Assembly: GCF_014898075.1 (NCBI RefSeq)
Contig: NZ_CP062976.1
Location: 1,426,001 to 1,490,000 of the forward strand
Length of the DNA: 64,000 bases
Source: Neisseria yangbaofengii
GTDB taxonomy: Bacteria > Pseudomonadota > Gammaproteobacteria > Burkholderiales > Neisseriaceae
Direction of reading: 5' to 3'
Shown in pieces: positions 1 to 64,000 of the stretch. The translations under genes and the position numbers were made by a program. Within the stretch, counting starts at the first letter, position 1; every line of letters starts with the position of its first letter. The notes beneath the pieces were generated by a model. It was not told where the DNA came from. It did not search any database and worked only from the letters and a program-made list of their open reading frames with translations.

Positions 1-78
1 CTGTTGGTATGGCAATAAAGCCATAGGCGTGCGGCCTAAGGCTTCGATGGTTTCGGCGATGATGTGTTGCTCGCTCAT
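1..78 (-). CDS. Phage terminase large subunit, N-terminal fragment (Mu gp28-like)
   Basis: Only the first 26 codons are in the window. The ATG at 78 overlaps the stop of the gp27-like gene by ATGA, as small and large terminase genes do in Mu-like phages. The fragment ends in LLPYQQ, a common start of the ATPase domain of large terminases of this group. The full protein would package phage DNA into the prohead. The identification rests mainly on gene order after the gp25-gp26-gp27 set, because no Walker motif is inside the window. Confidence 0.65.
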   Translation of the reverse strand, partial: MSEQHIIAETIEALGRTPMALLPYQQ

Positions 79-620
79 GAGGCAATACCTAAAATCTGTT
101 TACGGATGGCTTCGGCGGCTTCATCAGACAGGCCGCCTTTTTTGGCCTGTTTGGCCACATCATCGGCGGCAGCCTGCACTTTGGCCTTAACCTTGGCCTG
201 ATACTCTTTCAGGCGGGTGCTGGCGGAAATCAAGCCGCTGATTTTCTTCGCACCTTCGGCCATTACGCCGAAACGGTCGAGCGCGTTTAACTCTTCGTTG
301 TCCATTTCGCCGATTTGCACCAACGCATCGAACAGTTCGGTTTGCAGCATGGCCATCAAGGCTTCGCTGCGGGTGTCGCCTTCATCGGATGCGCCTTCGG
401 CAATCAGGCGGGCGGCTTCGGTGCTGGATTTGATGGCGGCAAAGCGGCGTTGTACTTTTTGGCCGTAGCGATGCGCCGCCGAGCGGCTGATTTCGTAGCC
501 CTGCGCCTGCAGCCATTCGGCGATGGCCTGATAATCCGAAAAGCCGTTTTCCACCAGTTTTCGCTCAAACTCGTGGCGGACGGCTTCGGGTAGTTTTTCA
601 ATCGTACTGCGTTGCGCCAT
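75..620 (-). CDS. Mu gp27-like protein, DUF3486 family (probable small terminase)
   Basis: A protein of 181 residues. The N-terminal part (about residues 5-60) reads as a helix-turn-helix with the segment SRSAAHRYGQKV. It is followed by a long charged helical region and a lysine/alanine-rich C-terminus. This layout fits the DUF3486/Mu gp27 family, which precedes the large terminase and is thought to recognise DNA for packaging. The ATG at 620 was chosen because GGAG lies 7 bases before it; an in-frame start 12 bases upstream lacks this. The stop overlaps the large terminase start. Confidence 0.8.
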   Translation of the reverse strand: MAQRSTIEKLPEAVRHEFERKLVENGFSDYQAIAEWLQAQGYEISRSAAHRYGQKVQRRFAAIKSSTEAARLIAEGASDEGDTRSEALMAMLQTELFDALVQIGEMDNEELNALDRFGVMAEGAKKISGLISASTRLKEYQAKVKAKVQAAADDVAKQAKKGGLSDEAAEAIRKQILGIAS

Positions 621-622
621 GC

Positions 623-940
623 CTAGCTCCACACTTTTTCAGGGCGGGCAATACCGGCACGGCAATCGACCGTGTATTCGGCAATGTCCACGCCCAAGCT
701 GGTCAAATCGGCAAACCACAGGCCGTGTGGCGTTTTGTTGAGCTCCACCAGCTTGCGGTCGGCCAGATAGTCGAGCTGCTGGCGCAATTCCAGCGCGGTG
801 GTTTGCGGGTAAATCGCGTTCATGATGTCGAGCAGAAACACTTCGCTGGTGGTGTGCGGCCGTGCTTTATTAAGCGTGTTGATCAGGTTCCAGCGCATAC
901 CTTCACGGCGTTTTTTGGCGATGATTTCTTGGCTAATCAT
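623..940 (-). CDS. Mu gp26-like winged-helix protein
   Basis: A protein of 105 residues that looks like a small winged helix: helices around residues 5-25 and 30-45, a recognition-type helix around ALELRQQLDYLADRKLVEL, then a short beta hairpin (HGLWFADLT). It sits between the gp25- and gp27-like genes, the position of gp26 in Mu-like phages. Its ATG overlaps the previous stop (ATGA), so translation is probably coupled. The role is unknown; a DNA-binding helper in packaging or head assembly is an inference from position and fold. Confidence 0.6.
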   Translation of the reverse strand: MISQEIIAKKRREGMRWNLINTLNKARPHTTSEVFLLDIMNAIYPQTTALELRQQLDYLADRKLVELNKTPHGLWFADLTSLGVDIAEYTVDCRAGIARPEKVWS

Positions 941-1257
941 TTTTTCTGACTTTCCATTTTGTAGATTTCAGTGAGCTTTTCGGCCACGTTGTCGAGCTTG
1001 GCTTCTAGGATAGATTGGTTGCGGATGTAGTCGTCGCGCAAAACATAAGTCATCGGCAGGCTGGCCGAAAATTCGCCCAGCTGCTTTTCCATCGTTTCGA
1101 CCTTACCCTGCAAGCGTTCCTGCTGTTTTTGGCGTTCGTCCTGCTGCGCTTGAAATTGCGCCAGCAGCATTTTGCCGAATCCCCAGCACACGCCGAGAAA
1201 GCTCAGCAAAAAGCCGACCAGCTGCCAAAATTCGATGTTGATAAATGTTTTTTCCAT
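937..1257 (-). CDS. Mu gp25-like membrane-anchored coiled-coil protein (DUF2730)
   Basis: A protein of 106 residues with one N-terminal membrane segment (about residues 10-30, LVGFLLSFLGVCWGFGKMLL) followed by a glutamine/lysine-rich coiled coil (QDERQKQQERLQGKVETMEKQ) and a charged tail. Length and layout match the DUF2730/gp25 family found between lysis genes and gp26/gp27 in Mu-like phages. Its function is not known. It follows the DksA-like gene directly and overlaps the next gene by four bases. Confidence 0.65.
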   Translation of the reverse strand: MEKTFINIEFWQLVGFLLSFLGVCWGFGKMLLAQFQAQQDERQKQQERLQGKVETMEKQLGEFSASLPMTYVLRDDYIRNQSILEAKLDNVAEKLTEIYKMESQKK

Positions 1258-1259
1258 AA

Positions 1260-1472
1260 CTAGCCGGGGAAACCTTTCTCAAAATATTCTTGGCAAACCA
1301 CGCAGCGCGTGCAGCCGATTACGGCATGGCGACGGGCTTCGGGAATCGGCTCGCCGCAGTCGTCGCAGTAATAATTGCTGACGGTGGCCGTGCTTTTGTC
1401 TTGCTGCTTATAGAGTGCTTCTTCTAAATACAAGGCTTCGAGTTCAGACGCTTTGTCGCAAATATCAGTCAT
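1260..1472 (-). CDS. DksA/TraR-type C4 zinc-finger protein
   Basis: A 70-residue protein with the four cysteines of the short TraR/DksA family: CDDCGEP around residues 36-42 and CTRCVVC around residues 54-60. Phage TraR-like proteins bind RNA polymerase at the secondary channel and alter promoter choice without ppGpp. Such genes are common between Rz/Rz1 and the terminase genes of Mu-like phages. Its start overlaps the 3' end of the Rz1-like gene, so it belongs to the same late operon. The target in this phage is unknown. Confidence 0.75.
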   Translation of the reverse strand: MTDICDKASELEALYLEEALYKQQDKSTATVSNYYCDDCGEPIPEARRHAVIGCTRCVVCQEYFEKGFPG

Positions 1473-1750
1473 TTTTCAGACGGCCTTTTTCATACCATGC
1501 CTGCCAACCGGAAACCTGCGCTTCCAATTTTTGGCAATACGCGCCATAGACCACGGCATGATTTAAGAGTTGTTCGGGTGAGCCGCCGCTCAGACGCTCG
1601 GGGCGTTCGTGAATGAGCAGCAGCTCGGAAGAGACGGGCGGAATTTCCGCCACGGTAATGGTTTTAATCGTGGCCAAGGGCGCGGTTGTAGAGTTGCACG
1701 CTGTCAGCACCAATGCCGTAAGCGGCTGCCGTCTTTTTGTACGGTTTCAT
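1465..1750 (-). pseudogene. Rz1-like spanin lipoprotein with an apparent frameshift in its signal peptide
   Basis: From 1713 to 1465 the frame reads LVLTAC followed by about 77 residues, a lipobox and short periplasmic tail as expected for outer-membrane spanin Rz1 nested in the end of Rz. This frame has no ATG or GTG upstream, only TTG at 1713. An ATG at 1750 with GGAG 10 bases upstream gives the basic start MKPYKKTAAA in a different frame. Joining the two frames near 1720-1725 by one base would give a normal lipoprotein signal. The gene is therefore frameshifted, starts at TTG, or carries a sequencing error. Confidence 0.55.
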
Positions 1751-2057
1751 CAATCTGCTTCTCCAATTGAGCCGTTTGGCGGTCGATTTGCTGATAGGCT
1801 GCTGCCAAGTCGCGGCTTTGCTGCTGCGCAAAATCAAACCAACGCTGCTTTTCTTCATTGGCGGCTTTAAGCTTTTCGGTATAGAGCTGCTCGGCAGCCA
1901 AGGCCGAAGCCTGATAGGTGGCGATGATTTCGGCTTTGTCGGTTTCTGACTGCTTGGCTGCGGCCTGATAGCCGAACATAGCGGATATTGCGGCTGTGCC
2001 CAATAGGGTTACAATCAGCACCTGCCACACCGACGCCGGACTAAGCGTTTTCCACAT
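1704..2057 (-). CDS. Rz-like i-spanin
   Basis: A 117-residue protein with one N-terminal membrane anchor (about residues 10-32) and a long alpha-helical periplasmic part rich in Ala, Gln, Glu and Lys. This is the layout of inner-membrane spanin Rz. The Rz1-like frame overlaps its 3' end, the usual nested arrangement. It lies after the holin (16-bp overlap) and in the endolysin operon. Together with Rz1 it would span the periplasm and fuse the membranes in the last step of lysis. Spanin sequences are poorly conserved, so the call rests on topology and context. Confidence 0.75.
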   Translation of the reverse strand: MWKTLSPASVWQVLIVTLLGTAAISAMFGYQAAAKQSETDKAEIIATYQASALAAEQLYTEKLKAANEEKQRWFDFAQQQSRDLAAAYQQIDRQTAQLEKQIDETVQKDGSRLRHWC

Positions 2058-2298
2058 CTTCTTTGCCTTTGTTGATTTCGGCCACTTGCGGAATCGCCGC
2101 GATGCCGCGTTTGATTAAGGCATAGCCGCCGACCATTGCGCCATAAGCCCACCACAGCCACTCGGGTGCTTCGGGTGTTTGGGCGAATTTGACGGTCATC
2201 ACCGCACCGGCCACGTTCGCCCACAGCTTGGTGTGGGAGATGTGGCCGGTAGCGGGGTTGGTGACCAAGCCGCCCAGCCATTTCAAAAATTTCATCAT
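2041..2298 (-). CDS. Putative phage holin
   Basis: An 85-residue protein with hydrophobic stretches around residues 28-40 and 46-62 (LWWAYGAMVGGYALI) and a charged C-terminus. It sits between endolysin and Rz, the standard place for a holin that permeabilises the inner membrane. Two adjacent ATG codons (2298 and 2295) could give dual starts, a feature of some holins. Hydrophobicity is moderate and no family was recognised with certainty. Confidence 0.6.
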   Translation of the reverse strand: MMKFLKWLGGLVTNPATGHISHTKLWANVAGAVMTVKFAQTPEAPEWLWWAYGAMVGGYALIKRGIAAIPQVAEINKGKEDVENA

Positions 2299-2483
2299 TT
2301 TTTCAGACGGCCTTTCTTCTTACGCGCCGCACGTTTGGCGGCAGCCACGCCCGATTTACCGTAGCGCAAACTCGGGTGCTGGCGGATATGGCCAACCGAG
2401 GCGCGTGTGATTTTGAGGTCAGTAGGGATAGAGAAGGTATTGGCCATCGCAGCCAGCGATAAGGCCATCAAGGTTTTCTTCAT
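2295..2483 (-). CDS. Small secreted basic protein in the lysis operon
   Basis: A 62-residue protein with an N-terminal signal-like segment (MKKTLMALSLAAMANTFS) and a strongly basic C-terminus (KRAARKKKGRLKK). It lies between endolysin and holin in the late operon, with tight spacing on both sides. I do not recognise a family. A secreted cationic peptide in this place could help lysis or binding to the envelope, but that is inference. Confidence 0.5.
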   Translation of the reverse strand: MKKTLMALSLAAMANTFSIPTDLKITRASVGHIRQHPSLRYGKSGVAAAKRAARKKKGRLKK

Positions 2484-2492
2484 GGCTGCCCC

Positions 2493-2990
2493 TTAATTGT
2501 CGGCGGCCGCGTGAATCAGGTTTTGTGCCACGCGGCGCACCCAGCCTTTGCCGAAGCTGGTAAACGTACCCAGCTTGGTATAAAACACCAAACGCTCGGC
2601 ATTAAAGCGCAGCAGCAAATCGTTTTCCGGCAGTTTATCGATGGCGGCCAATGACACCGCACCAATCACACCGTCGTCTGGCACGCCTGCCGCGCGTTGC
2701 AGCATACGCGCCGCATTGCCGTAGCCGTGGTTGATGCACGCATCGAAAAACTGGAAGGCCACCGCCTCAGGCATTTTGTCGGCGTGGTAGCGTTGCCAAA
2801 ACGCTTTACGGTAAATTTCAATGGCCTGAGCACGGGTCATGGCACGCATAGAGCCGGTGTAGCCGTTGGCCTGAGCGGTGCGCTTGGTGACACCCCAGTT
2901 GGTCTCGCCGCCGGGGTCTTTGGGATGGTTGACATAGCCGCCCTCGTGGGAGAGAACGCGCTCGATGAATTGGTTGAATTTGTCGGACAT
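2493..2990 (-). CDS. Endolysin, glycoside hydrolase family 108 (DUF847-type muramidase)
   Basis: A 165-residue protein whose N-terminal motif HEGGYVNHPKDPGGETNWGV is diagnostic of GH108 lysozymes, with the catalytic Glu at about residue 16. A C-terminal peptidoglycan-binding-like region (about 90-165) includes FQFFDACINHGYGNA and DGVIG. It would cleave peptidoglycan at lysis. It has no signal peptide, so release through the holin is expected. It is the first gene after the leftward late-promoter module; the T-run of that module touches its ATG and AGGGA serves as ribosome binding site. Confidence 0.9.
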   Translation of the reverse strand: MSDKFNQFIERVLSHEGGYVNHPKDPGGETNWGVTKRTAQANGYTGSMRAMTRAQAIEIYRKAFWQRYHADKMPEAVAFQFFDACINHGYGNAARMLQRAAGVPDDGVIGAVSLAAIDKLPENDLLLRFNAERLVFYTKLGTFTSFGKGWVRRVAQNLIHAAADN

Positions 2991-3068
2991 AAAAAATCCC
3001 TGTAACGTTGTTTCGTTATAGGGATTATCGTTTCAGACTGCCTGAAAGGCTTTTAGTACGGATTAAAA
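2991..3068 (-). promoter_or_regulatory. Late promoter module P1 (lysis operon)
   Basis: Read on the minus strand: TTTTAA (3068-3063), six bases, CTAAAA (3056-3051), exactly 21 bases, the hexamer GATAAT (3029-3024), then an inverted repeat with arms at 3026-3014 and 3007-2995, a T-run and the endolysin ATG at 2990. The 21-bp stretch contains a degenerate uptake sequence. It is one of five modules with identical spacing in this prophage and corresponds by position to Plys of Mu. The activator is inferred to be the Mor/C-like protein at 14,186. Confidence 0.7.
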
Positions 3069-3069
3069 T

Positions 3070-3441
3070 TTATTGGGTTTCAATGGTAGAATTTTCCTTA
3101 CCAATTTGGCTTTTAGCAATAACTATTTCATCAAGTTCATTTTGCAATTTTTTCTTAGTTCTTGGAGGTAAATTAGTTTTCTTTAATTCTTTTTGGATAA
3201 TTTTTTCGCGTTTATTTAATCTCGTTAAAGCTTTTATTTCCGTGATAGAAAATGCGAAAAAATTAGCTAGTATCCATATGCAAGTATAGCTGAGCAAGAT
3301 GCTGAGCGGCGGAGAAATGGTGCTAATCAATTTCATTGTATCCGCATCTAAATTTAGATAATTAGCAAGCGCACTCACAATAGTTGCAATACCCGCCGCA
3401 GCCAAAGCTGGATTTTGCCAAATATTCTTTTTATCACTCAT
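3070..3441 (-). CDS. Unknown small membrane protein with C-terminal coiled coil (cargo)
   Basis: A 123-residue protein with a clear membrane segment at about residues 40-68 (ISPPLSILLSYTCIWILANF), a weaker one near residues 10-28, and a basic coiled-coil tail. It is markedly AT-richer than the neighbouring phage genes. Its start overlaps the end of the previous small membrane gene, and its stop lies two bases before module P1, so it closes the leftward repressor-side operon. No family recognised. Lysogenic-conversion or superinfection-exclusion cargo is a guess from position. Confidence 0.6.
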   Translation of the reverse strand: MSDKKNIWQNPALAAAGIATIVSALANYLNLDADTMKLISTISPPLSILLSYTCIWILANFFAFSITEIKALTRLNKREKIIQKELKKTNLPPRTKKKLQNELDEIVIAKSQIGKENSTIETQ

Positions 3442-3679
3442 CACACCATTCCGTATCTTTTTTAACCGATAGTGGCTGGCTGCTATCCGCTTTAATAATG
3501 GTTTCGCTGACTAATTTACCATTATGAAAATGTTTAATAACAATGTCTTTTTGACTATCGCCAAATTGAGCATAAAGCCATAATGTCATTGCATAGGCAA
3601 AACGATATAGGATTGGGCTTAATAAGATAAGCCCAATCCAAATCATGTTTTGGCTAAAAAATTCCATTACGGTTAACAT
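3434..3679 (-). CDS. Unknown single-pass membrane protein (cargo)
   Basis: An 81-residue protein with an N-terminal hydrophobic region (about residues 8-37, IWIGLILLSPILYRFAYAM) and a hydrophilic C-terminal half. It is AT-rich. It lies 20 bases after the 291-residue gene and overlaps the next membrane gene, so the three are probably one unit. No family recognised. Possible holin-like or signalling membrane partner of its neighbours; not supported beyond context. Confidence 0.55.
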   Translation of the reverse strand: MLTVMEFFSQNMIWIGLILLSPILYRFAYAMTLWLYAQFGDSQKDIVIKHFHNGKLVSETIIKADSSQPLSVKKDTEWCDE

Positions 3680-3699
3680 TGTTTAACTCTTGGCGGCTA

Positions 3700-4575
3700 T
3701 TATAAAACCTGCAAAATTTTATATTTTTTGGATTCTTTCCCTAAATCATTCGTATAGGTGGTAACTTCCAAAACCATTTTATACATATCTTCTTTTTTAA
3801 AGCTTTGCTGATTAGCGGCAACTTGATTTAAAAACTCATCGTCTAATAATGGTGCAGTGACGATGGTATTTTCATCAAGTTGAATTTTCCAACCTGTATT
3901 ACCTTCAAAATTGACTTGGCTAAACGAAGCCATAACTGTTATTTTATCAATTCTTGGCGGTAAAGATTTAATTTTTACTTCTTTTATAGCTTTAATATCC
4001 GTGTCATTAAATTTTAATTCAAGCTCATCAGCACCGTTTAGAATTTTAAAAACAGGCTCATAACGATGATACAACGGTGCTGCCACAATCTGTTTAATAT
4101 GTGAGCGAATGGCAGGTGATGCAGTTAATAATGCTTCATCTTTTGGCAGCTCCATAGTTGTACCGTCAGACAACTCCAATTTAGCAAATTCAGGATGCTC
4201 ATCAGAAGTATGCACCGCAATAATCTCTTTACCGCTAATTTTACGTAAAGCCTTAAAAACACCACCTACAACTGCGCCAGTTACTGTCATAAACCCCAAA
4301 GCTTGTAAGATATTTGTCGCCAATTCAGGATTGATTAGTTGGGCAATAAATTCTACTTCCAAAGAGCCTTCTTTGGCGGGGGCAGTAACATAAGTACGGA
4401 TATTACGATTCTCGCCATTTAAAATTTCATCGGCGCGGTTAATCGCTTGGGCAACATTTTTAATCGCATCTGCTAACAAAACAGCATCCATACGATGCTC
4501 TGAAAGTTGATTGTCATCCGCATCGTAAGAAATGCTGAATTCCCATTCGTTTACAGAAAAAAGCTCTTCATTCAC
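3700..4575 (-). CDS. Unknown 291-residue protein with central glycine-rich hydrophobic segment (cargo)
   Basis: The N-terminal part (1-85) is acidic and mixed alpha/beta and includes INRADEILNGENRN and KEGSLEVEF. A hydrophobic, glycine-rich stretch follows at about 88-112 (ILQALGFMTVTGAVVGGVF), and the C-terminal half (130-291) is beta-rich. Composition and AT content differ from flanking phage genes, which suggests recent acquisition. GGAG lies about 13 bases before the ATG at 4575. I do not recognise a named family with confidence. It heads the three-gene group with two small membrane proteins, a layout seen in phage-encoded exclusion or abortive systems, but function is unknown. Confidence 0.65.
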   Translation of the reverse strand: MNEELFSVNEWEFSISYDADDNQLSEHRMDAVLLADAIKNVAQAINRADEILNGENRNIRTYVTAPAKEGSLEVEFIAQLINPELATNILQALGFMTVTGAVVGGVFKALRKISGKEIIAVHTSDEHPEFAKLELSDGTTMELPKDEALLTASPAIRSHIKQIVAAPLYHRYEPVFKILNGADELELKFNDTDIKAIKEVKIKSLPPRIDKITVMASFSQVNFEGNTGWKIQLDENTIVTAPLLDDEFLNQVAANQQSFKKEDMYKMVLEVTTYTNDLGKESKKYKILQVL

Positions 4576-4612
4576 TTTTCGATTGCTCCAGTTTATTTTA
4601 GTTTTGCATATT

Positions 4613-4637
4613 AGGCCATCTGAATCTCAGACGGCCT
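4613..4637. terminator. Inverted uptake-sequence hairpin without T-run
   Basis: AGGCCATCTGA and TCAGACGGCCT form an imperfect 11-bp stem with a 3-base loop, between the lipoprotein gene and the 291-residue gene. There is no T-run on either strand, so it may only attenuate transcription from the repressor side. One arm is a mutated uptake sequence. Confidence 0.4.
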
Positions 4638-4642
4638 GTTCA

Positions 4643-5197
4643 TTACTCAGCTTTTGCTGTCAAAACCACGCTCGGCAAATTAGTAACGGTAACTTTATAA
4701 GCAACTCCACCACGCGCCCATTCGCGGGTTGGGTCTTTTTGTGCATTGTGGCTGTCAATCGCCATTTTGATTTGGTCATTGGTGTCGCGTAACAGCGTGC
4801 GGTCTTCAGGAGCAGTTGCAGCAATCAAGGCGGCCGCGGCTTTGGCGAGCTTTTCTGAGTTGTGCTGCTCTTTGTCGGTATTCCATACAACGCGAACAGC
4901 CGAAATCTTATCTGTCTTGTCGGTATCAACGGTTAATGTGAGGCCGTCTGAAAAATCGTGCAGCAGATTCTTACCTTCTGTATTGTCGGTAGGAACAACA
5001 TGCTCTGGAAGTGTCAGGCCAGTTTTTTGGTCGGCAAGCCCTTTATTGGCGGCTTTGTGAAAGTCGGCATAGCCTACGGGCATGGTTTTCAACTCCATTT
5101 TGGCTTGCTCTTGTACCGGTGCATTTTGCTCTGTCGGTTGCCCGCCACACGCAGACAAAGCAAAAGCAGCGGCGATTAATAAAGTGAGTGTTTTCAT
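4643..5197 (-). CDS. Putative phage-encoded lipoprotein (cargo)
   Basis: A 184-residue protein with a lipoprotein signal (MKTLTLLIAAAFALSAC, modified Cys at residue 17) followed by a Gly/Gln-rich linker and a soluble domain. AAAGGAC lies 5-11 bases before the ATG. It follows the repressor and a 35-codon ORF on the same strand, so it is probably expressed in the lysogen. Prophage lipoproteins made in lysogeny often block superinfecting phage or alter the surface; that role here is inferred. No family recognised. Confidence 0.65.
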   Translation of the reverse strand: MKTLTLLIAAAFALSACGGQPTEQNAPVQEQAKMELKTMPVGYADFHKAANKGLADQKTGLTLPEHVVPTDNTEGKNLLHDFSDGLTLTVDTDKTDKISAVRVVWNTDKEQHNSEKLAKAAAALIAATAPEDRTLLRDTNDQIKMAIDSHNAQKDPTREWARGGVAYKVTVTNLPSVVLTAKAE

Positions 5198-5210
5198 TTT
5201 TTGTCCTTTG

Positions 5211-5318
5211 TTAGCTCAGGTCTTTTGAGATTTGAACCACCTGTCCGATGACCTGAATATCGGGGTGGTTGTCAAGGTTGGGCTGCATGAGTGCATAAGT
5301 TTGTGTTTTACGTGCCAT
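5211..5318 (-). CDS. Short ORF overlapping the repressor end (35 residues)
   Basis: An ATG at 5318 opens a 35-residue frame that overlaps the last 11 bases of the repressor gene in another frame and stops 13 bases before the lipoprotein start. Its composition (MARKTQTYALMQPN, then DIQVIGQVVQISKDL) looks protein-like. There is no clear Shine-Dalgarno, so translation would depend on coupling with the repressor. Function unknown; may not be expressed. Confidence 0.35.
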   Translation of the reverse strand: MARKTQTYALMQPNLDNHPDIQVIGQVVQISKDLS

Positions 5319-5700
5319 AAGCTATTTGACCAGTCTCAACTTCAGCTTTTTTCTCTTGCTGCGCCAGTTGGTAGCAGGCGAAATCCAGCACGCTTTGGCG
5401 TGCGGCGGGAGCAAGCTGCCTGAATACGTCCAACCATGCTTGCTCGTCCCGATTTAATTCGGCTTTTTCAGACGGCATTTGTGCCGAACTGTCGTGTCTG
5501 CCGTGCATGACGTATTGAACGTCTATGCCCGCTTTTTCAAATCGGAAGAAAAGTTCTGTTTTGGGCTGGCTAATTCCACGTTCGTAATCTCCCCACATTC
5601 TTCCTGAAACTCCACATTTTTCAGCAGCTTGCGCCTGTGTCAGACCTAACTTTTTTCTTTCTTCTTTCAATCGGTTGCCTGAAAAGGAAGAGTTCTTCAT
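5308..5700 (-). CDS. XRE-family phage repressor
   Basis: A 130-residue protein with an N-terminal helix-turn-helix (about residues 5-60: RLKEERKKLGLTQAQAAEKCG, recognition helix SGRMWGDYERG) and a helical C-terminal half that probably dimerises. The ATG at 5700 has GGAG nine bases upstream and is preferred over a start 30 bases earlier. It is divergent from the early genes and faces a 20-bp dyad embedded in the early promoter, the arrangement of a lysogeny repressor. It lacks the LexA/CI-type self-cleavage domain. Confidence 0.8.
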   Translation of the reverse strand: MKNSSFSGNRLKEERKKLGLTQAQAAEKCGVSGRMWGDYERGISQPKTELFFRFEKAGIDVQYVMHGRHDSSAQMPSEKAELNRDEQAWLDVFRQLAPAARQSVLDFACYQLAQQEKKAEVETGQIAYGT

Positions 5701-5710
5701 AAAATACTCC

Positions 5711-5740
5711 TTGCAAAATAGGAAGAACACTTCCTATAAT
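5711..5740 (+). promoter_or_regulatory. Early promoter with embedded operator
   Basis: TTGCAA (5711-5716) and TATAAT (5735-5740) are separated by 18 bp. Between and partly over them lies a perfect 8-4-8 inverted repeat, ATAGGAAG-AACA-CTTCCTAT (5718-5737). A protein bound to the dyad would block RNA polymerase. The divergent XRE repressor is the obvious candidate, and the early Ner-like protein another. This promoter would drive the rightward early operon starting at 5804. Confidence 0.75.
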
Positions 5741-5803
5741 TCACACATCAAAACACAAACAGCCCCATTCGGGCGGTTTTAACCACAACACGGAGCAAAA
5801 AAA

Positions 5804-6190
5804 ATGACACGATTTAATTCCCATCGTCTTCGCCGCGGCAAAGGGATCGCTGAAGCACTTGAACGCCAACGGTTAGAACGTGATTTGCGGCATCATCTGT
5901 CAGCTGTTCGGGCGTTGGCAGATCAGCTTTATCCGTCTGCCATAGCGGAACTTGCTGTTCGGAAAGCCATTGATTCAGCAACTGCTGCTTTTGCCCGGGA
6001 TTTAGCACACGCAGCACATCATGAAACATCGCCTGCAGCGCCCGAAATTCGGCAACCTGAAAAGCCAGACCGTCTGGCTCGGCTGTTAAACGGTCAAGGT
6101 GCGGAATTAAACGAAGAAGAGACTCGGCTTCTTCGCGAGAAATGGGGAGGATTGTTGACACTTTACTCACCGGACGTTCCTTATAAATAA
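5804..6190 (+). CDS. Unknown early protein (strand assignment uncertain)
   Basis: A 128-residue frame directly downstream of the early promoter, with GGAG nine bases before ATG. It is arginine- and alanine-rich and mostly helical. The opposite strand holds an equally long open frame (complement 5814-6170, GTG start) with plausible composition, so one of the two is a shadow. The plus frame is preferred because of the promoter and Shine-Dalgarno. No family recognised for either. Confidence 0.45.
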   Translation: MTRFNSHRLRRGKGIAEALERQRLERDLRHHLSAVRALADQLYPSAIAELAVRKAIDSATAAFARDLAHAAHHETSPAAPEIRQPEKPDRLARLLNGQGAELNEEETRLLREKWGGLLTLYSPDVPYK

Positions 6191-6219
6191 GCCATATTTT
6201 ACCACAAAAGGAAATAAAA

Positions 6220-6456
6220 ATGAATCATAAGACTTTAAGTTTCAAACCTTTACCCTATCCGCAAACGCCAGATTCGGCCCGTGCGTATTTTATCCGGCGC
6301 GGCATCAACCGCAGCGCATGGGCAAGGCATTTCGGCCTGCCGGTCAATACGGTAACGCACCTTTTGCGCGGCAGATACCACGGCATGCGGGGGATGAGCC
6401 ATGAGGCGGCGGTGCTGCTGGGGCTGAAAGAGCGGATCGATGAGCCGGCAAGATAG
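6220..6456 (+). CDS. Ner-like early DNA-binding regulator
   Basis: A 78-residue protein with a helix-turn-helix: NRSAWARHFGLPVNTVTHLL at about residues 25-44, followed by RGRYHGMRGMSHEAA. Small proteins of this type are encoded just after the early promoter in Mu-like phages (Ner), where they shut down early and repressor transcription. AAGGAA precedes the ATG. It starts 29 bases after the previous frame. Assignment to the Ner role is by size, motif and position. Confidence 0.65.
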   Translation: MNHKTLSFKPLPYPQTPDSARAYFIRRGINRSAWARHFGLPVNTVTHLLRGRYHGMRGMSHEAAVLLGLKERIDEPAR

Positions 6457-6480
6457 GCCGCTGCAAGACGGGAGGTTGGT

Positions 6481-6768
6481 ATGAGCAGCAAAGGACAACG
6501 TTTATTGAGTGTGTTTAAGGCACTCGAAGCCCATCCGATTATCGGCATCAGCAACAAGGAAATTGCAGACGGCCTCGGTATTTCGCCGGTGCATGTGAGC
6601 CGGGATTTGGAGGATTTGATTGAAGCGGGTTTGGCGGTCAGGCTGGATAACGGCAATTTTGCCTACAGCATTAAAACGCTGCAGATTGCGGAACGGTTCC
6701 GACAGCAAAATGAACGCATCACCGCAAGACTGAAAGAAATGCAAGACCGCGTCAGCAACGTTTGGTAA
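6481..6768 (+). CDS. Winged-helix early regulator (IclR-like N-terminal fold)
   Basis: A 95-residue protein whose first 65 residues form a winged helix: helix LLSVFKALEAHP, ISNKEIADGLGISPVHVSRDLEDLIEAGL as helix-turn-helix, then a wing (AVRLDNGNFAYS). A short helical tail follows. The pattern resembles the DNA-binding half of IclR-type regulators. It lies between the Ner-like gene and the 26-bp palindrome. The target is not known. Confidence 0.65.
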   Translation: MSSKGQRLLSVFKALEAHPIIGISNKEIADGLGISPVHVSRDLEDLIEAGLAVRLDNGNFAYSIKTLQIAERFRQQNERITARLKEMQDRVSNVW

Positions 6769-6770
6769 TC

Positions 6771-6796
6771 CAAAATGGACGACGTCGTCCATTTTG
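6771..6796. repeat. 26-bp perfect palindrome, copy 1 of the GACGAC-(A/G)TCGTC family
   Basis: CAAAATGGACGAC followed directly by its reverse complement, immediately after the winged-helix gene. Two relatives share the core GACGAC(A/G)TCGTC at 9465-9492 and 16,820-16,835, each just after a stop codon. There is no T-run, so it is not a typical terminator. An operator, a binding site for a phage protein or an RNA-end structure are all possible. Confidence 0.7.
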
Positions 6797-6819
6797 AAAC
6801 AACAGAAAAGGAAAAAAAC

Positions 6820-7680
6820 ATGAGTTCAGAAATTTTAGGACACACGGTTGATGTTTCGTCTACCGAATTGGTCTTACACAGTGCAAATGTAATGGCGAAA
6901 TTTGCCAACGGTGAAACTTATAACGAGGCTATCTGGATTGAGCGCGGTCGTTTTGCAGTACGGCAAACGATGGAAGGAATGTTTGAGTTGGGACGCGCAC
7001 TCATCATTATTAAAGAACATACCCCTCACGGTAGATTTCGTGAAATTGCGGAACAGGAATTTGGCCTACACACCCGAGAAGTAACCAGATTGATGAACGC
7101 AACACTCCGTTTTATTGACCCAAAGATGAAAGCAGTACAGCCAAAGTTGATGGATTTAGGCAAATCGAAGCTGCTGGAATTACTGGTGGAAGATGATGAC
7201 ACCTTGCTGGAACTGGCCGAAGGCGGCGAAATCAACGGCAACACACTTGATGATGTTGACCGCATGACGGTGAAAGAGCTGCGCGTGGCCTTACGCGAGA
7301 GCCGCGAAACAGCGGAAGCGAAAGACAAGGTGATTGCCGATAAAAACAAAAAAGTCGACGAGCTGGCAGAAAAGCTGGAAAAGAGCAAGAAAACGGTAAA
7401 GGAGCCGAAAGCGGAGGATGTGGGCAGCGAGCTGGCCATGCAGCTGACGAGTTTGGAAGTCGGCATCCGCAGCCAAGTAAGCCGTCTGAAAGACCTGTTC
7501 GACCAGCTCAACGCCCACCGCGAGGCGCACGGCATCAACCACACCGCCAAGATGGTCGGTACGTTGAATCAGATTATTTTGGATTGCGAAACGCTGCGTG
7601 AAAACTACGCGCTGCCAAACGAAGCACCGACCGATGATGTGCCTGAATGGCTGGCGGATGCGGGAAATACGGAGGATTGA
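6820..7680 (+). CDS. DUF3102-type early protein with coiled coil
   Basis: A 286-residue protein. The N-terminal half (about 30-120) has the DUF3102 pattern, including ELGRALIIIKEHTPHGRFREI and a following helical region; the middle (about 160-215) is a highly charged coiled coil. The ATG at 6820 has AAAGGA eight bases upstream. An in-frame ATG at 6775 lies inside the palindrome and is unlikely. The family is frequent upstream of the transposase gene in Mu-like phages and may help transposition or DNA binding, but its role is not established. Confidence 0.7.
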   Translation: MSSEILGHTVDVSSTELVLHSANVMAKFANGETYNEAIWIERGRFAVRQTMEGMFELGRALIIIKEHTPHGRFREIAEQEFGLHTREVTRLMNATLRFIDPKMKAVQPKLMDLGKSKLLELLVEDDDTLLELAEGGEINGNTLDDVDRMTVKELRVALRESRETAEAKDKVIADKNKKVDELAEKLEKSKKTVKEPKAEDVGSELAMQLTSLEVGIRSQVSRLKDLFDQLNAHREAHGINHTAKMVGTLNQIILDCETLRENYALPNEAPTDDVPEWLADAGNTED

Positions 7681-7681
7681 G

Positions 7682-9463
7682 ATGAATCCGGCATTAATCG
7701 AACGTCTGCAAGCGGTAGACCGGCAGGCGGAAAGCATGGGGCGCGGCGAACGCAGCGCATACCTGAAGCAGCAGGCGGCGGAATTGGGCATGAGTTTGGC
7801 CACGCTCTACCGCAAGCTGGAAGCGGTGGCGGTTAAGCCCGAGCGCAAACGCCGCAGCGATGCGGGCAAGTCGGAATTAAGCCTTGAAGAAGCGAAGCTG
7901 ATTTCGGCGGTGTTGATGGAGGCCATGCGGCGCAACGGCAAGCGGCTGATGGCGGTGCGGCAGGCGGTGGAGATGCTGCGCGCCAACGGCAAAATCGAAG
8001 CAGCACGGATTGATGAAGAAACCGGCGAAGTGATGCCGCTTTCGGAATCCACCATCACCCGCGCCCTGCGCGAATACAAGCTGCACCCCGACCAGCTTTT
8101 GCAGCCTGATCCTGTGAGCCGCATGAAATCGGAACATCCGAACCATTGCTGGCAAATCGACCCGAGCTTGTGTGTGTTGTATTACCTGCCGCGCCACGGC
8201 AAGGATACGGGGCTGCGGGTGATGAAGGAGGAAGAGTTCTACAAGAACAAGCCGAAAAACGTCATCAAAATCGAGCAAGACCGTGTGTGGCGTTACACCG
8301 GCACCGATCATGCCAGCGGGACAATCGTGGCACGGTATTACTTTGGCGGCGAGACCAGCGCGAATTTGTGCGATTTCTTCATCTACATGATGCAGGCCAA
8401 GCAGGACACCTTGAAAGACCCGTTTCGCGGCGTGCCACGGATGGTGATGCTCGACCCCGGCAGCGCGAATACCTCGGCGGCGTTTAAAAACCTCTGCAAA
8501 TCGCTGGACGTGCATGTGCAGATTAACAAGCCGGGCAACCCACGCGCCAAGGGGCAGGTGGAAAAAGCCAACGATATTGTCGAGACGGCGTTTGAAAGCG
8601 GCCTGCGCTTTACCGAAGTCCACGACATCGACCAGCTCAACGGCTTGGCGGAACGCTGGATGCGCTACTACAACGGTACGCAAATCCACAGCCGTCACGG
8701 TATGACCCGCTATCAGGCGTGGAACAAAATCAAGGCCGAGCAGCTGATACTGCCGCCTCCTGCCGATTACTGCCGAGAACTGGCGGTAAGCGCACCGAAA
8801 GAAGCGAAAGTGTCACCCGATTTGGAAATCCGCTTCGGCGGCCGCGTGTACAACGTGAAGGACATCAAGGGCGTGTTGGTCGGCCAGAAACTGCTGGTGG
8901 CCAAAAACCCTTGGGAATCAAACGGCGCACGCGTAGCAACATTTGATGCAGACGGCAATGAAACATGGGTGGCCGTGCCGCAGGTGGTGTTTGACGAGAT
9001 GGGTTTCCGTGCAGATGCGGCGGTTATCGGGGCGGAATACAAAGCCCACGGCGAAACATCGGCGCAGCAGCACGCCAAGGAACTCGACAAGTTGGCAATG
9101 GGCGCAGAAACCTTGGACGAAGCCGCCGCCAAGCGCAAAGGCAAGGCGGTGCCGTTTGGCGGCGAACTTGACCCATACAAGCATCAGGAAGACACGCTGG
9201 CCGCACGCAACACGCTCTATATCGAGCGGCAGGGTTCGCAGATGGATTACAACCGCATGGAAGTGGCCGAGCAGGTGTTGAACAAGGTGGAAGTGGCCAA
9301 GTTGCTGAAGCCGCGTATCGAAGCCGCAGGCGGCGAGTGGACACCTTCTATGATGGCCAAACTGGGCAGGCTTTATCCGGATGGAGTGGCCGCCAGCCAG
9401 TTGGAAGCGGTATTTAACCAACTGAAAACGGCAGGCCGTCTGAAATTACACAAAACCGCTTAG
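7682..9463 (+). CDS. Mu-type DDE transposase (TnpA/MuA-like)
   Basis: A 593-residue protein. An N-terminal helix-turn-helix region (about 1-125) is followed by an RNase-H-like catalytic core with Asp160 (CWQIDPS), Asp258 (MLDPGS) and Glu294 (GQVEKAND); the last two are 35 residues apart. A beta-barrel domain (Mu transposase C) covers about 370-440, with a helical tail that probably contacts the ATPase. It catalyses integration and replicative transposition of the phage. The ATG at 7682 follows GGAGG. The spacing and the ExeA-like partner gene point to the BcepMu rather than the classical Mu branch. Confidence 0.93.
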   Translation: MNPALIERLQAVDRQAESMGRGERSAYLKQQAAELGMSLATLYRKLEAVAVKPERKRRSDAGKSELSLEEAKLISAVLMEAMRRNGKRLMAVRQAVEMLRANGKIEAARIDEETGEVMPLSESTITRALREYKLHPDQLLQPDPVSRMKSEHPNHCWQIDPSLCVLYYLPRHGKDTGLRVMKEEEFYKNKPKNVIKIEQDRVWRYTGTDHASGTIVARYYFGGETSANLCDFFIYMMQAKQDTLKDPFRGVPRMVMLDPGSANTSAAFKNLCKSLDVHVQINKPGNPRAKGQVEKANDIVETAFESGLRFTEVHDIDQLNGLAERWMRYYNGTQIHSRHGMTRYQAWNKIKAEQLILPPPADYCRELAVSAPKEAKVSPDLEIRFGGRVYNVKDIKGVLVGQKLLVAKNPWESNGARVATFDADGNETWVAVPQVVFDEMGFRADAAVIGAEYKAHGETSAQQHAKELDKLAMGAETLDEAAAKRKGKAVPFGGELDPYKHQEDTLAARNTLYIERQGSQMDYNRMEVAEQVLNKVEVAKLLKPRIEAAGGEWTPSMMAKLGRLYPDGVAASQLEAVFNQLKTAGRLKLHKTA

Positions 9464-9464
9464 A

Positions 9465-9492
9465 CCAAATGCGACGACATCGTCACATTTGG
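9465..9492. repeat. 28-bp imperfect palindrome, copy 2 of the GACGAC-(A/G)TCGTC family
   Basis: CCAAATGCGACGAC pairs with ATCGTCACATTTGG with two mismatches. It begins two bases after the transposase stop and ends before the Shine-Dalgarno GGAGG of the ATPase gene, so folding in RNA could affect translation of that gene. Confidence 0.65.
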
Positions 9493-9503
9493 CGGAGGAA
9501 ACG

Positions 9504-10646
9504 ATGAAGCAGGATTTTCAGAAAATCGGCAAATCCTACGCAACCGCCGCTGCCGAAATCGGCTGCAGCAAGCCCATGCTGGTGGCGGTGGTGAACCACG
9601 GGAATTGGCCGAAAAAAGGCGCAGACAAGCTGCGCGGGAAGTTGAAACAGTATTTTGAAACAAATGGTGCGGACATTCCCGCTGGCCTGAGAAACGAGCC
9701 GGAAGCCGCACCTGCCCACCCTAACGAAAGCGAGGACAAAGAGATGTTATTACGAAAAGCAACCCTGACACAAGCCGCCAAGCAACACTTCGGCATTTTT
9801 AAAGACCCTTTTAACGACGAAATCCAGTCTGCCGATGATGTGTACATGACACCGGATGTGCGTTATGTGCGCGAGGCGATGTTTCAGACGGCCTGCCACG
9901 GTGGTTTTGTGGCGGTGGTCGGCGAAAGCGGCGCGGGCAAATCCACCCTGCGCGAAGACCTGCAAGACCGTATCAACCGTGAAGGTCGCCAAATCGTCAT
10001 GATCGAACCGTATGTGCTGGCGATGGAAGACAACGACCAGAAAGGCAAAACGCTCAAAGCGGTGCATATCGCCGAAGCGGTTTTGGCAGCGGTTGCGCCG
10101 AATGTATCGCCGAAACGCAGCCCTGAAGCACGTTTTGCCCAAATCCACCGCGCCTTGCAGGAATCGGCCAAAGCGGGCAACCGCCATGTTTTGGTAATCG
10201 AAGAAGCCCACGGCCTGCCGATTCCCACACTGAAGCACCTGAAACGCTTTTTTGAATTGAAATCGGGCTTTGAACGCCTGCTGGGGATTGTGTTAATCGG
10301 CCAGACCGAATTGGCGCAGAAGCTCAGCGAAAACAACCCGAACGTGCGCGAAGTGGTGCAGCGTTGCGAAGTGGTGACCCTGCTGCCGCTGACCGACGGC
10401 AAGCTTAAGGGCTATCTGCAACACAAATTTGCCCGCGCCGGAGCGGACTTGGCCAAAGTGATGGACGGAAGCGCAATCGATGCGGTGGCCGAACGCCTGA
10501 CTGTTAAAAGCCGCACGGCCAAAGGCACGGAAATGAACAGCCTGCTGTATCCGCTGGCGGTCAATAACTTAGTCAGCGCGGCCATGAATCAGGCGGCAGA
10601 GCTGGGGTTTGATGTGGTGGACGGCGATGTGGTGAGAGGTGTGTGA
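9504..10646 (+). CDS. Transposition ATPase (MuB/ExeA-like, TnpB)
   Basis: A 380-residue AAA+ protein. A small N-terminal helix-turn-helix (about 10-45, SYATAAAEIGCSKPMLVAVV) precedes the ATPase core with Walker A GESGAGKS at about 140-147 and Walker B VLVIEEAHG at about 229-237, then sensor-type helices. MuB-type ATPases bind target DNA and activate the transposase. The ExeA-like sequence fits the BcepMu group. ATG at 9504 follows GGAGGAAAC. Its stop overlaps the next start. Confidence 0.88.
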   Translation: MKQDFQKIGKSYATAAAEIGCSKPMLVAVVNHGNWPKKGADKLRGKLKQYFETNGADIPAGLRNEPEAAPAHPNESEDKEMLLRKATLTQAAKQHFGIFKDPFNDEIQSADDVYMTPDVRYVREAMFQTACHGGFVAVVGESGAGKSTLREDLQDRINREGRQIVMIEPYVLAMEDNDQKGKTLKAVHIAEAVLAAVAPNVSPKRSPEARFAQIHRALQESAKAGNRHVLVIEEAHGLPIPTLKHLKRFFELKSGFERLLGIVLIGQTELAQKLSENNPNVREVVQRCEVVTLLPLTDGKLKGYLQHKFARAGADLAKVMDGSAIDAVAERLTVKSRTAKGTEMNSLLYPLAVNNLVSAAMNQAAELGFDVVDGDVVRGV

Positions 10647-10849
10647 TGAGTGCGAAACGGTTAATGATTGCTTACGTGGTTTTATTGCTGGTAGCACTGA
10701 CAGCCATGTTGCAGAGCTGCCAAAACCAACCAGCACATGCTGCCGATGCCCAAGCCGCCGACCAAGCGTGGGAAGCGGTGTACGGCGGCATGAGTGAGAC
10801 GGAGTTGGCCAAAGCGGTGGTATTGGAGCCGGTGGGAGGTGTGCAATGA
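10646..10849 (+). CDS. Small membrane or lipoprotein, early region
   Basis: A 67-residue protein with a hydrophobic N-terminus (LMIAYVVLLLVALTAMLQSC) that ends in a possible lipobox (LQSC), then a short Ala-rich tail. It overlaps the ATPase stop and the next start by one and four bases, so translation is coupled. No family recognised; an early membrane protein could affect superinfection or host physiology. Confidence 0.5.
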   Translation: MSAKRLMIAYVVLLLVALTAMLQSCQNQPAHAADAQAADQAWEAVYGGMSETELAKAVVLEPVGGVQ

Positions 10850-11058
10850 AAGTGGAACGTGATTACAGCAACATCAAAGCCAAAGTATGGCGCGAACGCT
10901 CAGGCTTTTTATGCTGCGAGCTAAGCAGCCTGAATGATGAATTTATCCTGCTGATGGTATCGGCAGACAAAGGCGAAGACGAGGCAGATTTGGTTCAGAC
11001 GGCCTTGAATTGTTTGAATCATAAGGATTTAGCCTTGGCAGGCAGAAAGGCGGCGTGA
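10846..11058 (+). CDS. Unknown early protein, 70 residues
   Basis: A small mixed alpha/beta protein (KAKVWRERSGFLCCELSSL followed by a DEADL-containing acidic helix). It overlaps both neighbours by ATGA-type junctions in the early operon. No motif or family recognised. Confidence 0.5.
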   Translation: MKVERDYSNIKAKVWRERSGFLCCELSSLNDEFILLMVSADKGEDEADLVQTALNCLNHKDLALAGRKAA

Positions 11059-11246
11059 TGAAAGCGAAAATTTATGCTCTATACAAAGGCGAGAGTCTGA
11101 TTGACACAGGCACTATGTACCAATTGGCCAAACGGCAGAACGTGCAAATCAAGACAATCTCTTTTTACCAAACGCCATCCTATCAAAAGCGCAATCGCGG
11201 TAGGAATCATCGAACGCTTGTGTGTATTTCCGGAGCCGAAAAATGA
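11058..11246 (+). CDS. Unknown early basic protein, 62 residues
   Basis: The N-terminus is beta-like (KAKIYALYKGESLIDTGTMYQLAKR) and the second half basic (YQKRNRGRNHRTL). The start is coupled to the previous stop. The segment GTMYQLAKR could be a short helix-turn-helix-like element, but that is weak. No family recognised. Confidence 0.45.
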   Translation: MKAKIYALYKGESLIDTGTMYQLAKRQNVQIKTISFYQTPSYQKRNRGRNHRTLVCISGAEK

Positions 11247-11494
11247 TAGATGTGAACCAGTTAATCCAACTGCAAAGAAAGATTGAAAAAGCAGTTTGGG
11301 ACTTTGACGATAAAAACCGCGCTTATTTCCCGCCGGAGGCTTTCAGGCGGCTGATTTGGGAAAGCCATCCGCAGGGCTTCGTCTTCGAATGGATGGGTAT
11401 GCAGCAGGTGTTCGAGCAATTTTTAAAAGAGCACCATCCGGAAGTATTTGCTGAGTTGGAAGCTGTATTTAAAAGTTTTGAGGAACTGTCATGA
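11243..11494 (+). CDS. Unknown early protein, 83 residues
   Basis: A helical acidic protein (QLIQLQRKIEKAVWDFDDKN, then WESHPQGFVFEWMGMQQVFEQ). The ATG at 11243 has CGGAG 8 bases upstream and overlaps the previous stop. It overlaps the next gene by four bases. No family recognised. Confidence 0.45.
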   Translation: MIDVNQLIQLQRKIEKAVWDFDDKNRAYFPPEAFRRLIWESHPQGFVFEWMGMQQVFEQFLKEHHPEVFAELEAVFKSFEELS

Positions 11495-12000
11495 AAGTAC
11501 GTTGCCCTGCCTGCGGTGCCAGCATGAGCTTGGATGTGTTGATTGCGCATGATGACGCCCGCGAAACCTTGATTGCGCTGACGGGTATTTCAGACGATCT
11601 GGTCAAGGCGGTGTTGAAGTATCTGACATTGTTCAGGCCGTCTGAAAAGGATTTGAGTTTTAACAGGGTTTCAAAGCTTTTGGGGGAGCTGGTGCCTATG
11701 ATACAGGCCGGAGAGATTACGCGTAACCGCACAATCTATCCTGCGCCACGCGAGGCTTGGGTTTGGGCGGCGGAAAGATGTGTTGAAGCACGCAATGCAG
11801 GCCGTCTGAAAACGCCCTTAACCAGCCACGGTTTTCTGCTGGAAAACATCACGTTTTGGACACCCGAGAAAACGGCGGTACGGCCAACCGCAACAGGCGG
11901 CATAGCGGCGGTCGGCCACTACCATGCACCCGAACCGCAAAGCAAACTGCGTGGCGGTGTGGGCGACTTAATGGAGTGGGCAAATGAGGCAGGAGAATGA
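11491..12000 (+). CDS. Unknown early protein with N-terminal CPAC zinc-ribbon half
   Basis: A 169-residue protein beginning MKVRCPACGASMSLDVL, a CxxC knuckle as in single-sided zinc ribbons or thioredoxin-like motifs; there is no obvious second CxxC. The rest is helical. The early-operon position next to the following gene suggests a role in replication or host take-over, but nothing in the sequence fixes it. Confidence 0.5.
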   Translation: MKVRCPACGASMSLDVLIAHDDARETLIALTGISDDLVKAVLKYLTLFRPSEKDLSFNRVSKLLGELVPMIQAGEITRNRTIYPAPREAWVWAAERCVEARNAGRLKTPLTSHGFLLENITFWTPEKTAVRPTATGGIAAVGHYHAPEPQSKLRGGVGDLMEWANEAGE

Positions 12001-12448
12001 CTGGCTGAAAAAAGAAATCGCCAAAGGCTTTATGCTGCTCTCGGCCTTGAACCTCAAAGGCCGTCCGGCGGCGAAAGACCTAACAGCGGTGGCCGAAGTC
12101 TGGTACGGCCTGTTGGCCAAGCAGCAATGGCAGCCCGAACGCGACATACCGCGTTTTCAAACGGCCTTTGAAACCATCGCCGCCACGCAGACCGAATGGC
12201 CTAATCCGGCCGATTTTGCGAAGTATCTGTCGCCCTTACCCGTAAAGATGGTGCCGAAGCTGGAAAAGAAACACGTCCGCACCGAATACGGCAAGGCGCA
12301 GATGGAAATTTTGAAACAGCAGTTGGCTGAACTGAGAACCCAAAACGCACCGTGTATGAACCGCGACTGGATACACGGCCCGCGACACCGCTCGGTGGAG
12401 GAATGCAAACGGATTTATGCCGAAAGGCAGAAAGAGAAGGAAAAATGA
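11984..12448 (+). CDS. Unknown early protein, replication-accessory-like composition
   Basis: A 154-residue protein overlapping the previous gene by 17 bases. It is helical and includes RPAAKDLTAVAEVWYGLL and a Trp/Pro-rich middle (TQTEWPNPADFAKYLSPLP). The overall pattern recalls small phage replication accessory proteins that bind a helicase or primase, but I cannot place it in a family. Confidence 0.5.
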   Translation: MRQENDWLKKEIAKGFMLLSALNLKGRPAAKDLTAVAEVWYGLLAKQQWQPERDIPRFQTAFETIAATQTEWPNPADFAKYLSPLPVKMVPKLEKKHVRTEYGKAQMEILKQQLAELRTQNAPCMNRDWIHGPRHRSVEECKRIYAERQKEKEK

Positions 12449-12597
12449 AACAAATTGAAAACGGTCTGGCAGATTTGCTGCTGGAATTTGTCACGGAATA
12501 TTTTGAAGAGTTTGAAAAGTATGCCGCTGCAAACGGATTTGATGACGATGCGGTTGCAGATGCCGTAGAAGCCCTGAAAGGAGAAGAAAATGACTGA
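12445..12597 (+). CDS. Short acidic early protein, 50 residues
   Basis: Starts at ATG 12445 overlapping the previous stop, with AAGG four bases upstream. The product is strongly acidic (FVTEYFEEFEKYAAANGFDDD) and overlaps the DUF3164 gene start. Such small acidic proteins can be inhibitors of DNA-binding host proteins; here this is speculation. Confidence 0.45.
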   Translation: MKQIENGLADLLLEFVTEYFEEFEKYAAANGFDDDAVADAVEALKGEEND

Positions 12598-13195
12598 TTT
12601 AAGCCAATACCGCCAAGATGCCAAGGGTAATTTAGTACCTTTGGCCAACATCAAAGAAATTGACCTGCTGCGCGATGAGCTGGTGATGGAAATTGCCGGT
12701 AAGGCGCATAAGGTGCAGCAGCAGATGACTGCGTTTAAAGCCGATTCGATGGCCGATATTGCTGCTTTTGTGCAGCTCTCTGCCGACCGCTACGATGTGG
12801 CCGTGGGCGGCAAGAAAGGTAACGTGACCCTGCACAGCTTCGACGGCGCATACCGCGTCAACCTCTCCATGCAGGATTCGCTGGTGTTTGACGAAGGTTT
12901 GCTGGCGGCCAAAGCCCTGATTGACGAGTGCATCAACGAGTGGACGGAAGGCAGCCGCAGCGAGCTGAAAACGCTGATTAACGCGGCGTTTCAGGTGGAC
13001 AAAGAAGGAAACATCTCCACCGCCCGCGTACTCGGTCTGCGCCGCTTGGAAATCAAAGACGAAAAATGGCAACGCGCGATGGAAGCCTTGAGCGACAGCT
13101 TGCAAGTGCATACCAGTAAGCAGTTTGTGCGGGTGTACAAACGCGATGATGCCGGTGAGTATCAGCTGGTGAGTTTGGATATTGCGAAGATTTAA
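12590..13195 (+). CDS. DUF3164-family early protein
   Basis: A 201-residue protein with the family pattern: DAKGNLVPLANIKEIDLLRD near the start, VGGKKGNVTLHSFDGAYRV in the middle, and a C-terminal helix plus FVRVYKRDDAGEYQLVSLD. DUF3164 proteins are widespread in the early region of Mu-like phages; their role is unknown. It closes the run of coupled early genes, with a 53-base gap before the HU gene. Confidence 0.75.
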   Translation: MTDLSQYRQDAKGNLVPLANIKEIDLLRDELVMEIAGKAHKVQQQMTAFKADSMADIAAFVQLSADRYDVAVGGKKGNVTLHSFDGAYRVNLSMQDSLVFDEGLLAAKALIDECINEWTEGSRSELKTLINAAFQVDKEGNISTARVLGLRRLEIKDEKWQRAMEALSDSLQVHTSKQFVRVYKRDDAGEYQLVSLDIAKI

Positions 13196-13248
13196 ACAAT
13201 CAAACCGCGCGGCACGGTCTGTCGCTCATTAATCTTTTGGAGTCAATC

Positions 13249-13539
13249 ATGAATAAAACTGAATTTGTAAATGCGGTCGTTGAGAAAATTAATGCCAACA
13301 GCGACTATATTCGTAAAGAAACCGTGGCTAAGGTGCTGGCGGCGTTTGAAGACGTTATCGAAGCAGAGCTGGTGGCCGGTAACGATGTGCAATTGACGGG
13401 CTTCGGCACTTTTTATGTTGCTCAAACCACCGAGCGCATGGGACGCAATCCGAAAACCGGCGAAGCTTTAATGCTCCCTGCACGCAAAGCCCCGAAATTT
13501 AAAGCAGGCAGTAATTTGAAAAAAGCACTCAATTCATAA
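13249..13539 (+). CDS. Phage-encoded HU-family DNA-bending protein
   Basis: A 96-residue protein with the HU/IHF signature GRNPKTGEALMLPARKAPKFKAG at about 67-89 (family core GRNPxTG) and the usual N-terminal helices (MNKTEFVNAVVEKI). It binds and bends DNA as a dimer. Mu transposition requires host HU and IHF, so a phage copy may serve its own transpososome. The ATG at 13249 follows TTTTGGAG. A DUS-type terminator follows, so it ends the early operon. Confidence 0.9.
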   Translation: MNKTEFVNAVVEKINANSDYIRKETVAKVLAAFEDVIEAELVAGNDVQLTGFGTFYVAQTTERMGRNPKTGEALMLPARKAPKFKAGSNLKKALNS

Positions 13540-13550
13540 GCGGTTTAAAT

Positions 13551-13615
13551 AAAGGCCGTCTGAAATCAGTCGTCAACGTCAAGTAGGCAGCTGGTTTTCA
13601 GGCGGCCTTTTTTTA
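13551..13615 (+). terminator. Terminator after the early operon
   Basis: AAAGGCCGTCTGAAA (13553 onward) pairs with TTTTCAGGCGGCCTTT, one mismatch, across a 27-base loop, and is followed by a run of seven T. One arm is a canonical uptake sequence and the other a one-base variant. Confidence 0.7.
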
Positions 13616-13616
13616 T

Positions 13617-13645
13617 TTGCCAACGACATGGCAAGCGGATAGAAT
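13617..13645 (+). promoter_or_regulatory. Putative middle promoter for gp16-mor
   Basis: TTGCCA (13617-13622) and TAGAAT (13640-13645) are 17 bp apart. TTGCCA and TGGCAA (13629-13634) form a 6-6-6 dyad over the -35 element. Further down, GTTTCAC-AGA-GTGAAAC (13686-13702) is another dyad. The segment follows the early terminator and precedes the gp16-like and Mor-like genes, so it is the natural equivalent of the Mu middle promoter. Confidence 0.5.
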
Positions 13646-13716
13646 AAACGCTAATTTATTGATTTTACGCTATAAATGAAACAACGTTTCACAGAGTGAA
13701 ACAGAAAGGATTGGGT

Positions 13717-14193
13717 ATGGAAACCGCCAAGCAGACCAAACAGCGTTTAATCCGCCTGATCCACGTGGCGAAAACGCAGTTGATGATGAGTGATGCCGAT
13801 TATCGGGCATTGCTGGCCAATGTGTCATGCGGCAAAACCAGCAGCACCAAGCTGAGCATTGCCGAGCTGGAATTGGCCATCCGCGCGATGAAAGCCAAGG
13901 GCTTTGTGGTCACAACCAAGCAAAACAGCGCGGCCAAACCGGACATCAAGGTGCGCCCCGCGCACAAGGCCGTTGATGCGCAAATCAAGAAAATTCGTGC
14001 GCTGTGGTTGACCCTGCATGATTTGGGCGAAGTACGCAGCCCGTCGGAATTGAGTTTGGCCAAATTTGTGAAGCGCATGACGGGTGTGGATTACCACGGC
14101 TGGCTCGACAGCGACAATGCCAGCAAGGTCATTGAGCATTTGAAAGAGTGGGAAAAACGGGCATTAAAGAAAACGGGGGTGGCAAGTGGCTGA
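13717..14193 (+). CDS. Mu gp16-like protein (DUF1018)
   Basis: A 158-residue protein with the DUF1018 pattern near the N-terminus (RLIRLIHVAKTQLMMSDADY, then SSTKLSIAELELAIRAMKAKGF) and a conserved C-terminal region (RALWLTLHDLGEV, VKRMTGVDYHGWL). Genes of this family lie just before mor in Mu-like phages. The role is not known. ATG 13717 follows AAAGGA; its stop overlaps the mor start. Confidence 0.75.
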   Translation: METAKQTKQRLIRLIHVAKTQLMMSDADYRALLANVSCGKTSSTKLSIAELELAIRAMKAKGFVVTTKQNSAAKPDIKVRPAHKAVDAQIKKIRALWLTLHDLGEVRSPSELSLAKFVKRMTGVDYHGWLDSDNASKVIEHLKEWEKRALKKTGVASG

Positions 14194-14527
14194 TGAAAGA
14201 GTACCTGAGCTGGTGGCCGATTTGGAAGACCAAACCGCTGCCTGCTTGATTGCCGAGCTGGCGATGGAAAAAAGCCGTGCGCTGGAAGTGGCCAAAAAAG
14301 TTGCACGCCACATCACCAACAACTGGGGAGGCCAGCTGATTTACATCCCAAAAAACCATTTTGGCCAATTGTCGGAACGCGACCGCAAGCTGTATGAAGA
14401 GTTTAATGGCCACAACCATGCAGCCCTGAGCAAGAAATATAACCTGACAGTGCAGCAGGTTTATCGCATTGTGAAAGAAGTCGGCATGCGTGAACGGGCA
14501 AAAAATCAGTCAGATTTGTTTGCGTAA
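14186..14527 (+). CDS. mor: Mor/C-family late transcription activator
   Basis: A 113-residue protein with the Mor family layout: an N-terminal helical dimerisation part, the strand-type motif GGQLIYIPK at about 49-57, then DRKLYEEFNGHNHAALSKKYNL and the helix-turn-helix LTVQQVYRIVKEV. Mor and C of Mu bind dyads near -43 of middle and late promoters and recruit RNA polymerase. Only one such gene is visible here, so it may take both roles. The GTG start overlaps the gp16-like stop. It is followed by a strong terminator. Confidence 0.9.
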   Translation: MADERVPELVADLEDQTAACLIAELAMEKSRALEVAKKVARHITNNWGGQLIYIPKNHFGQLSERDRKLYEEFNGHNHAALSKKYNLTVQQVYRIVKEVGMRERAKNQSDLFA

Positions 14528-14546
14528 TGGCGGATGAAATCAGAAT

Positions 14547-14576
14547 AGCGGTCAGGTTTTGTCCTGACCGCTTTTA
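14547..14576 (+). terminator. Intrinsic terminator after mor
   Basis: AGCGGTCAGG, six-base loop, CCTGACCGCT, then TTTTAT: a perfect 10-bp GC-rich stem with a short T-run. It does not contain an uptake sequence. Confidence 0.85.
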
Positions 14577-14667
14577 TATTGCGTTTCTCGGCTTGGTCGG
14601 GGGTTTGCCTACCCTAAGCGCGAAACGCGCTAAAAATGCCGTTTTTGCGCCTTTGGGGAAAAACAAG
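14577..14667. other. Non-coding junction between activator and late genes, transposon-end-like
   Basis: There is no open frame here. It holds AGCGCG-AAA-CGCGCT, the run AAAAATGCCGTTTTTGCG and a boundary GGGGAAAAACA, i.e. TGTTTTTCCCC read from the other strand. TG...CA termini with A/T-tract repeats are typical of Mu-like ends. It separates the gene block that is terminal in BcepMu-type phages from the late genes, so it may be a relic end created by rearrangement. Unproven. Confidence 0.35.
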
Positions 14668-14741
14668 TTTTAAACCGCATTAAAAGCCGTTTCAGACGGC
14701 CTTTGTCAAAATAGCCTCATCAATCCGATGAGGCTTTTTTT
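14668..14741 (+). promoter_or_regulatory. Late promoter module P2 (protease/capsid operon)
   Basis: TTTTAA (14668), six bases, TTAAAA (14680-14685), 21 bases including an inverted uptake sequence, CAAAAT (14707-14712), then AGCCTCATC-AATCC-GATGAGGCT (14713-14735) and T-run to 14741, touching the GTG at 14742. The right arm supplies GAGG as ribosome binding site. By position it equals PI of Mu. Confidence 0.75.
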
Positions 14742-15854
14742 GTGAAAAAGTTTTTTGAAATTTTTAAATCCGGCACGCGCACCGACAACAACGGCCGCAC
14801 GGTGACGATTACCGATGCGGATGTTGCGCAGGCGGCTGCGGCGTATGACCCCAAGCTGCATGAAGCCCCGCTGGTTATCGGCCATCCTAAAATCGATGCC
14901 CCGGCCTATGGCTGGGTGGGTGGCTTACACGCCGATGGTGGCGTGTTGTCTGCCGATTTCGCACAGATGGACGATGACTTTGTCGGCTTAGTGCAAAGCG
15001 GCCGCTATAAAAAGGTGTCGGCCAGCTTCTATCCGCCCGACAGTCCGAGTAATCCGAAGCCCGGCTCTTGGTATTTGCGCCATGTCGGCTTTCTCGGCGC
15101 ACAGCCGCCTGCGGTGAAAGGCTTGTCCGCCATCAACTTTGCCGAAGACGATGTGTATGTGGAATTTTCAGAAGCTGCGCACGGTTATGCTGCCGGTTTA
15201 TTTGTCCGCCTGCGTGAATTTTTGATTGAAAAATTCGGCATTGATGAAGCGGATAAAGCTGTACCGAGCTGGCAGATTGAAAATTTGGAATGGGCAGCGA
15301 AATCTGCCGATACATCACCCACCCCGGCTTTTGCCGACCCCGTAACCCCAACAGAACCTCAAAACCATGAAAACAAGGAGACCGATATGTCGCCCGAAGA
15401 ACAACTGGCAGCCGAAAAAGCCGCCCGTGAACAAGCCGAAGCCAAGGCTGCTACTGCGGAAGCGGAGCTGAAACGCTTGAAAGACGAACAAGACCGCGAC
15501 TTGCGCGACGGCAAGCATGAGCAGAATGCCGAATTTGCCGAAGGCTTGGTGAAAGCAGGCCGTCTGAAACCGGCCGATAAAGACTTGGTGGTGCAGGTGT
15601 TGGATTTTGCCGAATACCCCGAGCATACCAGCGTCGATTTCGGCGAAGGCGAAGCGAAAAAGCCGCTTTCTGAAGCCCTGCGTGCGTTTTTGGGTGCGGT
15701 GCTGCCCACGCAGAATTTGGGCGGCAAGTTTGCCCAAGGCCGAACGGCAATGGATTTTGCCGAAGGCATGAGCCACCACGACCGCGCGCTGGCCTATCAA
15801 AAGGTACACGGTTGCAGCTATGAAGAAGCCGCCCGTCGCACCGCGCAAGATTAA
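14742..15854 (+). CDS. Mu I-like prohead protease with C-terminal scaffold
   Basis: A 370-residue protein. The N-terminal part (1-140: APLVIGHPKID, VGGLHADGGVLSADF, VSASFYPP, LRHVGFLGAQPPAVKGL) is the Mu gpI protease domain that matures the prohead. A linker and a charged coiled coil (215-260) form the scaffold part. A second start inside the gene (15,387) would give the scaffold alone, as Z of Mu. GTG start directly follows module P2 without another ribosome binding site. Confidence 0.88.
   Translation: MKKFFEIFKSGTRTDNNGRTVTITDADVAQAAAAYDPKLHEAPLVIGHPKIDAPAYGWVGGLHADGGVLSADFAQMDDDFVGLVQSGRYKKVSASFYPPDSPSNPKPGSWYLRHVGFLGAQPPAVKGLSAINFAEDDVYVEFSEAAHGYAAGLFVRLREFLIEKFGIDEADKAVPSWQIENLEWAAKSADTSPTPAFADPVTPTEPQNHENKETDMSPEEQLAAEKAAREQAEAKAATAEAELKRLKDEQDRDLRDGKHEQNAEFAEGLVKAGRLKPADKDLVVQVLDFAEYPEHTSVDFGEGEAKKPLSEALRAFLGAVLPTQNLGGKFAQGRTAMDFAEGMSHHDRALAYQKVHGCSYEEAARRTAQD
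15387..15854 (+). CDS. Nested scaffold protein (Mu Z-like internal start)
   Basis: In frame within the protease gene, AAGGAG lies seven bases before ATG 15387, a much better ribosome binding site than most in the window. The 155-residue product begins MSPEEQLAAEKAAREQAEAK, a coiled coil, and keeps the C-terminal region thought to bind the capsid protein. In Mu the scaffold Z is made from such a nested start in gene I. Independent translation here is inferred. Confidence 0.7.
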   Translation: MSPEEQLAAEKAAREQAEAKAATAEAELKRLKDEQDRDLRDGKHEQNAEFAEGLVKAGRLKPADKDLVVQVLDFAEYPEHTSVDFGEGEAKKPLSEALRAFLGAVLPTQNLGGKFAQGRTAMDFAEGMSHHDRALAYQKVHGCSYEEAARRTAQD

Positions 15855-15878
15855 CCCCTGTATCGAAAAGGAAACACA

Positions 15879-16817
15879 ATGAGCAAGCATTTAGCAGCGT
15901 TGCGCGAAAAAGACGAAGTGCTGACCCATCTGGCGGTCGGCTACCGTCAGACCGGCTTTGTCGGCGAACAAATCGCGCCGGTGGTGTACACCGAAAAAGA
16001 AGGCATCAAGGTGCCGGTATTCGGCAAAGGTTCGTTTGTCGAATACGAAACCGAGCGTGCGGTCGGCGCGGCCAGCAACGTGATTACGCTGGACCGCGGC
16101 AAGACCATGCCGGTGGTATTGGAAGAGCACGACTTGGCGGCCGGTGTGGACTACCGCGAGCAGCACGAAAGCCGCCATGACGAAAAAGCCAAGGCCGCAC
16201 GCCGCGTAACCGCCGGTATCCAGCTGAAGCAGGAATTGGAAATCGCCCGTCTGATTCAGGATAAATCGGTGTACCAGTCCGGCCATACCGAAGACTTGTC
16301 ATCCGCCGCCGAAAAACAGTGGACACACGAGCAATCCGACGTGCAGGAAGCGTTGGAAACCGCCAAAGAGAAGGTGCGCGCCGCCTGCGGCATCCGCCCG
16401 AACATCTTGGTGGTGGGTGCGCAAGTATTGAGCAAGCTGCGTATGAACGCAGGTTTGCGCAGCCACCTCTCGGCCAACGACCGCAAGGTATTGCTCAACA
16501 TCGAAACCCTGAAAAACCTGCTCGATGTGGACGACATCATTGTCGGTGAGTCGGTGTATGCAGAGGGCAGCGGCAAGGCCACCAAAGACGTATGGGGCAA
16601 TTTTGCCAGCCTGATTGTGCGCCCGACCATGATTGCAGACGGCAACGACGAAGGCCAAACCGCCTTTGCCTACACCTTCCGCCGCCGCGGCATGCCGGTG
16701 GTCGACCGTTACGATGCAGTGGGCGGCAAAGTGGAATACGTGCGCTATACCGACATCCGCAAAGCGGCGGTGGTCGGCGGCGCGTGCGGCTATCTGTTCC
16801 AAAACGTGATTGCTTAA
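15879..16817 (+). CDS. Major capsid protein (Mu T / BcepMu-type)
   Basis: A 312-residue protein that begins MSKHLAALREKDEVLTHLA and has the extended-loop and beta-rich sections expected of an HK97-fold capsid subunit, such as PVFGKGSFVEYETERAVGA, VLEEHDLAAGVDYREQ and the C-terminal RRRGMPVVDRYDAVGG. It follows the protease/scaffold gene, the standard order. AAAAGGAAACACA precedes the ATG. The palindrome and terminator after it may end this transcript or raise capsid yield. Confidence 0.85.
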   Translation: MSKHLAALREKDEVLTHLAVGYRQTGFVGEQIAPVVYTEKEGIKVPVFGKGSFVEYETERAVGAASNVITLDRGKTMPVVLEEHDLAAGVDYREQHESRHDEKAKAARRVTAGIQLKQELEIARLIQDKSVYQSGHTEDLSSAAEKQWTHEQSDVQEALETAKEKVRAACGIRPNILVVGAQVLSKLRMNAGLRSHLSANDRKVLLNIETLKNLLDVDDIIVGESVYAEGSGKATKDVWGNFASLIVRPTMIADGNDEGQTAFAYTFRRRGMPVVDRYDAVGGKVEYVRYTDIRKAAVVGGACGYLFQNVIA

Positions 16818-16819
16818 AT

Positions 16820-16835
16820 GCGACGACATCGTCGC
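16820..16835. repeat. Palindrome copy 3 of the GACGAC-(A/G)TCGTC family
   Basis: GCGACGACATCGTCGC, flanked by AAAT and TTTT to lengthen the dyad, starts three bases after the capsid stop. It shares its core with the palindromes at 6771 and 9465. Confidence 0.65.
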
Positions 16836-16844
16836 TTTTGATAA

Positions 16845-16873
16845 AGGCCGTCTGAAAGCCTTTCAGACGGCCT
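16845..16873. terminator. Uptake-sequence inverted pair after the capsid gene
   Basis: AGGCCGTCTGAAA-GCC-TTTCAGACGGCCT, a perfect 13-bp stem with a 3-base loop. It lacks a proper T-run on the plus strand, so termination is probably partial. AGGAG follows as ribosome binding site of the next gene. Confidence 0.55.
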
Positions 16874-16886
16874 CAGGAGAAACCGG

Positions 16887-17159
16887 GTGACTTTACAAGT
16901 GAAATTCGAAGACCTTGATGCCAAGGTCAAGGTAGCGGAATACCACCGTATCGGCGAAACCACCGCCATCGTCTGCTCGCTGACGCTGCAATCGGGGTTT
17001 GTGGTTATCGGTCAGGCCGCCTGCCTGAACCCTGATGTATTTGACAAGCAGGCAGGTTGCGAGCTGGCCTATCAGGATGCCATGCGTAAATTATGGGAGC
17101 TGGAAGCCTACCGCGTCAAAGAAAATGCTTTTGCAGAAAAGGAGGCCGTTCATGGCTAA
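16887..17159 (+). CDS. Gp49-family phage protein
   Basis: A 90-residue protein with the family pattern: TTAIVCSLTLQSGFVVIGQAA, then CLNPDVFDKQAGCELAYQDAM and RKLWELEAYR. Small proteins of this family occur in head or tail regions of Mu-like phages; the role is not known. GTG start with AGGAG upstream. It overlaps the next gene by eight bases. Confidence 0.65.
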   Translation: MTLQVKFEDLDAKVKVAEYHRIGETTAIVCSLTLQSGFVVIGQAACLNPDVFDKQAGCELAYQDAMRKLWELEAYRVKENAFAEKEAVHG

Positions 17160-17487
17160 ACAAACCAAACAGGTGGTGTTGACCACCACCATCAAAACCA
17201 CCGGCAAGGTGGTGGAAAACCGCTTCGTAACCTACGCCGGCAAACAGGCAAAGGCCAACGAAGCCGTGCTGGGTGTAGCTGCCTACGATGCTGACGAGAA
17301 CGAACTCTTGGCTGTTGACGTGGTCGGCATTGCGCTGGTGGAAGCTGGCGGTGAAGTGGCCGCAGGTGCAGCGGTATCTGCTGATGCACAGGGTTGTGCG
17401 GTGGCCGGTACGCAGAATGTGGCTGGCACGGCGGTAACGGCTGCAGCGGCTGCAGGTGACTTTATCCGCGTTTTGCTGAAAGGTTAA
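17152..17487 (+). CDS. DUF2190-type head protein
   Basis: A 111-residue alanine/glycine-rich protein, mostly beta, with a pattern of the DUF2190 family: AVLGVAAYDADENELLAVDVVGI, then repeated short strands with AAGAAV, GTQNVAGTAV. Such proteins decorate capsids. ATG 17152 follows GGAGG. It lies between Gp49-like and a small unknown head gene. Confidence 0.6.
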   Translation: MAKQTKQVVLTTTIKTTGKVVENRFVTYAGKQAKANEAVLGVAAYDADENELLAVDVVGIALVEAGGEVAAGAAVSADAQGCAVAGTQNVAGTAVTAAAAAGDFIRVLLKG

Positions 17488-17489
17488 TC

Positions 17490-17789
17490 ATGGCGAAAAA
17501 AACCTATATCGCGGAAACCGCGTTGATTCTGCAAGACAAAGACGGTAAGGAATTTCGTGTTGAAGCCGGTGAAGTGGTAGACCTTACGCCGGAGCAGTAT
17601 CAGGACGTGGCCGCCCATGTGGTGGCGGCGGAAATTTCCGACGAAGACTTGGCCGAAGCGGGCTATCAGCCCGACGGCGAAACACCGTTGGAAGACACAC
17701 CTGCCGAATCCGTGCCATCTGAAACCACTGAAGCCGACGCACAGCCTGAAAGCAAACCTGCCCGCAGCCGCGTTAAGAAAGGCGCGTAA
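17490..17789 (+). CDS. Small head-region protein with acidic tail
   Basis: A 99-residue protein. The first 60 residues are an alpha/beta unit (ALILQDKDGKEFRVEAGEVVDL), the rest a disordered Glu/Pro/Ser tail that ends in basic residues (ARSRVKKGA). It overlaps the next gene by one base (TAATG). No family is certain; position suggests a head-completion or decoration role. Confidence 0.5.
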   Translation: MAKKTYIAETALILQDKDGKEFRVEAGEVVDLTPEQYQDVAAHVVAAEISDEDLAEAGYQPDGETPLEDTPAESVPSETTEADAQPESKPARSRVKKGA

Positions 17790-18235
17790 TGCGTTACATC
17801 ACGCGTGATGACTTGGCGGCCGCGGTCAGCATGGCTGAGCTGGTGCAACTGAGTAATGACCAGATGAGCAACTACGGCATGGAAGAACCCGATTGGAACG
17901 TGGTCGACCGCGCCATCGTGTATGCCTCGGAACTCATCGACGGCCATATCAGCGGCCGCTACACGCTGCCGCTGGTACCGATGCCGGGCATCCTGCCGCA
18001 GCTGGCCACCGACATTGCGCGCTTTTGGCTGCATCAGCGGCGTGTCAATGCGGCGGAGTTTCCAAAGCCCGTTCAGACGGCCTACGACAATGCGCTGAAA
18101 TTTTTGGCGGCCATCCGCGACGGCAAAATCCATCTCGGCATACGCGAGGTGGAAGAGCCGACAGGCCGGTTGCAGCCCGAGCGCGGCGCATACCGCGTGC
18201 GCGGCGGCGGCAAGATGGATTTGGAGGGCTACTGA
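17789..18235 (+). CDS. Mu gp36-like head-tail connector (DUF1320)
   Basis: A 148-residue protein with the DUF1320 pattern: MRYITRDDLAAAVSMAELVQL, DWNVVDRAIVYASELIDGHI, SGRYTLPL and LPQLATDIARFWLHQRR. Family members form a helical ring at the head-tail joint, as gp36 of Mu and gp15-type adaptors. It overlaps the next gene (TGATG), again as in Mu. Confidence 0.85.
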   Translation: MRYITRDDLAAAVSMAELVQLSNDQMSNYGMEEPDWNVVDRAIVYASELIDGHISGRYTLPLVPMPGILPQLATDIARFWLHQRRVNAAEFPKPVQTAYDNALKFLAAIRDGKIHLGIREVEEPTGRLQPERGAYRVRGGGKMDLEGY

Positions 18236-18738
18236 TGGCGGCGACCGTACCGATTTTGCAGGCGGTGGTGTCGTGGTTGCAGGAGCAGCTGCCTGAAGCC
18301 GAAGTGCGGCTGTTTCCCGACAACCCTGCCCAATACCGCTTTATCCACCCCAAGGGCGCGGTGTTGGTGGGCTATCAGGGCAGCAAGTTCGGCAGCATCG
18401 AACAGTTGGGCAATATCTCGCAGCAGCGCGTGATGACCCTGCATTTAACTGTGTTCGGGCGCGGACTGCACCATGACGGGGCGGCTTTGGATTTGCTCGA
18501 CAGGCTGCGTTTGGCCGTTGTGGGCTTTAAGCCGCCGCACTGTCTGCCCTGCCACTTAATCAGCGAGCAGTTTGCGGGCGAAGACGGCGGCGCGTGGCAA
18601 TACAGCCTGCTGGTGCAAACCGAAACCCACCAAGTGCAGCAATGCCGCGAACCGGCACAACCGACCTTTATTGCCGCGCGTTACCGCCGCGAAGGCGACC
18701 CTTTAGAAACCGATTTGAAACCCAAGGAGAAACCATAA
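18235..18738 (+). CDS. Mu gp37-like tail completion protein (DUF1834)
   Basis: A 167-residue protein with VPILQAVVSWLQEQLPEAEV at the start, then GAVLVGYQGSKFG and an extended strand region before a polar tail. Size and place match gp37 of Mu, between gp36 and the tail sheath. ATG at 18235 overlaps the previous stop, and its stop overlaps the sheath start (TAATG). Confidence 0.75.
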   Translation: MAATVPILQAVVSWLQEQLPEAEVRLFPDNPAQYRFIHPKGAVLVGYQGSKFGSIEQLGNISQQRVMTLHLTVFGRGLHHDGAALDLLDRLRLAVVGFKPPHCLPCHLISEQFAGEDGGAWQYSLLVQTETHQVQQCREPAQPTFIAARYRREGDPLETDLKPKEKP

Positions 18739-20147
18739 TGGCAGCAGCCTTCCACCACGGCACGGAAACCATCCGCATCGACGGCGGCTCAGTGCCCGTT
18801 TACACCGTCGACGGCGCGATTACCGCCATCGTCGGCACCGCGCCTACCGGCGCGGTGAACGAACTGACCGTGTGCCAAACCAAAAAAGACTTTGCCGCAT
18901 TCGGCGGCGAGCTGACCGGCAAAGGTTTTACCCTGCCCGATGCCGCGCATATCTGGACGCGTTACGGCTCGGGCGTGGCCTATGTAATCAACGTATGCGA
19001 CCCGGCCAAACACAAAACCCGCATCAGCGACGAAGTGCTGAGCGTTGACAGCGATACGCTCACCGCATACACGGCCAAGCCCGCATTGTTGGACGGTTAC
19101 CGCCTTGCCGACGGCGCGGCCGCGCTGACCGAAGGCCAGCACTACACCATCAATGCGCTGACCGGCGAGATTGTGTACAAAACCAAACCGACCTCCCCGA
19201 AAATCACCTACGACCATGTCGACCCGGCAAAGGTTACCGAAGCCGACATTCTCGGCGCGTATGTAGCCGCCACGGGCAAACGCACGGGCTTGGAGCTGCT
19301 GACCGAAGGTTTCAACCGCTTTGGTGCGGACGCGAAAATCCTCATCGTGCCGGAGTTTGACAAAACTGCCACCTGCGCCGCCGCCATGATTGACACGGCC
19401 ACCAAGCTCAATGCCATTGCCTATATCAATGCCCCGAAGGGCACATCGTTGAGCAAGGCTTTGGAAGGCCGCGGCCCGAACGGCACGATTAATTTCAAAA
19501 CCTCTTCCGACCGCGCCCAACTGTTTTACCCGCACGTTGTCGGCCTGCTTGGTTTGGAACATCTGGCCACCCACGCGGCCGGCCTGCGCATGAAAACCGA
19601 TGTGGAAAAAGGCTATTGGTGGAGCATTTCGAATAAAGAGCTGTTGGGCGTAACCGGGCTGGAAGTGGGCTTGACCGCCCGTGCCGATGACCCGCAAAGC
19701 GAAACCAACCGCTTAAACGAAAAAGGCATTACCACCGTGTTCAACAGCTACGGCACGGGCTACCGCTTGTGGGGCAACCGCTTGGCCTGTTTCCCGACCG
19801 TTTCTCATATCAAAAACTTTGAAGTGGCGCAACGCACGGGCGATGTAATTGACGAATCCATCCGTCGAGTTGAGCTGCAATACGTTGATCGCCCAATAGA
19901 TGTTGAGGATGATGCTTTGATCGATAGCCTGATCGAAACTGTACGTACCTATTTGGGCACACTAAAGAGTATCGTCGGCTACGAAGTGGATTTAGACTAC
20001 GATTACGATCTGCCCGATGCGTTCAGCAAAGGCCAAGTCCCGATCAAATACGATTTCACGCCCAAGCTGCCCGCCGAGCGCATCACCAATACCAGCGTGA
20101 TGACGCGCAAGTATCTGGTCAACCTTGCCTCGGGCAACCGCAATTAA
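18738..20147 (+). CDS. Contractile tail sheath protein
   Basis: A 469-residue protein with sheath landmarks: an N-terminal region with GSVPVYTVDGAITAIVGTAP, a central variable part, ARADDPQSETNRLNEKGI near 325, GYRLWGNRL, then the C-terminal domain with IEVVRTYLG-like segments (LIETVRTYLGTLKS) and YDFTPKLPAERI. It forms the contractile outer tube. It is followed after 11 bases by the tube gene, the usual order in P2 and Mu. Confidence 0.92.
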   Translation: MAAAFHHGTETIRIDGGSVPVYTVDGAITAIVGTAPTGAVNELTVCQTKKDFAAFGGELTGKGFTLPDAAHIWTRYGSGVAYVINVCDPAKHKTRISDEVLSVDSDTLTAYTAKPALLDGYRLADGAAALTEGQHYTINALTGEIVYKTKPTSPKITYDHVDPAKVTEADILGAYVAATGKRTGLELLTEGFNRFGADAKILIVPEFDKTATCAAAMIDTATKLNAIAYINAPKGTSLSKALEGRGPNGTINFKTSSDRAQLFYPHVVGLLGLEHLATHAAGLRMKTDVEKGYWWSISNKELLGVTGLEVGLTARADDPQSETNRLNEKGITTVFNSYGTGYRLWGNRLACFPTVSHIKNFEVAQRTGDVIDESIRRVELQYVDRPIDVEDDALIDSLIETVRTYLGTLKSIVGYEVDLDYDYDLPDAFSKGQVPIKYDFTPKLPAERITNTSVMTRKYLVNLASGNRN

Positions 20148-20158
20148 GGAGCTGACAC

Positions 20159-20677
20159 ATGAGCGATTACATCCGCGCGATTTACAATGCCAACGTTTAC
20201 GTTGACGGCAACAGCCTGCTGGGTAAGGCTTCCGAGTTCAAACTGCCCGATTTTGAGATTACTCAGGACGAACACAAAGGCTTGGGCTTGTACGCCACCA
20301 TCAAGCTGCCCTCGGGTGCCGAAGCCTTGGAAGGCGAAATCACTTGGAACAGCCTGTATCCCGAAGTGGCCGAAAAACTCTACAACCCGTATCGCGGCGC
20401 ACAACTGATGGTACGCGCCAACCAGCAGCTGCACGATGCGGCGGGTTTGGCCAAAGAAGTGCCGGTGGTTACCGTGCTGACCGTCTTGCCGAGCAAAAAT
20501 GGCTTGGGCACGTTCAAACCGAAAGAGAAATCGGAACACAACACCACCTATCAGGCCACCGAAATCCGCCAAATCATCGACGGCCGCGAAGTGCTGTATT
20601 TCAACGCGTTCAAAAACATCTACCGCGTCGGCGGCAAAGACGTGTTGTCGCAGATGCGCAAAAACATCGGTGCGTAG
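20159..20677 (+). CDS. Tail tube protein (P2 FII / Mu M-like)
   Basis: A 172-residue protein: IYNANVYVDGNSLLGKASEFKLPDFE, GLGLYATIKLPSGAEALEGEITW, and C-terminal EIRQIIDGREVLYFNAFKNIYRVGG are typical for the major tail tube subunit of P2-type contractile phages. AAGGAG is nine bases before ATG. Module P3 begins two bases after its stop. Confidence 0.92.
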   Translation: MSDYIRAIYNANVYVDGNSLLGKASEFKLPDFEITQDEHKGLGLYATIKLPSGAEALEGEITWNSLYPEVAEKLYNPYRGAQLMVRANQQLHDAAGLAKEVPVVTVLTVLPSKNGLGTFKPKEKSEHNTTYQATEIRQIIDGREVLYFNAFKNIYRVGGKDVLSQMRKNIGA

Positions 20678-20678
20678 G

Positions 20679-20787
20679 TTTTAAACCGCATTAAAAGCCG
20701 TTTCAGACGGCCTTTGGCAGAATCGCTGTATCTCCCGCAGATACAGCGATTTTTTATTTGTATTGAATTTTTAAAAAGGAAACCATC
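20679..20787 (+). promoter_or_regulatory. Late promoter module P3 (tape-measure operon)
   Basis: TTTTAA (20679), six bases, TTAAAA (20691-20696), 21 bases with inverted uptake sequence, CAGAAT (20718-20723), then CGCTGTATCT-CCCGC-AGATACAGCG (20724-20748) and ATTTTTTA. Unlike the other copies, a 39-base leader with its own AAGGAAAC separates the T-run from the ATG at 20788. Confidence 0.72.
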
Positions 20788-21078
20788 ATGAACGAAGCAC
20801 AGAAACTGCAAGAAGACTTGGGCGCAACCCAAACCGTGAAGCTGAAATATCCGGTGCGTTTGGGCACGGGTCAGATGCTGGAAAAAGTGAATGTACGCCG
20901 TCCGCGCGTAGGCGATTTGCGTGCGGTTATGCACATCAGCAACGAAGCCGAGCAAGGCTTGTTATTGGTCGCCCGTGTAACAGGTTTGGTGCCGGAAGAC
21001 TTGGACGAGCTGGATTTGAAGGATTTGGAGGCGATTCAAGCCACCTTTCGCTCCGAAGACGAAGCCGTCGGCGCATAA
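20788..21078 (+). CDS. Tail assembly chaperone (gp41/gpE-like)
   Basis: A 96-residue protein with the chaperone pattern KLKYPVRLGTGQMLEKVNVRRPRVGDL and a C-terminal acidic helix (VPEDLDELDLKDLEAIQATF). It sits directly before the tape-measure gene, as gpE in P2 and gp41 in Mu, and coats the tape measure during tail assembly. A second frame continues beyond its stop and is probably reached by frameshifting. Confidence 0.85.
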   Translation: MNEAQKLQEDLGATQTVKLKYPVRLGTGQMLEKVNVRRPRVGDLRAVMHISNEAEQGLLLVARVTGLVPEDLDELDLKDLEAIQATFRSEDEAVGA

Positions 21079-21250
21079 ATCAGCTGCCGAGTCCAATCAG
21101 GAACTATTGGCCGCCTGTGCGGATTTGGCCTGGTGGTTTGGTTGGAGCGTGCAGGCCGTTTACGACCTGCCACTGGATGAGTTTGAGGAGTGGCAGAAAG
21201 AAGCAGCCCGCCAAATTAAGGCGGGCTATGCTCGGAACGGAATGATTTGA
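21020..21250 (+). CDS. Frameshift extension of the tail assembly chaperone (gpE'-like)
   Basis: The frame +1 (equal to -2) relative to the chaperone is open from 21020 to the TGA at 21248 and has no ATG or GTG start. It encodes ELLAACADLAWWFGWSVQAV then YDLPLDEFEEWQKEA, which matches the GpE' family (aromatic cluster, then PLxEFxEWxxxA). In P2 and Mu the second product is made by programmed frameshifting, in Mu reportedly by -2. GGAGGCGA at 21027-21034 is a candidate slip site but is not proven. Confidence 0.7.
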   Translation, partial: RIWRRFKPPFAPKTKPSAHKSAAESNQELLAACADLAWWFGWSVQAVYDLPLDEFEEWQKEAARQIKAGYARNGMI

Positions 21251-21263
21251 CGTTATGGCCGGA

Positions 21264-21443
21264 TTAACAGCGTTTTTCCCGTACTTCTTCAGCGAGACGC
21301 GTACACCAACCGTTTGGTTCCGGCTCTTTTTTGAACCATGCTTCGTATACCCATTCCAGTAAGCCCCAAGCAAGTCCGGCAATCATAGCCAAACCTGAGG
21401 CAATCACGATGAGAAGCAAGGCTGAGACGGCAAAGGCAAACAT
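21264..21443 (-). CDS. Small membrane protein antisense within the tail operon (59 residues)
   Basis: An ATG at 21443 is preceded by AAAGGGAAAAAAG on the minus strand. The product has one membrane helix (VSALLLIVIASGLAMIAGLA, about 6-25), then GLLEWVYEAWFKKEPEPNGW and a charged tail. It fills the otherwise empty 230 bases between the chaperone extension and the tape measure. Opposite-strand single genes in late operons are typical morons. No family recognised. Confidence 0.6.
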   Translation of the reverse strand: MFAFAVSALLLIVIASGLAMIAGLAWGLLEWVYEAWFKKEPEPNGWCTRLAEEVREKRC

Positions 21444-21483
21444 CTTTTTTCCCTTTCGTTATTCATAAACAGGATATTACCAC

Positions 21484-24135
21484 ATGGCTTCTGATTTAGG
21501 TGTTTCGATTTCGGTATCCGCTACTGTCGGCGGTGCCTTATCGGGCTTGGCCAGCGTCAGCAAAGCCATGAAAACGCTGGAAACGACAACAGGTACGCTT
21601 AAAGCCCGACAACATGAATTGGCTGCTGTATTGGAGCGGAATAAAGACCGCTTGGGTGTGCAGGCTGCCAAGCAGTTGTGGCAAGAGTACGACAAAATCG
21701 ACCGTTCTATCAAAAAGCTGACCGCCAGTTCTGCCAAGTTACAGCAAATTCAGGCTGCCAAGGCGGTGAATGCACAGCAATGGCAAGGCTTGAAAGGTCA
21801 ATGGCAGACTGCAGTAGGTGCTGCCGGTACAGTCGCTTTGCCTGTCAAACTCGCTATTGATTTTGAATCGTCGATGGCCGATGTGCGCAAAGTCGTCGAT
21901 TTCGATACGCCACAGCAGTTTAAAGAGATGGAACAGGACATCTTAAAGATGACCCGTACCATTCCGATGGCGGCTACGGAATTGGCCAAAATCTCGGCAT
22001 CCGGCGGCCAGCTGGGTATTGCGCGTAAAGATATACCTGCTTTTACCGAAACCATCGCCAAAATGTCGGTCGCTTTCGATATGTCTGCCGAACAGGCGGG
22101 CGACAGTATGGCGAAGCTGGCCAATATCTACAAAATCCCGATTGCCGAAATCGGCAGGTTGGGCGATGCGGTCAACCATCTTTCCAATAAAAGCCCGGCC
22201 AAAGCTGCCGATATTGTCAATACGCTCGGACGTGTCGGCGGTGTAGCCAAACAGTTCGGCCTGACCGAGCTTCAGACGGCCTCGCTCTCTAATGCTTTCA
22301 TCAGTTTGGGCAGAACGCCCGAAGTGGCGGCTACCGCCATCAACGGCCTGCTGACCAAGCTGGGGACAGCAGACAAACAGGGCAAAAAATTCCAAGACGC
22401 TTTGAAAGCCATCGGAACCGACAGCAAAACCCTGAAAAAAGCCATCAAAGAAAACGGCGAACAGGCTCTGATGGATTTTTTGAAGCAGATTGAAAAGCTG
22501 CCGAAAGAAAACCAGATGGGCGCGTTGGTGGATTTGTTCGGCTTGGAATACGCCGACGATGTGGCCGCGCTGGTTGGTGGTTTGGATACCTATAAAAAGT
22601 CCATTGAAGAGCTGAAAAAAACCGGCAAAGGCGGCAAGCCCGAATTTATGGGCAGCATGGAGAAGGAGTTTGCCGCGCGTTCGGCAACAACGGCTAACCA
22701 AATCCAGTTACTGAAAAACAGTCTCGTTGAGTTGGGTATCTACGTCGGCAGCGTGATTCTGCCTGCGGTCAATGATTTTGCGGGTGCAATAACCAAGATT
22801 GCCAATAAACTTGCGGACTGGGCGAATGCACATCCGGTATTAACAGGCTATATTATCAAAACAGCGATGGCTTTGGCTGCAATGGTTGCCGGTGGTTGGT
22901 TGGTAAGAATAGCAGCCAATCGGATTACGGCGGGATTTCTGACTGCCAAAGGAGCACTCCAATCATTCAAAGTAACGGCGCAACTGGTTTCTATGGTTAT
23001 GAAAGGCGGTATCCTGCCCGCCGACTTACCCGGCCGCTTAGGGGCATTTGTCCGCGCCTTATCCGCAGCCCGCACTGCTATGATGGGTTTCGGCCTGTCT
23101 TCATTGGTTGCCATGTGGCCGGTGGTGCTGGTGGTGGCCGCAGTCGCTGCTGCCGCATTCTTAATTTATAAATATTGGCAGCCGCTTAAAGCCTTTTTTG
23201 CAGGATTATGGGACGGCTTAATGCAGGGGCTGGCTCCGCTGAAACCGGCATTTGATGCTTTGGCCGCGGCAATGGCTCCTTTCGGACAAGCCATTATGTC
23301 CGCACTGGGCAGCATTTGGTCTGTCATTCAACCATTGGTGCAACCGCTGCTTGACTGGTTTGGCGATTTTTTCAACATGAGCCAAGTAGCCGAAGGCGGT
23401 GCTCGTAACTTTGGGCAGTCTATCGGCCTGTGGATTGGCCAAACCATCGCAGCATTGGTGACATTTGCATCAACAGCATGGGCAAACATTATCGCCTTTT
23501 TCTCAGCCGGCATTGCTGCACTGCTTAACCTGATTCTGACCTTCTCGCCGGTAACTGCCTTTATGACTGCTTTTCAAGCCGTATGGACTTGGTTCTCGGG
23601 CTTGGGTGCAACCTTTATGTCCTACGGCAGCATGATGATCGATGGACTGGTCAACGGCATCAAGGCGGGTATCGGCCGTGCGGTGGCAGCGGTGCAAGGT
23701 GTGGTGTCGGCGGTTAAGTCGGCGTTTACTTCCGACCGTAAAGGTATGGGCATTCACTCGCCGAGCCGTGTGTTTGCAGGCTACGGCGGCTACATGACTG
23801 AGGGCTTGGCCGTGGGCATCAAGCGCACGGCAGGCAGACCGTTGCAGGCTGTGGGTGCATGGGCAGGCCGTCTGAAAGACGGGTTTTCCCGTCGTGTGGG
23901 CGGTATGCGTGCGGATTTGGCGGCGCGGATTTCCGGCAGCAGTGCGGACTTTGCCGCTGCCCGCGCAGCGCAGTCGCAAGCCCAAGCAGGTGGCATCACC
24001 GTGAATTTTAATCCGACCATCAATGCGCCCGGCGGCGACCCTGCCCAAATTCAAACGGCTTTACAAATGGGCTTGCGTGAATTTGAGACACTCTTTAACC
24101 GCATGATGGACGACCGCGAACGGAGGGCTTACTGA
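21484..24135 (+). CDS. Tail tape-measure protein
   Basis: An 883-residue protein: N-terminal coiled coil (about 15-85), phage tape-measure family core (about 115-330: MADVRKVVDFDTPQQFKEMEQ, LAKISASGGQLGIARKDIP, LSNAFISLGRTPEVAATAIN), several hydrophobic segments in the middle (about 450-700), and a C-terminal region with MGIHSPSRVFAGYGGYM. It fixes tail length and passes into the cell with the DNA. Its stop overlaps the next start. Confidence 0.93.
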   Translation: MASDLGVSISVSATVGGALSGLASVSKAMKTLETTTGTLKARQHELAAVLERNKDRLGVQAAKQLWQEYDKIDRSIKKLTASSAKLQQIQAAKAVNAQQWQGLKGQWQTAVGAAGTVALPVKLAIDFESSMADVRKVVDFDTPQQFKEMEQDILKMTRTIPMAATELAKISASGGQLGIARKDIPAFTETIAKMSVAFDMSAEQAGDSMAKLANIYKIPIAEIGRLGDAVNHLSNKSPAKAADIVNTLGRVGGVAKQFGLTELQTASLSNAFISLGRTPEVAATAINGLLTKLGTADKQGKKFQDALKAIGTDSKTLKKAIKENGEQALMDFLKQIEKLPKENQMGALVDLFGLEYADDVAALVGGLDTYKKSIEELKKTGKGGKPEFMGSMEKEFAARSATTANQIQLLKNSLVELGIYVGSVILPAVNDFAGAITKIANKLADWANAHPVLTGYIIKTAMALAAMVAGGWLVRIAANRITAGFLTAKGALQSFKVTAQLVSMVMKGGILPADLPGRLGAFVRALSAARTAMMGFGLSSLVAMWPVVLVVAAVAAAAFLIYKYWQPLKAFFAGLWDGLMQGLAPLKPAFDALAAAMAPFGQAIMSALGSIWSVIQPLVQPLLDWFGDFFNMSQVAEGGARNFGQSIGLWIGQTIAALVTFASTAWANIIAFFSAGIAALLNLILTFSPVTAFMTAFQAVWTWFSGLGATFMSYGSMMIDGLVNGIKAGIGRAVAAVQGVVSAVKSAFTSDRKGMGIHSPSRVFAGYGGYMTEGLAVGIKRTAGRPLQAVGAWAGRLKDGFSRRVGGMRADLAARISGSSADFAAARAAQSQAQAGGITVNFNPTINAPGGDPAQIQTALQMGLREFETLFNRMMDDRERRAY

Positions 24136-25031
24136 TGTACGCACAATTAGGCGAGGTGCAATTTGAATTGCTGCAAGGCTTTACCAGCCTTGAGTCCACT
24201 CACGCAGCCAAGTTTGCCAAGCATGAGGTTTTGGCCGGACGGCCGCGTTTGCAGGCTTTGCAAAACGAGCTGACCGAGCTGCGCTTCGGCGTGAAGCTGC
24301 ACTGGATGCTGGGCAATCCCGACACGGCCTACAAAGGCTTGCTGGCGGCGTTGGAGGCGCGACAGGCGGTGTCTTTGGTTTACGGCAGCGGCCGTTTTGC
24401 GGGCTGGTGGGTGATTGAGCGGCTGACCGAGCGCACGCTGATTACCGATGCCCAAGGCCGCACGGCTGCGCGCGAATTGGATGTGGAGCTGACCGAGTTT
24501 GTCGGCGACCCGAACAATCCGCTGCCCACGCCTGCCGTGATGGGCGGCAAACAAAACCCGCTGCTGTCGCTCTTGCCCGAATCGGTACAGGCGCAAGCAG
24601 GCGAAGTGATGAAAGCCGTGGAAACGGGCGTGAAAATATATCGGGCAGCAGAAAGCGGCATAGATGAGATGCAATCGCTGCTGACGGCGGCCAAAACCTT
24701 GAAACACGACCCTGCCGCGCTGTTGAACCTTGCCGGAGACGCTTTGGGCGCGGGCAGCGGCGTGTTGGCCAAACTGAACGGGCTGCCCGAAGTTACCGCC
24801 GTGTTGGGCGATTTGTCGGCGGCAGGCCAAATGGCCGCACAACTCGGCCAAGCCGGTACGCTGCTGGGCGGTACGGTGGCAGGGCTGAGAAGCGGCATGG
24901 AAAGCGGCACCGTCGGAGACTGGTTGGAGGCCGCATCATCGGGTGTCGAATCCGCGGCAGGTGCGGTGATGAACGGCGCGACGGCCGCCGAAACGCTGAC
25001 GGGTTTCTTAGCCTCGAGGAGGAGCTTATGA
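24135..25031 (+). CDS. Tail protein U-like with long C-terminal extension
   Basis: A 298-residue protein. The first 125 residues resemble P2 gpU: AQLGEVQFELLQGFTSLE, LTELRFGVKLHWMLGNP, FAGWWVIERLTERTLITDAQG and ELDVELTEF. The rest is an Ala/Leu-rich helical extension absent from P2 gpU. It would cap or terminate the tail tube. It lies between tape measure and gpX, as in P2. Confidence 0.75.
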   Translation: MYAQLGEVQFELLQGFTSLESTHAAKFAKHEVLAGRPRLQALQNELTELRFGVKLHWMLGNPDTAYKGLLAALEARQAVSLVYGSGRFAGWWVIERLTERTLITDAQGRTAARELDVELTEFVGDPNNPLPTPAVMGGKQNPLLSLLPESVQAQAGEVMKAVETGVKIYRAAESGIDEMQSLLTAAKTLKHDPAALLNLAGDALGAGSGVLAKLNGLPEVTAVLGDLSAAGQMAAQLGQAGTLLGGTVAGLRSGMESGTVGDWLEAASSGVESAAGAVMNGATAAETLTGFLASRRSL

Positions 25032-25258
25032 GTGCGGTATTGCGCTACACCACCCGCGCGGGCGACCGCTGGGATTTAATCGCCCACAAACACTACGGCA
25101 ACGCGCTGATGATTGACGGGCTGATTGCGGCCAATCCGCACCTGCCCCTAGCCGAAGAGTTTTCAGACGGCCTGACCGTATTCGTGCCGGTGTTGGAAAG
25201 CAAACCGAAAAACAGTCAGGCGGATATGCCGCCGTGGCTGCGTAAAGGAAGTGAATGA
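25028..25258 (+). CDS. Tail protein X (LysM-like)
   Basis: A 76-residue protein with a LysM-like fold typical for P2 gpX: YTTRAGDRWDLIAHKHYGNAL, then LIAANPHL and LTVFVPVL. It acts in baseplate or tail assembly and may touch peptidoglycan. It overlaps both neighbours by four bases. Confidence 0.85.
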   Translation: MSAVLRYTTRAGDRWDLIAHKHYGNALMIDGLIAANPHLPLAEEFSDGLTVFVPVLESKPKNSQADMPPWLRKGSE

Positions 25259-26361
25259 TGGATGTTTTGGGCGTATTTTTACAGCAAGCTGGCTTGGCGG
25301 CGGCTAACGTCCACCCCGTTACCCGCCCCGATTTCCTGCTGGCCTACGAGCAGCAGGACATTACTGCCGACATCAAGCCCTATCTCTTGTCGCTCACTTA
25401 TACCGACTATCTCGGCGGCCAGTCCGACGAATTGCAGGTGGACTTTGAAGACACCGACGGCCGCTGGCTGCGTGGTTGGTATCCTGAGCAAGGCGATGCG
25501 TTGACCTTGTCGTTGGGCGACCAGTTCACGGGCTTGGTGGATTTGGGCAGCTTTGAGATTGCCGAAATCGAATACAGCCATCCGCCCAGCACCGTCTCAC
25601 TCAAGGCGTTGGCCACGGGCATTACCAAAGCCAACCGCACCCTGCAGGCCAAATCCTATGAAAAAACCACGCTGGATAAAATCGTGCGCATGGTGGCAGG
25701 CCGTCTGAAACTGAAGGTAACGGGCGAAGTGGAAAACATCGAAATCGAACGCGTGACCCAGTATCAGGAGCGCGACATCGAGTTTTTGGCGCGCTTGGCC
25801 AAACAATACGGCCACACCTTCAAAATCGTCGGCGATACCTTGGTCTTTATGAGTAATGCGAAGCTGGCCCAACGCGAACCCGTGGCCGAGCTTTTGCCTG
25901 CCGACATGATCCGCGTGCGGCTGCGCGATTTGATTAAAGGCGTGCCCGACAAGGCGGTGGTGTCGGGTTACGACCCGAAAACCAAGCAAAAATACGAAAC
26001 CGAGCGGCCAGCCCGCCCGCGCCGCCCCAAGGCCAAACGCAGCACATCGGGCGACACGCTCAAAATCATCCCCAACAAAGGCGAGAGCCAAGCACAGACC
26101 AATGCCCGGGCCGACGCTGCCTTGGCCGATGCGCAGGATGAGCAATGCGCCGGCAATGTGACCGTGGTCGGCAACGCCAAGCTGGTGGCCGGTCAAGTCG
26201 TTATGCTGAAAAGCCACGGCAAATTCAGCGGCCGCTATATGGTCAAGCAGGCGCGGCACAGCTATGACCGCATGAGCGGCTACACAACCGATTTGGAAAT
26301 CAAAATGTTGGAATACGTCCCCGAAACCGAAGAAACGCAAGGAAACACCGATGCCGTCTGA
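25255..26361 (+). CDS. Tail hub protein D (P2 gpD / Mu gp44-type)
   Basis: A 368-residue protein with the gpD pattern: PYLLSLTYTDYLGGQSDELQ, FEDTDGRWL, IAEIEYSHPPSTVSLKALAT and ERDIEFLARLAKQYGHTFKI. It forms the trimeric hub above the spike. The family is often named late control protein D, but it is structural. ATG at 25255 (or 25258) follows AAGGAAGTGA. Its last eleven bases overlap the V gene start. Confidence 0.88.
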   Translation: MMDVLGVFLQQAGLAAANVHPVTRPDFLLAYEQQDITADIKPYLLSLTYTDYLGGQSDELQVDFEDTDGRWLRGWYPEQGDALTLSLGDQFTGLVDLGSFEIAEIEYSHPPSTVSLKALATGITKANRTLQAKSYEKTTLDKIVRMVAGRLKLKVTGEVENIEIERVTQYQERDIEFLARLAKQYGHTFKIVGDTLVFMSNAKLAQREPVAELLPADMIRVRLRDLIKGVPDKAVVSGYDPKTKQKYETERPARPRRPKAKRSTSGDTLKIIPNKGESQAQTNARADAALADAQDEQCAGNVTVVGNAKLVAGQVVMLKSHGKFSGRYMVKQARHSYDRMSGYTTDLEIKMLEYVPETEETQGNTDAV

Positions 26362-26935
26362 AACCCATGATTTCACCGCCACCATGCAGTTCGGCACGGT
26401 ATCGGCGGTCGACGAAGCAGGACACAACCTGCGCGTGCGACTGCCCGCCTTGGAAAACATGGAGACCGACTGGCTGCCGATGATTAGCCCTGCGGCGGGT
26501 AGCAATCAGTTTTACAGCCTGCCCGACGAAGGCGAGCTGGTGGTCTGCTTGCTCGATGCGCGCGGCGAAACGGGCTGCGTGGTCGGCGCGGTTTACAACG
26601 CCGCCGACAAACCGCCTGCGGCCGATAAAGACAAATGGGTGCGCCGCTTTAAAAACGGCACGGTCATCGAGCATGACCGCAAAACGGGCGATGTGTTGGT
26701 GCAAACCCAAGGCGTGGTAACCATTGATGCCGATGCGATAGTGAAAAAAACGCTGACGGTCAACGGCCTGTTTACCTATACCGCCGGTATGGCGGGCAGC
26801 GGTGGCGGCGGCGCGGCGGCCAAGATTGACGGCGCGATTGAAGCAACGGGCGACATCAAGTCCAAAGGCATCAGCCTGCCCGACCATTACCACGACGGCG
26901 ACAGCGGCGGCCAAACCTCCAAAGCCAAAAAGTAG
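26351..26935 (+). CDS. Baseplate assembly protein V (spike)
   Basis: A 194-residue protein with an OB fold (about 15-90: FGTVSAVDEAGHNLRVRLPAL, DEGELVVCLLDARGETGCVV), a short repeat strand region (VIEHDRKTGDVLVQTQGVVTI) that would form a beta-helix needle, and a C-terminal histidine/aspartate segment (DHYHDGDSGG) that may bind a metal ion at the tip. P2 gpV and Mu gp45 share this layout. Module P4 begins at once after its stop. Confidence 0.9.
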   Translation: MPSETHDFTATMQFGTVSAVDEAGHNLRVRLPALENMETDWLPMISPAAGSNQFYSLPDEGELVVCLLDARGETGCVVGAVYNAADKPPAADKDKWVRRFKNGTVIEHDRKTGDVLVQTQGVVTIDADAIVKKTLTVNGLFTYTAGMAGSGGGGAAAKIDGAIEATGDIKSKGISLPDHYHDGDSGGQTSKAKK

Positions 26936-27013
26936 TTTTAAAACTCATTAAAAGCCGTTTCAGACGGCCTTAGGCAAAATCCCTGTATCCATTAACGATA
27001 CAGGGATTTTTTC
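26936..27013 (+). promoter_or_regulatory. Late promoter module P4 (baseplate operon)
   Basis: TTTTAA (26936), six bases, TTAAAA (26948-26953), 21 bases with inverted uptake sequence, CAAAAT (26975-26980), then CCCTGTATC-CATTAAC-GATACAGGG (26981-27005), ATTTTTTC and ATG at 27014. AGGGA in the right arm is the only possible ribosome binding site. Confidence 0.75.
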
Positions 27014-27391
27014 ATGCAGTTTTCCACGCCCGTTTCCAAGCACTGGCAGCTTGCTCAAGGCGGCAGCGGCCTGTCGCAGGGTGCGGACGACATCGACCTC
27101 TGTATCCACACAATTTTGTCCACCCGCAAAGGCTCGGACGTTACCCGTCCCGATTTCGGCAGCAACCATTTCGACTGGATTGACGCGCCGGAAGACGTGT
27201 TCGTTCCCAACGCGGTTCGCGAAATCGTGCTGGCCGTGCAGACGTGGGAAAAACGTGTGCTGGTGGACAACGTAACCTTTTCGGGCAACGCGCCGCACAT
27301 CGTGATGATGGTGCATTGGCGCGTGGCCGATGACGTGGCAGGCGAGATTTACGCCACGCAAGTGATTTTGGAGCAGGCAGCATGGATTTAG
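27014..27391 (+). CDS. Baseplate wedge protein W (gp25-like)
   Basis: A 125-residue protein of the GPW/gp25 family: DIDLCIHTILSTRKGSDVTRPDFGSNHF with the conserved RxGSxxxxPDFG-type core, then a strand-rich C-terminus. It is a lysozyme-like wedge component in P2, T4 and Mu baseplates. It overlaps the J gene by ten bases. Confidence 0.9.
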   Translation: MQFSTPVSKHWQLAQGGSGLSQGADDIDLCIHTILSTRKGSDVTRPDFGSNHFDWIDAPEDVFVPNAVREIVLAVQTWEKRVLVDNVTFSGNAPHIVMMVHWRVADDVAGEIYATQVILEQAAWI

Positions 27392-28524
27392 CAAAACTCA
27401 AACGTGCCCACGTGAAGGTGGTGGACGACGATTTGGCCAAAGTGCTGGCCGAAACCATCGCCGACTACGAACAGCGCAGCGGCAAGACCTTACAGCCCGC
27501 ACACATTGAGCGGCTGCTGATTAATACCTATGCCTACCGGGAAACATTGGTGCGCCAAGCACTCAACGAAGCCTACCGCCAGCAGCACCCGCGCTTTGCC
27601 ACGGGCTTGATGCTGGATTTATGCGGCGATGATGTGAACACGCCGCGCTTGGAAGCCTCTGCCGCACGCTGCACCATCCGTTTTCAGGCAGCTTTGAGCG
27701 GCGTTCAGACGGCCTATATCCCCGTTGGCACACAAGTGGCTGCGGGCGAAGTGGTGTTCGCCACCACCGAAGCGGCCGAACTCTCGGCCACGCGCAGACA
27801 GGCCGATTTGCAGGCCGTCTGCACCCAAAGCGGCACGGCGGGCAACGGCTGGTCGGCAGGCCAAATCAGCAATCTGCTGACCGCGTTTTCAGACGGCCTT
27901 AAAGTGAAGGCCGCCAACATCAGCGTGCCTGCGGGCGGTGCTGATACGGAATCCGACGATGCCTACCGCGAGCGTATTCTGCTGGCGCCGGAGAGCTTTT
28001 CGGTGGCCGGGCCGGTGGGCGCATACGAATATTTTGCGCGACGCGTGAACCCGACCATCTGCGATGTCCATGTCGACAACAAAAAAACCGCCTCAGGCGA
28101 ACCGATAGGCGGTCAGGTGCAGGTTACGGTTTTGACGAAGAACGGTCTGCCGTCTGAAGAATTGTTGCGCGAAGTGGGCAAAGCACTGAGCCACGAGCGC
28201 GTGCGGCCGCTGTGCGACACCGTTACCGTGTCTGCGCCGACGGCAGTCGATTACGCGCTCGATGCCGAACTGGTGCTGTTTACGGGGATTAACCCTGCCG
28301 AAGCCGTGGCCGCTGCCGAAGAAGCGTGGGCAACCTATGAAGCCGGAAGGCGCGAACAGTTGGGCAAGGATATTGTGCCGCTAGATATTCAGACGGCCTT
28401 GAAAGTGGCCGGTGTCTACGACGTGGTGCTGCACAACCTGCCGCGTAAAGTGGTGGCGGCCGACCAATGGGCACGCTGCACTTCTGTGCGTATCCGTGCG
28501 GCCGCGCAGCAGACGGAGGGTTAA
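27382..28524 (+). CDS. Baseplate protein J
   Basis: A 380-residue protein of the baseplate J family: AETIADYEQRSGKTLQPAHIE, LINTYAYRETLVRQALNEAYRQ and GGADTESDDAYRERILLAPES, with VQVTVLTKNGLPSEELL and a C-terminal beta domain. With W and I it forms the wedge. ACC-to-stop distance to the I gene is only three bases. Confidence 0.92.
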   Translation: MDLAKLKRAHVKVVDDDLAKVLAETIADYEQRSGKTLQPAHIERLLINTYAYRETLVRQALNEAYRQQHPRFATGLMLDLCGDDVNTPRLEASAARCTIRFQAALSGVQTAYIPVGTQVAAGEVVFATTEAAELSATRRQADLQAVCTQSGTAGNGWSAGQISNLLTAFSDGLKVKAANISVPAGGADTESDDAYRERILLAPESFSVAGPVGAYEYFARRVNPTICDVHVDNKKTASGEPIGGQVQVTVLTKNGLPSEELLREVGKALSHERVRPLCDTVTVSAPTAVDYALDAELVLFTGINPAEAVAAAEEAWATYEAGRREQLGKDIVPLDIQTALKVAGVYDVVLHNLPRKVVAADQWARCTSVRIRAAAQQTEG

Positions 28525-28527
28525 AAC

Positions 28528-29106
28528 ATGACCAAACTGAGCTACGCGGCGGTGATTGAGCGCGACCAACGCTACAAAATGCTGGCCGATTTGGGTTTGC
28601 GCCTTAGCGAGGCCGACACGGCCAAACTCATGCCGCGTCTTATCCATTTGGTTGCGCCCGAGCATCTGGAGCTGTTGGCCGAAAGCCGCAGCATCTTGGG
28701 TGCAGACGGCTACTGGCTGGCCGAGTCCGACCAAATGAAACGCCGCCTGATTAAAGGTGCGTATGAGCTGCACCGCCATAAAGGCACGCCATGGGCAATC
28801 CGCGAAATCGTACGCCGCTTGGGATTCGGCGAAGTGCAGATTATCGAAGGCATGGGCGGCAAACGGCACAACGGCGAAATCGTTCGCGACGGCCGCTACG
28901 CCTACGGCCACAGCGACCGCTGGGCGCACTACCGCATCATCATGAACAACGTGATTACCAACGACCAGGCCGCGCTGCTGCGCCACACCCTGAAAGCCTT
29001 CGCGCCGGCACGCTGCGTGCTGGCTGCACTCGACTATCAGGCCAGCGCATTGAGACACAACGGCCGCGCCCGCCGCGACGGCCAATTCAACCGAGGAACC
29101 GCATAA
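28528..29106 (+). CDS. Tail protein I (P2 gpI-like)
   Basis: A 192-residue protein with LVAPEHLELLAESRSILGADGYWLAE and the signature KGAYELHRHKGTPWAIREIV, as in P2 gpI, then a basic C-terminus. It links the wedge to the tail fibre. The stop overlaps the fibre start (TAATG). Confidence 0.9.
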   Translation: MTKLSYAAVIERDQRYKMLADLGLRLSEADTAKLMPRLIHLVAPEHLELLAESRSILGADGYWLAESDQMKRRLIKGAYELHRHKGTPWAIREIVRRLGFGEVQIIEGMGGKRHNGEIVRDGRYAYGHSDRWAHYRIIMNNVITNDQAALLRHTLKAFAPARCVLAALDYQASALRHNGRARRDGQFNRGTA

Positions 29107-30950
29107 TGGCAAACTTAACCGAAACCAGCCGCTGGGAAGCGGGCATCTATCAGTTTGAAACCTCCGACCCCGTGATGGGCGGCCCCAACGGTATCGACAA
29201 CCGCCCGACCCGTGAGCTGGCCAACCGCACCCTGTGGCTGAAAAACGAAATCGCCAAAGCCGTGCAGAGCATCGGCACGAACAAAACCGCTGCCGAACAA
29301 GCCATCGCACTCAAAGCCAATGCGGCCACGATGCTGACCGCCGGTGCAGGTTTGACAGGCGGCGGCACGCTGGCAGCCAGCCGCAGCTTTGCGCTGGCCA
29401 CGCCGTCCACGCTCAACGGCAGCACCACCAACTGGGCAGGCAACGGTGCAACCGGACATACGCATGAGTTGGCCAAAGCCACCCCGACCGTGGCTGGCGT
29501 GGTTAAGCTGGTCAATGCACTAGATGTATCCGCCACCGATGCCGCATTAACCGCCGCGATGGGCAAAAAACTGCAAGACGAAAAGCTCGGCAACAGCGGC
29601 AATCAGACGCTGAACGGCCAACTGGGCATTACCCGCAATGCGTGGGAAAAAATGCGCTTCACCAATTCAGACGGCAGCTTCTGGCGATTTGAATCTGCCC
29701 CGATTGCCAGCGGCGAGAACGGAGCGCGCTTTAACTGGGTTTTTACAGGTAAAGATAGTCAAGAAGTAGGCCGCGTTTCATTCCCGCGCGTTTCAGGGGG
29801 TGAAACGGTTGCCTATCAAAGCTGGGTTACTCAAAAAATCGGCGAGGCAGCAGATAATAAAGTGCCGTCGAAGGCTTATGACTATTGGGCAAGAGCATCG
29901 TCAGACTATGGACAAAGCGGTTTCTACCGTGCAAATGGTCGCGAGGCAGACGGATTGAAAACGCCGAGTATGGAAATCCACATTGCCCATCCTGCCGAAC
30001 AGGGCACCAACAAATACGGACGCGGTATCGGTTTTTCTTATGGCCCGTCTTTTGGCTTGGTAACGACAGCTTGGGACGCCGAAGGCCGATACCAAGGCAT
30101 GAAAACCGTTCTGACCGAAGAAAATGGCGTGATGTTGAGCGGAAACCAAACCGTCGGCGGCACCAAAACCTTTTCCAACCGCGCCGATTTTGCCCAAGGT
30201 CTGCGCATCAGCGGCAGCAACACGGAACAATACTCAGTATTTTTACGCGGTAATGGCGACTGGTATTGGAGCAACCCGATTTCAGGGCAAGCCTTGCAAC
30301 TCAAAGACAATGGCGACCTAGCTTACCAAAACCGCAAAATCTACCACGAAGGCAACAAACCCGCTTGGGGCGACATTCAGAGTAAGCCCGATGTTGCTAC
30401 GCGCGGCAATACATTAGCGCATTACGGCATTGTCGATTCCGTAACCAACGCGGAGTTCCAGTGGTCGAGAGTACCGACAGGCACGGTTGCCTACTTTGCT
30501 TCCGACGGTGCGCCGCACGGCTGGCTGAAAGCTGACGGCGCACAAGTCAGTCGAAGCGGTTTTGCCGATTTATTCCGCATTATCGGTACGCGTTACGGCG
30601 CAGGAAACGGCAGCACCACATTTACCTTGCCCGATTTGCGCGGCGAATTTGTGCGCGGCTGGGATATGGGCCGCGGCGTGGACTCAAACCGTGTTTTAGG
30701 CAGTCTGCAAGCTGACGCAATCCGAAACATTACAGGCAAAGCCCTTGTGATTGACGCGGATATTGGCAGTGCCGGCGCAGGGCAAGGTTCGCTCTATTTG
30801 GAATCGTCAACGGTACAGACAAACGCGTCTGAAAACTCATCAGTCGGCTCTGCACACCGCAATCTGATATTTGACGCTTCGCGTACTGTGCCGACCGCCA
30901 ATGAAAACCGACCGCGCAATATCGCACTTTTGGCCTGTATCAAGGCTTAA
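29106..30950 (+). CDS. Tail fibre with collar domain
   Basis: A 614-residue protein. The N-terminus (ETSRWEAGIYQFETSDPVMGG) attaches to the baseplate; repeats with GAGLTGGG and GATGHTHELAKATPT form the shaft; the C-terminal part (about 455-570) is a phage collar domain (GTVAYFASDGAPHGWLKADG, TFTLPDLRGEFVRGWDMGRG). Such fibres determine host binding and exchange by recombination. The middle (about 200-400) is less repetitive. Confidence 0.88.
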   Translation: MANLTETSRWEAGIYQFETSDPVMGGPNGIDNRPTRELANRTLWLKNEIAKAVQSIGTNKTAAEQAIALKANAATMLTAGAGLTGGGTLAASRSFALATPSTLNGSTTNWAGNGATGHTHELAKATPTVAGVVKLVNALDVSATDAALTAAMGKKLQDEKLGNSGNQTLNGQLGITRNAWEKMRFTNSDGSFWRFESAPIASGENGARFNWVFTGKDSQEVGRVSFPRVSGGETVAYQSWVTQKIGEAADNKVPSKAYDYWARASSDYGQSGFYRANGREADGLKTPSMEIHIAHPAEQGTNKYGRGIGFSYGPSFGLVTTAWDAEGRYQGMKTVLTEENGVMLSGNQTVGGTKTFSNRADFAQGLRISGSNTEQYSVFLRGNGDWYWSNPISGQALQLKDNGDLAYQNRKIYHEGNKPAWGDIQSKPDVATRGNTLAHYGIVDSVTNAEFQWSRVPTGTVAYFASDGAPHGWLKADGAQVSRSGFADLFRIIGTRYGAGNGSTTFTLPDLRGEFVRGWDMGRGVDSNRVLGSLQADAIRNITGKALVIDADIGSAGAGQGSLYLESSTVQTNASENSSVGSAHRNLIFDASRTVPTANENRPRNIALLACIKA

Positions 30951-31010
30951 GGCCGTACCGCTATGCGGCAGGCTACGCACTCTGGAACTGTTTTTTAAAA
31001 AGGAAATCAC

Positions 31011-31757
31011 ATGACACAAAATATCCAATGGCAAAAACCCGTCTGCCAACTCGATCCAGACGGCCTGTATCTCCATCAGACGATGGCCGACCTTGATGTT
31101 TATACCAAAGACGGCGGCTACATCATTCCGGGCGGCTGCATCGATGCCGAACCGCCCGAAACCCGCGAAGGCCACGCCGCCCGCTGGGCGGGTGAGACAT
31201 GGGAATATCTGCCCGATTTGCGCGGCCGCACCGCCTACCGCACCGACAGCGGCGAAGCCGTGCTGATTGAAACGGTTGATGCGCTTTCAGACGGCCTCAC
31301 CCTTGAACCGCGTCCGAGCGAAGCGCACGAATGGCAAAACGGCGCATGGAAGGAAAACACCGAACGCGCCGCCGAAATCAAGGCTCAGGCCTTGGAAAAA
31401 GCCAAAGCCGAAAAGCTGGCCGAAATCAACCGCGCCGCGCAAGAGTTTGTCAGCCGAGCGGCGGAGCTCGACAAAACGCCAGAATTCGAAGTCGCCACTT
31501 GGCCGCTGCAAGCCGCCGAAGCGCAGGCATGGCACGCCAGCCCAGAAGCCGAAACGCCCGTATTGGCCGCCATCGCCGCCGCACGCGGCTTGGATTTGGA
31601 TAAACTCCGCGCTGCCGCTTTGCGTAAAGCCAACGCCTATACGACTTTGAGTGCGCATATTGCCGGACAGCGTCAGGCTTTGGCGGATAAGCTGGATAAG
31701 GCCAAAACGCTCAAAGCGGTGGAAGCGGTGTCTGTTTCCTACGCGCTGCCCGGCTGA
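31011..31757 (+). CDS. Tail fibre assembly protein with DUF4376 C-terminus
   Basis: A 248-residue protein. The N-terminal part (GLYLHQTMADLDVYTKDGGYIIPGGC) is the fibre-proximal domain found in assembly chaperones; the helical C-terminal part (KAEKLAEINRAAQEFVSRAAE, ATWPLQAAEAQAW, LRAAALRKANAY) is DUF4376-like. It lies just after the collar fibre. AAAAAGGAAATCAC precedes the ATG. Module P5 begins two bases after its stop. Confidence 0.8.
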   Translation: MTQNIQWQKPVCQLDPDGLYLHQTMADLDVYTKDGGYIIPGGCIDAEPPETREGHAARWAGETWEYLPDLRGRTAYRTDSGEAVLIETVDALSDGLTLEPRPSEAHEWQNGAWKENTERAAEIKAQALEKAKAEKLAEINRAAQEFVSRAAELDKTPEFEVATWPLQAAEAQAWHASPEAETPVLAAIAAARGLDLDKLRAAALRKANAYTTLSAHIAGQRQALADKLDKAKTLKAVEAVSVSYALPG

Positions 31758-31758
31758 T

Positions 31759-31831
31759 TTTTAATCCGCATTAAATGCTTGTGTCCTACCCAAACGTTAA
31801 TATCCCTGCATATTTATGCAGGGATTTTTTT
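31759..31831 (+). promoter_or_regulatory. Late promoter module P5 (second adsorption module)
   Basis: TTTTAA (31759), six bases, TTAAAT (31771-31776), 21 bases, TAATAT (31798-31803), then CCCTGCAT-ATTT-ATGCAGGG (31804-31823) and ATTTTTTT touching the ATG at 31832. The 21-base stretch is unrelated in sequence to the other copies and has no uptake sequence, yet the spacing is identical. This favours selection on spacing rather than simple duplication. Confidence 0.75.
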
Positions 31832-32260
31832 ATGAAAATCGCGTTTTACAAAGGCACGCTGCGTGGCCGCGCAGGCTGGTTCAGCCGCTTGGCGCGCTGG
31901 GCAGATCAAGGCCGTTACAGCCATTGCGAAGTAGTGTTTTCAGACGGTATGTGCGCTTCGGCCAGCTGGTACGACGGTGGTGTACGCTTTAAAAAGATTG
32001 CCTTCAATTCAATGAATTGGGACGTGATCGAGCTGAATTTTACGGCACAAGCCGAAGCAAAAGTACGCGCATGGTTTGAACGCCACGAAGGCCAACCGTA
32101 TGACCTGCGCGGCAGTTTGGGCGTGGTATTCCGCCCGTTTGGCCAAGGCCGCAAGGGCTGGTTTTGCAGCGAGGCAGTAGCCGCCGCATTGGGAATGCAC
32201 GAGCCGTGGCGTATCAGCCCGAATCAGCTCGCAGCCTTTTTGGAGAAGGTTAAATGGTAA
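31832..32260 (+). CDS. NlpC/P60- or YiiX-like cysteine peptidase (putative)
   Basis: A 142-residue protein with His31 (RYSHCEVVF), an Asp/Asn-rich middle (WDVIELNF) and Cys112 (GWFCSEAVAAAL), the circularly permuted papain-like order of YiiX/LRAT-type members of the NlpC/P60 superfamily. These cut peptidoglycan cross-links or act on lipids. Next to tail genes it may open the cell wall during entry, as gpK of tailed phages does. ATG 31832 directly follows the T-run of P5; an in-frame ATG 57 bases upstream lies inside the promoter. Confidence 0.65.
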   Translation: MKIAFYKGTLRGRAGWFSRLARWADQGRYSHCEVVFSDGMCASASWYDGGVRFKKIAFNSMNWDVIELNFTAQAEAKVRAWFERHEGQPYDLRGSLGVVFRPFGQGRKGWFCSEAVAAALGMHEPWRISPNQLAAFLEKVKW

Positions 32261-32583
32261 GGCTAGATATGGAAATCGTGCGTGACGACAAGCAGAGCAT
32301 TGTGGTCGAACTGCTGGATTCAGACGGCCTCACCATCAATCCGGCCGATGTCGACAGCTTGGTGGTGTGGGTCAAGCCGCCGTTTCAAGACAAGATTTTT
32401 CCTGAAGTTGAGATGCTGCCCGAAGATCCGGAAAACGGCTTGGGCAGCCATTTGAAAATTACCTTTACCCGCGAAATGCTGCAAAAGCAGATGTGGACGC
32501 AGGCGCAATACGGCATTGAGATTGTCTGCGGCGACGAAGGGCCGACCACCGTTATCGGCGGCAAAGTGATGAGGATTTATTGA
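32254..32583 (+). CDS. Unknown beta-rich protein between peptidase and spike
   Basis: A 109-residue protein predicted mostly beta (KQSIVVELLDSDGLTINPADV, SLVVWVKPPF, YGIEIVCGDEG). It resembles small immunoglobulin-like adaptor domains that hold tail proteins, but no family is certain. It overlaps the peptidase stop by seven bases and the spike start by one base. Confidence 0.5.
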   Translation: MVRLDMEIVRDDKQSIVVELLDSDGLTINPADVDSLVVWVKPPFQDKIFPEVEMLPEDPENGLGSHLKITFTREMLQKQMWTQAQYGIEIVCGDEGPTTVIGGKVMRIY

Positions 32584-35500
32584 TGAACCCTGTTGTCAAA
32601 TCCGGCCAAGCGGCCAGCGTGCAAATCAAAGACCTGCGCAAAAGCAAAGCGCACACAAGCCTGTATCAGGAGTGGCTCAAACAGGGCAACAGCGGCAGCT
32701 TTGACGATTTTATTGCCACGCTGCGCCCGACTGCGGACGAAGCGGAAATCCGCCGCATTGTCGAAGACACATTAACCGTACGCGCTTCAGCCTTGCTGCC
32801 TAAGTCCGACACCGTTCCCGTTGCACCGCCAAGCGAACCAGCCGTCACCATTCCGCCAGCACAAGCCTTAGACCGCGAAGCCATCGCCAAAATCGTGCGA
32901 GAGTTGATGTCCGCCGCGCAGCAGCCCGTCCTGAACATTGCCGAGCAAATCCAAGGCCTGCTTGATGCCGACGATTTTGATATTACAGACGGCATTAAAA
33001 TCAAAGAAGGCCGCGCACTGAGCAAGGCTGATTTTGAAGAGTGGAAAGCAAAGGTTACGTCCGGTACCAATGTCGTGCAAACGTCCGGCCATGTGCTGGT
33101 GGTCAACGACTGGTTTTCTTCGGAAATGCTGGCCGACGTGTTGCTCGAACAGCCTCAGATGCAGCACAGCCGTGCCATTTACGACATTGTCAAAAAGCGC
33201 GCCAAGCCCGGCATGAAAATCCGAATGTTCGGTAATTTTAATATGGGCAAATTGGAAGGTGTCGAACCTGAATTGTTCGGCGCAGACGGCCGCGCGCCCG
33301 ATGCGCCCGAATTGGCGAGCGTGGTAAACGGTTGCCAGCCGACCATGATTCTGCATTTCGACAACTGGGATGTGGATTTCAGCCAATGCCGTTTTGTCGT
33401 GCAGACCATGATGACAGACGGTTTTGCTGTGGCCGGATACAAGGGCAAAAACCGTTTCAAGCCCGGGGCATGGGTAACCAAAACCATTCAAGAGCATGAC
33501 CCGACCCGCCGTTCTGCCTCCGATTGGACGGTTTTGGGCGGCACCAACGGCGTATTCCCGCCGATTGACGGCACCACGGGCTTTGCCGAGAAAGGCTATG
33601 CCGATGCGGGTTTCAACACCACCACCCGCCACAAATGGGCGGGCAATTACCGCAGCAACTCGTTGGATACGCGCAATTTGAGCGCAGGCGGCTACGGCGG
33701 CCAATTTCCTCAGGCCAACGGCAGCACTGCGGCCACATGGGGTGCTTGGAAAGACGGCGGCCTGCACGGCAATATCGGCTCGGGCGGCTACATTTTCCAA
33801 CTGCCGGAGGTTGCAGATCGTGAAAGCGCGTCTATCTCGGTAGAGCATATGTATGCCCGCGGCTTCATCACCTACGGCCTTGAAGTTGGCACGGAAGCCA
33901 AGCCCAACGGCGATGCTTTCGTCAGCGAAGCAGAGGCAGAAAACTATATTCCGCGCAATGTGTGGCTGGTGCACACTCAAGTCGAAGACTGTTACGAAGG
34001 CGGCATCCAAGCCAACCGTTTCTGCAACTTATGGGAACTGTACTCGCGTGTGTATCGCATGGGACATCCGGACAGCGGCTTTACCTATTACAAACCGGGC
34101 AAAGACAAATCAGGCTTTATTAACGACCCCGGTTATGGCACGTCTAGCCGTCGCAAAGAATGGCAGATTGGCCGCTACATCATCGGCGGTTGGTATATTG
34201 ACTGTGCAAGAAAAGGCATTGATGCCCACACTGTCAGCGGTTTGTACATCGCTAAAGTGCGGATTAAATCAAAAATCTGGGGCATTCAGATTTGTTGGGA
34301 TGAGATTTACACGGGTACAAACGAGCCGTCGCAAAGTGCGTTTCTGGCCAACCAGCTCACCATCCGCGACTGCGAGATTTTCGCCGGTGTAAAAGGTTTG
34401 GATTTTACCAACGGCAGTTTCAGTTCCGCCGTGCATCAAAACCCGGCCAAGCAGCGTTTGTTCGAGATGCGCTTTCGCGCCTTGGTTGAGAGCGTGCAGA
34501 TTTTCGCACCCATTGGCTTCTTTGATAACTACTCGCGCGGTGGTTACGTTTTGCGTGATGTCACCTGCACCTGCGCCTACCCATACGGCAAACTGCCTTA
34601 CTTCAATCCGTCTAGCTCACGCGGTTTTTGGATTGGCGCGCAAGACCCGTTGGCACGCGGCATTCCGTTCAATATCCGCTTAGAGGGTTGCACGGCGCAA
34701 AACTCCAATAGCGGTAACTACGCCGAAGGCTTCCTGCTGCAACCGGCCAACCTGCTGACTCTGCGCGACTGTATTGCCGATGTCACCCCATTTGTGACCG
34801 ACACTGTGATGCCAGAGCGTTATTTACGCGGTCGCGACGTGGTGCGCAGCGGCATCAAAACCAAAGGCTACAATACCGCTCCCGTTGCAGGTGTGCAGCT
34901 GCAAAACGCCACATTCGACACCTGCTGGGAAGTGGACAAAACCAACGGCATCGCGGTAACCCGCATTGCTTTTGGCGACGCCGAAACAGCCGCTGCTACT
35001 GCTACGGTAGCACCGGCCACGACGGAAGAATCAGGCAGCGGCACCGGTAACGCCGCCGCCACACCAGCTGCCGCACCGGGAGGTGTAGAGGTGCCGCAAG
35101 CCATGCCACAAGTGCTGACATTCGGGATGGCTACCGCCACCTCAACCGTGGTGCGCGACGATACCGGCGCAGTGGCCATTGAGATGGCGGGCAGTCATCC
35201 GCCTGCGGATTGGTCGGATTTGGCCGATGTATCGGGCGAAATTAAGTTTTTTAAAGGCCGTCTGAAAGACAGGGTTGCCTCAACCGCCGGTGTGTATCCG
35301 CGTATCAAGGTCGATTTGAATCCGGAAACAGAAAGTACACTGGTGCTACCGATTCGTATCCACAGCTTAGGACGCTCGGCCGCAGTGGTATCTCTGGGTT
35401 TGACCCCGTTTACCAGCGACGCGGCCAGTCTCGGTTTCGTCACCGACAAAAAGACCGACACCAACCAATTGGCCGTGCGCAATATGAGCCGATACAAGGT

Positions 35501-35741
35501 GGAGCTTAACGGTGCAGCCAATACTGCTGACACACGCTTGGATTACGGCCAGTGGGCAATTCTGGTCTACAAAGGCAAACTGGGCGGTGAATACCTCAAT
35601 CTCGGTACACGCCACGACGGCAACGGCCAGCTCGATGCCGACTACGGCGAGGGCTTGACCATTTACCGCAATCACACACCGAGCACGGATGATTTGACCG
35701 CCTTGGTAAGCAGCCTCAAGACCAAATACGGTATTGAGTAA
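32583..35741 (+). CDS. Large tail spike / receptor-binding protein
   Basis: A 1,052-residue protein. The N-terminus has a coiled helical neck with YQEWLKQGNSGSFDDFIA, a motif common in phage tail-associated proteins. The middle (about 160-780) has repeated strand-loop units with many Gly, Asn and aromatic residues (GIDAHTVSGLYIAKVRIKS, LTIRDCEIFAGVKGLDFTNG), typical of right-handed beta-helix spikes. An Ala/Thr/Pro-rich linker (about 800-845) leads to a C-terminal domain. It may bind or degrade a surface glycan. It is a second adsorption protein besides the collar fibre. Confidence 0.7.
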   Translation: MNPVVKSGQAASVQIKDLRKSKAHTSLYQEWLKQGNSGSFDDFIATLRPTADEAEIRRIVEDTLTVRASALLPKSDTVPVAPPSEPAVTIPPAQALDREAIAKIVRELMSAAQQPVLNIAEQIQGLLDADDFDITDGIKIKEGRALSKADFEEWKAKVTSGTNVVQTSGHVLVVNDWFSSEMLADVLLEQPQMQHSRAIYDIVKKRAKPGMKIRMFGNFNMGKLEGVEPELFGADGRAPDAPELASVVNGCQPTMILHFDNWDVDFSQCRFVVQTMMTDGFAVAGYKGKNRFKPGAWVTKTIQEHDPTRRSASDWTVLGGTNGVFPPIDGTTGFAEKGYADAGFNTTTRHKWAGNYRSNSLDTRNLSAGGYGGQFPQANGSTAATWGAWKDGGLHGNIGSGGYIFQLPEVADRESASISVEHMYARGFITYGLEVGTEAKPNGDAFVSEAEAENYIPRNVWLVHTQVEDCYEGGIQANRFCNLWELYSRVYRMGHPDSGFTYYKPGKDKSGFINDPGYGTSSRRKEWQIGRYIIGGWYIDCARKGIDAHTVSGLYIAKVRIKSKIWGIQICWDEIYTGTNEPSQSAFLANQLTIRDCEIFAGVKGLDFTNGSFSSAVHQNPAKQRLFEMRFRALVESVQIFAPIGFFDNYSRGGYVLRDVTCTCAYPYGKLPYFNPSSSRGFWIGAQDPLARGIPFNIRLEGCTAQNSNSGNYAEGFLLQPANLLTLRDCIADVTPFVTDTVMPERYLRGRDVVRSGIKTKGYNTAPVAGVQLQNATFDTCWEVDKTNGIAVTRIAFGDAETAAATATVAPATTEESGSGTGNAAATPAAAPGGVEVPQAMPQVLTFGMATATSTVVRDDTGAVAIEMAGSHPPADWSDLADVSGEIKFFKGRLKDRVASTAGVYPRIKVDLNPETESTLVLPIRIHSLGRSAAVVSLGLTPFTSDAASLGFVTDKKTDTNQLAVRNMSRYKVELNGAANTADTRLDYGQWAILVYKGKLGGEYLNLGTRHDGNGQLDADYGEGLTIYRNHTPSTDDLTALVSSLKTKYGIE

Positions 35742-35750
35742 TGAAAAAAA

Positions 35751-35776
35751 GCCGTCTGAAAACGGTTTCAGACGGC
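35751..35776. terminator. Uptake-sequence terminator after the spike gene
   Basis: GCCGTCTGAAA-ACGG-TTTCAGACGGC with ATTT after it: a perfect 11-bp stem. It ends the late tail operon. Confidence 0.65.
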
Positions 35777-35848
35777 ATTTCAGGAAAGATTTAAGACGGC
35801 GACGTATCGGTGCGGACACATCGATACGCCAGCCTAGCAGGGATAGTC

Positions 35849-35902
35849 TGCATTAGCCAAAGCCGCCACCTCGCGAGGCAGCGGTATTTTATCACTAATG
35901 CA
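35849..35902 (+). promoter_or_regulatory. Structured leader before com
   Basis: TGCATTAG (35849-35856) pairs with CTAATGCA (35895-35902) around an inner GC-rich hairpin (CCTCGCGAGG at 35869-35878). The ribosome binding site AAGGAA of com begins two bases after the outer stem. It could regulate com at the RNA level or contain a DNA site; the segment between terminator and com has no open frame. Confidence 0.45.
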
Positions 35903-35919
35903 TAAGGAATGCCCGAAAA

Positions 35920-36027
35920 ATGAAACACCGTTGCAAAAATTGTTTTAAGTTGTTGGCTGTTGGCCGTGGTTGCTTTGAAATTAAGTGTCCGCGCTGCAAA
36001 TTGCTCAACCAGTTTAAAACCCAATAA
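35920..36027 (+). CDS. com: Com-like zinc-finger translational regulator
   Basis: A 35-residue protein, MKHRCKNCFKLLAVGRGC then FEIKCPRCKLLNQF, with the CxxC...CxxC zinc finger and the C-x-x-C-x-K-L-L / I-x-C-P-R-C-K pattern of the Mu Com protein. In Mu, Com binds mom mRNA and opens the translation start. Here the next gene is a Dam-type methylase rather than mom, 52 bases on. AAGGAA lies about ten bases before the ATG. Confidence 0.85.
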   Translation: MKHRCKNCFKLLAVGRGCFEIKCPRCKLLNQFKTQ

Positions 36028-36043
36028 TTCAATCTTGAGTGCC

Positions 36044-36089
36044 TTTGAGTACCGATACTTAATATATATAGGAGTAATCATGACTCAAA
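36044..36089 (+). promoter_or_regulatory. Predicted translation-inhibiting stem over the dam start
   Basis: TTTGAGT (36044-36050) can pair with ACTCAAA (36083-36089), which follows the ATG at 36080 directly. A second copy, TTGAGT at 36035-36040, could pair with the same target. The ribosome binding site AGGAG would lie in the loop near the start codon. This resembles the Com-responsive structure of Mu mom mRNA. Confidence 0.5.
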
Positions 36090-36850
36090 AGCCTCTTCCT
36101 ATTGTTCCTTGGATGGGCGGCAAACGCCGTTTGGCCAAACACCTGATTCCGATGTTTCCCGAGCATACCTGCTACGTTGAGCTCTTTGCCGGTGGTGCGG
36201 CACTATTCTTCATGCGACCGCAACCGGCCAAGTGCGAAGTACTCAATGACCTCAACGGCCAGCTCATCAATCTTTACCGTGTGGTGCAGCACCATTTTGA
36301 CGAGTTCGTGCGCCAGTTCGAGTGGACGCTGACCAGTAGAGAGGTGTTCGCCCGTCTGCAATCCATATCGCCCGATGTGATGACCGACATCCAACGCGCT
36401 GCACGCTTCTTCTACCTGCAACACACCGCCTTCGGCGGCAAAACGGTCGACCAACACTTCGGCACGGCCACCACCAGCCGCGGCTTTACCGCCGCCGACA
36501 TCGCAGGCCGTCTGAAAGCCGCACAGCAACGGCTGAACGGAGTCTACATTGAGAATGAGCCGTGGGAGCGTTGCTTCAAACGCTACGACCGCGAGCATAC
36601 CTTCTTCTATGCCGACCCACCGTATTGGCAGACGGCAGGTTACGACAGAGCCTTTGATTGGCCGCAGTACGAACTGTTGGTCAAGATGATGAGCGAGTGC
36701 AAAGGCAAGGTGATGCTTTCCATCAACGACCACCCGGATATTCGGGAGCTGTTCAAAGACTTCCGTATTTATCGGCTGGAACTGGCTTACTCGGTTGCCC
36801 GCGACAAAACGCAAAAGACCAGCGGCGAGCTGGTTATCTGCAACTATTAA
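36080..36850 (+). CDS. dam: Phage DNA adenine methyltransferase (D12/Dam class)
   Basis: A 256-residue protein with the AdoMet-binding motif VELFAGGAALFF at about 34-45, an N-terminal PWMGGKRRL, and the catalytic DPPY at 179-182 (FYADPPYWQTAGY). These are the class alpha N6-adenine methylase motifs. The target sequence cannot be read from the protein alone. Its place after com suggests it protects phage DNA from host restriction late in infection, the job done by mom in Mu. ATG has AGGAG seven bases before it. Confidence 0.88.
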   Translation: MTQKPLPIVPWMGGKRRLAKHLIPMFPEHTCYVELFAGGAALFFMRPQPAKCEVLNDLNGQLINLYRVVQHHFDEFVRQFEWTLTSREVFARLQSISPDVMTDIQRAARFFYLQHTAFGGKTVDQHFGTATTSRGFTAADIAGRLKAAQQRLNGVYIENEPWERCFKRYDREHTFFYADPPYWQTAGYDRAFDWPQYELLVKMMSECKGKVMLSINDHPDIRELFKDFRIYRLELAYSVARDKTQKTSGELVICNY

Positions 36851-36873
36851 AATTGTCCAAGCAAGAGCGGATC

Positions 36874-37200
36874 TTACCCTCTTGCTTGCTGTTCTAAATC
36901 TGTCCACATTTTAGGAGCGGCAGCCATCGCGCGGAAAGTAGCAATTGCCCCATCGGTCAGATATTCGATATCTTGTTTTATTTTACCGGCTTCAGCAAAT
37001 TCAATCATTTCAATCACAAAAAGACCACCGGCGGCACTATTCAAAAAATCAACTGCTCGTTCAATATCTACATCAAGACGTTGGGAGATACGGCGGGCAG
37101 CTTTCACAAAGGCCGTCCAAGGTTTATTGCGGTAATCAAAGTGGTTGGCGAATTCTTTATAAAACAAGCTATCTCGTTCCATGCTTGGGTAGTAATCCAT
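36874..37200 (-). CDS. Unknown small soluble protein at the right prophage edge
   Basis: A 108-residue helical protein (MDYYPSMERDSLFYKEFANHF, DIERAVDFLNSAAGGLFVIEM). ATG at 37200 has GGAGAGCGAT upstream; a start 33 bases earlier is less likely. It faces the dam gene tail to tail and may be the last prophage gene (a moron) or the first host gene. No family recognised. Confidence 0.55.
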   Translation of the reverse strand: MDYYPSMERDSLFYKEFANHFDYRNKPWTAFVKAARRISQRLDVDIERAVDFLNSAAGGLFVIEMIEFAEAGKIKQDIEYLTDGAIATFRAMAAAPKMWTDLEQQARG

Positions 37201-37416
37201 ATCGCTCTCCTGTAATGTATTTAATGTGAACACATGTTACCGTAGCTACATCAAAGAGCCGAGCAATCCGAGTGCGATGTTTTTGCAAATATAAAAAATC
37301 CTGCCTTTATTCGGCAGGACTTGCAACAAAGTTGCACTGTGTGAAATAAAATCAAAAACACTTTATCTCACAAAACGCGCCGATTTTTCGCACGCGGCTT
37401 CAGTTAAGAAACGAAA
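37201..37416. other. Non-coding segment expected to contain the right prophage end
   Basis: There is no gene here. TGTTTTTG (37278-37285) and CAAAAACA (37353-37360) are inverted copies 83 bp apart and enclose two hairpins (CCTGCC/GGCAGG and GCAAC/GTTGC). Just beyond is AAAACGCGCCGATTTTTCGC, similar in style to the A/T-tract sequence at 14,577-14,667. The true end cannot be fixed without the left end and its 5-bp duplication. Confidence 0.4.
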
Positions 37417-37449
37417 AGGCCGTCTGAAAACAAAGTTTTCAGACGGCCT
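37417..37449. terminator. Host uptake-sequence terminator
   Basis: AGGCCGTCTGAAAAC-AAA-GTTTTCAGACGGCCT: a perfect 15-bp stem with 3-base loop. Such inverted AG-DUS pairs are host features, so host DNA has probably begun here. Confidence 0.75.
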
Positions 37450-37600
37450 GTAACCTTTGCAAAACCTCCATATTCGGCACATTTCTTCGCTACACTGCTC
37501 GAAAGCTTACGATATTTCCACGCTTTCTGAGCGCTGCTATAACTTCGAACTGTGCCCAAACCTGGTGTTTTGCACAGGCTTCAGCCTCGATCATGGCAAA

Positions 37601-37747
37601 TCAACCACCGCACGCACCGCAGCAGCCGCCTTCGCTGTGGCCGCCACGTTTCTCCTGATTGTCCAAAACCGGTAACTCTACTTCTTCTTTGGCTTCGGTT
37701 TCTTGAGTCGGCAAATCGTCGACTTTAATTTTGTTTTCTTCGCTCAT
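37601..37747 (-). CDS. Short acidic protein with Gly/Cys-rich tail
   Basis: A 48-residue protein starting MSEENKIKVDDLPTQETE, acidic and probably unstructured, and ending in HSEGGCCGACGG. It is downstream of the acyl-CoA dehydrogenase-like gene on the same strand, with a terminator between, so it has its own promoter (TATAAT-like ATTATA near 37,783 on the minus strand). The tail could bind a metal or be modified. No family recognised. Confidence 0.6.
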   Translation of the reverse strand: MSEENKIKVDDLPTQETEAKEEVELPVLDNQEKRGGHSEGGCCGACGG

Positions 37748-37827
37748 GGCTTTGCTCTCGCTATAGGGTTAAAGTTCGGCCATTATAATATGACTTTTAT
37801 ATTCATCTTTTGATGCGGCGCAAAAAT

Positions 37828-37852
37828 AAGGCCGTCTGATTCAGACGGCCTT
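37828..37852. terminator. Uptake-sequence terminator after the acyl-CoA dehydrogenase-like gene
   Basis: AAGGCCGTCTGA-T-TCAGACGGCCTT: an inverted DUS pair with almost no loop, lying 9 bases past the stop of the leftward gene. Confidence 0.65.
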
Positions 37853-37860
37853 TCATTTCA

Positions 37861-39288
37861 TCAACAATATTCGCAATCCAAAATATCTTTGCGGATATTT
37901 TTCAACAAAAATTCGGCAGCGCTGTCGGAGGCAGTTTGGATGAACACAAATAATTTTGCCACCACCTTACCGATAAACACTTTCTTCAACGCGCAGGCTT
38001 CGGCGATCTTATAGGATGCTAAGAAATCGGCAATGTCTTGCGGCAGGCGGCGTTTATCCAGCCTCACCGCTGTCATGCGTCTGTCACTGTTGAAACGTTG
38101 CAGCAGTGTTTGCTCTTTATCGAGCTTAATACCTGCTTCTTTTTCTTCAGCCGCAGCGCGGTTAAACGCATCGTAGATTTCGGCATACAGCATGTCGTTC
38201 GGCCCTTCGAAAATCGTAAACGGACGGAAGTCGATGGCAATATTGCTGGCCACATGGCCACTTTCAAAACCTTTGGCACCGAGTAATTTTTGCAGCTTTT
38301 GCGCGGCTTCATAAGTGTATTCAGTCGCCAATGTCTTGATAATATTCGCTTCCATTACCTGATGGCTGACCGGCTGTTCGGGCGAGACACGGTTGCAGGT
38401 AAAATCGTACAACACTTGCGACACTTCATAGCGGCGCTCGATTTCGCGGCGCTCAAATTCAACAAATTTGATGCCGTTGCGCACGTATTTTTGCGTGTTG
38501 GCAACGATGTATTCCATGATGCCGTGCGTCATGCCGACCAATTGCAGACGGCTGCGGATAAAAATATTTTGGAACGCGCGCAAGCTGGCCGCATCACTAT
38601 CTGAAAGTTTCATCACCAAATCAGCCGGAATATTGCCGCCGATGCGGTTAATTGCATAACGCACCGCGCGCAAACCTTCCGATTTCAACACTTCGCAGCG
38701 AATGTATTTTTTGGGCACCAGCAATAAATTGATGGCCTTGGATAATTTGCCGTTTTTACGCTCTTTGGCTGCCACCAGCAGGAAATCGCTTTGCGAGTTG
38801 CCCTGCCAATATTTTGCTGCTTTGACGTATACAGTTTCGTCATCAACATACTCATAAAACGACTGCATTTCACGCGCAATTGCCGCTCCGGAAGTTTCCG
38901 GTTCGGTCACACCCAAGCCGCCGCCCTCGCCTTTGAAAATCAGGTCCAAACCGAGCTTGATTTGCGATTCGCTGCCGAATTCCTGCAAAGGCTGTAAAAC
39001 CAGCGCACCTTCAATACCTGTACGTAAGGTTACCGGCACACCGTAATGGCCCGCCAAGCGCAATACTTCTTGAATTTCAAACTGATTATTTTTGCGGCCG
39101 CCATGTTTTTCATCTAAAAACGGCAGCAGCAAACCGGCATTTTTCAATTCCAGCCATTTGTCTTCCGGCAGATATTGCATTAAGCACAATCCGCTGCCGA
39201 ATACGCGCGCAAAGGTCTCTTCGATATGTCGCAAAAAAGCAGCCGTATTCATGTTTACCGGCTGCAATCTAGATTCTGCAGATGCCAT
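37861..39288 (-). CDS. Acyl-CoA dehydrogenase family protein
   Basis: A 475-residue protein with the acyl-CoA dehydrogenase layout: N-terminal helical domain, a middle beta domain with GLGVTEPETSGAAI at about 130-143, and a C-terminal helical domain with RRYEVSQVLYDF and GHVASNIAIDFRPFTIFEGPNDML, the last resembling the FAD/dimer-contact motif. It would oxidise an acyl-CoA thioester with FAD. The C-terminal 100 residues, ending in DCEYC, are an extension of unknown role. Substrate unknown. Confidence 0.75.
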   Translation of the reverse strand: MASAESRLQPVNMNTAAFLRHIEETFARVFGSGLCLMQYLPEDKWLELKNAGLLLPFLDEKHGGRKNNQFEIQEVLRLAGHYGVPVTLRTGIEGALVLQPLQEFGSESQIKLGLDLIFKGEGGGLGVTEPETSGAAIAREMQSFYEYVDDETVYVKAAKYWQGNSQSDFLLVAAKERKNGKLSKAINLLLVPKKYIRCEVLKSEGLRAVRYAINRIGGNIPADLVMKLSDSDAASLRAFQNIFIRSRLQLVGMTHGIMEYIVANTQKYVRNGIKFVEFERREIERRYEVSQVLYDFTCNRVSPEQPVSHQVMEANIIKTLATEYTYEAAQKLQKLLGAKGFESGHVASNIAIDFRPFTIFEGPNDMLYAEIYDAFNRAAAEEKEAGIKLDKEQTLLQRFNSDRRMTAVRLDKRRLPQDIADFLASYKIAEACALKKVFIGKVVAKLFVFIQTASDSAAEFLLKNIRKDILDCEYC

Positions 39289-39338
39289 ACAACCTCTTTT
39301 TAGGTGACGTGTTTTAGAGTTTAGAGTTTATTTACTAA

Positions 39339-39367
39339 TTTATATCACAATCTTTATCGGGCGACAA
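39339..39367 (-). promoter_or_regulatory. Sigma70-like promoter of the acyl-CoA dehydrogenase-like gene
   Basis: On the minus strand, TTGTCG (39367-39362), 17 bp, TATAAA (39344-39339), 50 bases upstream of the ATG at 39288, which has AGAGG upstream. Confidence 0.5.
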
Positions 39368-39494
39368 TCGTTATCAAAAATTTTGGCGGTATCATTGTGA
39401 AAAGCAATGATTTATCGGATCAAAGCACGACTAAAGGCCGTCTGAATGCAGGATAAACACAAACAAAAATACAACACCTCTTTGAAAAACCTTG

Positions 39495-39545
39495 CCCAAT
39501 GCCGTCCGAAAAGTTTCAGACGGCATTGGGCGGCATGCGTATAAT
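39495..39545 (+). promoter_or_regulatory. DUS hairpin and -10 element upstream of radA
   Basis: CCCAATGCCGTCCGAAA and TTTCAGACGGCATTGGG (39495-39530) form a 17-bp stem with one mismatch; these are AT-DUS type rather than the AG-DUS seen elsewhere. TATAAT follows at 39540-39545, so the stem occupies the -35 region of the likely radA promoter. Confidence 0.45.
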
Positions 39546-39577
39546 AACGGCTTCACACCTTATTTACGGAATACGCC

Positions 39578-40957
39578 ATGGCAAAAGCACCGAAAACCGT
39601 TTACCAATGCACCGAATGCGGCGGCACATCGCCCAAATGGCAAGGCAAATGCCCGCATTGCGGCGAATGGAACACTTTGCAGGAAAGCTTGGCTGCACCC
39701 GAACCGAAAAACGCGCGTTTCCAATCATGGGCGGCGGATATCTCGAGTGTGCAGTCCTTGTCTGCCGTGACTGCAACCGAAGTGCCGCGCAACCCAACCG
39801 GTATGGGCGAACTCGACCGTGTACTGGGCGGCGGTTTGGTTGATGGCGCAGTGATTTTGCTGGGCGGCGATCCGGGCATTGGTAAATCGACCCTGCTGCT
39901 GCAAACCATTGCCAAAATGGCGCAAACGCGCAAGGTGCTGTATGTATCGGGCGAAGAATCGGCACAACAGGTCGCCTTGCGTGCGCAGCGTTTGGACTTA
40001 CCCACCGACGGCGTGAATCTGTTGGCCGAAATCCGCATGGAAGCGATTCAGACGGCCTTAAAGCAGCACGAGCCGGAAGTAGTCGTCATCGACTCGATTC
40101 AAACCATGTATTCCGACCAAATTACGTCCGCTCCCGGCTCGGTGTCTCAGGTACGCGAATGTGCCGCGCAACTGACGCGTATGGCCAAGCAGATGGGCAT
40201 CGCTATGATTTTGGTCGGCCACGTCACCAAAGACGGCGCAATTGCCGGCCCGCGCGTGTTGGAACACATGGTCGATACGGTGCTGTATTTCGAAGGTGAC
40301 CAGCATTCCAATTACCGCATGATACGCGCGATTAAAAACCGATTCGGTGCAGCCAATGAATTAGGTGTATTTGCGATGACGGAAACAGGCTTGAAAGGCG
40401 TGTCAAACCCGTCGGCCATTTTTTTGGCGAGCTACCGCGACGATGTGCCGGGTTCGTGCGTATTGGTCACACAGGAAGGCTCACGGCCTTTATTGGTGGA
40501 AATTCAAGCCTTGGTTGACGATGCCCACGGTTTTACGCCCAAACGCCTCACCGTCGGCCTGGAACAAAACCGCCTGTCCATGCTGCTGGCGGTGTTAAAC
40601 CGCCACGGCGGCATCGCCTGCTTCGATCAAGATGTGTTCCTCAACGCCGTCGGTGGCGTGAAAATCGGCGAACCCGCAGCCGATTTGGCCGTGATTCTCG
40701 CCATGCTTTCCAGTTTCCGTAATCGTCCTTTACCGGAAAAAATGGTGGCGTTCGGCGAAATCGGTTTGAGCGGCGAAGTGCGTCCGGTCGCCCGCGGACA
40801 GGAACGGCTCAAAGAGGCGGAAAAACTGGGCTTCAAACGCGCCATCGTGCCAAAAGCCAATATGCCGCGCAATGCGAAAGAATTTCCGAATTTGGAGATT
40901 TTCGGCGTAGGCAGTTTACAGGAAGCAATTGATGTCTGCCGCAATGCACGGGATTAA
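39578..40957 (+). CDS. radA: DNA repair protein RadA
   Basis: A 459-residue protein with all RadA landmarks: N-terminal zinc finger CTECGGTSPKWQGKCPHCG (about 10-28), Walker A GGDPGIGKSTLL (about 89-100), the KNRFGAANELGVF motif (about 250) and a C-terminal Lon-like domain (GVKIGEPAADLAVILAMLSS). RadA is a RecA-like ATPase that drives branch migration and acts in recombination and natural transformation, apt for this competent family. Confidence 0.96.
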   Translation: MAKAPKTVYQCTECGGTSPKWQGKCPHCGEWNTLQESLAAPEPKNARFQSWAADISSVQSLSAVTATEVPRNPTGMGELDRVLGGGLVDGAVILLGGDPGIGKSTLLLQTIAKMAQTRKVLYVSGEESAQQVALRAQRLDLPTDGVNLLAEIRMEAIQTALKQHEPEVVVIDSIQTMYSDQITSAPGSVSQVRECAAQLTRMAKQMGIAMILVGHVTKDGAIAGPRVLEHMVDTVLYFEGDQHSNYRMIRAIKNRFGAANELGVFAMTETGLKGVSNPSAIFLASYRDDVPGSCVLVTQEGSRPLLVEIQALVDDAHGFTPKRLTVGLEQNRLSMLLAVLNRHGGIACFDQDVFLNAVGGVKIGEPAADLAVILAMLSSFRNRPLPEKMVAFGEIGLSGEVRPVARGQERLKEAEKLGFKRAIVPKANMPRNAKEFPNLEIFGVGSLQEAIDVCRNARD

Positions 40958-41055
40958 ATCAAACAGCTAAATCATATTGAAAAGGCCGTCTGAAATCTTT
41001 GAACTGCACCCCAAAAGTTGGACACCCCTCCAACTTTAAAAGGTGCAGTTTTCTT

Positions 41056-41403
41056 ATGTCCAAATATAACCTACACTTCAAATACCGAGCCGTACTCCAT
41101 TATCACCAAGTGCACAGCCAACAGCGAACCGCAGAGCACTTCAACCTCTCGCGCACCCACCTGCGCCGTTGGATAGCCTCCTATCGCCAAGGCGGTATCG
41201 CCGCACTTCAACACCCGCAGGCTGCGTTTATGAAGACCAAACGCAAAAACCCGTTTATCGCCGACAAACCCGACCACGAAAAAACCCAGGCGGAACTGAT
41301 TGAAGAGTTACGTTACATGAGGGCGGAGAACGACTACCTAAAGCACATGAAAGCCCTCAACGAAAAGAACGCCGCCAAAGCTGCGAAACCGTTCAAACGT
41401 TGA
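41056..41403 (+). CDS. IS3-family OrfA (helix-turn-helix subunit)
   Basis: A 115-residue protein with an N-terminal helix-turn-helix (QQRTAEHFNLSRTHLRRWIA) and a C-terminal leucine-zipper-like region (ELIEELRYMRAENDYLKHMKA), as in OrfA of IS3 elements. It binds the terminal repeats. The stop overlaps the OrfB start by four bases; a fusion by frameshift is usual in the family, but I see no classic A-rich slip site. Confidence 0.88.
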   Translation: MSKYNLHFKYRAVLHYHQVHSQQRTAEHFNLSRTHLRRWIASYRQGGIAALQHPQAAFMKTKRKNPFIADKPDHEKTQAELIEELRYMRAENDYLKHMKALNEKNAAKAAKPFKR

Positions 41404-42200
41404 GAGCGAAGCACCCGCTGAAATATCTGCTGCACAGTGCCGGCATTCCCAAAAGCAGCTTTCATTACCATATCGGCAAAGCCGATCCCGATGCGGCGGC
41501 CAAAACCGCAGTAAGTGAAGTCTATCGCCGACACAAAGGCCGCTACGGTCATCGGCGGATTGCCGCCGTATTGTCGTGGAACAAAAAGAAAGTGCAGCGC
41601 ATTATGGGTTTGTTGGGACTGAAAGCCAAAGTCCGCAGCAAAAAAGCCTACCGTCCGCAGGTAATAGGAGAGGCTTCGGATAATATTCTTAATCGTGAAT
41701 TTACTGCTGGCAAACCGGCAGACAAATGGCTGACCGATGTGACGGAGTTCAAATGCACAGACGGGAAGCTGTACTTATCGCCGATATTGGATGTGTTTAA
41801 TCGGGAGATTGTGGCCTATTCTTTAAGCCGCAGAGCAAACAGTAAAATGGTGGCGCAAATGTTGGATAAAGCATTTGGCCGTCTGAAAGGCCAAACGCCG
41901 CTGCTGCATTCCGACCAGGGTGTGCTTTACCGCACCGGGGCTTATCGGGCGAAACTGGCTGAGAAAGGAATGGTGCAAAGCATGTCGCGCAAAGGAAATT
42001 GCTGGGACAATGCGCCGATGGAGCGTTTCTTCGGTACATTAAAAGAAGAGAGCTTCTATCAGGAAGGTGCGTTGTCGGTGGCAGAGCTGACAGAGGTAAT
42101 AGATGATTACATACGTTACTACAATCATGAGCGGATTAGTTTAAACTTAAAAAAGCTGAGTCCTGTCGGCTACAGAACCCAGCTTGAAAAGGCTGTTTGA
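41400..42200 (+). CDS. IS3-family OrfB transposase (DDE)
   Basis: A 266-residue protein. The integrase core has Asp in WLTDVTEF (about 111), Asp in LLHSDQGV (about 171) and Glu in PMERFFGTLKEE (about 207), with the family HRRIAAVL and RRHKGRYGHRR patterns before it. The open frame is complete, so the element may be active. Confidence 0.92.
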   Translation: MRAKHPLKYLLHSAGIPKSSFHYHIGKADPDAAAKTAVSEVYRRHKGRYGHRRIAAVLSWNKKKVQRIMGLLGLKAKVRSKKAYRPQVIGEASDNILNREFTAGKPADKWLTDVTEFKCTDGKLYLSPILDVFNREIVAYSLSRRANSKMVAQMLDKAFGRLKGQTPLLHSDQGVLYRTGAYRAKLAEKGMVQSMSRKGNCWDNAPMERFFGTLKEESFYQEGALSVAELTEVIDDYIRYYNHERISLNLKKLSPVGYRTQLEKAV

Positions 42201-42277
42201 GAAAGATTCTTAACTTGTCCAAGTATTGGGGGGCAGTTCAGTTTCAGACGGCCTTTCCAACCATTTGCTTATGCGCT

Positions 42278-42940
42278 TTAAGCCACCAATTGTGGAAATA
42301 TCGATTTCAAACCGGCCACAATAATCTCCACCGATACCGCTGCCAGCAGCATGCCCATAATCCGGTTGAGAATACTCAAGCCGGTATCGCCCAGCCACTT
42401 ACTCACTTTGGCCGATGCCATCAACACGATATAGCAAAACAGGCTAATCAAAAATCCGGCGGCAATGATGCTGATTACATCCCAATAATTTTGCGCCGCA
42501 GATGCATAAATAATTACGGTAGAAATACCACCCGGGCCAATCATCATCGGAATGGCAATCGGCACTACGGCAAACGACATCACATTATCCTTAGGCTTCG
42601 CCGTAATCGTAATCTCACTGTCTTCGCTGGTACCCAAATCGGGCTTGGCCGGATTGTCGTCGCCCTTCATCATCGAAATGGCAATCAGCAATACCAAGAT
42701 GCCGCCGCCGACTTGGAACGAACCGACGCTAATGCCCAGCAATTTCAAAATAAAACCGCCGCTGACGGCAAAAACCGCTATCACGATAAACACCGACAAA
42801 GTCGCCACTTTGGCGATTTTACGTCGCTCGCGCGTGCTGTGGTTGCGGGTTAAATCCAGATAAATCGACAATGCGCTAAACGGATTAATCAACACCATAA
42901 ATGCGACAATCAATTTGGTGATTTCAACACCCAGTTCCAT
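42278..42940 (-). CDS. marC: MarC-family integral membrane protein
   Basis: A 220-residue protein with about six membrane helices and the family features VLINPFSALSIYLDLT near the start and MMIGPGGISTVIIYA in the middle. MarC (UPF0056) proteins are inner-membrane proteins of unknown function, no longer thought to give antibiotic resistance. It sits three bases after the rodA start on the same strand but downstream of an IS-disrupted terminator. Confidence 0.9.
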   Translation of the reverse strand: MELGVEITKLIVAFMVLINPFSALSIYLDLTRNHSTRERRKIAKVATLSVFIVIAVFAVSGGFILKLLGISVGSFQVGGGILVLLIAISMMKGDDNPAKPDLGTSEDSEITITAKPKDNVMSFAVVPIAIPMMIGPGGISTVIIYASAAQNYWDVISIIAAGFLISLFCYIVLMASAKVSKWLGDTGLSILNRIMGMLLAAVSVEIIVAGLKSIFPQLVA

Positions 42941-42943
42941 GTT

Positions 42944-44083
42944 TTATCCCTTTTGTGTTTCTGCTTTTGCCCGCAGTAATTTTTGTTCGTTGGCAATGCC
43001 CATCAGCAACGCTAAAATCATCATGATGGAAATGGTTGCCGTGCCGCCGTAGCTCACCAGCGGTAATGGCACGCCTACCACCGGCAAGATACCGCTCACC
43101 ATGCCCATATTCACAAAGGCATAGCAGAAAAGGGTCATTGTCAGCGCGCCGGCCAGCGTGCGGCTGTATAAAGTTTGTGCGCGACCGGCAATGTATAAAC
43201 CGCGCCCCAAAATCACCAAATACACCAGCAGTAATAAGATATTGCCGATTAAACCGAATTCTTCGCCAAACACGGCAAAAATAAAGTCGGTAGTGGCTTC
43301 GGGAATATAATCAAGATGCGTTTGTGTGCCGTTGAGCCAGCCTTTACCCCATACTCCGCCCGATCCGATGGCAATCATTGATTGGATAATGTGGTAACCG
43401 GCGCCCAGCGGATCTTTGGTCGGATCGAGCAAGGTCAACACGCGCGTTTTCTGATAATCGTGCATGCCGTAATTCCACAACAAGGGCAAAACGGCCACAA
43501 AGCCCACAATGGCGGCAAAAATCACTTTCCACGGCAATCCGGCAAAATACACCACAAAAATGCCCGAAGCCATAATCAGCGTAGCTGTACCCAAATCGGG
43601 CTGTTTTAAAATCAAAGCCACCGGTACCGCCATCAAGCTCAATGCAGCCAAATAATGCCACCGGCACAACCGGCCTTCAAAGCGTTGGAAAAACCACGCC
43701 ACCATCATCGGCAAACCGATTTTCATGATTTCAGACGGCTGAATCCGTATGCCCAGTTCAAGCCAGCGAGTCGAGCCGTTGACCGTTACACCGGCGATTT
43801 CAACGCCGATTAATAATACGATACCCACCACATAAATCGGCAGCGCCCATTTGGCAATGGTTTTCGGCGGAACTTGCGCCACAACCCACAATAAAATAAA
43901 ACCGATAACCGTGTGCAGCGTTTTATTTTCCAACTGGCCGAATTCTTGCCCATCGGCCGAATAAAGCAAAAACAGGCTCATGACGTACACGGCCAACATC
44001 GCGAAAAACAGCCAAGGATCAATCGGCGCCCACACGGTTTGCTTGATTTTTTTCGCCCAACCGGCACTTTGATGTTCAGTCAT
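42944..44083 (-). CDS. rodA: RodA peptidoglycan glycosyltransferase (SEDS family)
   Basis: A 379-residue protein with ten membrane segments and SEDS motifs: RIQPSEIMKIGLPMM (about 115), KQPDLGTATLI (about 160), IPEATTDFIFAVFGEEFG (about 270) and GVPLPLVSYGG (about 340). RodA polymerises glycan strands in the elongasome with PBP2. It overlaps the PBP2 gene by eight bases, showing coupling. Confidence 0.95.
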   Translation of the reverse strand: MTEHQSAGWAKKIKQTVWAPIDPWLFFAMLAVYVMSLFLLYSADGQEFGQLENKTLHTVIGFILLWVVAQVPPKTIAKWALPIYVVGIVLLIGVEIAGVTVNGSTRWLELGIRIQPSEIMKIGLPMMVAWFFQRFEGRLCRWHYLAALSLMAVPVALILKQPDLGTATLIMASGIFVVYFAGLPWKVIFAAIVGFVAVLPLLWNYGMHDYQKTRVLTLLDPTKDPLGAGYHIIQSMIAIGSGGVWGKGWLNGTQTHLDYIPEATTDFIFAVFGEEFGLIGNILLLLVYLVILGRGLYIAGRAQTLYSRTLAGALTMTLFCYAFVNMGMVSGILPVVGVPLPLVSYGGTATISIMMILALLMGIANEQKLLRAKAETQKG

Positions 44084-46109
44084 TATGCGTTTCCTTTGTC
44101 GATTGTGGGTTTACAGAATGTTCATAGGCCGTCTGAAAAATCGAAGGGCGAACCGGCTTGGCTTCTTGAGCGCCAATAGTTGCTTGTTTGACCCATGTTT
44201 CAGATTCAGACGGAAACTGATTTTGCTTCACGTTCAGCATATAAAAATCGGTCAAGCTGCGCGCCAACGGTGCTGCGTTGGCACCCCAACCACCATTTTC
44301 CAACAACACCGCAATGGCAATTTCCGGCTTATTAACCGGCGCAAACGAAATAAACCATGCATGGTCACGATGTTGCTCGCGCAAAGCGGCCGCATTATAG
44401 GATTTGCCCTGCTGGATTTGCACCACCTGCGCGGTACCGGTTTTACCGCCCATGGTGTATGCCAAGCCCGCACCGATGCGATGCCCTGTGCCGCCCGGTT
44501 TCAATACTTTTACCATCGCATTTTTAATGTATTCAAAATTATCGTGTTTAAACGGGATGGTTCGCTCCGGATTCGGGTTGATTTTGGTGATTTCCCGATT
44601 GTTGTAGTTCAACACTTCTTTCACCAAATGCGGTCGGTAAACCACACCGTCATTAGCCAAAGATGCCGTAGCATGCGCCATTTGCAACGGTGTATAGGCG
44701 TTATAACCCTGCCCCACACTCACTGATACCATTTCCCCCGGCATCCACTCGCGCGCCGCCGGCGATTTGGCTTTGGCAAAGCGTTTGGCCTTCCATTCAC
44801 GGCTTGGTAAAATACCTCGGTATTCGTTCGGCAAATCAATACCGGTTTGCGCACCTAAGCCAAATTCAGCCAAATAAGGATGCGTTTTATCAATGCCCAA
44901 TTCATAGCCCGCGCGATAAAAGAAGGTATCTGATGAAACCTGAATCGCACGGCTCAAATTCGCCGATCCATGACCGCTGCGCACAGCATCACGGAACAAA
45001 TGCCGGCTGCCCGGAATGCTCCAAGCGCCCGGCGCAGGCAATACCGTCGATTGGGTCAGCTTACCGCTTTCCAAAAATGCCATACCGATAAAAGGTTTGA
45101 AGGTTGAGCCCGGCGGATATAAGCCTTGCGTCACACGATTGATTAACGGACGCTGCCAATTTTCATTCAAAGACTTCCATGTTTCGGTATCGATGCCATC
45201 GATAAACAAATTCGGGTCAAACGAAGGCTTAGAAACAAACGCCAAAATATTGCCGTTTTGCGGGTTAATCGCCACAATTGCGCCGCGCTTGTCACCCAAA
45301 ATACGATCAGCTTCAAGCTGCATGCGGATGTCCATGCCTAAACGCAAAGTCTGCCCCATTTTAGACGGCACATCTTTCAACACTTTGACGATATTGCCGT
45401 AGGCATCTTTTTCTACTTCCTGATAACCCGGCACACCGTGAAGCTGGTGTTCATAATAATTTTCCAAACCGGATTTACCGATGTAGGTGCTGCCGCGATA
45501 CAGCGAGGTCAACTCCTCTTCTTTCAGCTTTTCTTGATCTCGGTCGCTGATACGGCCGATATAGCCGACAAAATGTGAAGTTAAAGCGCCATAAGGGTAA
45601 GAACGGAAAGTGCGCGAATTGACTTCAACCCCCTTAAACTCATGAAAATGTACGGCCAATTTGGCGGCTTCTTCATCGGTAAGCTTCAATTTGAGCGGAA
45701 TATTTTCATATTTGCGATAGCGTTCGCGGTATTTTTTGAAATGTTTCAAATCCGTTTCGCTGATGTTGACATACTGCCTTAAGGCTGCGATTAAATCATC
45801 CATCTTGCCTTCGATTTCGCTTGGAATCACTTCCAATGAAAAAACAGGATAATTTTTTGCTAAAGGCACACCGTTGACGTCGACAATTTCACCGCGGATG
45901 GGCGGCTTAGGAATGATGGTAATGCGGTTAGTCGATGCGCGGCCGGTGAAATCATCATGGCGCACCACCTGAAGATGAACAAAGCGCGCCAGCAGCAAGG
46001 CAAAAAAGATCAAAATCAGCACAAAAGCCACCAACAGCCGCAAAACAAAATCTGATTGTGGTTTAGGCATAGATTTCACCGGTTCGGCGGACAAATTTCG
46101 TTTCAACAT
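44076..46109 (-). CDS. mrdA: Penicillin-binding protein 2 (class B transpeptidase)
   Basis: A 677-residue protein with a cytoplasmic tail, one membrane helix (about 22-45), a dimerisation domain, and a transpeptidase domain with SxxK in PPGSTFKPFIG (about 325), SxN as SSDTFF (about 385), and KTG in MGGKTGTAQV (about 550). It cross-links peptidoglycan during elongation and pairs with RodA. The C-terminal 60 residues are extra and low in complexity. Confidence 0.94.
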   Translation of the reverse strand: MLKRNLSAEPVKSMPKPQSDFVLRLLVAFVLILIFFALLLARFVHLQVVRHDDFTGRASTNRITIIPKPPIRGEIVDVNGVPLAKNYPVFSLEVIPSEIEGKMDDLIAALRQYVNISETDLKHFKKYRERYRKYENIPLKLKLTDEEAAKLAVHFHEFKGVEVNSRTFRSYPYGALTSHFVGYIGRISDRDQEKLKEEELTSLYRGSTYIGKSGLENYYEHQLHGVPGYQEVEKDAYGNIVKVLKDVPSKMGQTLRLGMDIRMQLEADRILGDKRGAIVAINPQNGNILAFVSKPSFDPNLFIDGIDTETWKSLNENWQRPLINRVTQGLYPPGSTFKPFIGMAFLESGKLTQSTVLPAPGAWSIPGSRHLFRDAVRSGHGSANLSRAIQVSSDTFFYRAGYELGIDKTHPYLAEFGLGAQTGIDLPNEYRGILPSREWKAKRFAKAKSPAAREWMPGEMVSVSVGQGYNAYTPLQMAHATASLANDGVVYRPHLVKEVLNYNNREITKINPNPERTIPFKHDNFEYIKNAMVKVLKPGGTGHRIGAGLAYTMGGKTGTAQVVQIQQGKSYNAAALREQHRDHAWFISFAPVNKPEIAIAVLLENGGWGANAAPLARSLTDFYMLNVKQNQFPSESETWVKQATIGAQEAKPVRPSIFQTAYEHSVNPQSTKETHND

Positions 46110-46113
46110 GATT

Positions 46114-46617
46114 TTATCGACGGGAACGGCTGAAATTGATCAGGATCAGCATCAATTGGCTGAGCAAAGGCCAAAGCAGCGCGCCGATAAACGGTGCAAT
46201 GAAGCTTTGCCAAGTAATGATTTGACGGTTTAAGAACAAACGCGCGACAACCAGCATGGCTTGATTGCACAACAAAGCCGCCAGCACCGCCAGAATCTGC
46301 ATCACATGACCGTAGAGCATGATTTGGCGATGGTAGCTCAATACAAAAAACACCATCACGGTGTAAGACAAGGCATGCAAACCCAAAGAAGCGGCAGTAC
46401 CGATATCGGCCAAAAGCCCGACCACAAAAGCCACGCCCATGCCGACAGCCTGCGGCCGCTGCATGGTCCAATACAGCAAGATCAAAGCCGTTAATTCCGG
46501 TAACCAGAAAAACACGTCGAAAGGAAACGGCATGAAATCCAGCAGCATCGCCACAATAAAGGTAACCACCACCATACTCAATGGTATGGCGTGGAAAGAA
46601 TCGTCAAATTCATTCAT
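46114..46617 (-). CDS. mreD: Rod-shape protein MreD
   Basis: A 167-residue membrane protein with five predicted helices (VVVTFIVAMLLDFMPFPF, GMGVAFVVGLLADI and others), matching MreD in length and position between mreC and PBP2. It is part of the elongasome scaffold. It starts six bases after mreC ends. Confidence 0.9.
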   Translation of the reverse strand: MNEFDDSFHAIPLSMVVVTFIVAMLLDFMPFPFDVFFWLPELTALILLYWTMQRPQAVGMGVAFVVGLLADIGTAASLGLHALSYTVMVFFVLSYHRQIMLYGHVMQILAVLAALLCNQAMLVVARLFLNRQIITWQSFIAPFIGALLWPLLSQLMLILINFSRSRR

Positions 46618-46623
46618 GATGAT

Positions 46624-47475
46624 TTAAGGTTCCGTCGGTGCGTAAACATGTTGCGGCAAAACCAAAACAAAGCGACTGCCCTGCAACGCAGCAAAAGGCG
46701 TAAGCGTCGTATCGTAATAAGGCGTTCCCAAAGCGCGCACCACTTGATTGACCGTTGCTACCGGAATACCGGCCGGATACACACTATCCAAACCTGAAGT
46801 TAATAAAACATCGTTGGGCTTTAAATCAGAGGCCGTCGGAAAATAACGTAAATCCAATTTGCTGCCGCTACCGTAAAGCAGGCTGCGTTCGCCGGTACGC
46901 GCTACCACCACCGGCACAATAGTCTTACTGCTGGACAACAAACTGACTTCCGAGCTTTTCATCTGCACTTGCGTGACCTGGCCGATTAAGCCTTCGGTAT
47001 CGATAACCGCGTCACCGTTCTTCACGCCGTTGCTGCTGCCTTTGTTGATAATCAGTTTTTCAGAAAGCGGATCTTTGCCATTGGAAATCACTTCTGCACC
47101 AATCACATCGCTGATGCCGCGCTGTTGCAAGCCGTAAAGCTTTTTCAATTCGCTCAATTCGCTTAAATTGACTTTATCCCGTTGCAAACGGATTTTCAGA
47201 CGGCCGTTTTCTTCCTGCAAAATACGGTTTTGCTCCAGAAGATCGGCTTGGGATTGCGACAGATTGCCGACATATTGATAGAGACGCACAGGTTGATTGG
47301 CCAGCCACTGTATCGGATACAGCATAGTCGCGCCTAGCTGGCGAATAGATTGAACAGCGGCAAAATGGCTGTCGAGCATCATCAAAGCGATGCCTAACAC
47401 CACATAAACGGCCAATTTAAATAATGGCTTACGTCTATTATCGTCGCCGTCAAACCGTAAAGAAGATTGTTTCAT
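46624..47475 (-). CDS. mreC: Rod-shape protein MreC
   Basis: A 283-residue protein with an N-terminal membrane helix (about 18-38), a coiled coil (about 65-105: LLEQNRILQEENGRLKIRLQR) and a beta-rich periplasmic domain (GLIGQVTQVQMKSSEVSLLS, LLTSGLDSVYPAGIPV). MreC activates PBP2. The ATG at 47475 is preferred because GGGTGGG precedes it; a GTG two codons upstream is possible. Confidence 0.94.
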   Translation of the reverse strand: MKQSSLRFDGDDNRRKPLFKLAVYVVLGIALMMLDSHFAAVQSIRQLGATMLYPIQWLANQPVRLYQYVGNLSQSQADLLEQNRILQEENGRLKIRLQRDKVNLSELSELKKLYGLQQRGISDVIGAEVISNGKDPLSEKLIINKGSSNGVKNGDAVIDTEGLIGQVTQVQMKSSEVSLLSSSKTIVPVVVARTGERSLLYGSGSKLDLRYFPTASDLKPNDVLLTSGLDSVYPAGIPVATVNQVVRALGTPYYDTTLTPFAALQGSRFVLVLPQHVYAPTEP

Positions 47476-47496
47476 ACCCACCCTTTACCTTTACGG

Positions 47497-48537
47497 TTAA
47501 GGATTTTCAGCAAAAACGGCATCCCATCTGCCGATATAGTCCAAAGCCTTACCTGCACCGTAAGCCACGCAATTCAAAGGTTCATCGGCGATACCTACCG
47601 GCAAACCGGTGGCATCGGCCAATAAAGTATCGATGCCTTTGAGCAACGCACCGCCACCGGTCAACATAATGCCGCGATCGGCAATGTCGCCCGCCAGTTC
47701 AGGAGGCGCTTGCTCCAGCGCCAAACGCACTGCGCGAACAATTTGATTCAACGGCTCGCTCAATGCTTCGCGAACTTCATCCGTGGCAACCGCAATCGAT
47801 TTCGGTGTCCCTTCCGCCAAATCACGACCTTTCACACGCACAGCACTCATATCATCATTGCCAAACGCCGAGCCGATTTTCTTTTTCAATTCTTCCGCCG
47901 TCGCTTCGCCAATCAAGACACCGCGTTTACGGCGTAAATAATGAACAATGCTTTCATCAAACGCATCACCGCCGGCACGTACCGAATCCGAATAAGCCAT
48001 CCCGCCAAGCGACAAAATGCCGATTTCGGTTGTACCGCCGCCAATATCGACAATCATCGAGCCGGCGGTTTCTTCAATCGGCAATCCCGCGCCCAAAGCC
48101 GCGGCCATTGGCTCTTCAATCAAATGCACACCGGATGCGCCTGCTGCAAATGCAGAATCACGAATCGCTTTGCGTTCTACCTGGGTCGAACCGCCGGGCA
48201 CACAAATCACCACACGCGGCGGCACCACCATACGGTCGCCGGTCGCTTTTTTAATCAGTAAACCCAGCATCCGTTCGGTAATATTAAAATCGGCAATCAC
48301 ACCGTCTTTCATCGGGCGGACAATCTCAATATTACGCGGCGCACGGCCCTGCATTTTTTTTGCTTCGGTACCGACCGCCAAAATTTTGGCTTTGCCGTTG
48401 GCCTGACCGGTTTGTACCGCCACAATCGACGGTTCGTCCAATACGATACCGCGGTCACGCACATAAATCAGCGTGTTGGCCGTACCTAAGTCGATGGCAA
48501 TATCATTTGACAGAAAACGGGATAAAAAACGAAACAT
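47497..48537 (-). CDS. mreB: Rod-shape actin homologue MreB
   Basis: A 346-residue protein with actin-fold phosphate loops: IAIDLGTANTLIYVRDRG (about 12-29), VDIGGGTTEIGILSLGG (about 163-179) and an adenosine motif near the C-terminus (GIMLTGGGALLKGIDTLL). MreB filaments orient wall synthesis. The presence of mreBCD with rodA and PBP2 suggests a rod or coccobacillary member of the family; coccoid Neisseria lack mreB. ATG 48537 was chosen over an upstream start. Confidence 0.96.
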   Translation of the reverse strand: MFRFLSRFLSNDIAIDLGTANTLIYVRDRGIVLDEPSIVAVQTGQANGKAKILAVGTEAKKMQGRAPRNIEIVRPMKDGVIADFNITERMLGLLIKKATGDRMVVPPRVVICVPGGSTQVERKAIRDSAFAAGASGVHLIEEPMAAALGAGLPIEETAGSMIVDIGGGTTEIGILSLGGMAYSDSVRAGGDAFDESIVHYLRRKRGVLIGEATAEELKKKIGSAFGNDDMSAVRVKGRDLAEGTPKSIAVATDEVREALSEPLNQIVRAVRLALEQAPPELAGDIADRGIMLTGGGALLKGIDTLLADATGLPVGIADEPLNCVAYGAGKALDYIGRWDAVFAENP

Positions 48538-48692
48538 GAAAATACCTGGAATCCCGGGCAACCGCCCCTAACGTGTTATTTTAAACAATCTTCTCAGAAT
48601 ACACAGACACAACAATTCAGACGGCCTGCCATTATTTAATAAATAAAACCAAGCCATCCTAAAATCACCGTGCCACCCTGATGGGTTTTCGG

Positions 48693-48698
48693 TTATAA
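48693..48698 (+). promoter_or_regulatory. -10 element upstream of gatC
   Basis: TATAAT at 48693-48698, 74 bases before gatC, in the 234-base gap between divergent mreB and gatC. No convincing -35 box was seen. Confidence 0.4.
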
Positions 48699-48771
48699 TT
48701 CTTCATTTCATTGAAGATGAACGCAATGATACCCTATAAAGGTTAGATTTGCTATCAGACAAGGACATTTT

Positions 48772-49062
48772 ATGGCTTTAACCTTAAACGATGTGGAAAA
48801 AATTGCCAAACTTTCCCGTCTGCGTTTAACCGACGAAGAACAAGCGCAAACTTTAGAAGAATTAAATGACATTTTCGCCATGGTTGAAAAAATGCAAAAC
48901 GTGGATACCGATGGTATCGAGCCAATGGCACATCCGCACGAAGCCGCCCTGCGCCTGCGTGAAGACCGCGTGACCGAAAGCGACCACGCTGCCGAATACC
49001 AAGCCGTTGCACCTGAAGTGTGCAATCGTTTATACATCGTACCGCAAGTCATCGAAGAATAA
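48772..49062 (+). CDS. gatC: Asp-tRNA(Asn)/Glu-tRNA(Gln) amidotransferase subunit C
   Basis: A 96-residue protein: [41 protein letters not shown] and a C-terminal [10 protein letters not shown] are typical. GatC wraps around GatA and GatB and stabilises the amidotransferase that makes Gln-tRNA(Gln) or Asn-tRNA(Asn). Followed by gatA after 70 bases including two uptake sequences. Confidence 0.95.
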
Positions 49063-49132
49063 ATTTATTTTCAGACGGCCTGCATAAATTTCAAACGAAA
49101 GGTCGTCTGAAGCACAAAATTCGGAAACCATC

Positions 49133-50578
49133 ATGCCTCAATATACCTTAAAACAAGCCAGCGAATTGCTGCAAGCCAAGCAAATTTCCGCCGTCGAACT
49201 TGCGCAGGAATATCTTGCCGACATCGATGCCAAAAATCCGGCCATCAACGGCTACATTACCTTAGATAAAAACTTAACCTTGGCCGAAGCCAAAGCCGCC
49301 GATGCCCGCATCGCCGCAGGTAATGCCACCGCGCTCACCGGCGTGCCGATTGCGTATAAAGATATTTTTGTCCAACAAGGCTGGCGTTCTGCCTGCTCGT
49401 CGAAAATGCTCGATACCTTTGTTTCCCCTTACACCGCCACCGTGGTGCAAAACCTGCTCGACGAAGGCATGGTTACCTTAGGCCGCACCAATATGGACGA
49501 ATTTGCCATGGGTTCGACCAATGAAACATCGTTTTATGGTACCGCACAAAACCCTTGGAATACGTCACACGCACCGGGCGGCTCATCAGGCGGCTCGGCA
49601 GCAGTAGTGGCAGCGCGTTTAGCCCCTGCTGCACTGGGTTCCGATACCGGCGGCTCCATCCGCCAACCTGCTTCCCATTGCGGCATCACCGGCATCAAAC
49701 CAACCTACGGCCTGGTTTCCCGATTTGGCATGGTGGCTTATGCTTCCAGCTTCGACCAAGCCGGCCCGATGGCACAAACCGCCGAAGACTGCGCCTTGCT
49801 GCTCAACGCCATGGCAAGTTTCGACGAACGGGATTCCACCAGTTTGGAACGTGAAAAAGAAGACTACACCCGCGACTTGAACCGACCGTTAAAAGGCTTG
49901 AAAGTCGGCCTACCGAAAGAATATTTCGGCGAAGGCAACAGCACTGGTGTTCAGACGGCCTTACAAAACACCATCGGCTTATTGAAAGCACAAGGCGCGG
50001 AAATGGTAGAAGTAAGCCTGCCGCAAACGGAGCTTTCCATTCCGGCCTATTATGTGTTGACATCTGCCGAAGCCAGCACCAACCTGTCACGCTACGATGG
50101 CGTACGCTACGGCCACCGTACCGCCCAATTCGGCGACTTAGAAGAAATGTACAGCAACACCCGCGCCGAAGGTTTCGGCAGCGAAGTGAAGCGCCGCATT
50201 ATGATCGGCACTTATGTATTGAGCCACGGCTACTACGATGCCTATTATCTCAAAGCGCAAAAACTGCGCCGCTTGGTGGCCAATGATTTTCAGACGGCCT
50301 TTGCCCAATGCGACATCATTCTCGCCCCAACCGCCCCAACCGCCGCTCCGAAGCTCGGTGCCAACGCCACACCTGTGGAAACCTATTTGAGCGACATCTA
50401 CACCATCGCCGTGAACCTCGCCGGTTTGCCGGGCTTAACGCTGCCCGCCGGTTTCAGTTCGGACGGCCTGCCGATTGGTGTGCAATTGATTGGTAATTAC
50501 TTTACCGAAGCGAAAATCTTGGGCGTCGCTAACCAAATGCAGCAAAATAGTGATTGGCATAGCCAAAAACCATTGTAA
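49133..50578 (+). CDS. gatA: Asp-tRNA(Asn)/Glu-tRNA(Gln) amidotransferase subunit A
   Basis: A 481-residue amidase with the signature [19 protein letters not shown] and [12 protein letters not shown], and the catalytic Lys in [10 protein letters not shown] (about 76). It releases ammonia from glutamine for the amidation step. The C-terminus ([20 protein letters not shown]) is intact. Confidence 0.96.
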
Positions 50579-50580
50579 TG

Positions 50581-51280
50581 AATAAGTTTACTTTTCCCTC
50601 TTTCCCCGATGTTTATAATTTTGCGTCTAACAAGCTCCAGCATTTAAAATTTACGCTGCGCTGCCTGTGCCCGCAACAACATCAAAGCATTTGAAACGTT
50701 TGTGAACACTTCTGAAAGCTGCCAAAATTTTTTTAGAAACCGTTCCTAAAATGCTTATCCGCTGATTCATGCGTATATGAACAAACGTTTCAACGGCAAA
50801 CAGCGGCTGTCGTCATGACAGACGACTTAAAAGCGGCACGCACGTTATTTGGTCTTTTACCTTTATCGATAACCGCTTGATGATTGGCTCTGTTCAAGAA
50901 AGCCCTGCCGGTAAACATGCAAAAGACTTGGTCAGGAAGCTGACGAAAAAGCTTTATGGCCTGCGTCCGCAAAATTTAGTCGTTACTGCGCTGCAATACT
51001 TAGCCGATTGCTTGTCGCCGGAAAACATTGCCGGAATTTCGCAGGCAGATCAGGCCAAGATGCGCCGGCGTTTAAAAAAACGGGGCAAATGAATTACGAT
51101 GTGTTTTGGCAAAATGCCGATGCCAAACTGCATGATGATGGCTATTGGCATTTACCGACCATACCGACGTACAAAGAATTGACGGAAATCGAAAGCAAGA
51201 AACGATCGATGTATCGAAAACACTATGAAATGTTGGATAAACTGTTTGCCGATACTGCAATATGCCTGCAAACCAATTAA
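50581..51280 (+). pseudogene. Decayed VirK/YbjX-like gene (DUF535)
   Basis: Fragments in different frames together read as DUF535: FPSFPDVY and LKFTLRCLCPQQH near 50,600-50,690, HAYMNKRFNGKQRL near 50,765-50,810, IGSVQESPAGKHAKDLVRKL and LYGLRPQNLVVTALQYLA (50,880-51,000), then in another frame NYDVFWQNADAKL and ELTEIESKKRSMYRKHYEML (51,089-51,250). Stop codons and shifts separate them, one at the ATGA at 51,089. DUF535 proteins act in envelope stress and virulence in enterics. Confidence 0.75.
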
Positions 51281-51363
51281 AGAATAGCGATAACACGACC
51301 TTTCTTTGATGAACCAACTTGACTCAGATCTGCTAAAAATAACCAAATTATTGAGAGAATCCT

Positions 51364-52794
51364 ATGACTTGGGAAACCGTAATCGGACTGGAAATCCACG
51401 TCCAATTAAACACAAAATCGAAAATTTTCAGCGGCGCTTCGGCTGCTTTCGGTGCCGAGCCGAATGCCCATGCGAGCGTGGTGGAATGCGCCTTGCCGGG
51501 CGTGTTGCCGGTAATGAACCGGGAAGTGGTGGATAAAGCCATCAAGCTGGGCTTGGCACTGAATGCGAAAATCAATCAGAAAAACGTGTTCGACCGCAAA
51601 AACTATTTCTACCCCGATTTGCCAAAAGGCTATCAAATCAGCCAGTTGGATTTGCCGATTGTGGAGCACGGCAAATTAGAAATCGTGGTCGGCGAGGAAG
51701 TGAAAACCATCAATGTGACCCGTGCGCACATGGAAGAAGATGCGGGTAAATCGGTACATGAAGGTTTGGACGGTGCCACGGGCATCGACTTAAACCGCGC
51801 CGGTACGCCGCTGCTGGAAGTGGTTTCCGAACCGGAAATGCGTTCCGCTGCCGAAGCGGTTACCTATGCCAAAGCTTTGCACGGCTTGGTAACTTGGTTG
51901 GATATTTGTGACGGCAATATGGCCGAAGGCTCATTCCGCATCGATGCCAACGTATCCGTGCGTCCGAAAGGCCAAGCAGAATTCGGTACGCGCCGCGAAA
52001 TTAAAAATTTGAATTCATTCCGCTTTTTGGAAGCGGCCATCAATTACGAAGTAGAAGCCCAAATCGAAATCATCGAAGATGGCGGCAAGGTTCAGCAAGC
52101 GACCATGCTGTTTGACCCGGAAAAAGGCGAAACCCGCGTGATGCGTTTGAAAGAAGATGCCCACGACTACCGTTACTTCCCCGACCCTGATTTGTTGCCG
52201 GTGATAATTTCAGATGAGCAATTGCAAAAAGCCAAAGAAGATATGCCCGAATTGCCGTCGGAAATGGCCTCGCGTTTCGTTGCGGAGTACGGCGTGAGCG
52301 AATACGATGCCCGTTTGCTGACCGCTTCCCGCAACCAAGCCGCTTATTTTGAATCAGCGGCAAGCGATAAAGCACAAGGTAAGCTGGTAGCCAATTGGAT
52401 GAACGGCGAATTAGCCGCTACGTTGAACAAAGCCGGCCTCGAATTGGCCGACAGCCCGATTAATGCAACGCGTTTGGCCAGCTTAGTGGCGAAAATTTCA
52501 GACGGCACTTTAAGCAGTAAACTAGCGAAAAAAGCCTTTGAAGCAATGTGGGTAGAGCCTGAAGCATCTATTGAGCAAATCATTAAAAAACACGATTTGG
52601 TGCAAGTCACTGACACCGGCGCCATTGAAGCGATGGTTGATGAAGTATTGGCCAACAATGCCAAAGCGATTGAGCAATTCAAATCCGGCAACGAAAAAGC
52701 CTTAAATGCCATCGTCGGCCAAGTGATGAAAGCCAGCAAAGGCAAAGCCAATCCGGCTCAGGTGCAGGATTTGATTAAAGCAAAATTGGCTTAA
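51364..52794 (+). CDS. gatB: Asp-tRNA(Asn)/Glu-tRNA(Gln) amidotransferase subunit B
   Basis: A 476-residue protein with the family start [35 protein letters not shown], and [23 protein letters not shown] with residues for the kinase step, and a C-terminal YqeY domain that binds tRNA. Complete. It is separated from gatCA only by the decayed DUF535 gene. Confidence 0.96.
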
Positions 52795-52827
52795 TGCCAC
52801 GCCTAATCTGATTTTTAAATCAACCCG

Positions 52828-52857
52828 GGCCGTCTGAAAAATCACTTTCAGACGGCC
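52828..52857. terminator. Uptake-sequence terminator after gatB
   Basis: GGCCGTCTGAAA-AATCAC-TTTCAGACGGCC: a perfect 12-bp stem, followed by TTG. Confidence 0.65.
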
Positions 52858-52863
52858 TTGATT

Positions 52864-53863
52864 ATGAAATGCACCATAAGCCACACCGTTACCCTTGGTA
52901 AAGAAACTCATTTCCATGTTTCCACCAACGAAACCGTTTTAATCGCCGTCACGCGTCAAAATCTCAATTTACCCATTCCTGTAAAAACGGCATTTGCGGT
53001 AAATGCAAAGCCGCTGTAATCAGCGGCGAAATGACCATGAGCGGGCATTCGGCAAAATTCTTATCGGCTCAAAAAATCACAGGGAAAAATTTTGCTTTGT
53101 TGCGCTACCGCACGGGTCGATCTCACTATTTATATCGATGGCTACAATCCTAACGTGCAAAAGGTCAAAACCTTGCCTGCCCGCGCATCCGCCTTGCGCT
53201 TAGGATTGCCCAAAACTTACGCCTTTTCATTTTCATCCGAACATACTGCCTCCCGGCAATATTGTGCGCAACTACTTAATTGCCAACGCTCCTGACAAGA
53301 CCGGCTTTATCGATCTACACATCCTCCGCCGTGAGCGTGGCATGTGCAACAATATGATTTTTATGCAACCGACTGCATTAAAAGAAAAAGTATCGTCCGC
53401 ATCAAAGAACCGCCGGGACATTTGTCCTGCAAAAAGACAGCATCAAACCGATTATTTTCTTAGCCACCGCACCGGCTTTGCTACGGTACGCAGCATGTCG
53501 GTCGAGCTTATTCGCCAGCAAAGCCAACGTGCCGAGCATTTATATTAGGGTGTGCTTGAAATAAAAGATTTGTATGCTTTGAACGAAGGCCAAGACCATC
53601 TAGGCCGTCTGAACAATTCACGTTTTACGCCGGTATTGAGTGCCTCAACACCAGATTGGCAAGGCGATTACGGCTATGTGCAAGATATCGCCGCACACGA
53701 TTATCCGGATTTGATCGGATACGAAGCCTATGCCTGTGGCGCACCGGCCATGATTGAAAATACCTCCTCTTTATTCACCCCCAATACAGTTTACCTAATT
53801 CACCCCCAATGCAGTTTACCTAAAGATGCATTTTATTCGGATGCTTTCACCCAACCCGTCTGA
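52864..53863 (+). pseudogene. Decayed ferredoxin-type oxidoreductase (CDP-6-deoxy-glucoseen reductase-like)
   Basis: Fragments in several frames match an AscD-like reductase: a 2Fe-2S ferredoxin motif SCKNGICGKCKAAVISGEM (about 52,985-53,040), then FAD-binding NIVRNYLIANAPDKTGFIDL (53,260-53,320), HILRRERGM, and a C-terminal NAD part with GYVQDIAAHDYPDL, YEAYACGAPAMIENTS and LPKDAFYSDAFT. Frameshifts and internal stops break it at least four times, and a 25-bp tandem duplication lies near the end. A relative is intact in other Neisseria species as far as I recall. Confidence 0.75.
53774..53823. repeat. 25-bp tandem duplication in the decayed reductase
   Basis: TTCACCCCCAAT(A/G)CAGTTTACCTAA occurs twice in direct succession, differing at one base. 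It adds stop codons to the dead gene and is probably a slippage or repair product. Confidence 0.8.
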
Positions 53864-54268
53864 AATACGGCACCTTATAAAAAATCATCGAAAGTATTTT
53901 CATTCAATGAAGCTAGCATTTAACCGATAAAATTCCAATATTTTAAAATTATTATTTATTAAATTTTTAATATTTCATTTTATTTGCATTTAAATGGGGG
54001 GAATTCTTTTTCAAACCTATTTTATTAGAAAAGAAAGACGAACTTGATTTGAATCAAAACCGAAAAATGATTTTCATCTATAATCCACTCATTGAATTCA
54101 GGCAGAGGCCGACAATGCCGAAGCCGCTTGCTTTCATTACCTTTTATCTCTTTCCTCTTGATGTGTGTGTGTTTGGGTGTGGCCATGTTTGCCACCCCTT
54201 TTTTTTTGACTTTTATTCTGTGAAAATGTGAATTAAAATCCGTGATAACAAATACAAAGGATAAGCCC
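53864..54268. other. AT-rich intergenic region, 405 bp
   Basis: No convincing gene. It contains long A/T stretches (53,940-53,990), a GT-repeat (GTGTGTGTGT near 54,162) and a bulged stem GGGTGTGGC / GCCACCC at about 54,175-54,198 followed by about ten T, which works as a rightward terminator. A promoter for the XRE gene must lie between 54,200 and 54,260. Confidence 0.5.
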
Positions 54269-54556
54269 ATGAGCAACAAACTTACCCCGCCAACCGAATT
54301 GCCCGATGAAAACGATTTGCGCGCCGTGCTTGCTTACAATATGCGGCTGTTTCGTGTCAATAAAGGCTGGTCACAAGAAGAACTCGCCCGCCGGTGCGGT
54401 CTTGATCGGACTTACGTTTCCGCGGTAGAGCGCAAACGATGGAATATCGCCCTTTCCAATATTGAAAAAATGGCTTCAGCTTTAGGCGTATCTGCCTATC
54501 AATTGCTGTTGCCGCCGCAACAATTATTGAATCTCATGTCGAATACCAATCAATAG
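54269..54556 (+). CDS. XRE-family transcriptional regulator
   Basis: A 95-residue protein with a helix-turn-helix at about 20-75: LAYNMRLFRVNKGWSQEELA, RRCGLDRTYVSAVERKRWN, and IEKMASALGVSAYQLL. The size and motif order resemble controller proteins of restriction-modification systems, but no such genes are next to it; they may have been lost from the AT-rich region on its left. AAAGGATA lies upstream of the ATG. It may be cotranscribed with glnD, 33 bases downstream. Confidence 0.75.
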   Translation: MSNKLTPPTELPDENDLRAVLAYNMRLFRVNKGWSQEELARRCGLDRTYVSAVERKRWNIALSNIEKMASALGVSAYQLLLPPQQLLNLMSNTNQ

Positions 54557-54589
54557 GCCGTCTGAAATGCCTTTGCCTTAAGGAAAACC

Positions 54590-57151
54590 ATGCTTGCCGA
54601 TACCCAAACCATACGTGAATGTTTTTTGACGGAAAAACAACATGCCATCGATGCTTTTTTACGCAAAAAACAGCCCATGACTTTTTTTGCCCAATATGGT
54701 GCTGCTGTCGATAAGCTTTTGCAGCAACTTTGGCAATATTTCATGGCCGGCAGTGGCATGAGCCTGCTGGCAATCGGCGGCTATGGCCGCAATGAGCTCT
54801 ACCCCTATTCCGATATTGATTTGGCGATTGTATCGGCGGAAGACATTTCAGACGGCCACAAAGAAAAGATTACCCAATTTGTGCAAACCTTATGGGATAT
54901 TAAGCTGATGCCATCGGTAAAAAGCGGCAGCATTGGCCAATTGTGCGAAAGTATTGAAGACGAAATTACCGGTGACACTGCCTTTTTAGAAGCACGTTTT
55001 TTATGTGGCAACGGAGATTTGGCGCAGCGCATGATCGCCTGCATGAATAAACAGCGTGATGTTTCCACTTTTATCGAAGCCAAGCTGCTGGAGATGAAGC
55101 AACGTCACACCAAGTCACAAGGTTCGGGGGCGGTATTGGAGCCCAATATCAAAACCTGCGCCGGCGGTTTACGCGACATTCATACCATGCTTTGGCTTGC
55201 CAAGGCACAAGGGCTCAACACTCGCCCTTCTTCTCTGATTCGCGAAGGCATTTTGACCCGCTTGGAAGCCTGTATGTTAACGCAGGGCTACAAGCAGCTT
55301 TCCACCATCCGCATCCATCTGCACTTATGCGCCAAACGCGCAGAAGACCGCCTGATTTTCGACTTGCAAGCCCAAGTGGCCGAAAATATGGGCTGGGTAA
55401 ACAAGAGCTACCGCCAAAAAACCGAACAATTAATGCACAATTTCTACCGCGCGGTAAAAAGCATTAACCAGCTAAACGGCATTTTACTGCCAATGCTGCA
55501 AGGCCGGGTTTATTCTGATCCCATGCGGGTAACTTTGCGCATCGATGATGATTATGTACAGGTCAACAACCAAATTGCCGCCCGCGACAAATCTATTTTT
55601 GCCAAACAGCCGGCCAACATTTTCAAAATTATCCAAATCTGGCAAAACCACAACGACATCAATGCCATCGAACCGCAAACCTTGCGTGCATGGTGGGCGG
55701 CAACGCGTAAGATGAACCGCAAGTTTTACCAAAATCCGGCCAACCGCCATTATTTTGTCGGCTTTTTCCGCAATGGCAACGGCCTAACCCATGTTTTGCG
55801 TTTCTTGAATTTATACGGCGTGCTCGGTCATTATCTGCCGGCATGGGAAAAAATCGTCGGTCTGATGCAGCATGATTTGTTCCATGTTTATCCGGTGGAC
55901 GATCATATCTTGGCTGTAGTACACAATATGCGCCGCTTGGCTTTAGATAACCACAGCCATGAACACCCTTTCGCATCGGCACTGATGCAGTCTTATGACA
56001 GAAAAGACATTCTCTATCTGGCCGCTTTCTTCCATGATATTGCCAAAGGGCGCGGCGGTGACCATTCGATTCAAGGCATTGAAGATGCCAAACAATTTTC
56101 AGACGACCATTTTCTCACCAAAGAAGAAGGCAAATTACTCGCGTGGTTAGTCGAGCATCATTTACTGATGTCCACCGTCGCACAAAAAGAAGACATCCAA
56201 GACCCTGAAATCATCCGGGCCTTCTGCGAGCAAGTACAAACCTACGAACGTTTATGCGCGCTGTATCTGCTCACCATGGCCGACATCCGCGGTACCAATC
56301 CGAAGCTCTGGAACACATGGCGCAGCAGCTTATTGGAAAGCCTGTTCCACGCCAGTAGCCGCTATTTGGCAGGCGACAGCTACACCACCACCACGCTGTT
56401 AAGCCGTCGCCAGCAAAAAGCTGCCACATTGCTTACCCGCACCGGTACGCCGGAAAAGCAGCAGCAAAAATTGTGGAAAGTATTGGGTTCGGCTTATTTT
56501 ATCCGCCATCAGACACGCGAAGTGTTGTGGCACACCGCCAATTTGGTGCACGATTTCGAAACGCCGCTGATTCGCAGCCGGATTCTGCCGAAAAGCGATT
56601 CGTTCCAAGTAATGATTTTCATGCCCAACGGCCCGCGGCTTTTCCCGCGCTTATGTCGTATTTTCAGCCGTCACGGGTTTGATATTCTGGCCGCACGCGT
56701 ATTCATTACCGAGCACAACTACATTCTCGACACCTTTATCGTACAAATTCCGTCGCAACACGACCCGGATTACTATCCGAATATTCAAAGCGCATTAGAA
56801 GCGGAATTAAACAGCTTTATCCACGGCTACACGGTATTGGAAAACCAAAAATACGATTACCGCTTAAGCCGCCGCAGTCTGTATATGGCGATCCCGCCAC
56901 GCGTCACCATCACGCAGGAAGAAGATTATCCGGGCTGGTTTACCGTGGAAGTGGTGGCCGTCAACCGTGCTTACCTGTTGGCCGACATGGCTGATGTGTT
57001 CTTTAACCACAACGTCAGCTTGCGTTATGCCAAAATCACCACCTTGGACGAGCGCATTGAAGACAGCTTCACCGTGTATAGCGAAGACTTGGATAACCCG
57101 AAAAAACAATTCGCACTCAAACAGGCATTGTTAGCGCAATTAACGATTTGA
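54590..57151 (+). CDS. glnD: Bifunctional PII uridylyltransferase/uridylyl-removing enzyme
   Basis: An 853-residue protein with a nucleotidyltransferase domain ([22 protein letters not shown] at about 63-84, with the DxD pair), an HD phosphohydrolase domain ([29 protein letters not shown] at about 430-500) and two C-terminal ACT domains (about 680-850). It modifies PII according to glutamine level. Complete. Confidence 0.95.
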
Positions 57152-57159
57152 AAGTAAAC

Positions 57160-57192
57160 AAAGGCCGTCTGAAAATATTTTCAGACGGCCTT
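57160..57192. terminator. Bidirectional DUS terminator between glnD and the secretion operon
   Basis: AAAGGCCGTCTGAAAA and TTTTCAGACGGCCTTT form a 16-bp perfect stem with a tiny loop, followed by T on one side and preceded by A on the other. It serves two converging genes. Confidence 0.75.
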
Positions 57193-57206
57193 TGTCACAT
57201 TAACCA

Positions 57207-58436
57207 TTAACGTTCGCTTAAAGCCTGTTTCATGCGGGTAATTGGTTTGATTAAGTATTGGAATACGGTTTTTTCACCGGTTTTCACGTCAACCGTTGCC
57301 ACCATACCCGGAATAATCGGCATTTCTTTACCGTTCTTGTCCCTCAAGCTGTTGCTGTCGGTTTGTACCAAAATACGATAATACACTTGGTTCGGATCAA
57401 GCTTCAAATCATTGGCACGGTTTTGCATGGAATTACTTACGGTATCCGGGCTGATTAAGGTCACTTTACCATCCAAACCGCCGTAAATGGCATAATCATA
57501 TGCACTGATTTTCACCACGGCCGGCAACCCCGGGCTCATAAAGGCTACGTCTTGCGGACGGATATAGGCTTCTACCAGCAATTTGTCGTCTAAAGGTACG
57601 ATTTGCATGATGTCTTGCCCCACATTCACCACACCGCCAACGGTATTAATTTGGATGTCTTTCACGATACCGCGCATCGGCGCACGGATTTGCGAACGCT
57701 CTACCGGGTCGGCACGCATAGCCGTATTTTCTTTGGCCTGAGCCAATTCCGACTCTGCCTGCACCAATTCATTATTGGCATCGGCCATATAGCGGTTGCG
57801 GCGCTCGGCAATTTGCAAAGTCAGTTCGCTGGATTGGCGCTGCATGCGCAACAATTCCACTTCCGAAACCACGCCTTGCGCTACCATCGGAGCAGTGATT
57901 TTGATTTCTTTATCCAACGTTGCTTTACTCAAGCTGAGGCTTTGAATCGCATCGGTCACAGCACGGCGGCGGGCATTGTAAGCAGCCTGTTCACGCGCGC
58001 GCAATTCGTTGCTGATGCCTTTTGGAAAGGTCAACGCTGTGTTGTAGGCTTCTGCTTTCAAACGTGCCACCATGGCTTCCAAGTTGGCTACTTTGGCTTC
58101 ACTTTCGCGCAATACAGCCGAACTGCGTGTATCGTCTAATTTCAGCAGAATTTGGCCTTTTTCAACAATATCGCCTTCTTTAACCGAAATTTCGGTAATG
58201 ATGCCCGGATCCAAACTTTGAATCACTTGCTCTCGGCTGCTTGGAATCACATTGCCGTTACCGCGGGTGACTTCTTCAATCGGGCTGTTATAAGCCCAAA
58301 TCACGAAGACCACAAGAAACAGAAAAAACAGGATAATGACCCAAAATTGCCCGCTGTGTTTTTCTTTTTGCAAGGCCGCATTCAAATCGTTGATTAAATG
58401 CAAATCCTTATGTTTGACGTTGTTTTCACTACTCAT
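57207..58436 (-). CDS. Type I secretion periplasmic adaptor (HlyD/LapC-like)
   Basis: A 409-residue protein with one membrane helix (about 25-47), a long alpha-helical hairpin (about 100-265) and the HlyD motif region (AFMSPGLPAVVKISAYDYAIYGGLDGKV at about 300-330). It bridges the ABC transporter and the outer-membrane channel. ATG 58436 was chosen because GAGG lies 10 bases before it. Third gene of the tolC-ABC-adaptor operon. Confidence 0.9.
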   Translation of the reverse strand: MSSENNVKHKDLHLINDLNAALQKEKHSGQFWVIILFFLFLVVFVIWAYNSPIEEVTRGNGNVIPSSREQVIQSLDPGIITEISVKEGDIVEKGQILLKLDDTRSSAVLRESEAKVANLEAMVARLKAEAYNTALTFPKGISNELRAREQAAYNARRRAVTDAIQSLSLSKATLDKEIKITAPMVAQGVVSEVELLRMQRQSSELTLQIAERRNRYMADANNELVQAESELAQAKENTAMRADPVERSQIRAPMRGIVKDIQINTVGGVVNVGQDIMQIVPLDDKLLVEAYIRPQDVAFMSPGLPAVVKISAYDYAIYGGLDGKVTLISPDTVSNSMQNRANDLKLDPNQVYYRILVQTDSNSLRDKNGKEMPIIPGMVATVDVKTGEKTVFQYLIKPITRMKQALSER

Positions 58437-58505
58437 AATGATAAACCTCAATTGGGTGTTTTTATTAAAGGCCGTCTGAAACCTTTTTATTATGTGAACC
58501 GGTCT

Positions 58506-60722
58506 TTACGACTGATTGGCCGAAGCCTGCGCCGTTACTTGAACATTGGGAGTTGCTTGGCGTGCCTGTGTATTATTGCCTTTTTGCACCGCTTTGTTTT
58601 TGTTTTGTTCGTTTTGCATCAGGTTTTGCAAGACCAAATCACGCGGACCGTCCATCACTACTTTGCCGTTGTCCATGACAATAATGCGGTTAACGATTTG
58701 TAATACTTGCGGGCGGTGTGTTACCAAAACCATAGTGCGGTCTTTGCCCCATTGCGCAATCGCATTCAACGCCATCCGCTCGGTGGCTTGGTCAAGGCTG
58801 GTGGTCGGCTCATCCAATAAAACCACTTTCGGATTACGCAATGTCATACGCGCCAAAGCAATAATTTGTTTTTGGCCGCCTGACAAGCCTAAGCCGTCTT
58901 CACCTAAAGGCATATCCAAACCGCGCGGGTGGCTGCGGATAATTTTATCCAAGCCGAAACGTTTTAAAGCATTCAGTAAATCCTGGTCGGTAGAATAGCC
59001 ATCGGTACGCGCCAAATCCATGTTCTCACGCAAAGTACCCAAAAACAAGCGCGGCGCTTGACTCAATAAAACTACTTGATTACGCAGGAAATTAGGATCC
59101 AATTGGCGCATATCTACGCCATCTAAGGTCACATTGCCTCTATCTGTATCGTAAAGGCCGCTGGCCAATTTCAACATGGTACTCTTACCGCTACCGATAC
59201 GGCCCAAAATACCGACTTTCTCACCCGGTTTGATCGTGACACGCAAATCGCTTACTGCTGCATTGGCATCGTCTTGATATTTAAACGATACATTTTCAAA
59301 AGTAATCGCGCCTTGAACATTATCCAAAGTGATATATTTACGTTCCGGGCTACGTTCAATCGGACGTTCAACAATTTCATTAATACCCTGCAATGCTAAT
59401 TTTGCTTGCTGGAAGCGGGTTGCCAAACCGGCAATTTGTGCCAATGGCGCCAAGGCACGACCTGATAAAATCACCGAAGCAATCAGTGCACCCATGGTGA
59501 TACGGTCGGCAGTATTTTCCGCATGAATCAGATAAGTACCCACCAACACCAAGAATACGGTATTTAATTGCTGCATGCCCACGGCAAAGTTAACCATAAA
59601 ATTGCTGGTATCTTTAACTTTAATCGCAGAAGCTGAAGTTTTGGCAGTGTATTCGTCCCAACGTTGTTGCGCCCATGAAGTCGCATTGTTGGTTTTGAGT
59701 GTTTCAATGCCTTCGATGGCTTCAACGGCCAAGCCCGAACGTTGCGAACCTTCTTTCATCGATTCATTGATGTGGCGTGACAGCGGGCGTTGCACCAAAA
59801 AGCCGACGATAATCACAATCGGAATGATGGTCAAAGGCACCAAAGCCAATTTACCGCCGACGATACCGATTACGGTGATAAACAGCAATAAAAACGGCAA
59901 ATCGACCAAAGTCAACAAGCTGGCGCTGGTCATAAATTCGCGTACCGATTCAAATTCGCGCAAGTTATTCGCATACGAACCCGAAGAAGCCGGACGCTCA
60001 GCCAGACGCAAAGCCATCACACGGCGGAACAAGGCTGAGCTGATGATTAAGTCGGCTTTTTTACCGGCAATATCAGTCAAGTGACCACGGATCATTTTAG
60101 CGGCAAATTCAAACGTAATCGCTAACACCACACCAATACTCAATACCCATAAAGTTTCATAAGCTTGGTTTGGAATCACGCGGTCGTAAACGTTCATCAC
60201 ATATAAAGAGCTGACCAAAGCCAAGAAGTTGATGATGAACGTTGCCAAAATTACTTGATAGTAATAACCACGGAAACGCCAAATCACCTTCCAAAACCAT
60301 GCTTTAGGCAGATGGTATTCCGGCAGCTCCGAGCGGGTATCCGACACCATTTTCGGCTTAATAAACCAGCAATAGCCCAAATACAGCACCGATAATTGCT
60401 CGTGATCCAGCTCTTGTTCCAAGCCGTCCACTTGGCGGATGTGGTATTTACGCACCTTACCCGCACCTTTGATTTGGGTAATCACGGCTGCTTCTTCGTT
60501 GTGCAGAATAATCAGCACAGGCGCGGCCAAAGACGGAATGTCTTCCAAATTGCGTTTTGATAAGGTATTTTCAAAACCGTGGCTACGCAAGACTTCGGTG
60601 AGAGAGTGATAGTTGGCATTCAGTTTTTTATCCCGCACAACCTCTGCCGAGAGCGCTGCTTCCGACACAGGAGCCCCTAATAAGCGGGTAACTAATGCAA
60701 CATGTTCAATAATAGCTTTCAT
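58506..60722 (-). CDS. Type I secretion ABC transporter (LapB-like)
   Basis: A 738-residue protein: N-terminal C39-like domain (1-130) without the catalytic Cys, so a docking domain only; six membrane helices (about 155-430); nucleotide-binding domain with Walker A GRIGSGKST (about 512), signature LSGGQKQ (about 616) and Walker B VVLLDEPTTSLD (about 637). The C-terminal tail is Gln/Ala-rich and low in complexity. It would export an RTX adhesin or toxin; none is encoded in the window. Confidence 0.9.
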   Translation of the reverse strand: MKAIIEHVALVTRLLGAPVSEAALSAEVVRDKKLNANYHSLTEVLRSHGFENTLSKRNLEDIPSLAAPVLIILHNEEAAVITQIKGAGKVRKYHIRQVDGLEQELDHEQLSVLYLGYCWFIKPKMVSDTRSELPEYHLPKAWFWKVIWRFRGYYYQVILATFIINFLALVSSLYVMNVYDRVIPNQAYETLWVLSIGVVLAITFEFAAKMIRGHLTDIAGKKADLIISSALFRRVMALRLAERPASSGSYANNLREFESVREFMTSASLLTLVDLPFLLLFITVIGIVGGKLALVPLTIIPIVIIVGFLVQRPLSRHINESMKEGSQRSGLAVEAIEGIETLKTNNATSWAQQRWDEYTAKTSASAIKVKDTSNFMVNFAVGMQQLNTVFLVLVGTYLIHAENTADRITMGALIASVILSGRALAPLAQIAGLATRFQQAKLALQGINEIVERPIERSPERKYITLDNVQGAITFENVSFKYQDDANAAVSDLRVTIKPGEKVGILGRIGSGKSTMLKLASGLYDTDRGNVTLDGVDMRQLDPNFLRNQVVLLSQAPRLFLGTLRENMDLARTDGYSTDQDLLNALKRFGLDKIIRSHPRGLDMPLGEDGLGLSGGQKQIIALARMTLRNPKVVLLDEPTTSLDQATERMALNAIAQWGKDRTMVLVTHRPQVLQIVNRIIVMDNGKVVMDGPRDLVLQNLMQNEQNKNKAVQKGNNTQARQATPNVQVTAQASANQS

Positions 60723-60760
60723 GATGATGGATTCACGTAATGATGATAAGTTTTCTGATG

Positions 60761-62053
60761 TTATTGCTGTACACCGGCCCAGTTGGCCACTTGCGACTGT
60801 GTGACCAGGTATTCCAAAGCGGCGTCACGGAAATCGTTGTGCGCAGTGATGTTTTCCTGCTCGATTCGCGATAATTCGGTGTAGGCGCCCAATACATCGG
60901 TCAAGGTACGGCGGGCGATTCGGAATTGCAGCTCGTAAGTTTTCACCACATCTTTTTGCGCGGCAATGTGTTGCGATGTAATTTCGGCACGCTGTTCGCT
61001 TTGTCTCATGTCGATTTCAGCGGTTTGTGCCTTTTCGTTGATATCACGGAGGATTTGTTCGGATTTAGATTCAGCCGCAATCAAAGCATGTGCATTTTTC
61101 TGCACATTGTGGCGGGCAGCAATATCCAACACATTCCAAGCCACATTTAAATAAAGTTGCTTGGTTTCTTTGGTGGCATTGCCTTCCAAATTGATGGCAG
61201 GCAGGCGTTGGGATTTGGAAACATCCAACTCAGCTTCCACGCTCTCTTGCTCGGCAATTTGCGCCTGATAAGACGGATTAATGTTTTTATCCGGATTGTG
61301 ATAGGTTTGCACCAAGCTGGTCGACGTATCGCTGCGGAATGGGTCGCTCAAATCGGCCTCTGTCATTTTTTTGCCGGTATAGCGCGACAAACGGCTCAAT
61401 GCCAACTCCATAGTGCGGCGTTGTTGCGAAATGGTGGTTTCCACTTGCAATTGTCGCGCTCTGGCCTCAATCAGTTCTGAACGGCGGCCGCTGTCATATT
61501 TCGCAATAACATTCAAATCTTTCAAAAGGTTATTGTGACGAACCAAGCTTTGCTGATTGACCAGCAACATTTCCTTAGCGCGTAAAGCAGTCAGGTATAG
61601 TTTCCCCACTTCCCTACCCAATTGCTCTTGGGTTTCAAAATATTTGTGTTTGTAGTATTTCTCTTTGCTTTTATCACGGCGCACAGCCGCTTCGATACCG
61701 CCCCAAGAATAGAGATTGAGCGTACCGCGCATACCCAAGCCGCCGTCCATGTCATCGCTTCGGTCTTTGTTTTTTTCAGCTAATACTTGAACACCGGTCA
61801 AGGTCAATATCGGATAATGACCGGCACGGGTGGCTTTGGTGGTGCTTTTCGCAGATTCTTCAGTGGCTTTCGCTTCCAACACAGTCGGATCGGAAAGCAT
61901 GGAGGCTTTTAGAATATCTTTAAGATCGTGCGCAGAAACAGTTTGCGCAGACATCACGCAGACAATCGAGAATAAAGAGATTTTTTTCAGAAACCCCGAT
62001 TGGCGGGCGCTGAACGGCATGAGACGGGGAAATGGGGTTTGTATATGATTCAC
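60761..62053 (-). CDS. TolC-family outer-membrane channel
   Basis: A 430-residue protein with a signal region ending in SAQTVSAHDL (about 35-45) and two TolC repeats of long helices, including KLYLTALRAKEMLLVNQQSL and VKTYELQFRIARRTLTDVLG with the LGAYTEL motif. It forms the exit duct for the type I system. It is the first gene of the operon, 38 bases before the ABC gene. Confidence 0.9.
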   Translation of the reverse strand: MNHIQTPFPRLMPFSARQSGFLKKISLFSIVCVMSAQTVSAHDLKDILKASMLSDPTVLEAKATEESAKSTTKATRAGHYPILTLTGVQVLAEKNKDRSDDMDGGLGMRGTLNLYSWGGIEAAVRRDKSKEKYYKHKYFETQEQLGREVGKLYLTALRAKEMLLVNQQSLVRHNNLLKDLNVIAKYDSGRRSELIEARARQLQVETTISQQRRTMELALSRLSRYTGKKMTEADLSDPFRSDTSTSLVQTYHNPDKNINPSYQAQIAEQESVEAELDVSKSQRLPAINLEGNATKETKQLYLNVAWNVLDIAARHNVQKNAHALIAAESKSEQILRDINEKAQTAEIDMRQSEQRAEITSQHIAAQKDVVKTYELQFRIARRTLTDVLGAYTELSRIEQENITAHNDFRDAALEYLVTQSQVANWAGVQQ

Positions 62054-62306
62054 AACAAGTGTATCCGTATATGTGTTTGTTATGGGCTAAGAAATTCTTG
62101 TAATTTAATTGGTTGGCAGCCTGTTAATGTTCGCAGCATATCATCATATTTAACATTTCTCATCATTTCTCAGATAAAAGGTATCGATAAGCTACCAAAA
62201 GTACACATTTTTTTATACTGTCAGCGAAGTGATTATTTATTTACAGTCAGAACCAACAAATAACCATTTATCGAGTGATAATGCAGTACAAATCATACAA
62301 AACAAG

Positions 62307-62330
62307 AGGCCGTCTGAAACGGCCTCTTGC
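62307..62330. terminator. Uptake-sequence hairpin after suhB
   Basis: AGAGGCCGT-CTGAA-ACGGCCTCT: a 9-bp stem that contains one DUS and its own partial complement, between suhB (leftward) and the gap upstream of the tolC-like gene. The 289-base gap 62,054-62,342 shows no gene. Confidence 0.55.
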
Positions 62331-62342
62331 AATCAACCTAAC

Positions 62343-63128
62343 TTATTGATGTGCAGCGATAATCTGCAACATTTGCGCCAACACTTTCGGATTACCGGCC
62401 ACCACGTCACCGGTTTCCAACCAGTTCTCGTTGCCCTTCATGTCGGTCACAATGCCGCCTGCTTCTTGCACAATCAATGCACCGGCAGCAATATCCCAAG
62501 GCTTCAAGTTAAATTCAAAGAAACCGTCCAAACGGCCGCAAGCCACGGCGCACAAATCCAATGCAGCTGCACCTTCACGACGACCGCCTGCGGTTTTCGA
62601 CAAGAAATCTTTCAAAATAACCAAGTATTTGTCCATCACGCCCTGATCAACCACCGGAAAACCTGTACCAATCAAGCAACGGTTTAACTCGATGCGGCCG
62701 GAAACACGGATACGGCGGTCATTCAGCAATGCGCCTTTGCCGCGCGATGCCATATACAAATCATTGCGCTCGGGTGCGTAAACCAAAGCTTCTTGCAACA
62801 CACCTTTGTGCAGCAGCGCCATAGAAATCGCATATTGGGGATGACCGTGCAGGAAATTAGTAGTACCGTCCAAAGGATCGATAATCCATTCGTATTCGGC
62901 ATTGTCTTTACCGTGAGAACCGGTTTCTTCGCAGGTAATTTTGTGATGCGGGTAGGCTTCTTTGAGCGCTTCCACCAGAATCATTTCCGATTCACGATCA
63001 ACATTGGAAACAAAATCGTTGAAGGCTTTGCTGTCGATTTTGACAGTATCCAGATTGCCGCCGGCACGGGTCATCATCTGGCCGGCACGACGGGCGGCTT
63101 TAAAGGCAGTATTTAAAATCGGATTCAT
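62343..63128 (-). CDS. suhB: Inositol-1-monophosphatase family protein SuhB
   Basis: A 261-residue protein with the metal-binding motifs CEETG (about 66-70), WIIDPLDGTTNFLHG (about 81-95) and WDIAAGALIVQEAGG (about 212-226). SuhB dephosphorylates inositol monophosphates and also joins the ribosomal RNA antitermination complex. ATG at 63128 is the family start; an upstream extension is unlikely. Confidence 0.93.
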   Translation of the reverse strand: MNPILNTAFKAARRAGQMMTRAGGNLDTVKIDSKAFNDFVSNVDRESEMILVEALKEAYPHHKITCEETGSHGKDNAEYEWIIDPLDGTTNFLHGHPQYAISMALLHKGVLQEALVYAPERNDLYMASRGKGALLNDRRIRVSGRIELNRCLIGTGFPVVDQGVMDKYLVILKDFLSKTAGGRREGAAALDLCAVACGRLDGFFEFNLKPWDIAAGALIVQEAGGIVTDMKGNENWLETGDVVAGNPKVLAQMLQIIAAHQ

Positions 63129-63234
63129 GGGTTTCTTTCTAAATAAGGTACAATACCGCCTGACGCGTAGCAACCGCACACGCACCAAGCGCAACGTTTT
63201 CACGTTTCCAATGTTGTTAAAGAACGTTTCATAT

Positions 63235-63270
63235 TTTCAGACGGCCTATTTTTGATAAAGGCCGTCTGAA
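63235..63270. other. Inverted DUS pair in the suhB-trmJ divergent gap
   Basis: TTTCAGACGGCCT and AAAGGCCGTCTGAAA are separated by about nine bases. Because the two genes diverge, it cannot be their terminator and probably acts only as uptake signal or insulates the promoters. Confidence 0.5.
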
Positions 63271-63323
63271 AGAAATGGAAGTATGCTGCATTATAACCGA
63301 TTAGCTTTGAAACCGAAACAAAC

Positions 63324-64000
63324 ATGATTGCCAAACCCGCCCTGCCCGACTATTTAAACCACATCCACATCATTCTCACACGCACCAGCCATCCGGCCAA
63401 CATCGGTTCGGCCGCACGCGCAATGAAAACCATGGGTTTGCACAAGCTCACCATTGTCGCGCCCAACCTGATGGCCACGCCGATGACGGAACATCCGCCC
63501 GTCTTCGATCCGCAAAATCCGCAAAATTTTCAGTTACCGGAAGAAAGCTTCACACTGGCGTCAGGTGCGGCGGATGTATTGGCCAATGCCAAAATTGCCG
63601 CCACTTTGGACGAAGCCCTGGCCGATACCACCATCAGTTGCGCGCTCACCAGCCGCCGCCGCGAAATTACCGCACCGCTGCAAACTCCACGTCAGTTGGT
63701 ACCCGAATTATTGCAAGCCGCGGCCGACGGCGAAGAAGTAGCCTTGGTATTCGGCAACGAAACCTTCGGCCTGTCGATTGAAGAAGTGCAAGCCTGCAAC
63801 CGCTTGATGACTATCAACGGCAATCCTGATTATTTCTCACTGAATCTTGCCCAAGCCGTACAAGTAGTGTGTTACGAAATTTTCAGCCAAACCGATGTTC
63901 CGATGACGCATTTGCAGCAAGAAGACCATGCCGCCACTCACGAGCAAATCAAAGGCATGGTGTCGCACATGGAATCATTAATGCATGATGTGGACTTTTT
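63324..64000 (+). CDS. trmJ: tRNA (cytidine/uridine-2'-O-)-methyltransferase TrmJ, partial
   Basis: The first 225 codons of a SPOUT methylase. The N-terminus ILTRTSHPANIGSAARAMKTMGL and the knot-forming GEEVALVFGNETFGLSIEE and NPDYFSLNLAQAVQVVCYEI are diagnostic of TrmJ, which methylates position 32 of tRNAs. The gene runs off the window end. It diverges from suhB. Confidence 0.92.
   Translation, partial: MIAKPALPDYLNHIHIILTRTSHPANIGSAARAMKTMGLHKLTIVAPNLMATPMTEHPPVFDPQNPQNFQLPEESFTLASGAADVLANAKIAATLDEALADTTISCALTSRRREITAPLQTPRQLVPELLQAAADGEEVALVFGNETFGLSIEEVQACNRLMTINGNPDYFSLNLAQAVQVVCYEIFSQTDVPMTHLQQEDHAATHEQIKGMVSHMESLMHDVDF

Follow-up and report, generated by a model that had tools for sequence, protein, structure and literature searches.

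Probable Mor-switched late promoters inside terminator-type hairpins of a Mu-like Neisseria prophage

The closest described systems come from phages Mu and T4. The Mu activator Mor is described as binding a 16-bp site near -43, composed of two 5-bp inverted repeats with a GC-rich hexanucleotide between them, that replaces the -35 element (PMC4287176, PMC4390567), and the Mu late promoters Plys, PI, PP and Pmom are described as using C, a Mor-family activator, at a site upstream of a weak -10 in several late operons, an arrangement that the elements reported here resemble (PMC4461284). Mu-like phages such as 3927AP2 and SuMu are reported to be without the late activator C, and the same report calls for experiments on its replacement (PMC4553209). 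For T4, long transcripts of gene e, soc, 49 and I-TevI are described as burying the ribosome site in a hairpin, and gene e transcripts from the late promoter, which are without the 5′ part of the hairpin, as being translated (PMC3014915).

The window analysed here, a stretch of 64,000 nucleotides from Neisseria yangbaofengii, includes a Mu-like prophage with five elements (P1 to P5) whose sequences give good support for reading them as Mor-activated late promoters. The overall interpretation that we favor, with a probability of roughly 0.73, is that these are Mor-switched promoters placed inside hairpins that would end and silence read-through RNA. The features on which it draws are as follows.

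2991..3068, minus strand: P1 module; dyad 3068-3051, spacer 3050-3030, hexamer GATAAT 3029-3024, predicted start A 3017, hairpin, T-run; ATG 2990 of the endolysin (GH108 PF05838, E 3.1e-30)
14186..14527, plus strand: Mor/C-family activator gene (mor), 113 aa (PF08765, E 2.2e-32, 111.7 bits against a cut-off of 24.9)
14547..14572, plus strand: separate terminator-like hairpin directly 3′ of mor, upstream of P2
14668..14741, plus strand: P2 module; dyad 14668-14685, hexamer CAAAAT 14707-14712, predicted start A 14719, hairpin 14713-14735, T-run; GTG 14742 of the head protease (phrog_976, E 5.5e-121)
20679..20787, plus strand: P3 module; dyad 20679-20696, hexamer CAGAAT 20718-20723, predicted start A 20730, terminator-type hairpin, separate Shine-Dalgarno sequence (SD) AAGGA; ATG 20788 of a tail protein (phrog_166, E 1.8e-21)
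26936..27013, plus strand: P4 module; dyad 26936-26953, hexamer CAAAAT 26975-26980, predicted start A 26987, hairpin with 14-nt perfect arms 26976-26989 / 26997-27010, T-run; ATG 27014 of the baseplate wedge (phrog_43, E 2.7e-22)
31759..31831, plus strand: P5 module; dyad 31759-31776, hexamer TAATAT 31798-31803, predicted start A 31810, hairpin 31802-31825, T-run; ATG 31832 (phrog_1128 family)

The original prediction placed copies of this element at 3068 on the minus strand and at 14668, 20679, 26936 and 31759 on the plus strand, and all five were recovered with the dyads and hexamers that it quoted and with exactly 21 bp between the 18-bp dyad and the hexamer. Its six-base half-site, TTTTAA/TTAAAA, is reduced to the five conserved bases TTTAA/TTAAA, since the outer T/A is looser; the site TTTAA-N6-TTAAA thus consists of two 5-bp inverted repeats, and the central four spacer bases were mostly G/C among 49 elements. 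The predicted inverted repeat and T-run are present in every copy, the repeat being, more precisely, a hairpin of the intrinsic-terminator type with a stem that starts at or within the -10, and the start codon comes straight after the T-run or within a base of it in four copies, the exception being the one at 20679, where it lies 58 nt past the predicted start. Dyads with at most one mismatch occur six times in the window against an expectation of 0.54, a count reached in none of 100 shuffles, and these shuffle counts together with the spacing peaks led us to reject both chance and repeat copying alone as the origin of the dyad. A dyad at 11658 was rejected as a sixth late promoter because it is mismatched at one position, hairpin-less and inside an early ORF, and its conservation in relatives could be protein-driven. 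Two minus-strand hits were taken as chance, one from a looser scan at 53995 in the window, beyond the limits of the prophage, and one with a single mismatch at 1058 in Mu, near the repressor.

An A stands at +7 after the hexamer in all five window elements and in 44 of 49 distinct elements, hence the start is predicted inside the 5′ arm of the hairpin. The 49 were derived from 67 rows by dropping two duplicates and 16 rows whose hexamer was not xAxxxT (one-base shifts included), and the set still holds at least two non-modules (L148 14369 and L149 11268). The hexamers are of the host -10 type but weak: four of the five window hexamers agree with the consensus at 4/6 positions. When 14000-33000 was scanned for a two-hexamer consensus, no site came up at the four plus-strand elements, where a weak -35 is possible.

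The Mor/C-family gene proposed at 14186 was confirmed by its domain match, and its best sequence match in the PDB is Mu Mor (1rr7, E 4.2e-9), followed by the C chains 9l0x and 9vw8. It is the whole genome's single Mor match, and the late genes would therefore share one activator. The proposal that it controls five late operons is consistent with this one match and the five fixed-geometry sites, four of which precede recognizable lysis, head, tail and baseplate genes. Among 160 modules, the window's included, in a list that contains false hits, 80 stand before a gene with a match to one of eight references and the other half stayed unassigned; all 80 matched a lysis, protease, tail, baseplate or P5 gene and none matched the three mid-operon references, and the window's own P5 falls outside the 80 because the script chose another start.

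The 5-6-5 layout and position of the Mor-family dimer site at Mu Pm are also found here (PMC4390567, for the site as described there). As read by us, Mu Pm is AGTAA-AGCCGG-TTAAT, 22 bp, TATCCT, which places it in the same register as the window elements; the dyad centre lies at -42.5 here if the +7 A, the inferred start, is +1, and near -43.5 in Mu Pm, one base off. Here, in contrast to Mu Pm, the half-site is TTTAA, one Mor would serve the late genes from five promoters, and the hairpin lies on the -10 and the start, whereas in Mu, by our reading, a hairpin with a T-run overlaps the Mor site. SuMu and 3927AP2 resemble the window prophage as Mor-only Mu-like phages with the -10 at one fixed distance from the dyad (in five copies found by pattern), but their dyad is GTGGAA...TTCC and their Mor protein is very different. 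The Mu C dyad is also different from the TTTAA type. Since the window site differs from both the quoted Mu C site and the GTGGAA-type site, a distinct specificity, which the original prediction called new, appears likely.

A search of related prophages, which had been suggested as a check, began with 14 regions. Thirteen of them have the site at this spacing, and the remaining one has a distant Mor (27% identity). Among 138 dyads from the window and these 14 regions, counted on both strands with duplicate contexts kept, a -10-like hexamer lies at 21 bp in 61, and no other distance from 0 to 59 accounts for more than five. In separately fetched viral contigs (80 of 134 relatives kept, duplicate contexts removed, group names being our own labels), the 21-bp register was found for 41 of 84 distinct exact dyads in Neisseria-like contigs (next best 5), 34 of 112 in Pasteurellaceae-like contigs (next best 13) and 7 of 24 in others (next best 2). 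None of the six distinct exact dyads in the 62 loci L286-L347, labelled enterobacterial, showed the expected spacing, and neither Pseudomonas phage H71 nor Microcystis phage Mae-JY22 had a dyad hit. Judged by these sequences, the site is common to Neisseriaceae- and Pasteurellaceae-type phages and is not used by Mu or SuMu-type phages. The modules share ancestry and the sets overlap, so these counts are not independent.

The hairpin between the -10 and the start codon is most likely both a terminator and a lock on the ribosome site from which the promoter's own transcript escapes. It starts at the -10, its 5′ arm holds the predicted start, a U-run follows, and the SD lies within its 3′ arm in four of the five window copies. 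A terminator scan found a GC-containing stem followed by a U-run in three of the four plus-strand hairpins, and the terminator-type hairpins of P4 and P1 come from an inverted-repeat search combined with reading. When arm pairing was tested without knowledge of the hairpin, 45/76 Neisseriaceae, 15/32 Pasteurellaceae-like and 2/6 other modules formed eight or all nine of the nine pairs, whereas the shuffled leaders of the three groups did so in 4.5%, 5.5% and 7.5% of cases. Among 34 unique arm pairs, 95.1% of cells pair, compared with 59.6% (sd 2.8) when the 3′ arms are redealt.

Predicted folding gives a similar picture for the SD core, whose median unpaired value in 63 Neisseriaceae modules is 0.00 in read-through RNA, 0.37 in promoter-started RNA and 0.25 with the upstream part shuffled (burial at p<=0.05 in 42/63); for 26 Pasteurellaceae-like modules the values are 0.01, 0.37 and 0.18 (burial in 13/26). 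There were 114 exact-core modules (160 with one mismatch), of which 92 received this SD-core score and 99 a wider one, and window P1 was therefore scored only in a separate test. In the predicted read-through RNA of P1, P2, P4 and P5 the SD core is unpaired at 0.00-0.01, and burial relative to shuffles has p 0.016 for P2 and P4 and p 0.066 for P5; in P3 it is not buried. The arm covariation and the SD-core shuffle test, the latter computed from predicted structures, support the proposed role of the hairpin.

From the elements, their spacing and conservation, and the predicted pairing and covariation, all of them properties at the sequence level, we infer Mor binding, the start site, termination and translational control. 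A Mor dimer would occupy TTTAA-(GC-rich N6)-TTAAA, centred ~42-43 bp upstream of the start, and replace the -35, so that RNA polymerase could use the -10 at its fixed spacing behind the Mor site and start seven bases past the hexamer, at the conserved A within the 5′ arm of the hairpin. RNA entering from upstream would have both arms and so form an intrinsic terminator, with the SD buried in the 3′ arm in four of the five copies. Promoter-started RNA, without most of the 5′ arm, would neither terminate nor close its ribosome site. Late products, foremost the endolysin, would then come mainly from Mor-dependent transcripts, and with read-through ended and silenced while local RNA escapes, each late operon would be insulated.

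This mechanism recalls T4 gene e, where the protected gene encodes lysozyme, as it encodes an endolysin here. Since the hexamers are of the host -10 type, the elements are proposed to work like gene e and are not classed as the gene e type: they have a Mor dyad and a host-type -10 in place of the T4-type late promoter TATAAATA, and, unlike the T4 leaders as described (PMC3014915), their hairpin is also terminator-like and stands at most late operons, not at a few scattered genes. The same conditional hairpin is predicted in the two lys leaders of SuMu and 3927AP2. Significant SD burial was not found at the SuMu I, SuMu gp46 and 3927AP2 I promoters, nor, in its read-through-dependent form, at Mu Plys, PI and Pmom, for which starts were also taken as +7 and the SD picked by the script for PI (ATGAG) may be wrong. 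Phages PhiKM and KP12 have a looser dyad and short hairpins; their SD burial did not exceed that of shuffles, though three of the four PhiKM modules (p 0.01-0.02), but no KP12 module out of four, bury the start codon more than shuffles do.

It is unlikely, though well worth weighing, that the promoters are real and Mor-driven while the hairpin is merely the upstream operon's terminator, pressed up to the next gene by genome compaction, its overlap with the start site and the SD being without regulatory meaning. All five window hairpins are terminator-like; the P3 SD lies outside the stem, and in P3 and other long-leader tail modules it is not hidden in the predicted read-through RNA; 8 of the 11 scored Pasteurellaceae-like putative protease modules leave the SD unhidden and the other three miss p 0.05; and the wider score, taken over the whole stretch from SD to start codon, is much weaker (p<=0.05 in 19/66, 7/27 and 1/6 modules, some with a misassigned TTG start). 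A mere terminator sits poorly, however, with P1 and P2, which retain the hairpin without a late operon directly upstream, P2 having in addition its own terminator after mor, with the many Pasteurellaceae-type modules whose 3′ arm is the canonical AAGGAG, and with SD-core burial beyond shuffles in the 42 and 13 modules noted above.

It is improbable that the dyads serve another regulator, for instance a repressor or host protein, as operators while the hexamer is simply the A-tract of the terminator. The hexamers are indeed poor -10 matches. The terminator could also account for part of their conservation, because pairing with the U-run involves their A-tract. Against this, the 5-6-5 layout, GC-rich centre and position agree with the published Mor site, hexamer position 3 is unpaired in the stem in 21 of 49 elements (A2 and T6 being selection criteria), leaderless-type baseplate modules retain the hexamer and the +7 A without this hairpin, and exact sites track the presence of Mor among genomes (given below). 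Still harder to sustain is the idea that the elements are DNA-uptake-linked repeats spread by recombination, their spacing kept by copying and not by function. Most of the spacer is common to P2, P3 and P4; TTCAGACGGC, which we take to be the Neisseria DNA-uptake core, is present in the filler of three copies; and GCCGTCTGAA or its complement occurs in the spacer of 22 of 76 exact-core Neisseriaceae modules. The original prediction held that the fillers of P1 and P5 are unrelated to the rest, which is true of P5, whereas P1 has GCC and TTTCAG in common with other copies. Its view that spacing rather than copying is conserved nevertheless holds, because the distance remains 21 bp where spacers are unrelated, as in P5, in other Neisseriaceae genera with a different dominant 10-mer, and in Pasteurellaceae-type contigs, where none of six uptake-like words tested was found.

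Beyond the nested Mor promoters of this prophage, the chances are about even that activator site, promoter, terminator and ribosome site are fused at the head of each late operon into a phage-wide one-way valve whose promoter would fire from within the terminator, a design that may have been kept or re-formed across Mor-family phages with different sites, with some baseplate operons leaderless instead. The TTTAA type occurs in Neisseriaceae- and Pasteurellaceae-type phages and the GTGGAA type at the SuMu and 3927AP2 lys genes, and the 5′ arm would lie after the -10, on it, or before it but outside the local transcript. With the nested hairpin, the device of the T4 lysozyme gene would be coupled to termination and stand at most of a phage's late operons; it could also serve as a compact insulated promoter part. 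In addition, sequence is enough to name one Mor-type gene together with its likely site and targets, for two host groups and two site types. This offers a regulon open to direct testing and a first step toward a recognition code of the Mor family.

Within the 2.65-Mb genome, dyad, spacing and NANAAT with at most one mismatch occur at seven places, namely P1 to P4, the opposite strand of P2, 54918 and 1966145, P5 being outside the pattern. Of the genus genomes, 15 have a Mor match and 13 of these appear in the list of exact matches, against 6 of the 31 that have no Mor match, and the two Mor-positive genomes without an exact match both have distant Mor proteins; with one mismatch the pattern is unspecific, matching in 41 of 46 genomes irrespective of Mor. 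A scan of genome contigs with the Mor protein confirmed no relative. All seven Mor-less genus genomes with module hits that were checked (the six with exact hits and G016) carry Mu-like gene pieces near the hit. Exact hits away from a Mor prophage were seen in G001 (two), G010 C185, G021 326856, G043 (two) and G044 1543127.

Gene matches identify a Mu-like prophage in the window, which includes a GemA gene and carries five candidate late-promoter elements (P1 to P5) at the following positions.

3068, minus strand: P1, before the endolysin gene
5308-5730: HTH repressor-type gene
7598-10646: transposition genes
14186-14527: Mor-family gene
14668, plus strand: P2, before the head protease gene
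20679, plus strand: P3, before a tail gene
26936, plus strand: P4, before a baseplate gene
31759, plus strand: P5, before a phrog_1128-family gene

Head, tail, baseplate and fibre genes come after the Mor-family gene, while the minus strand on the left side encodes the endolysin, the terminase small subunit and possibly a spanin, and genes for the terminase large subunit, portal, minor head and neck lie directly beyond the window edge (fetched locus L348). The right-hand end of the late region has a 1053-aa ORF (32580-35741) without a PHROG match at E 0.001, and a DNA methyltransferase-like gene (35960-36850; phrog_56, E 1.7e-96) also lies near the right end.

The original prediction described five elements in which an activator dyad is followed at exactly 21 bp by a -10-like hexamer, and all five are present. 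The 18-bp dyad occurs six times in the window with at most one mismatch (0.54 expected), and five of these six have a hexamer at exactly 21 bp, with a hairpin and T-run after it. The sixth (11658-11702, one mismatch, TATGAT at 21 bp) lies inside an early ORF (11491-12000) and has no hairpin; this arrangement recurs in six fetched loci (L146, L154, L157, L160, L163 and L166), possibly through protein conservation alone. Across the whole genome, dyad, spacing and NANAAT with at most one mismatch coincide at seven places: four are P1-P4, one is P2 read on its opposite strand, and two lie elsewhere.

A Mor match was found in 15 of 46 genus genomes, this one included (E <= 0.001), and, at the family level, in 17 of 83 genomes (E <= 1e-8), with matches in 4 of 12 genera. 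Regions were fetched around 14 of the 18 Mor places in the genus and five in other genera (genome G054 twice). The search of related prophages that had been proposed located modules in 13 of the 14 regions first fetched; the Mor match of the remaining one (genome G040) has only 27% identity. In these 14 regions plus the window, a -10-like hexamer stands at spacing 21 in 61 of 138 dyads (at most one mismatch, both strands, duplicates included), and in at most five at every other spacing from 0 to 59. Among separately fetched viral contigs, grouped by our own labels and some of them probably duplicating prophages of the genomes, this register was found in 41/84 distinct exact 5-6-5 dyads of the Neisseria-like group (5 at the next best spacing), 34/112 of the Pasteurellaceae-like group (next best 13), 7/24 of another group (next best 2) and 0/6 of those labelled enterobacterial. 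Exact pattern matches were listed for 13 of the 15 genus genomes with Mor versus 6 of the 31 without; these six and genome G016, which likewise has no Mor match, contain modules beside Mu-like gene pieces (L353-L359). Allowing one mismatch makes 41 of 46 genus genomes match, so this looser pattern is unspecific by itself. Two further exact modules in genome G043 (C1 1706960 and 1713214) are far from its Mor-bearing prophage and perhaps belong to another Mu-like element in which no Mor was detected.

By analyzing 160 modules picked blind to the hairpin (103 Neisseriaceae, 49 Pasteurellaceae-like, 8 other), it was found that the following ORF matches one of eight reference proteins in 80 cases (head protease 33, baseplate 17, tail 17, lysis 11, P5 gene 2), with no matches to the major head, sheath or tape measure proteins, the three references from mid-operon positions. 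Among the 80 modules without a reference match are false hits, the P5 of the window and genuine modules that precede another lysis gene.

In the window, the stem starts at or just within the hexamer, and the predicted start, an A at +7 after the hexamer in all five elements and in 44 of 49 distinct elements, sits in the 5' arm. This A is also found in 63/85 Neisseriaceae, 28/37 Pasteurellaceae-like and 6/8 other modules with a nearby start codon, all chosen blind to the hairpin and including false hits. The 3' arm contains TGAGG in P2, AGGGA in P4 and P5 (each 7-8 nt upstream of the start codon) and AGGG in P1, and the T-run lies between. The median fold of 49 elements is -17.5 kcal/mol for the read-through hairpin versus -0.9 for RNA from the predicted start. 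Of the nine pairs at +1 to +9, at least eight form in 45/76 Neisseriaceae exact-core modules (4.5% after leader shuffling), 15/32 Pasteurellaceae-like (5.5%) and 2/6 other (7.5%), all selected without regard to the hairpin. In 34 unique passing arm pairs, 95.1% of cells pair versus 59.6% (sd 2.8; maximum of 2000, 69.9%) with 3' arms re-dealt; because these pairs were chosen for pairing, the comparison shows that the arms change together, not how frequent the hairpin is. Many 3' arms of Pasteurellaceae-type phages are the canonical AAGGAG, and some modules of these phages have no T-run.

The Shine-Dalgarno (SD) core was examined in exact-core modules with a recognisable SD (p floor 0.016). In 63 Neisseriaceae modules its median unpaired probability was 0.00 for read-through RNA and 0.37 for RNA started at the promoter, and shuffling the upstream sequence gave 0.25 (42 at p<=0.05); in 26 Pasteurellaceae-like modules the corresponding values were 0.01, 0.37 and 0.18 (13 at p<=0.05), and one of three other modules reached p<=0.05. 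P2 and P4 gave p 0.016 and P5 p 0.066; the SD of P3 was not hidden in read-through RNA by this test, and P1, outside the shuffle test, was 0.01 versus 0.50 unpaired in separate folding. Exceptions are mainly long-leader tail modules and 8 of 11 Pasteurellaceae-like modules before an apparent protease gene. When the SD-to-start-codon stretch was scored whole, with some start codons misassigned, the signal was much weaker (p<=0.05 in 19/66 Neisseriaceae, 7/27 Pasteurellaceae-like and 1/6 other), probably because the T-run and AUG are outside the stem. At two loci (L233, L245) an arm complementary to the SD seemingly lies, by eye, within the spacer and thus ahead of the -10 (burial p 0.016 and 0.18).

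These sequence patterns are most likely explained by a valve in which early-phase Mor would bind the five dyads and recruit or open polymerase at hexamers weak by themselves. Because starts fall in the 5' arm, promoter-started transcripts would run past the T-run and leave the SD exposed; transcripts from upstream would form the full stem and stop at the U-run, and any RNA slipping past would offer no SD. Since the upstream minus-strand neighbours of P1 are repressor-side genes, its valve would keep a lysogen from producing endolysin, a role resembling that described for T4 gene e (PMC3014915). The component parts are of known kinds; their fusion and use across a whole late regulon look new. 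Among the titles and abstract openings listed by full-text searches of open-licence papers, none describes the TTTAA motif, or a hairpin that combines terminator and SD at a late promoter of the Mor family.

The Mu Mor site is described as a 16-bp element in which two inverted repeats of 5 bp flank a GC-rich hexanucleotide; its centre is at -43.5, and there is no -35 (PMC4390567, PMC4287176). The Neisseria prophage core, TTTAA-N6-TTAAA with a GC-rich centre, has a similar layout, and taking the A seven bases past the hexamer as the start would centre its dyad at -42.5. In Mu, AGTAA-AGCCGG-TTAAT, which we take to be the mapped Pm, has TATCCT 22 bp further on, a register equal to that of the Neisseria prophage. 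A GC-rich hairpin with a T-run overlaps the likely Mor dyad at Pm (Mu locus L182, 9173-9216), so a terminator-like hairpin and activator site are fused there too, but in a different register from the Neisseria modules. The Mor-only phages SuMu and 3927AP2 have a dyad, GTGGAA...TTCC, unlike the TTTAA type, with the hexamer at one fixed distance in five copies found by pattern, and Mor proteins very different from the window's. Therefore, site specificity appears to split within the Mor family, and the distinct specificity originally proposed for TTTAA would represent one branch. The lys leaders of SuMu and 3927AP2, under their different dyad, show burial as in TTTAA modules (p 0.02 each); the SD-burial test did not find it for SuMu I, SuMu gp46, 3927AP2 I, or the Mu late promoters Plys, PI and Pmom.

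The +7 A coincides with the A that opens the start codon in baseplate modules of genomes G065 and G054 and of phages SuMu, 3927AP2, PhiKM and KP12 (fetched loci below; L199 and L351 counted on the minus strand).

L194, 10663: baseplate start at the A of AUG
L199, 11062, minus strand: the same
L349, 30505: the same
L350, 29082: the same
L184, 17260: the same
L351: the same

The late baseplate message could therefore be leaderless in these six cases, which represent fewer independent ones because PhiKM is close to KP12 and SuMu to 3927AP2; in the AFS-2018a module the +7 A is one base off.

The window contains 62 copies of GCCGTCTGAA, the Neisseria DNA-uptake core, and this abundance points to a Neisseria host. 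The fixed-length spacer often holds a dominant 10-mer of its own host (P2, P3, P4; loci L193, L194, L220), as if uptake sequences fill a slot constrained in length and free in sequence: TTCAGACGGC is present in 22 of 76 exact-core Neisseriaceae modules, from Neisseria, and a CAGCCTGAA-type 10-mer in the spacers of six modules from G065 and L220.
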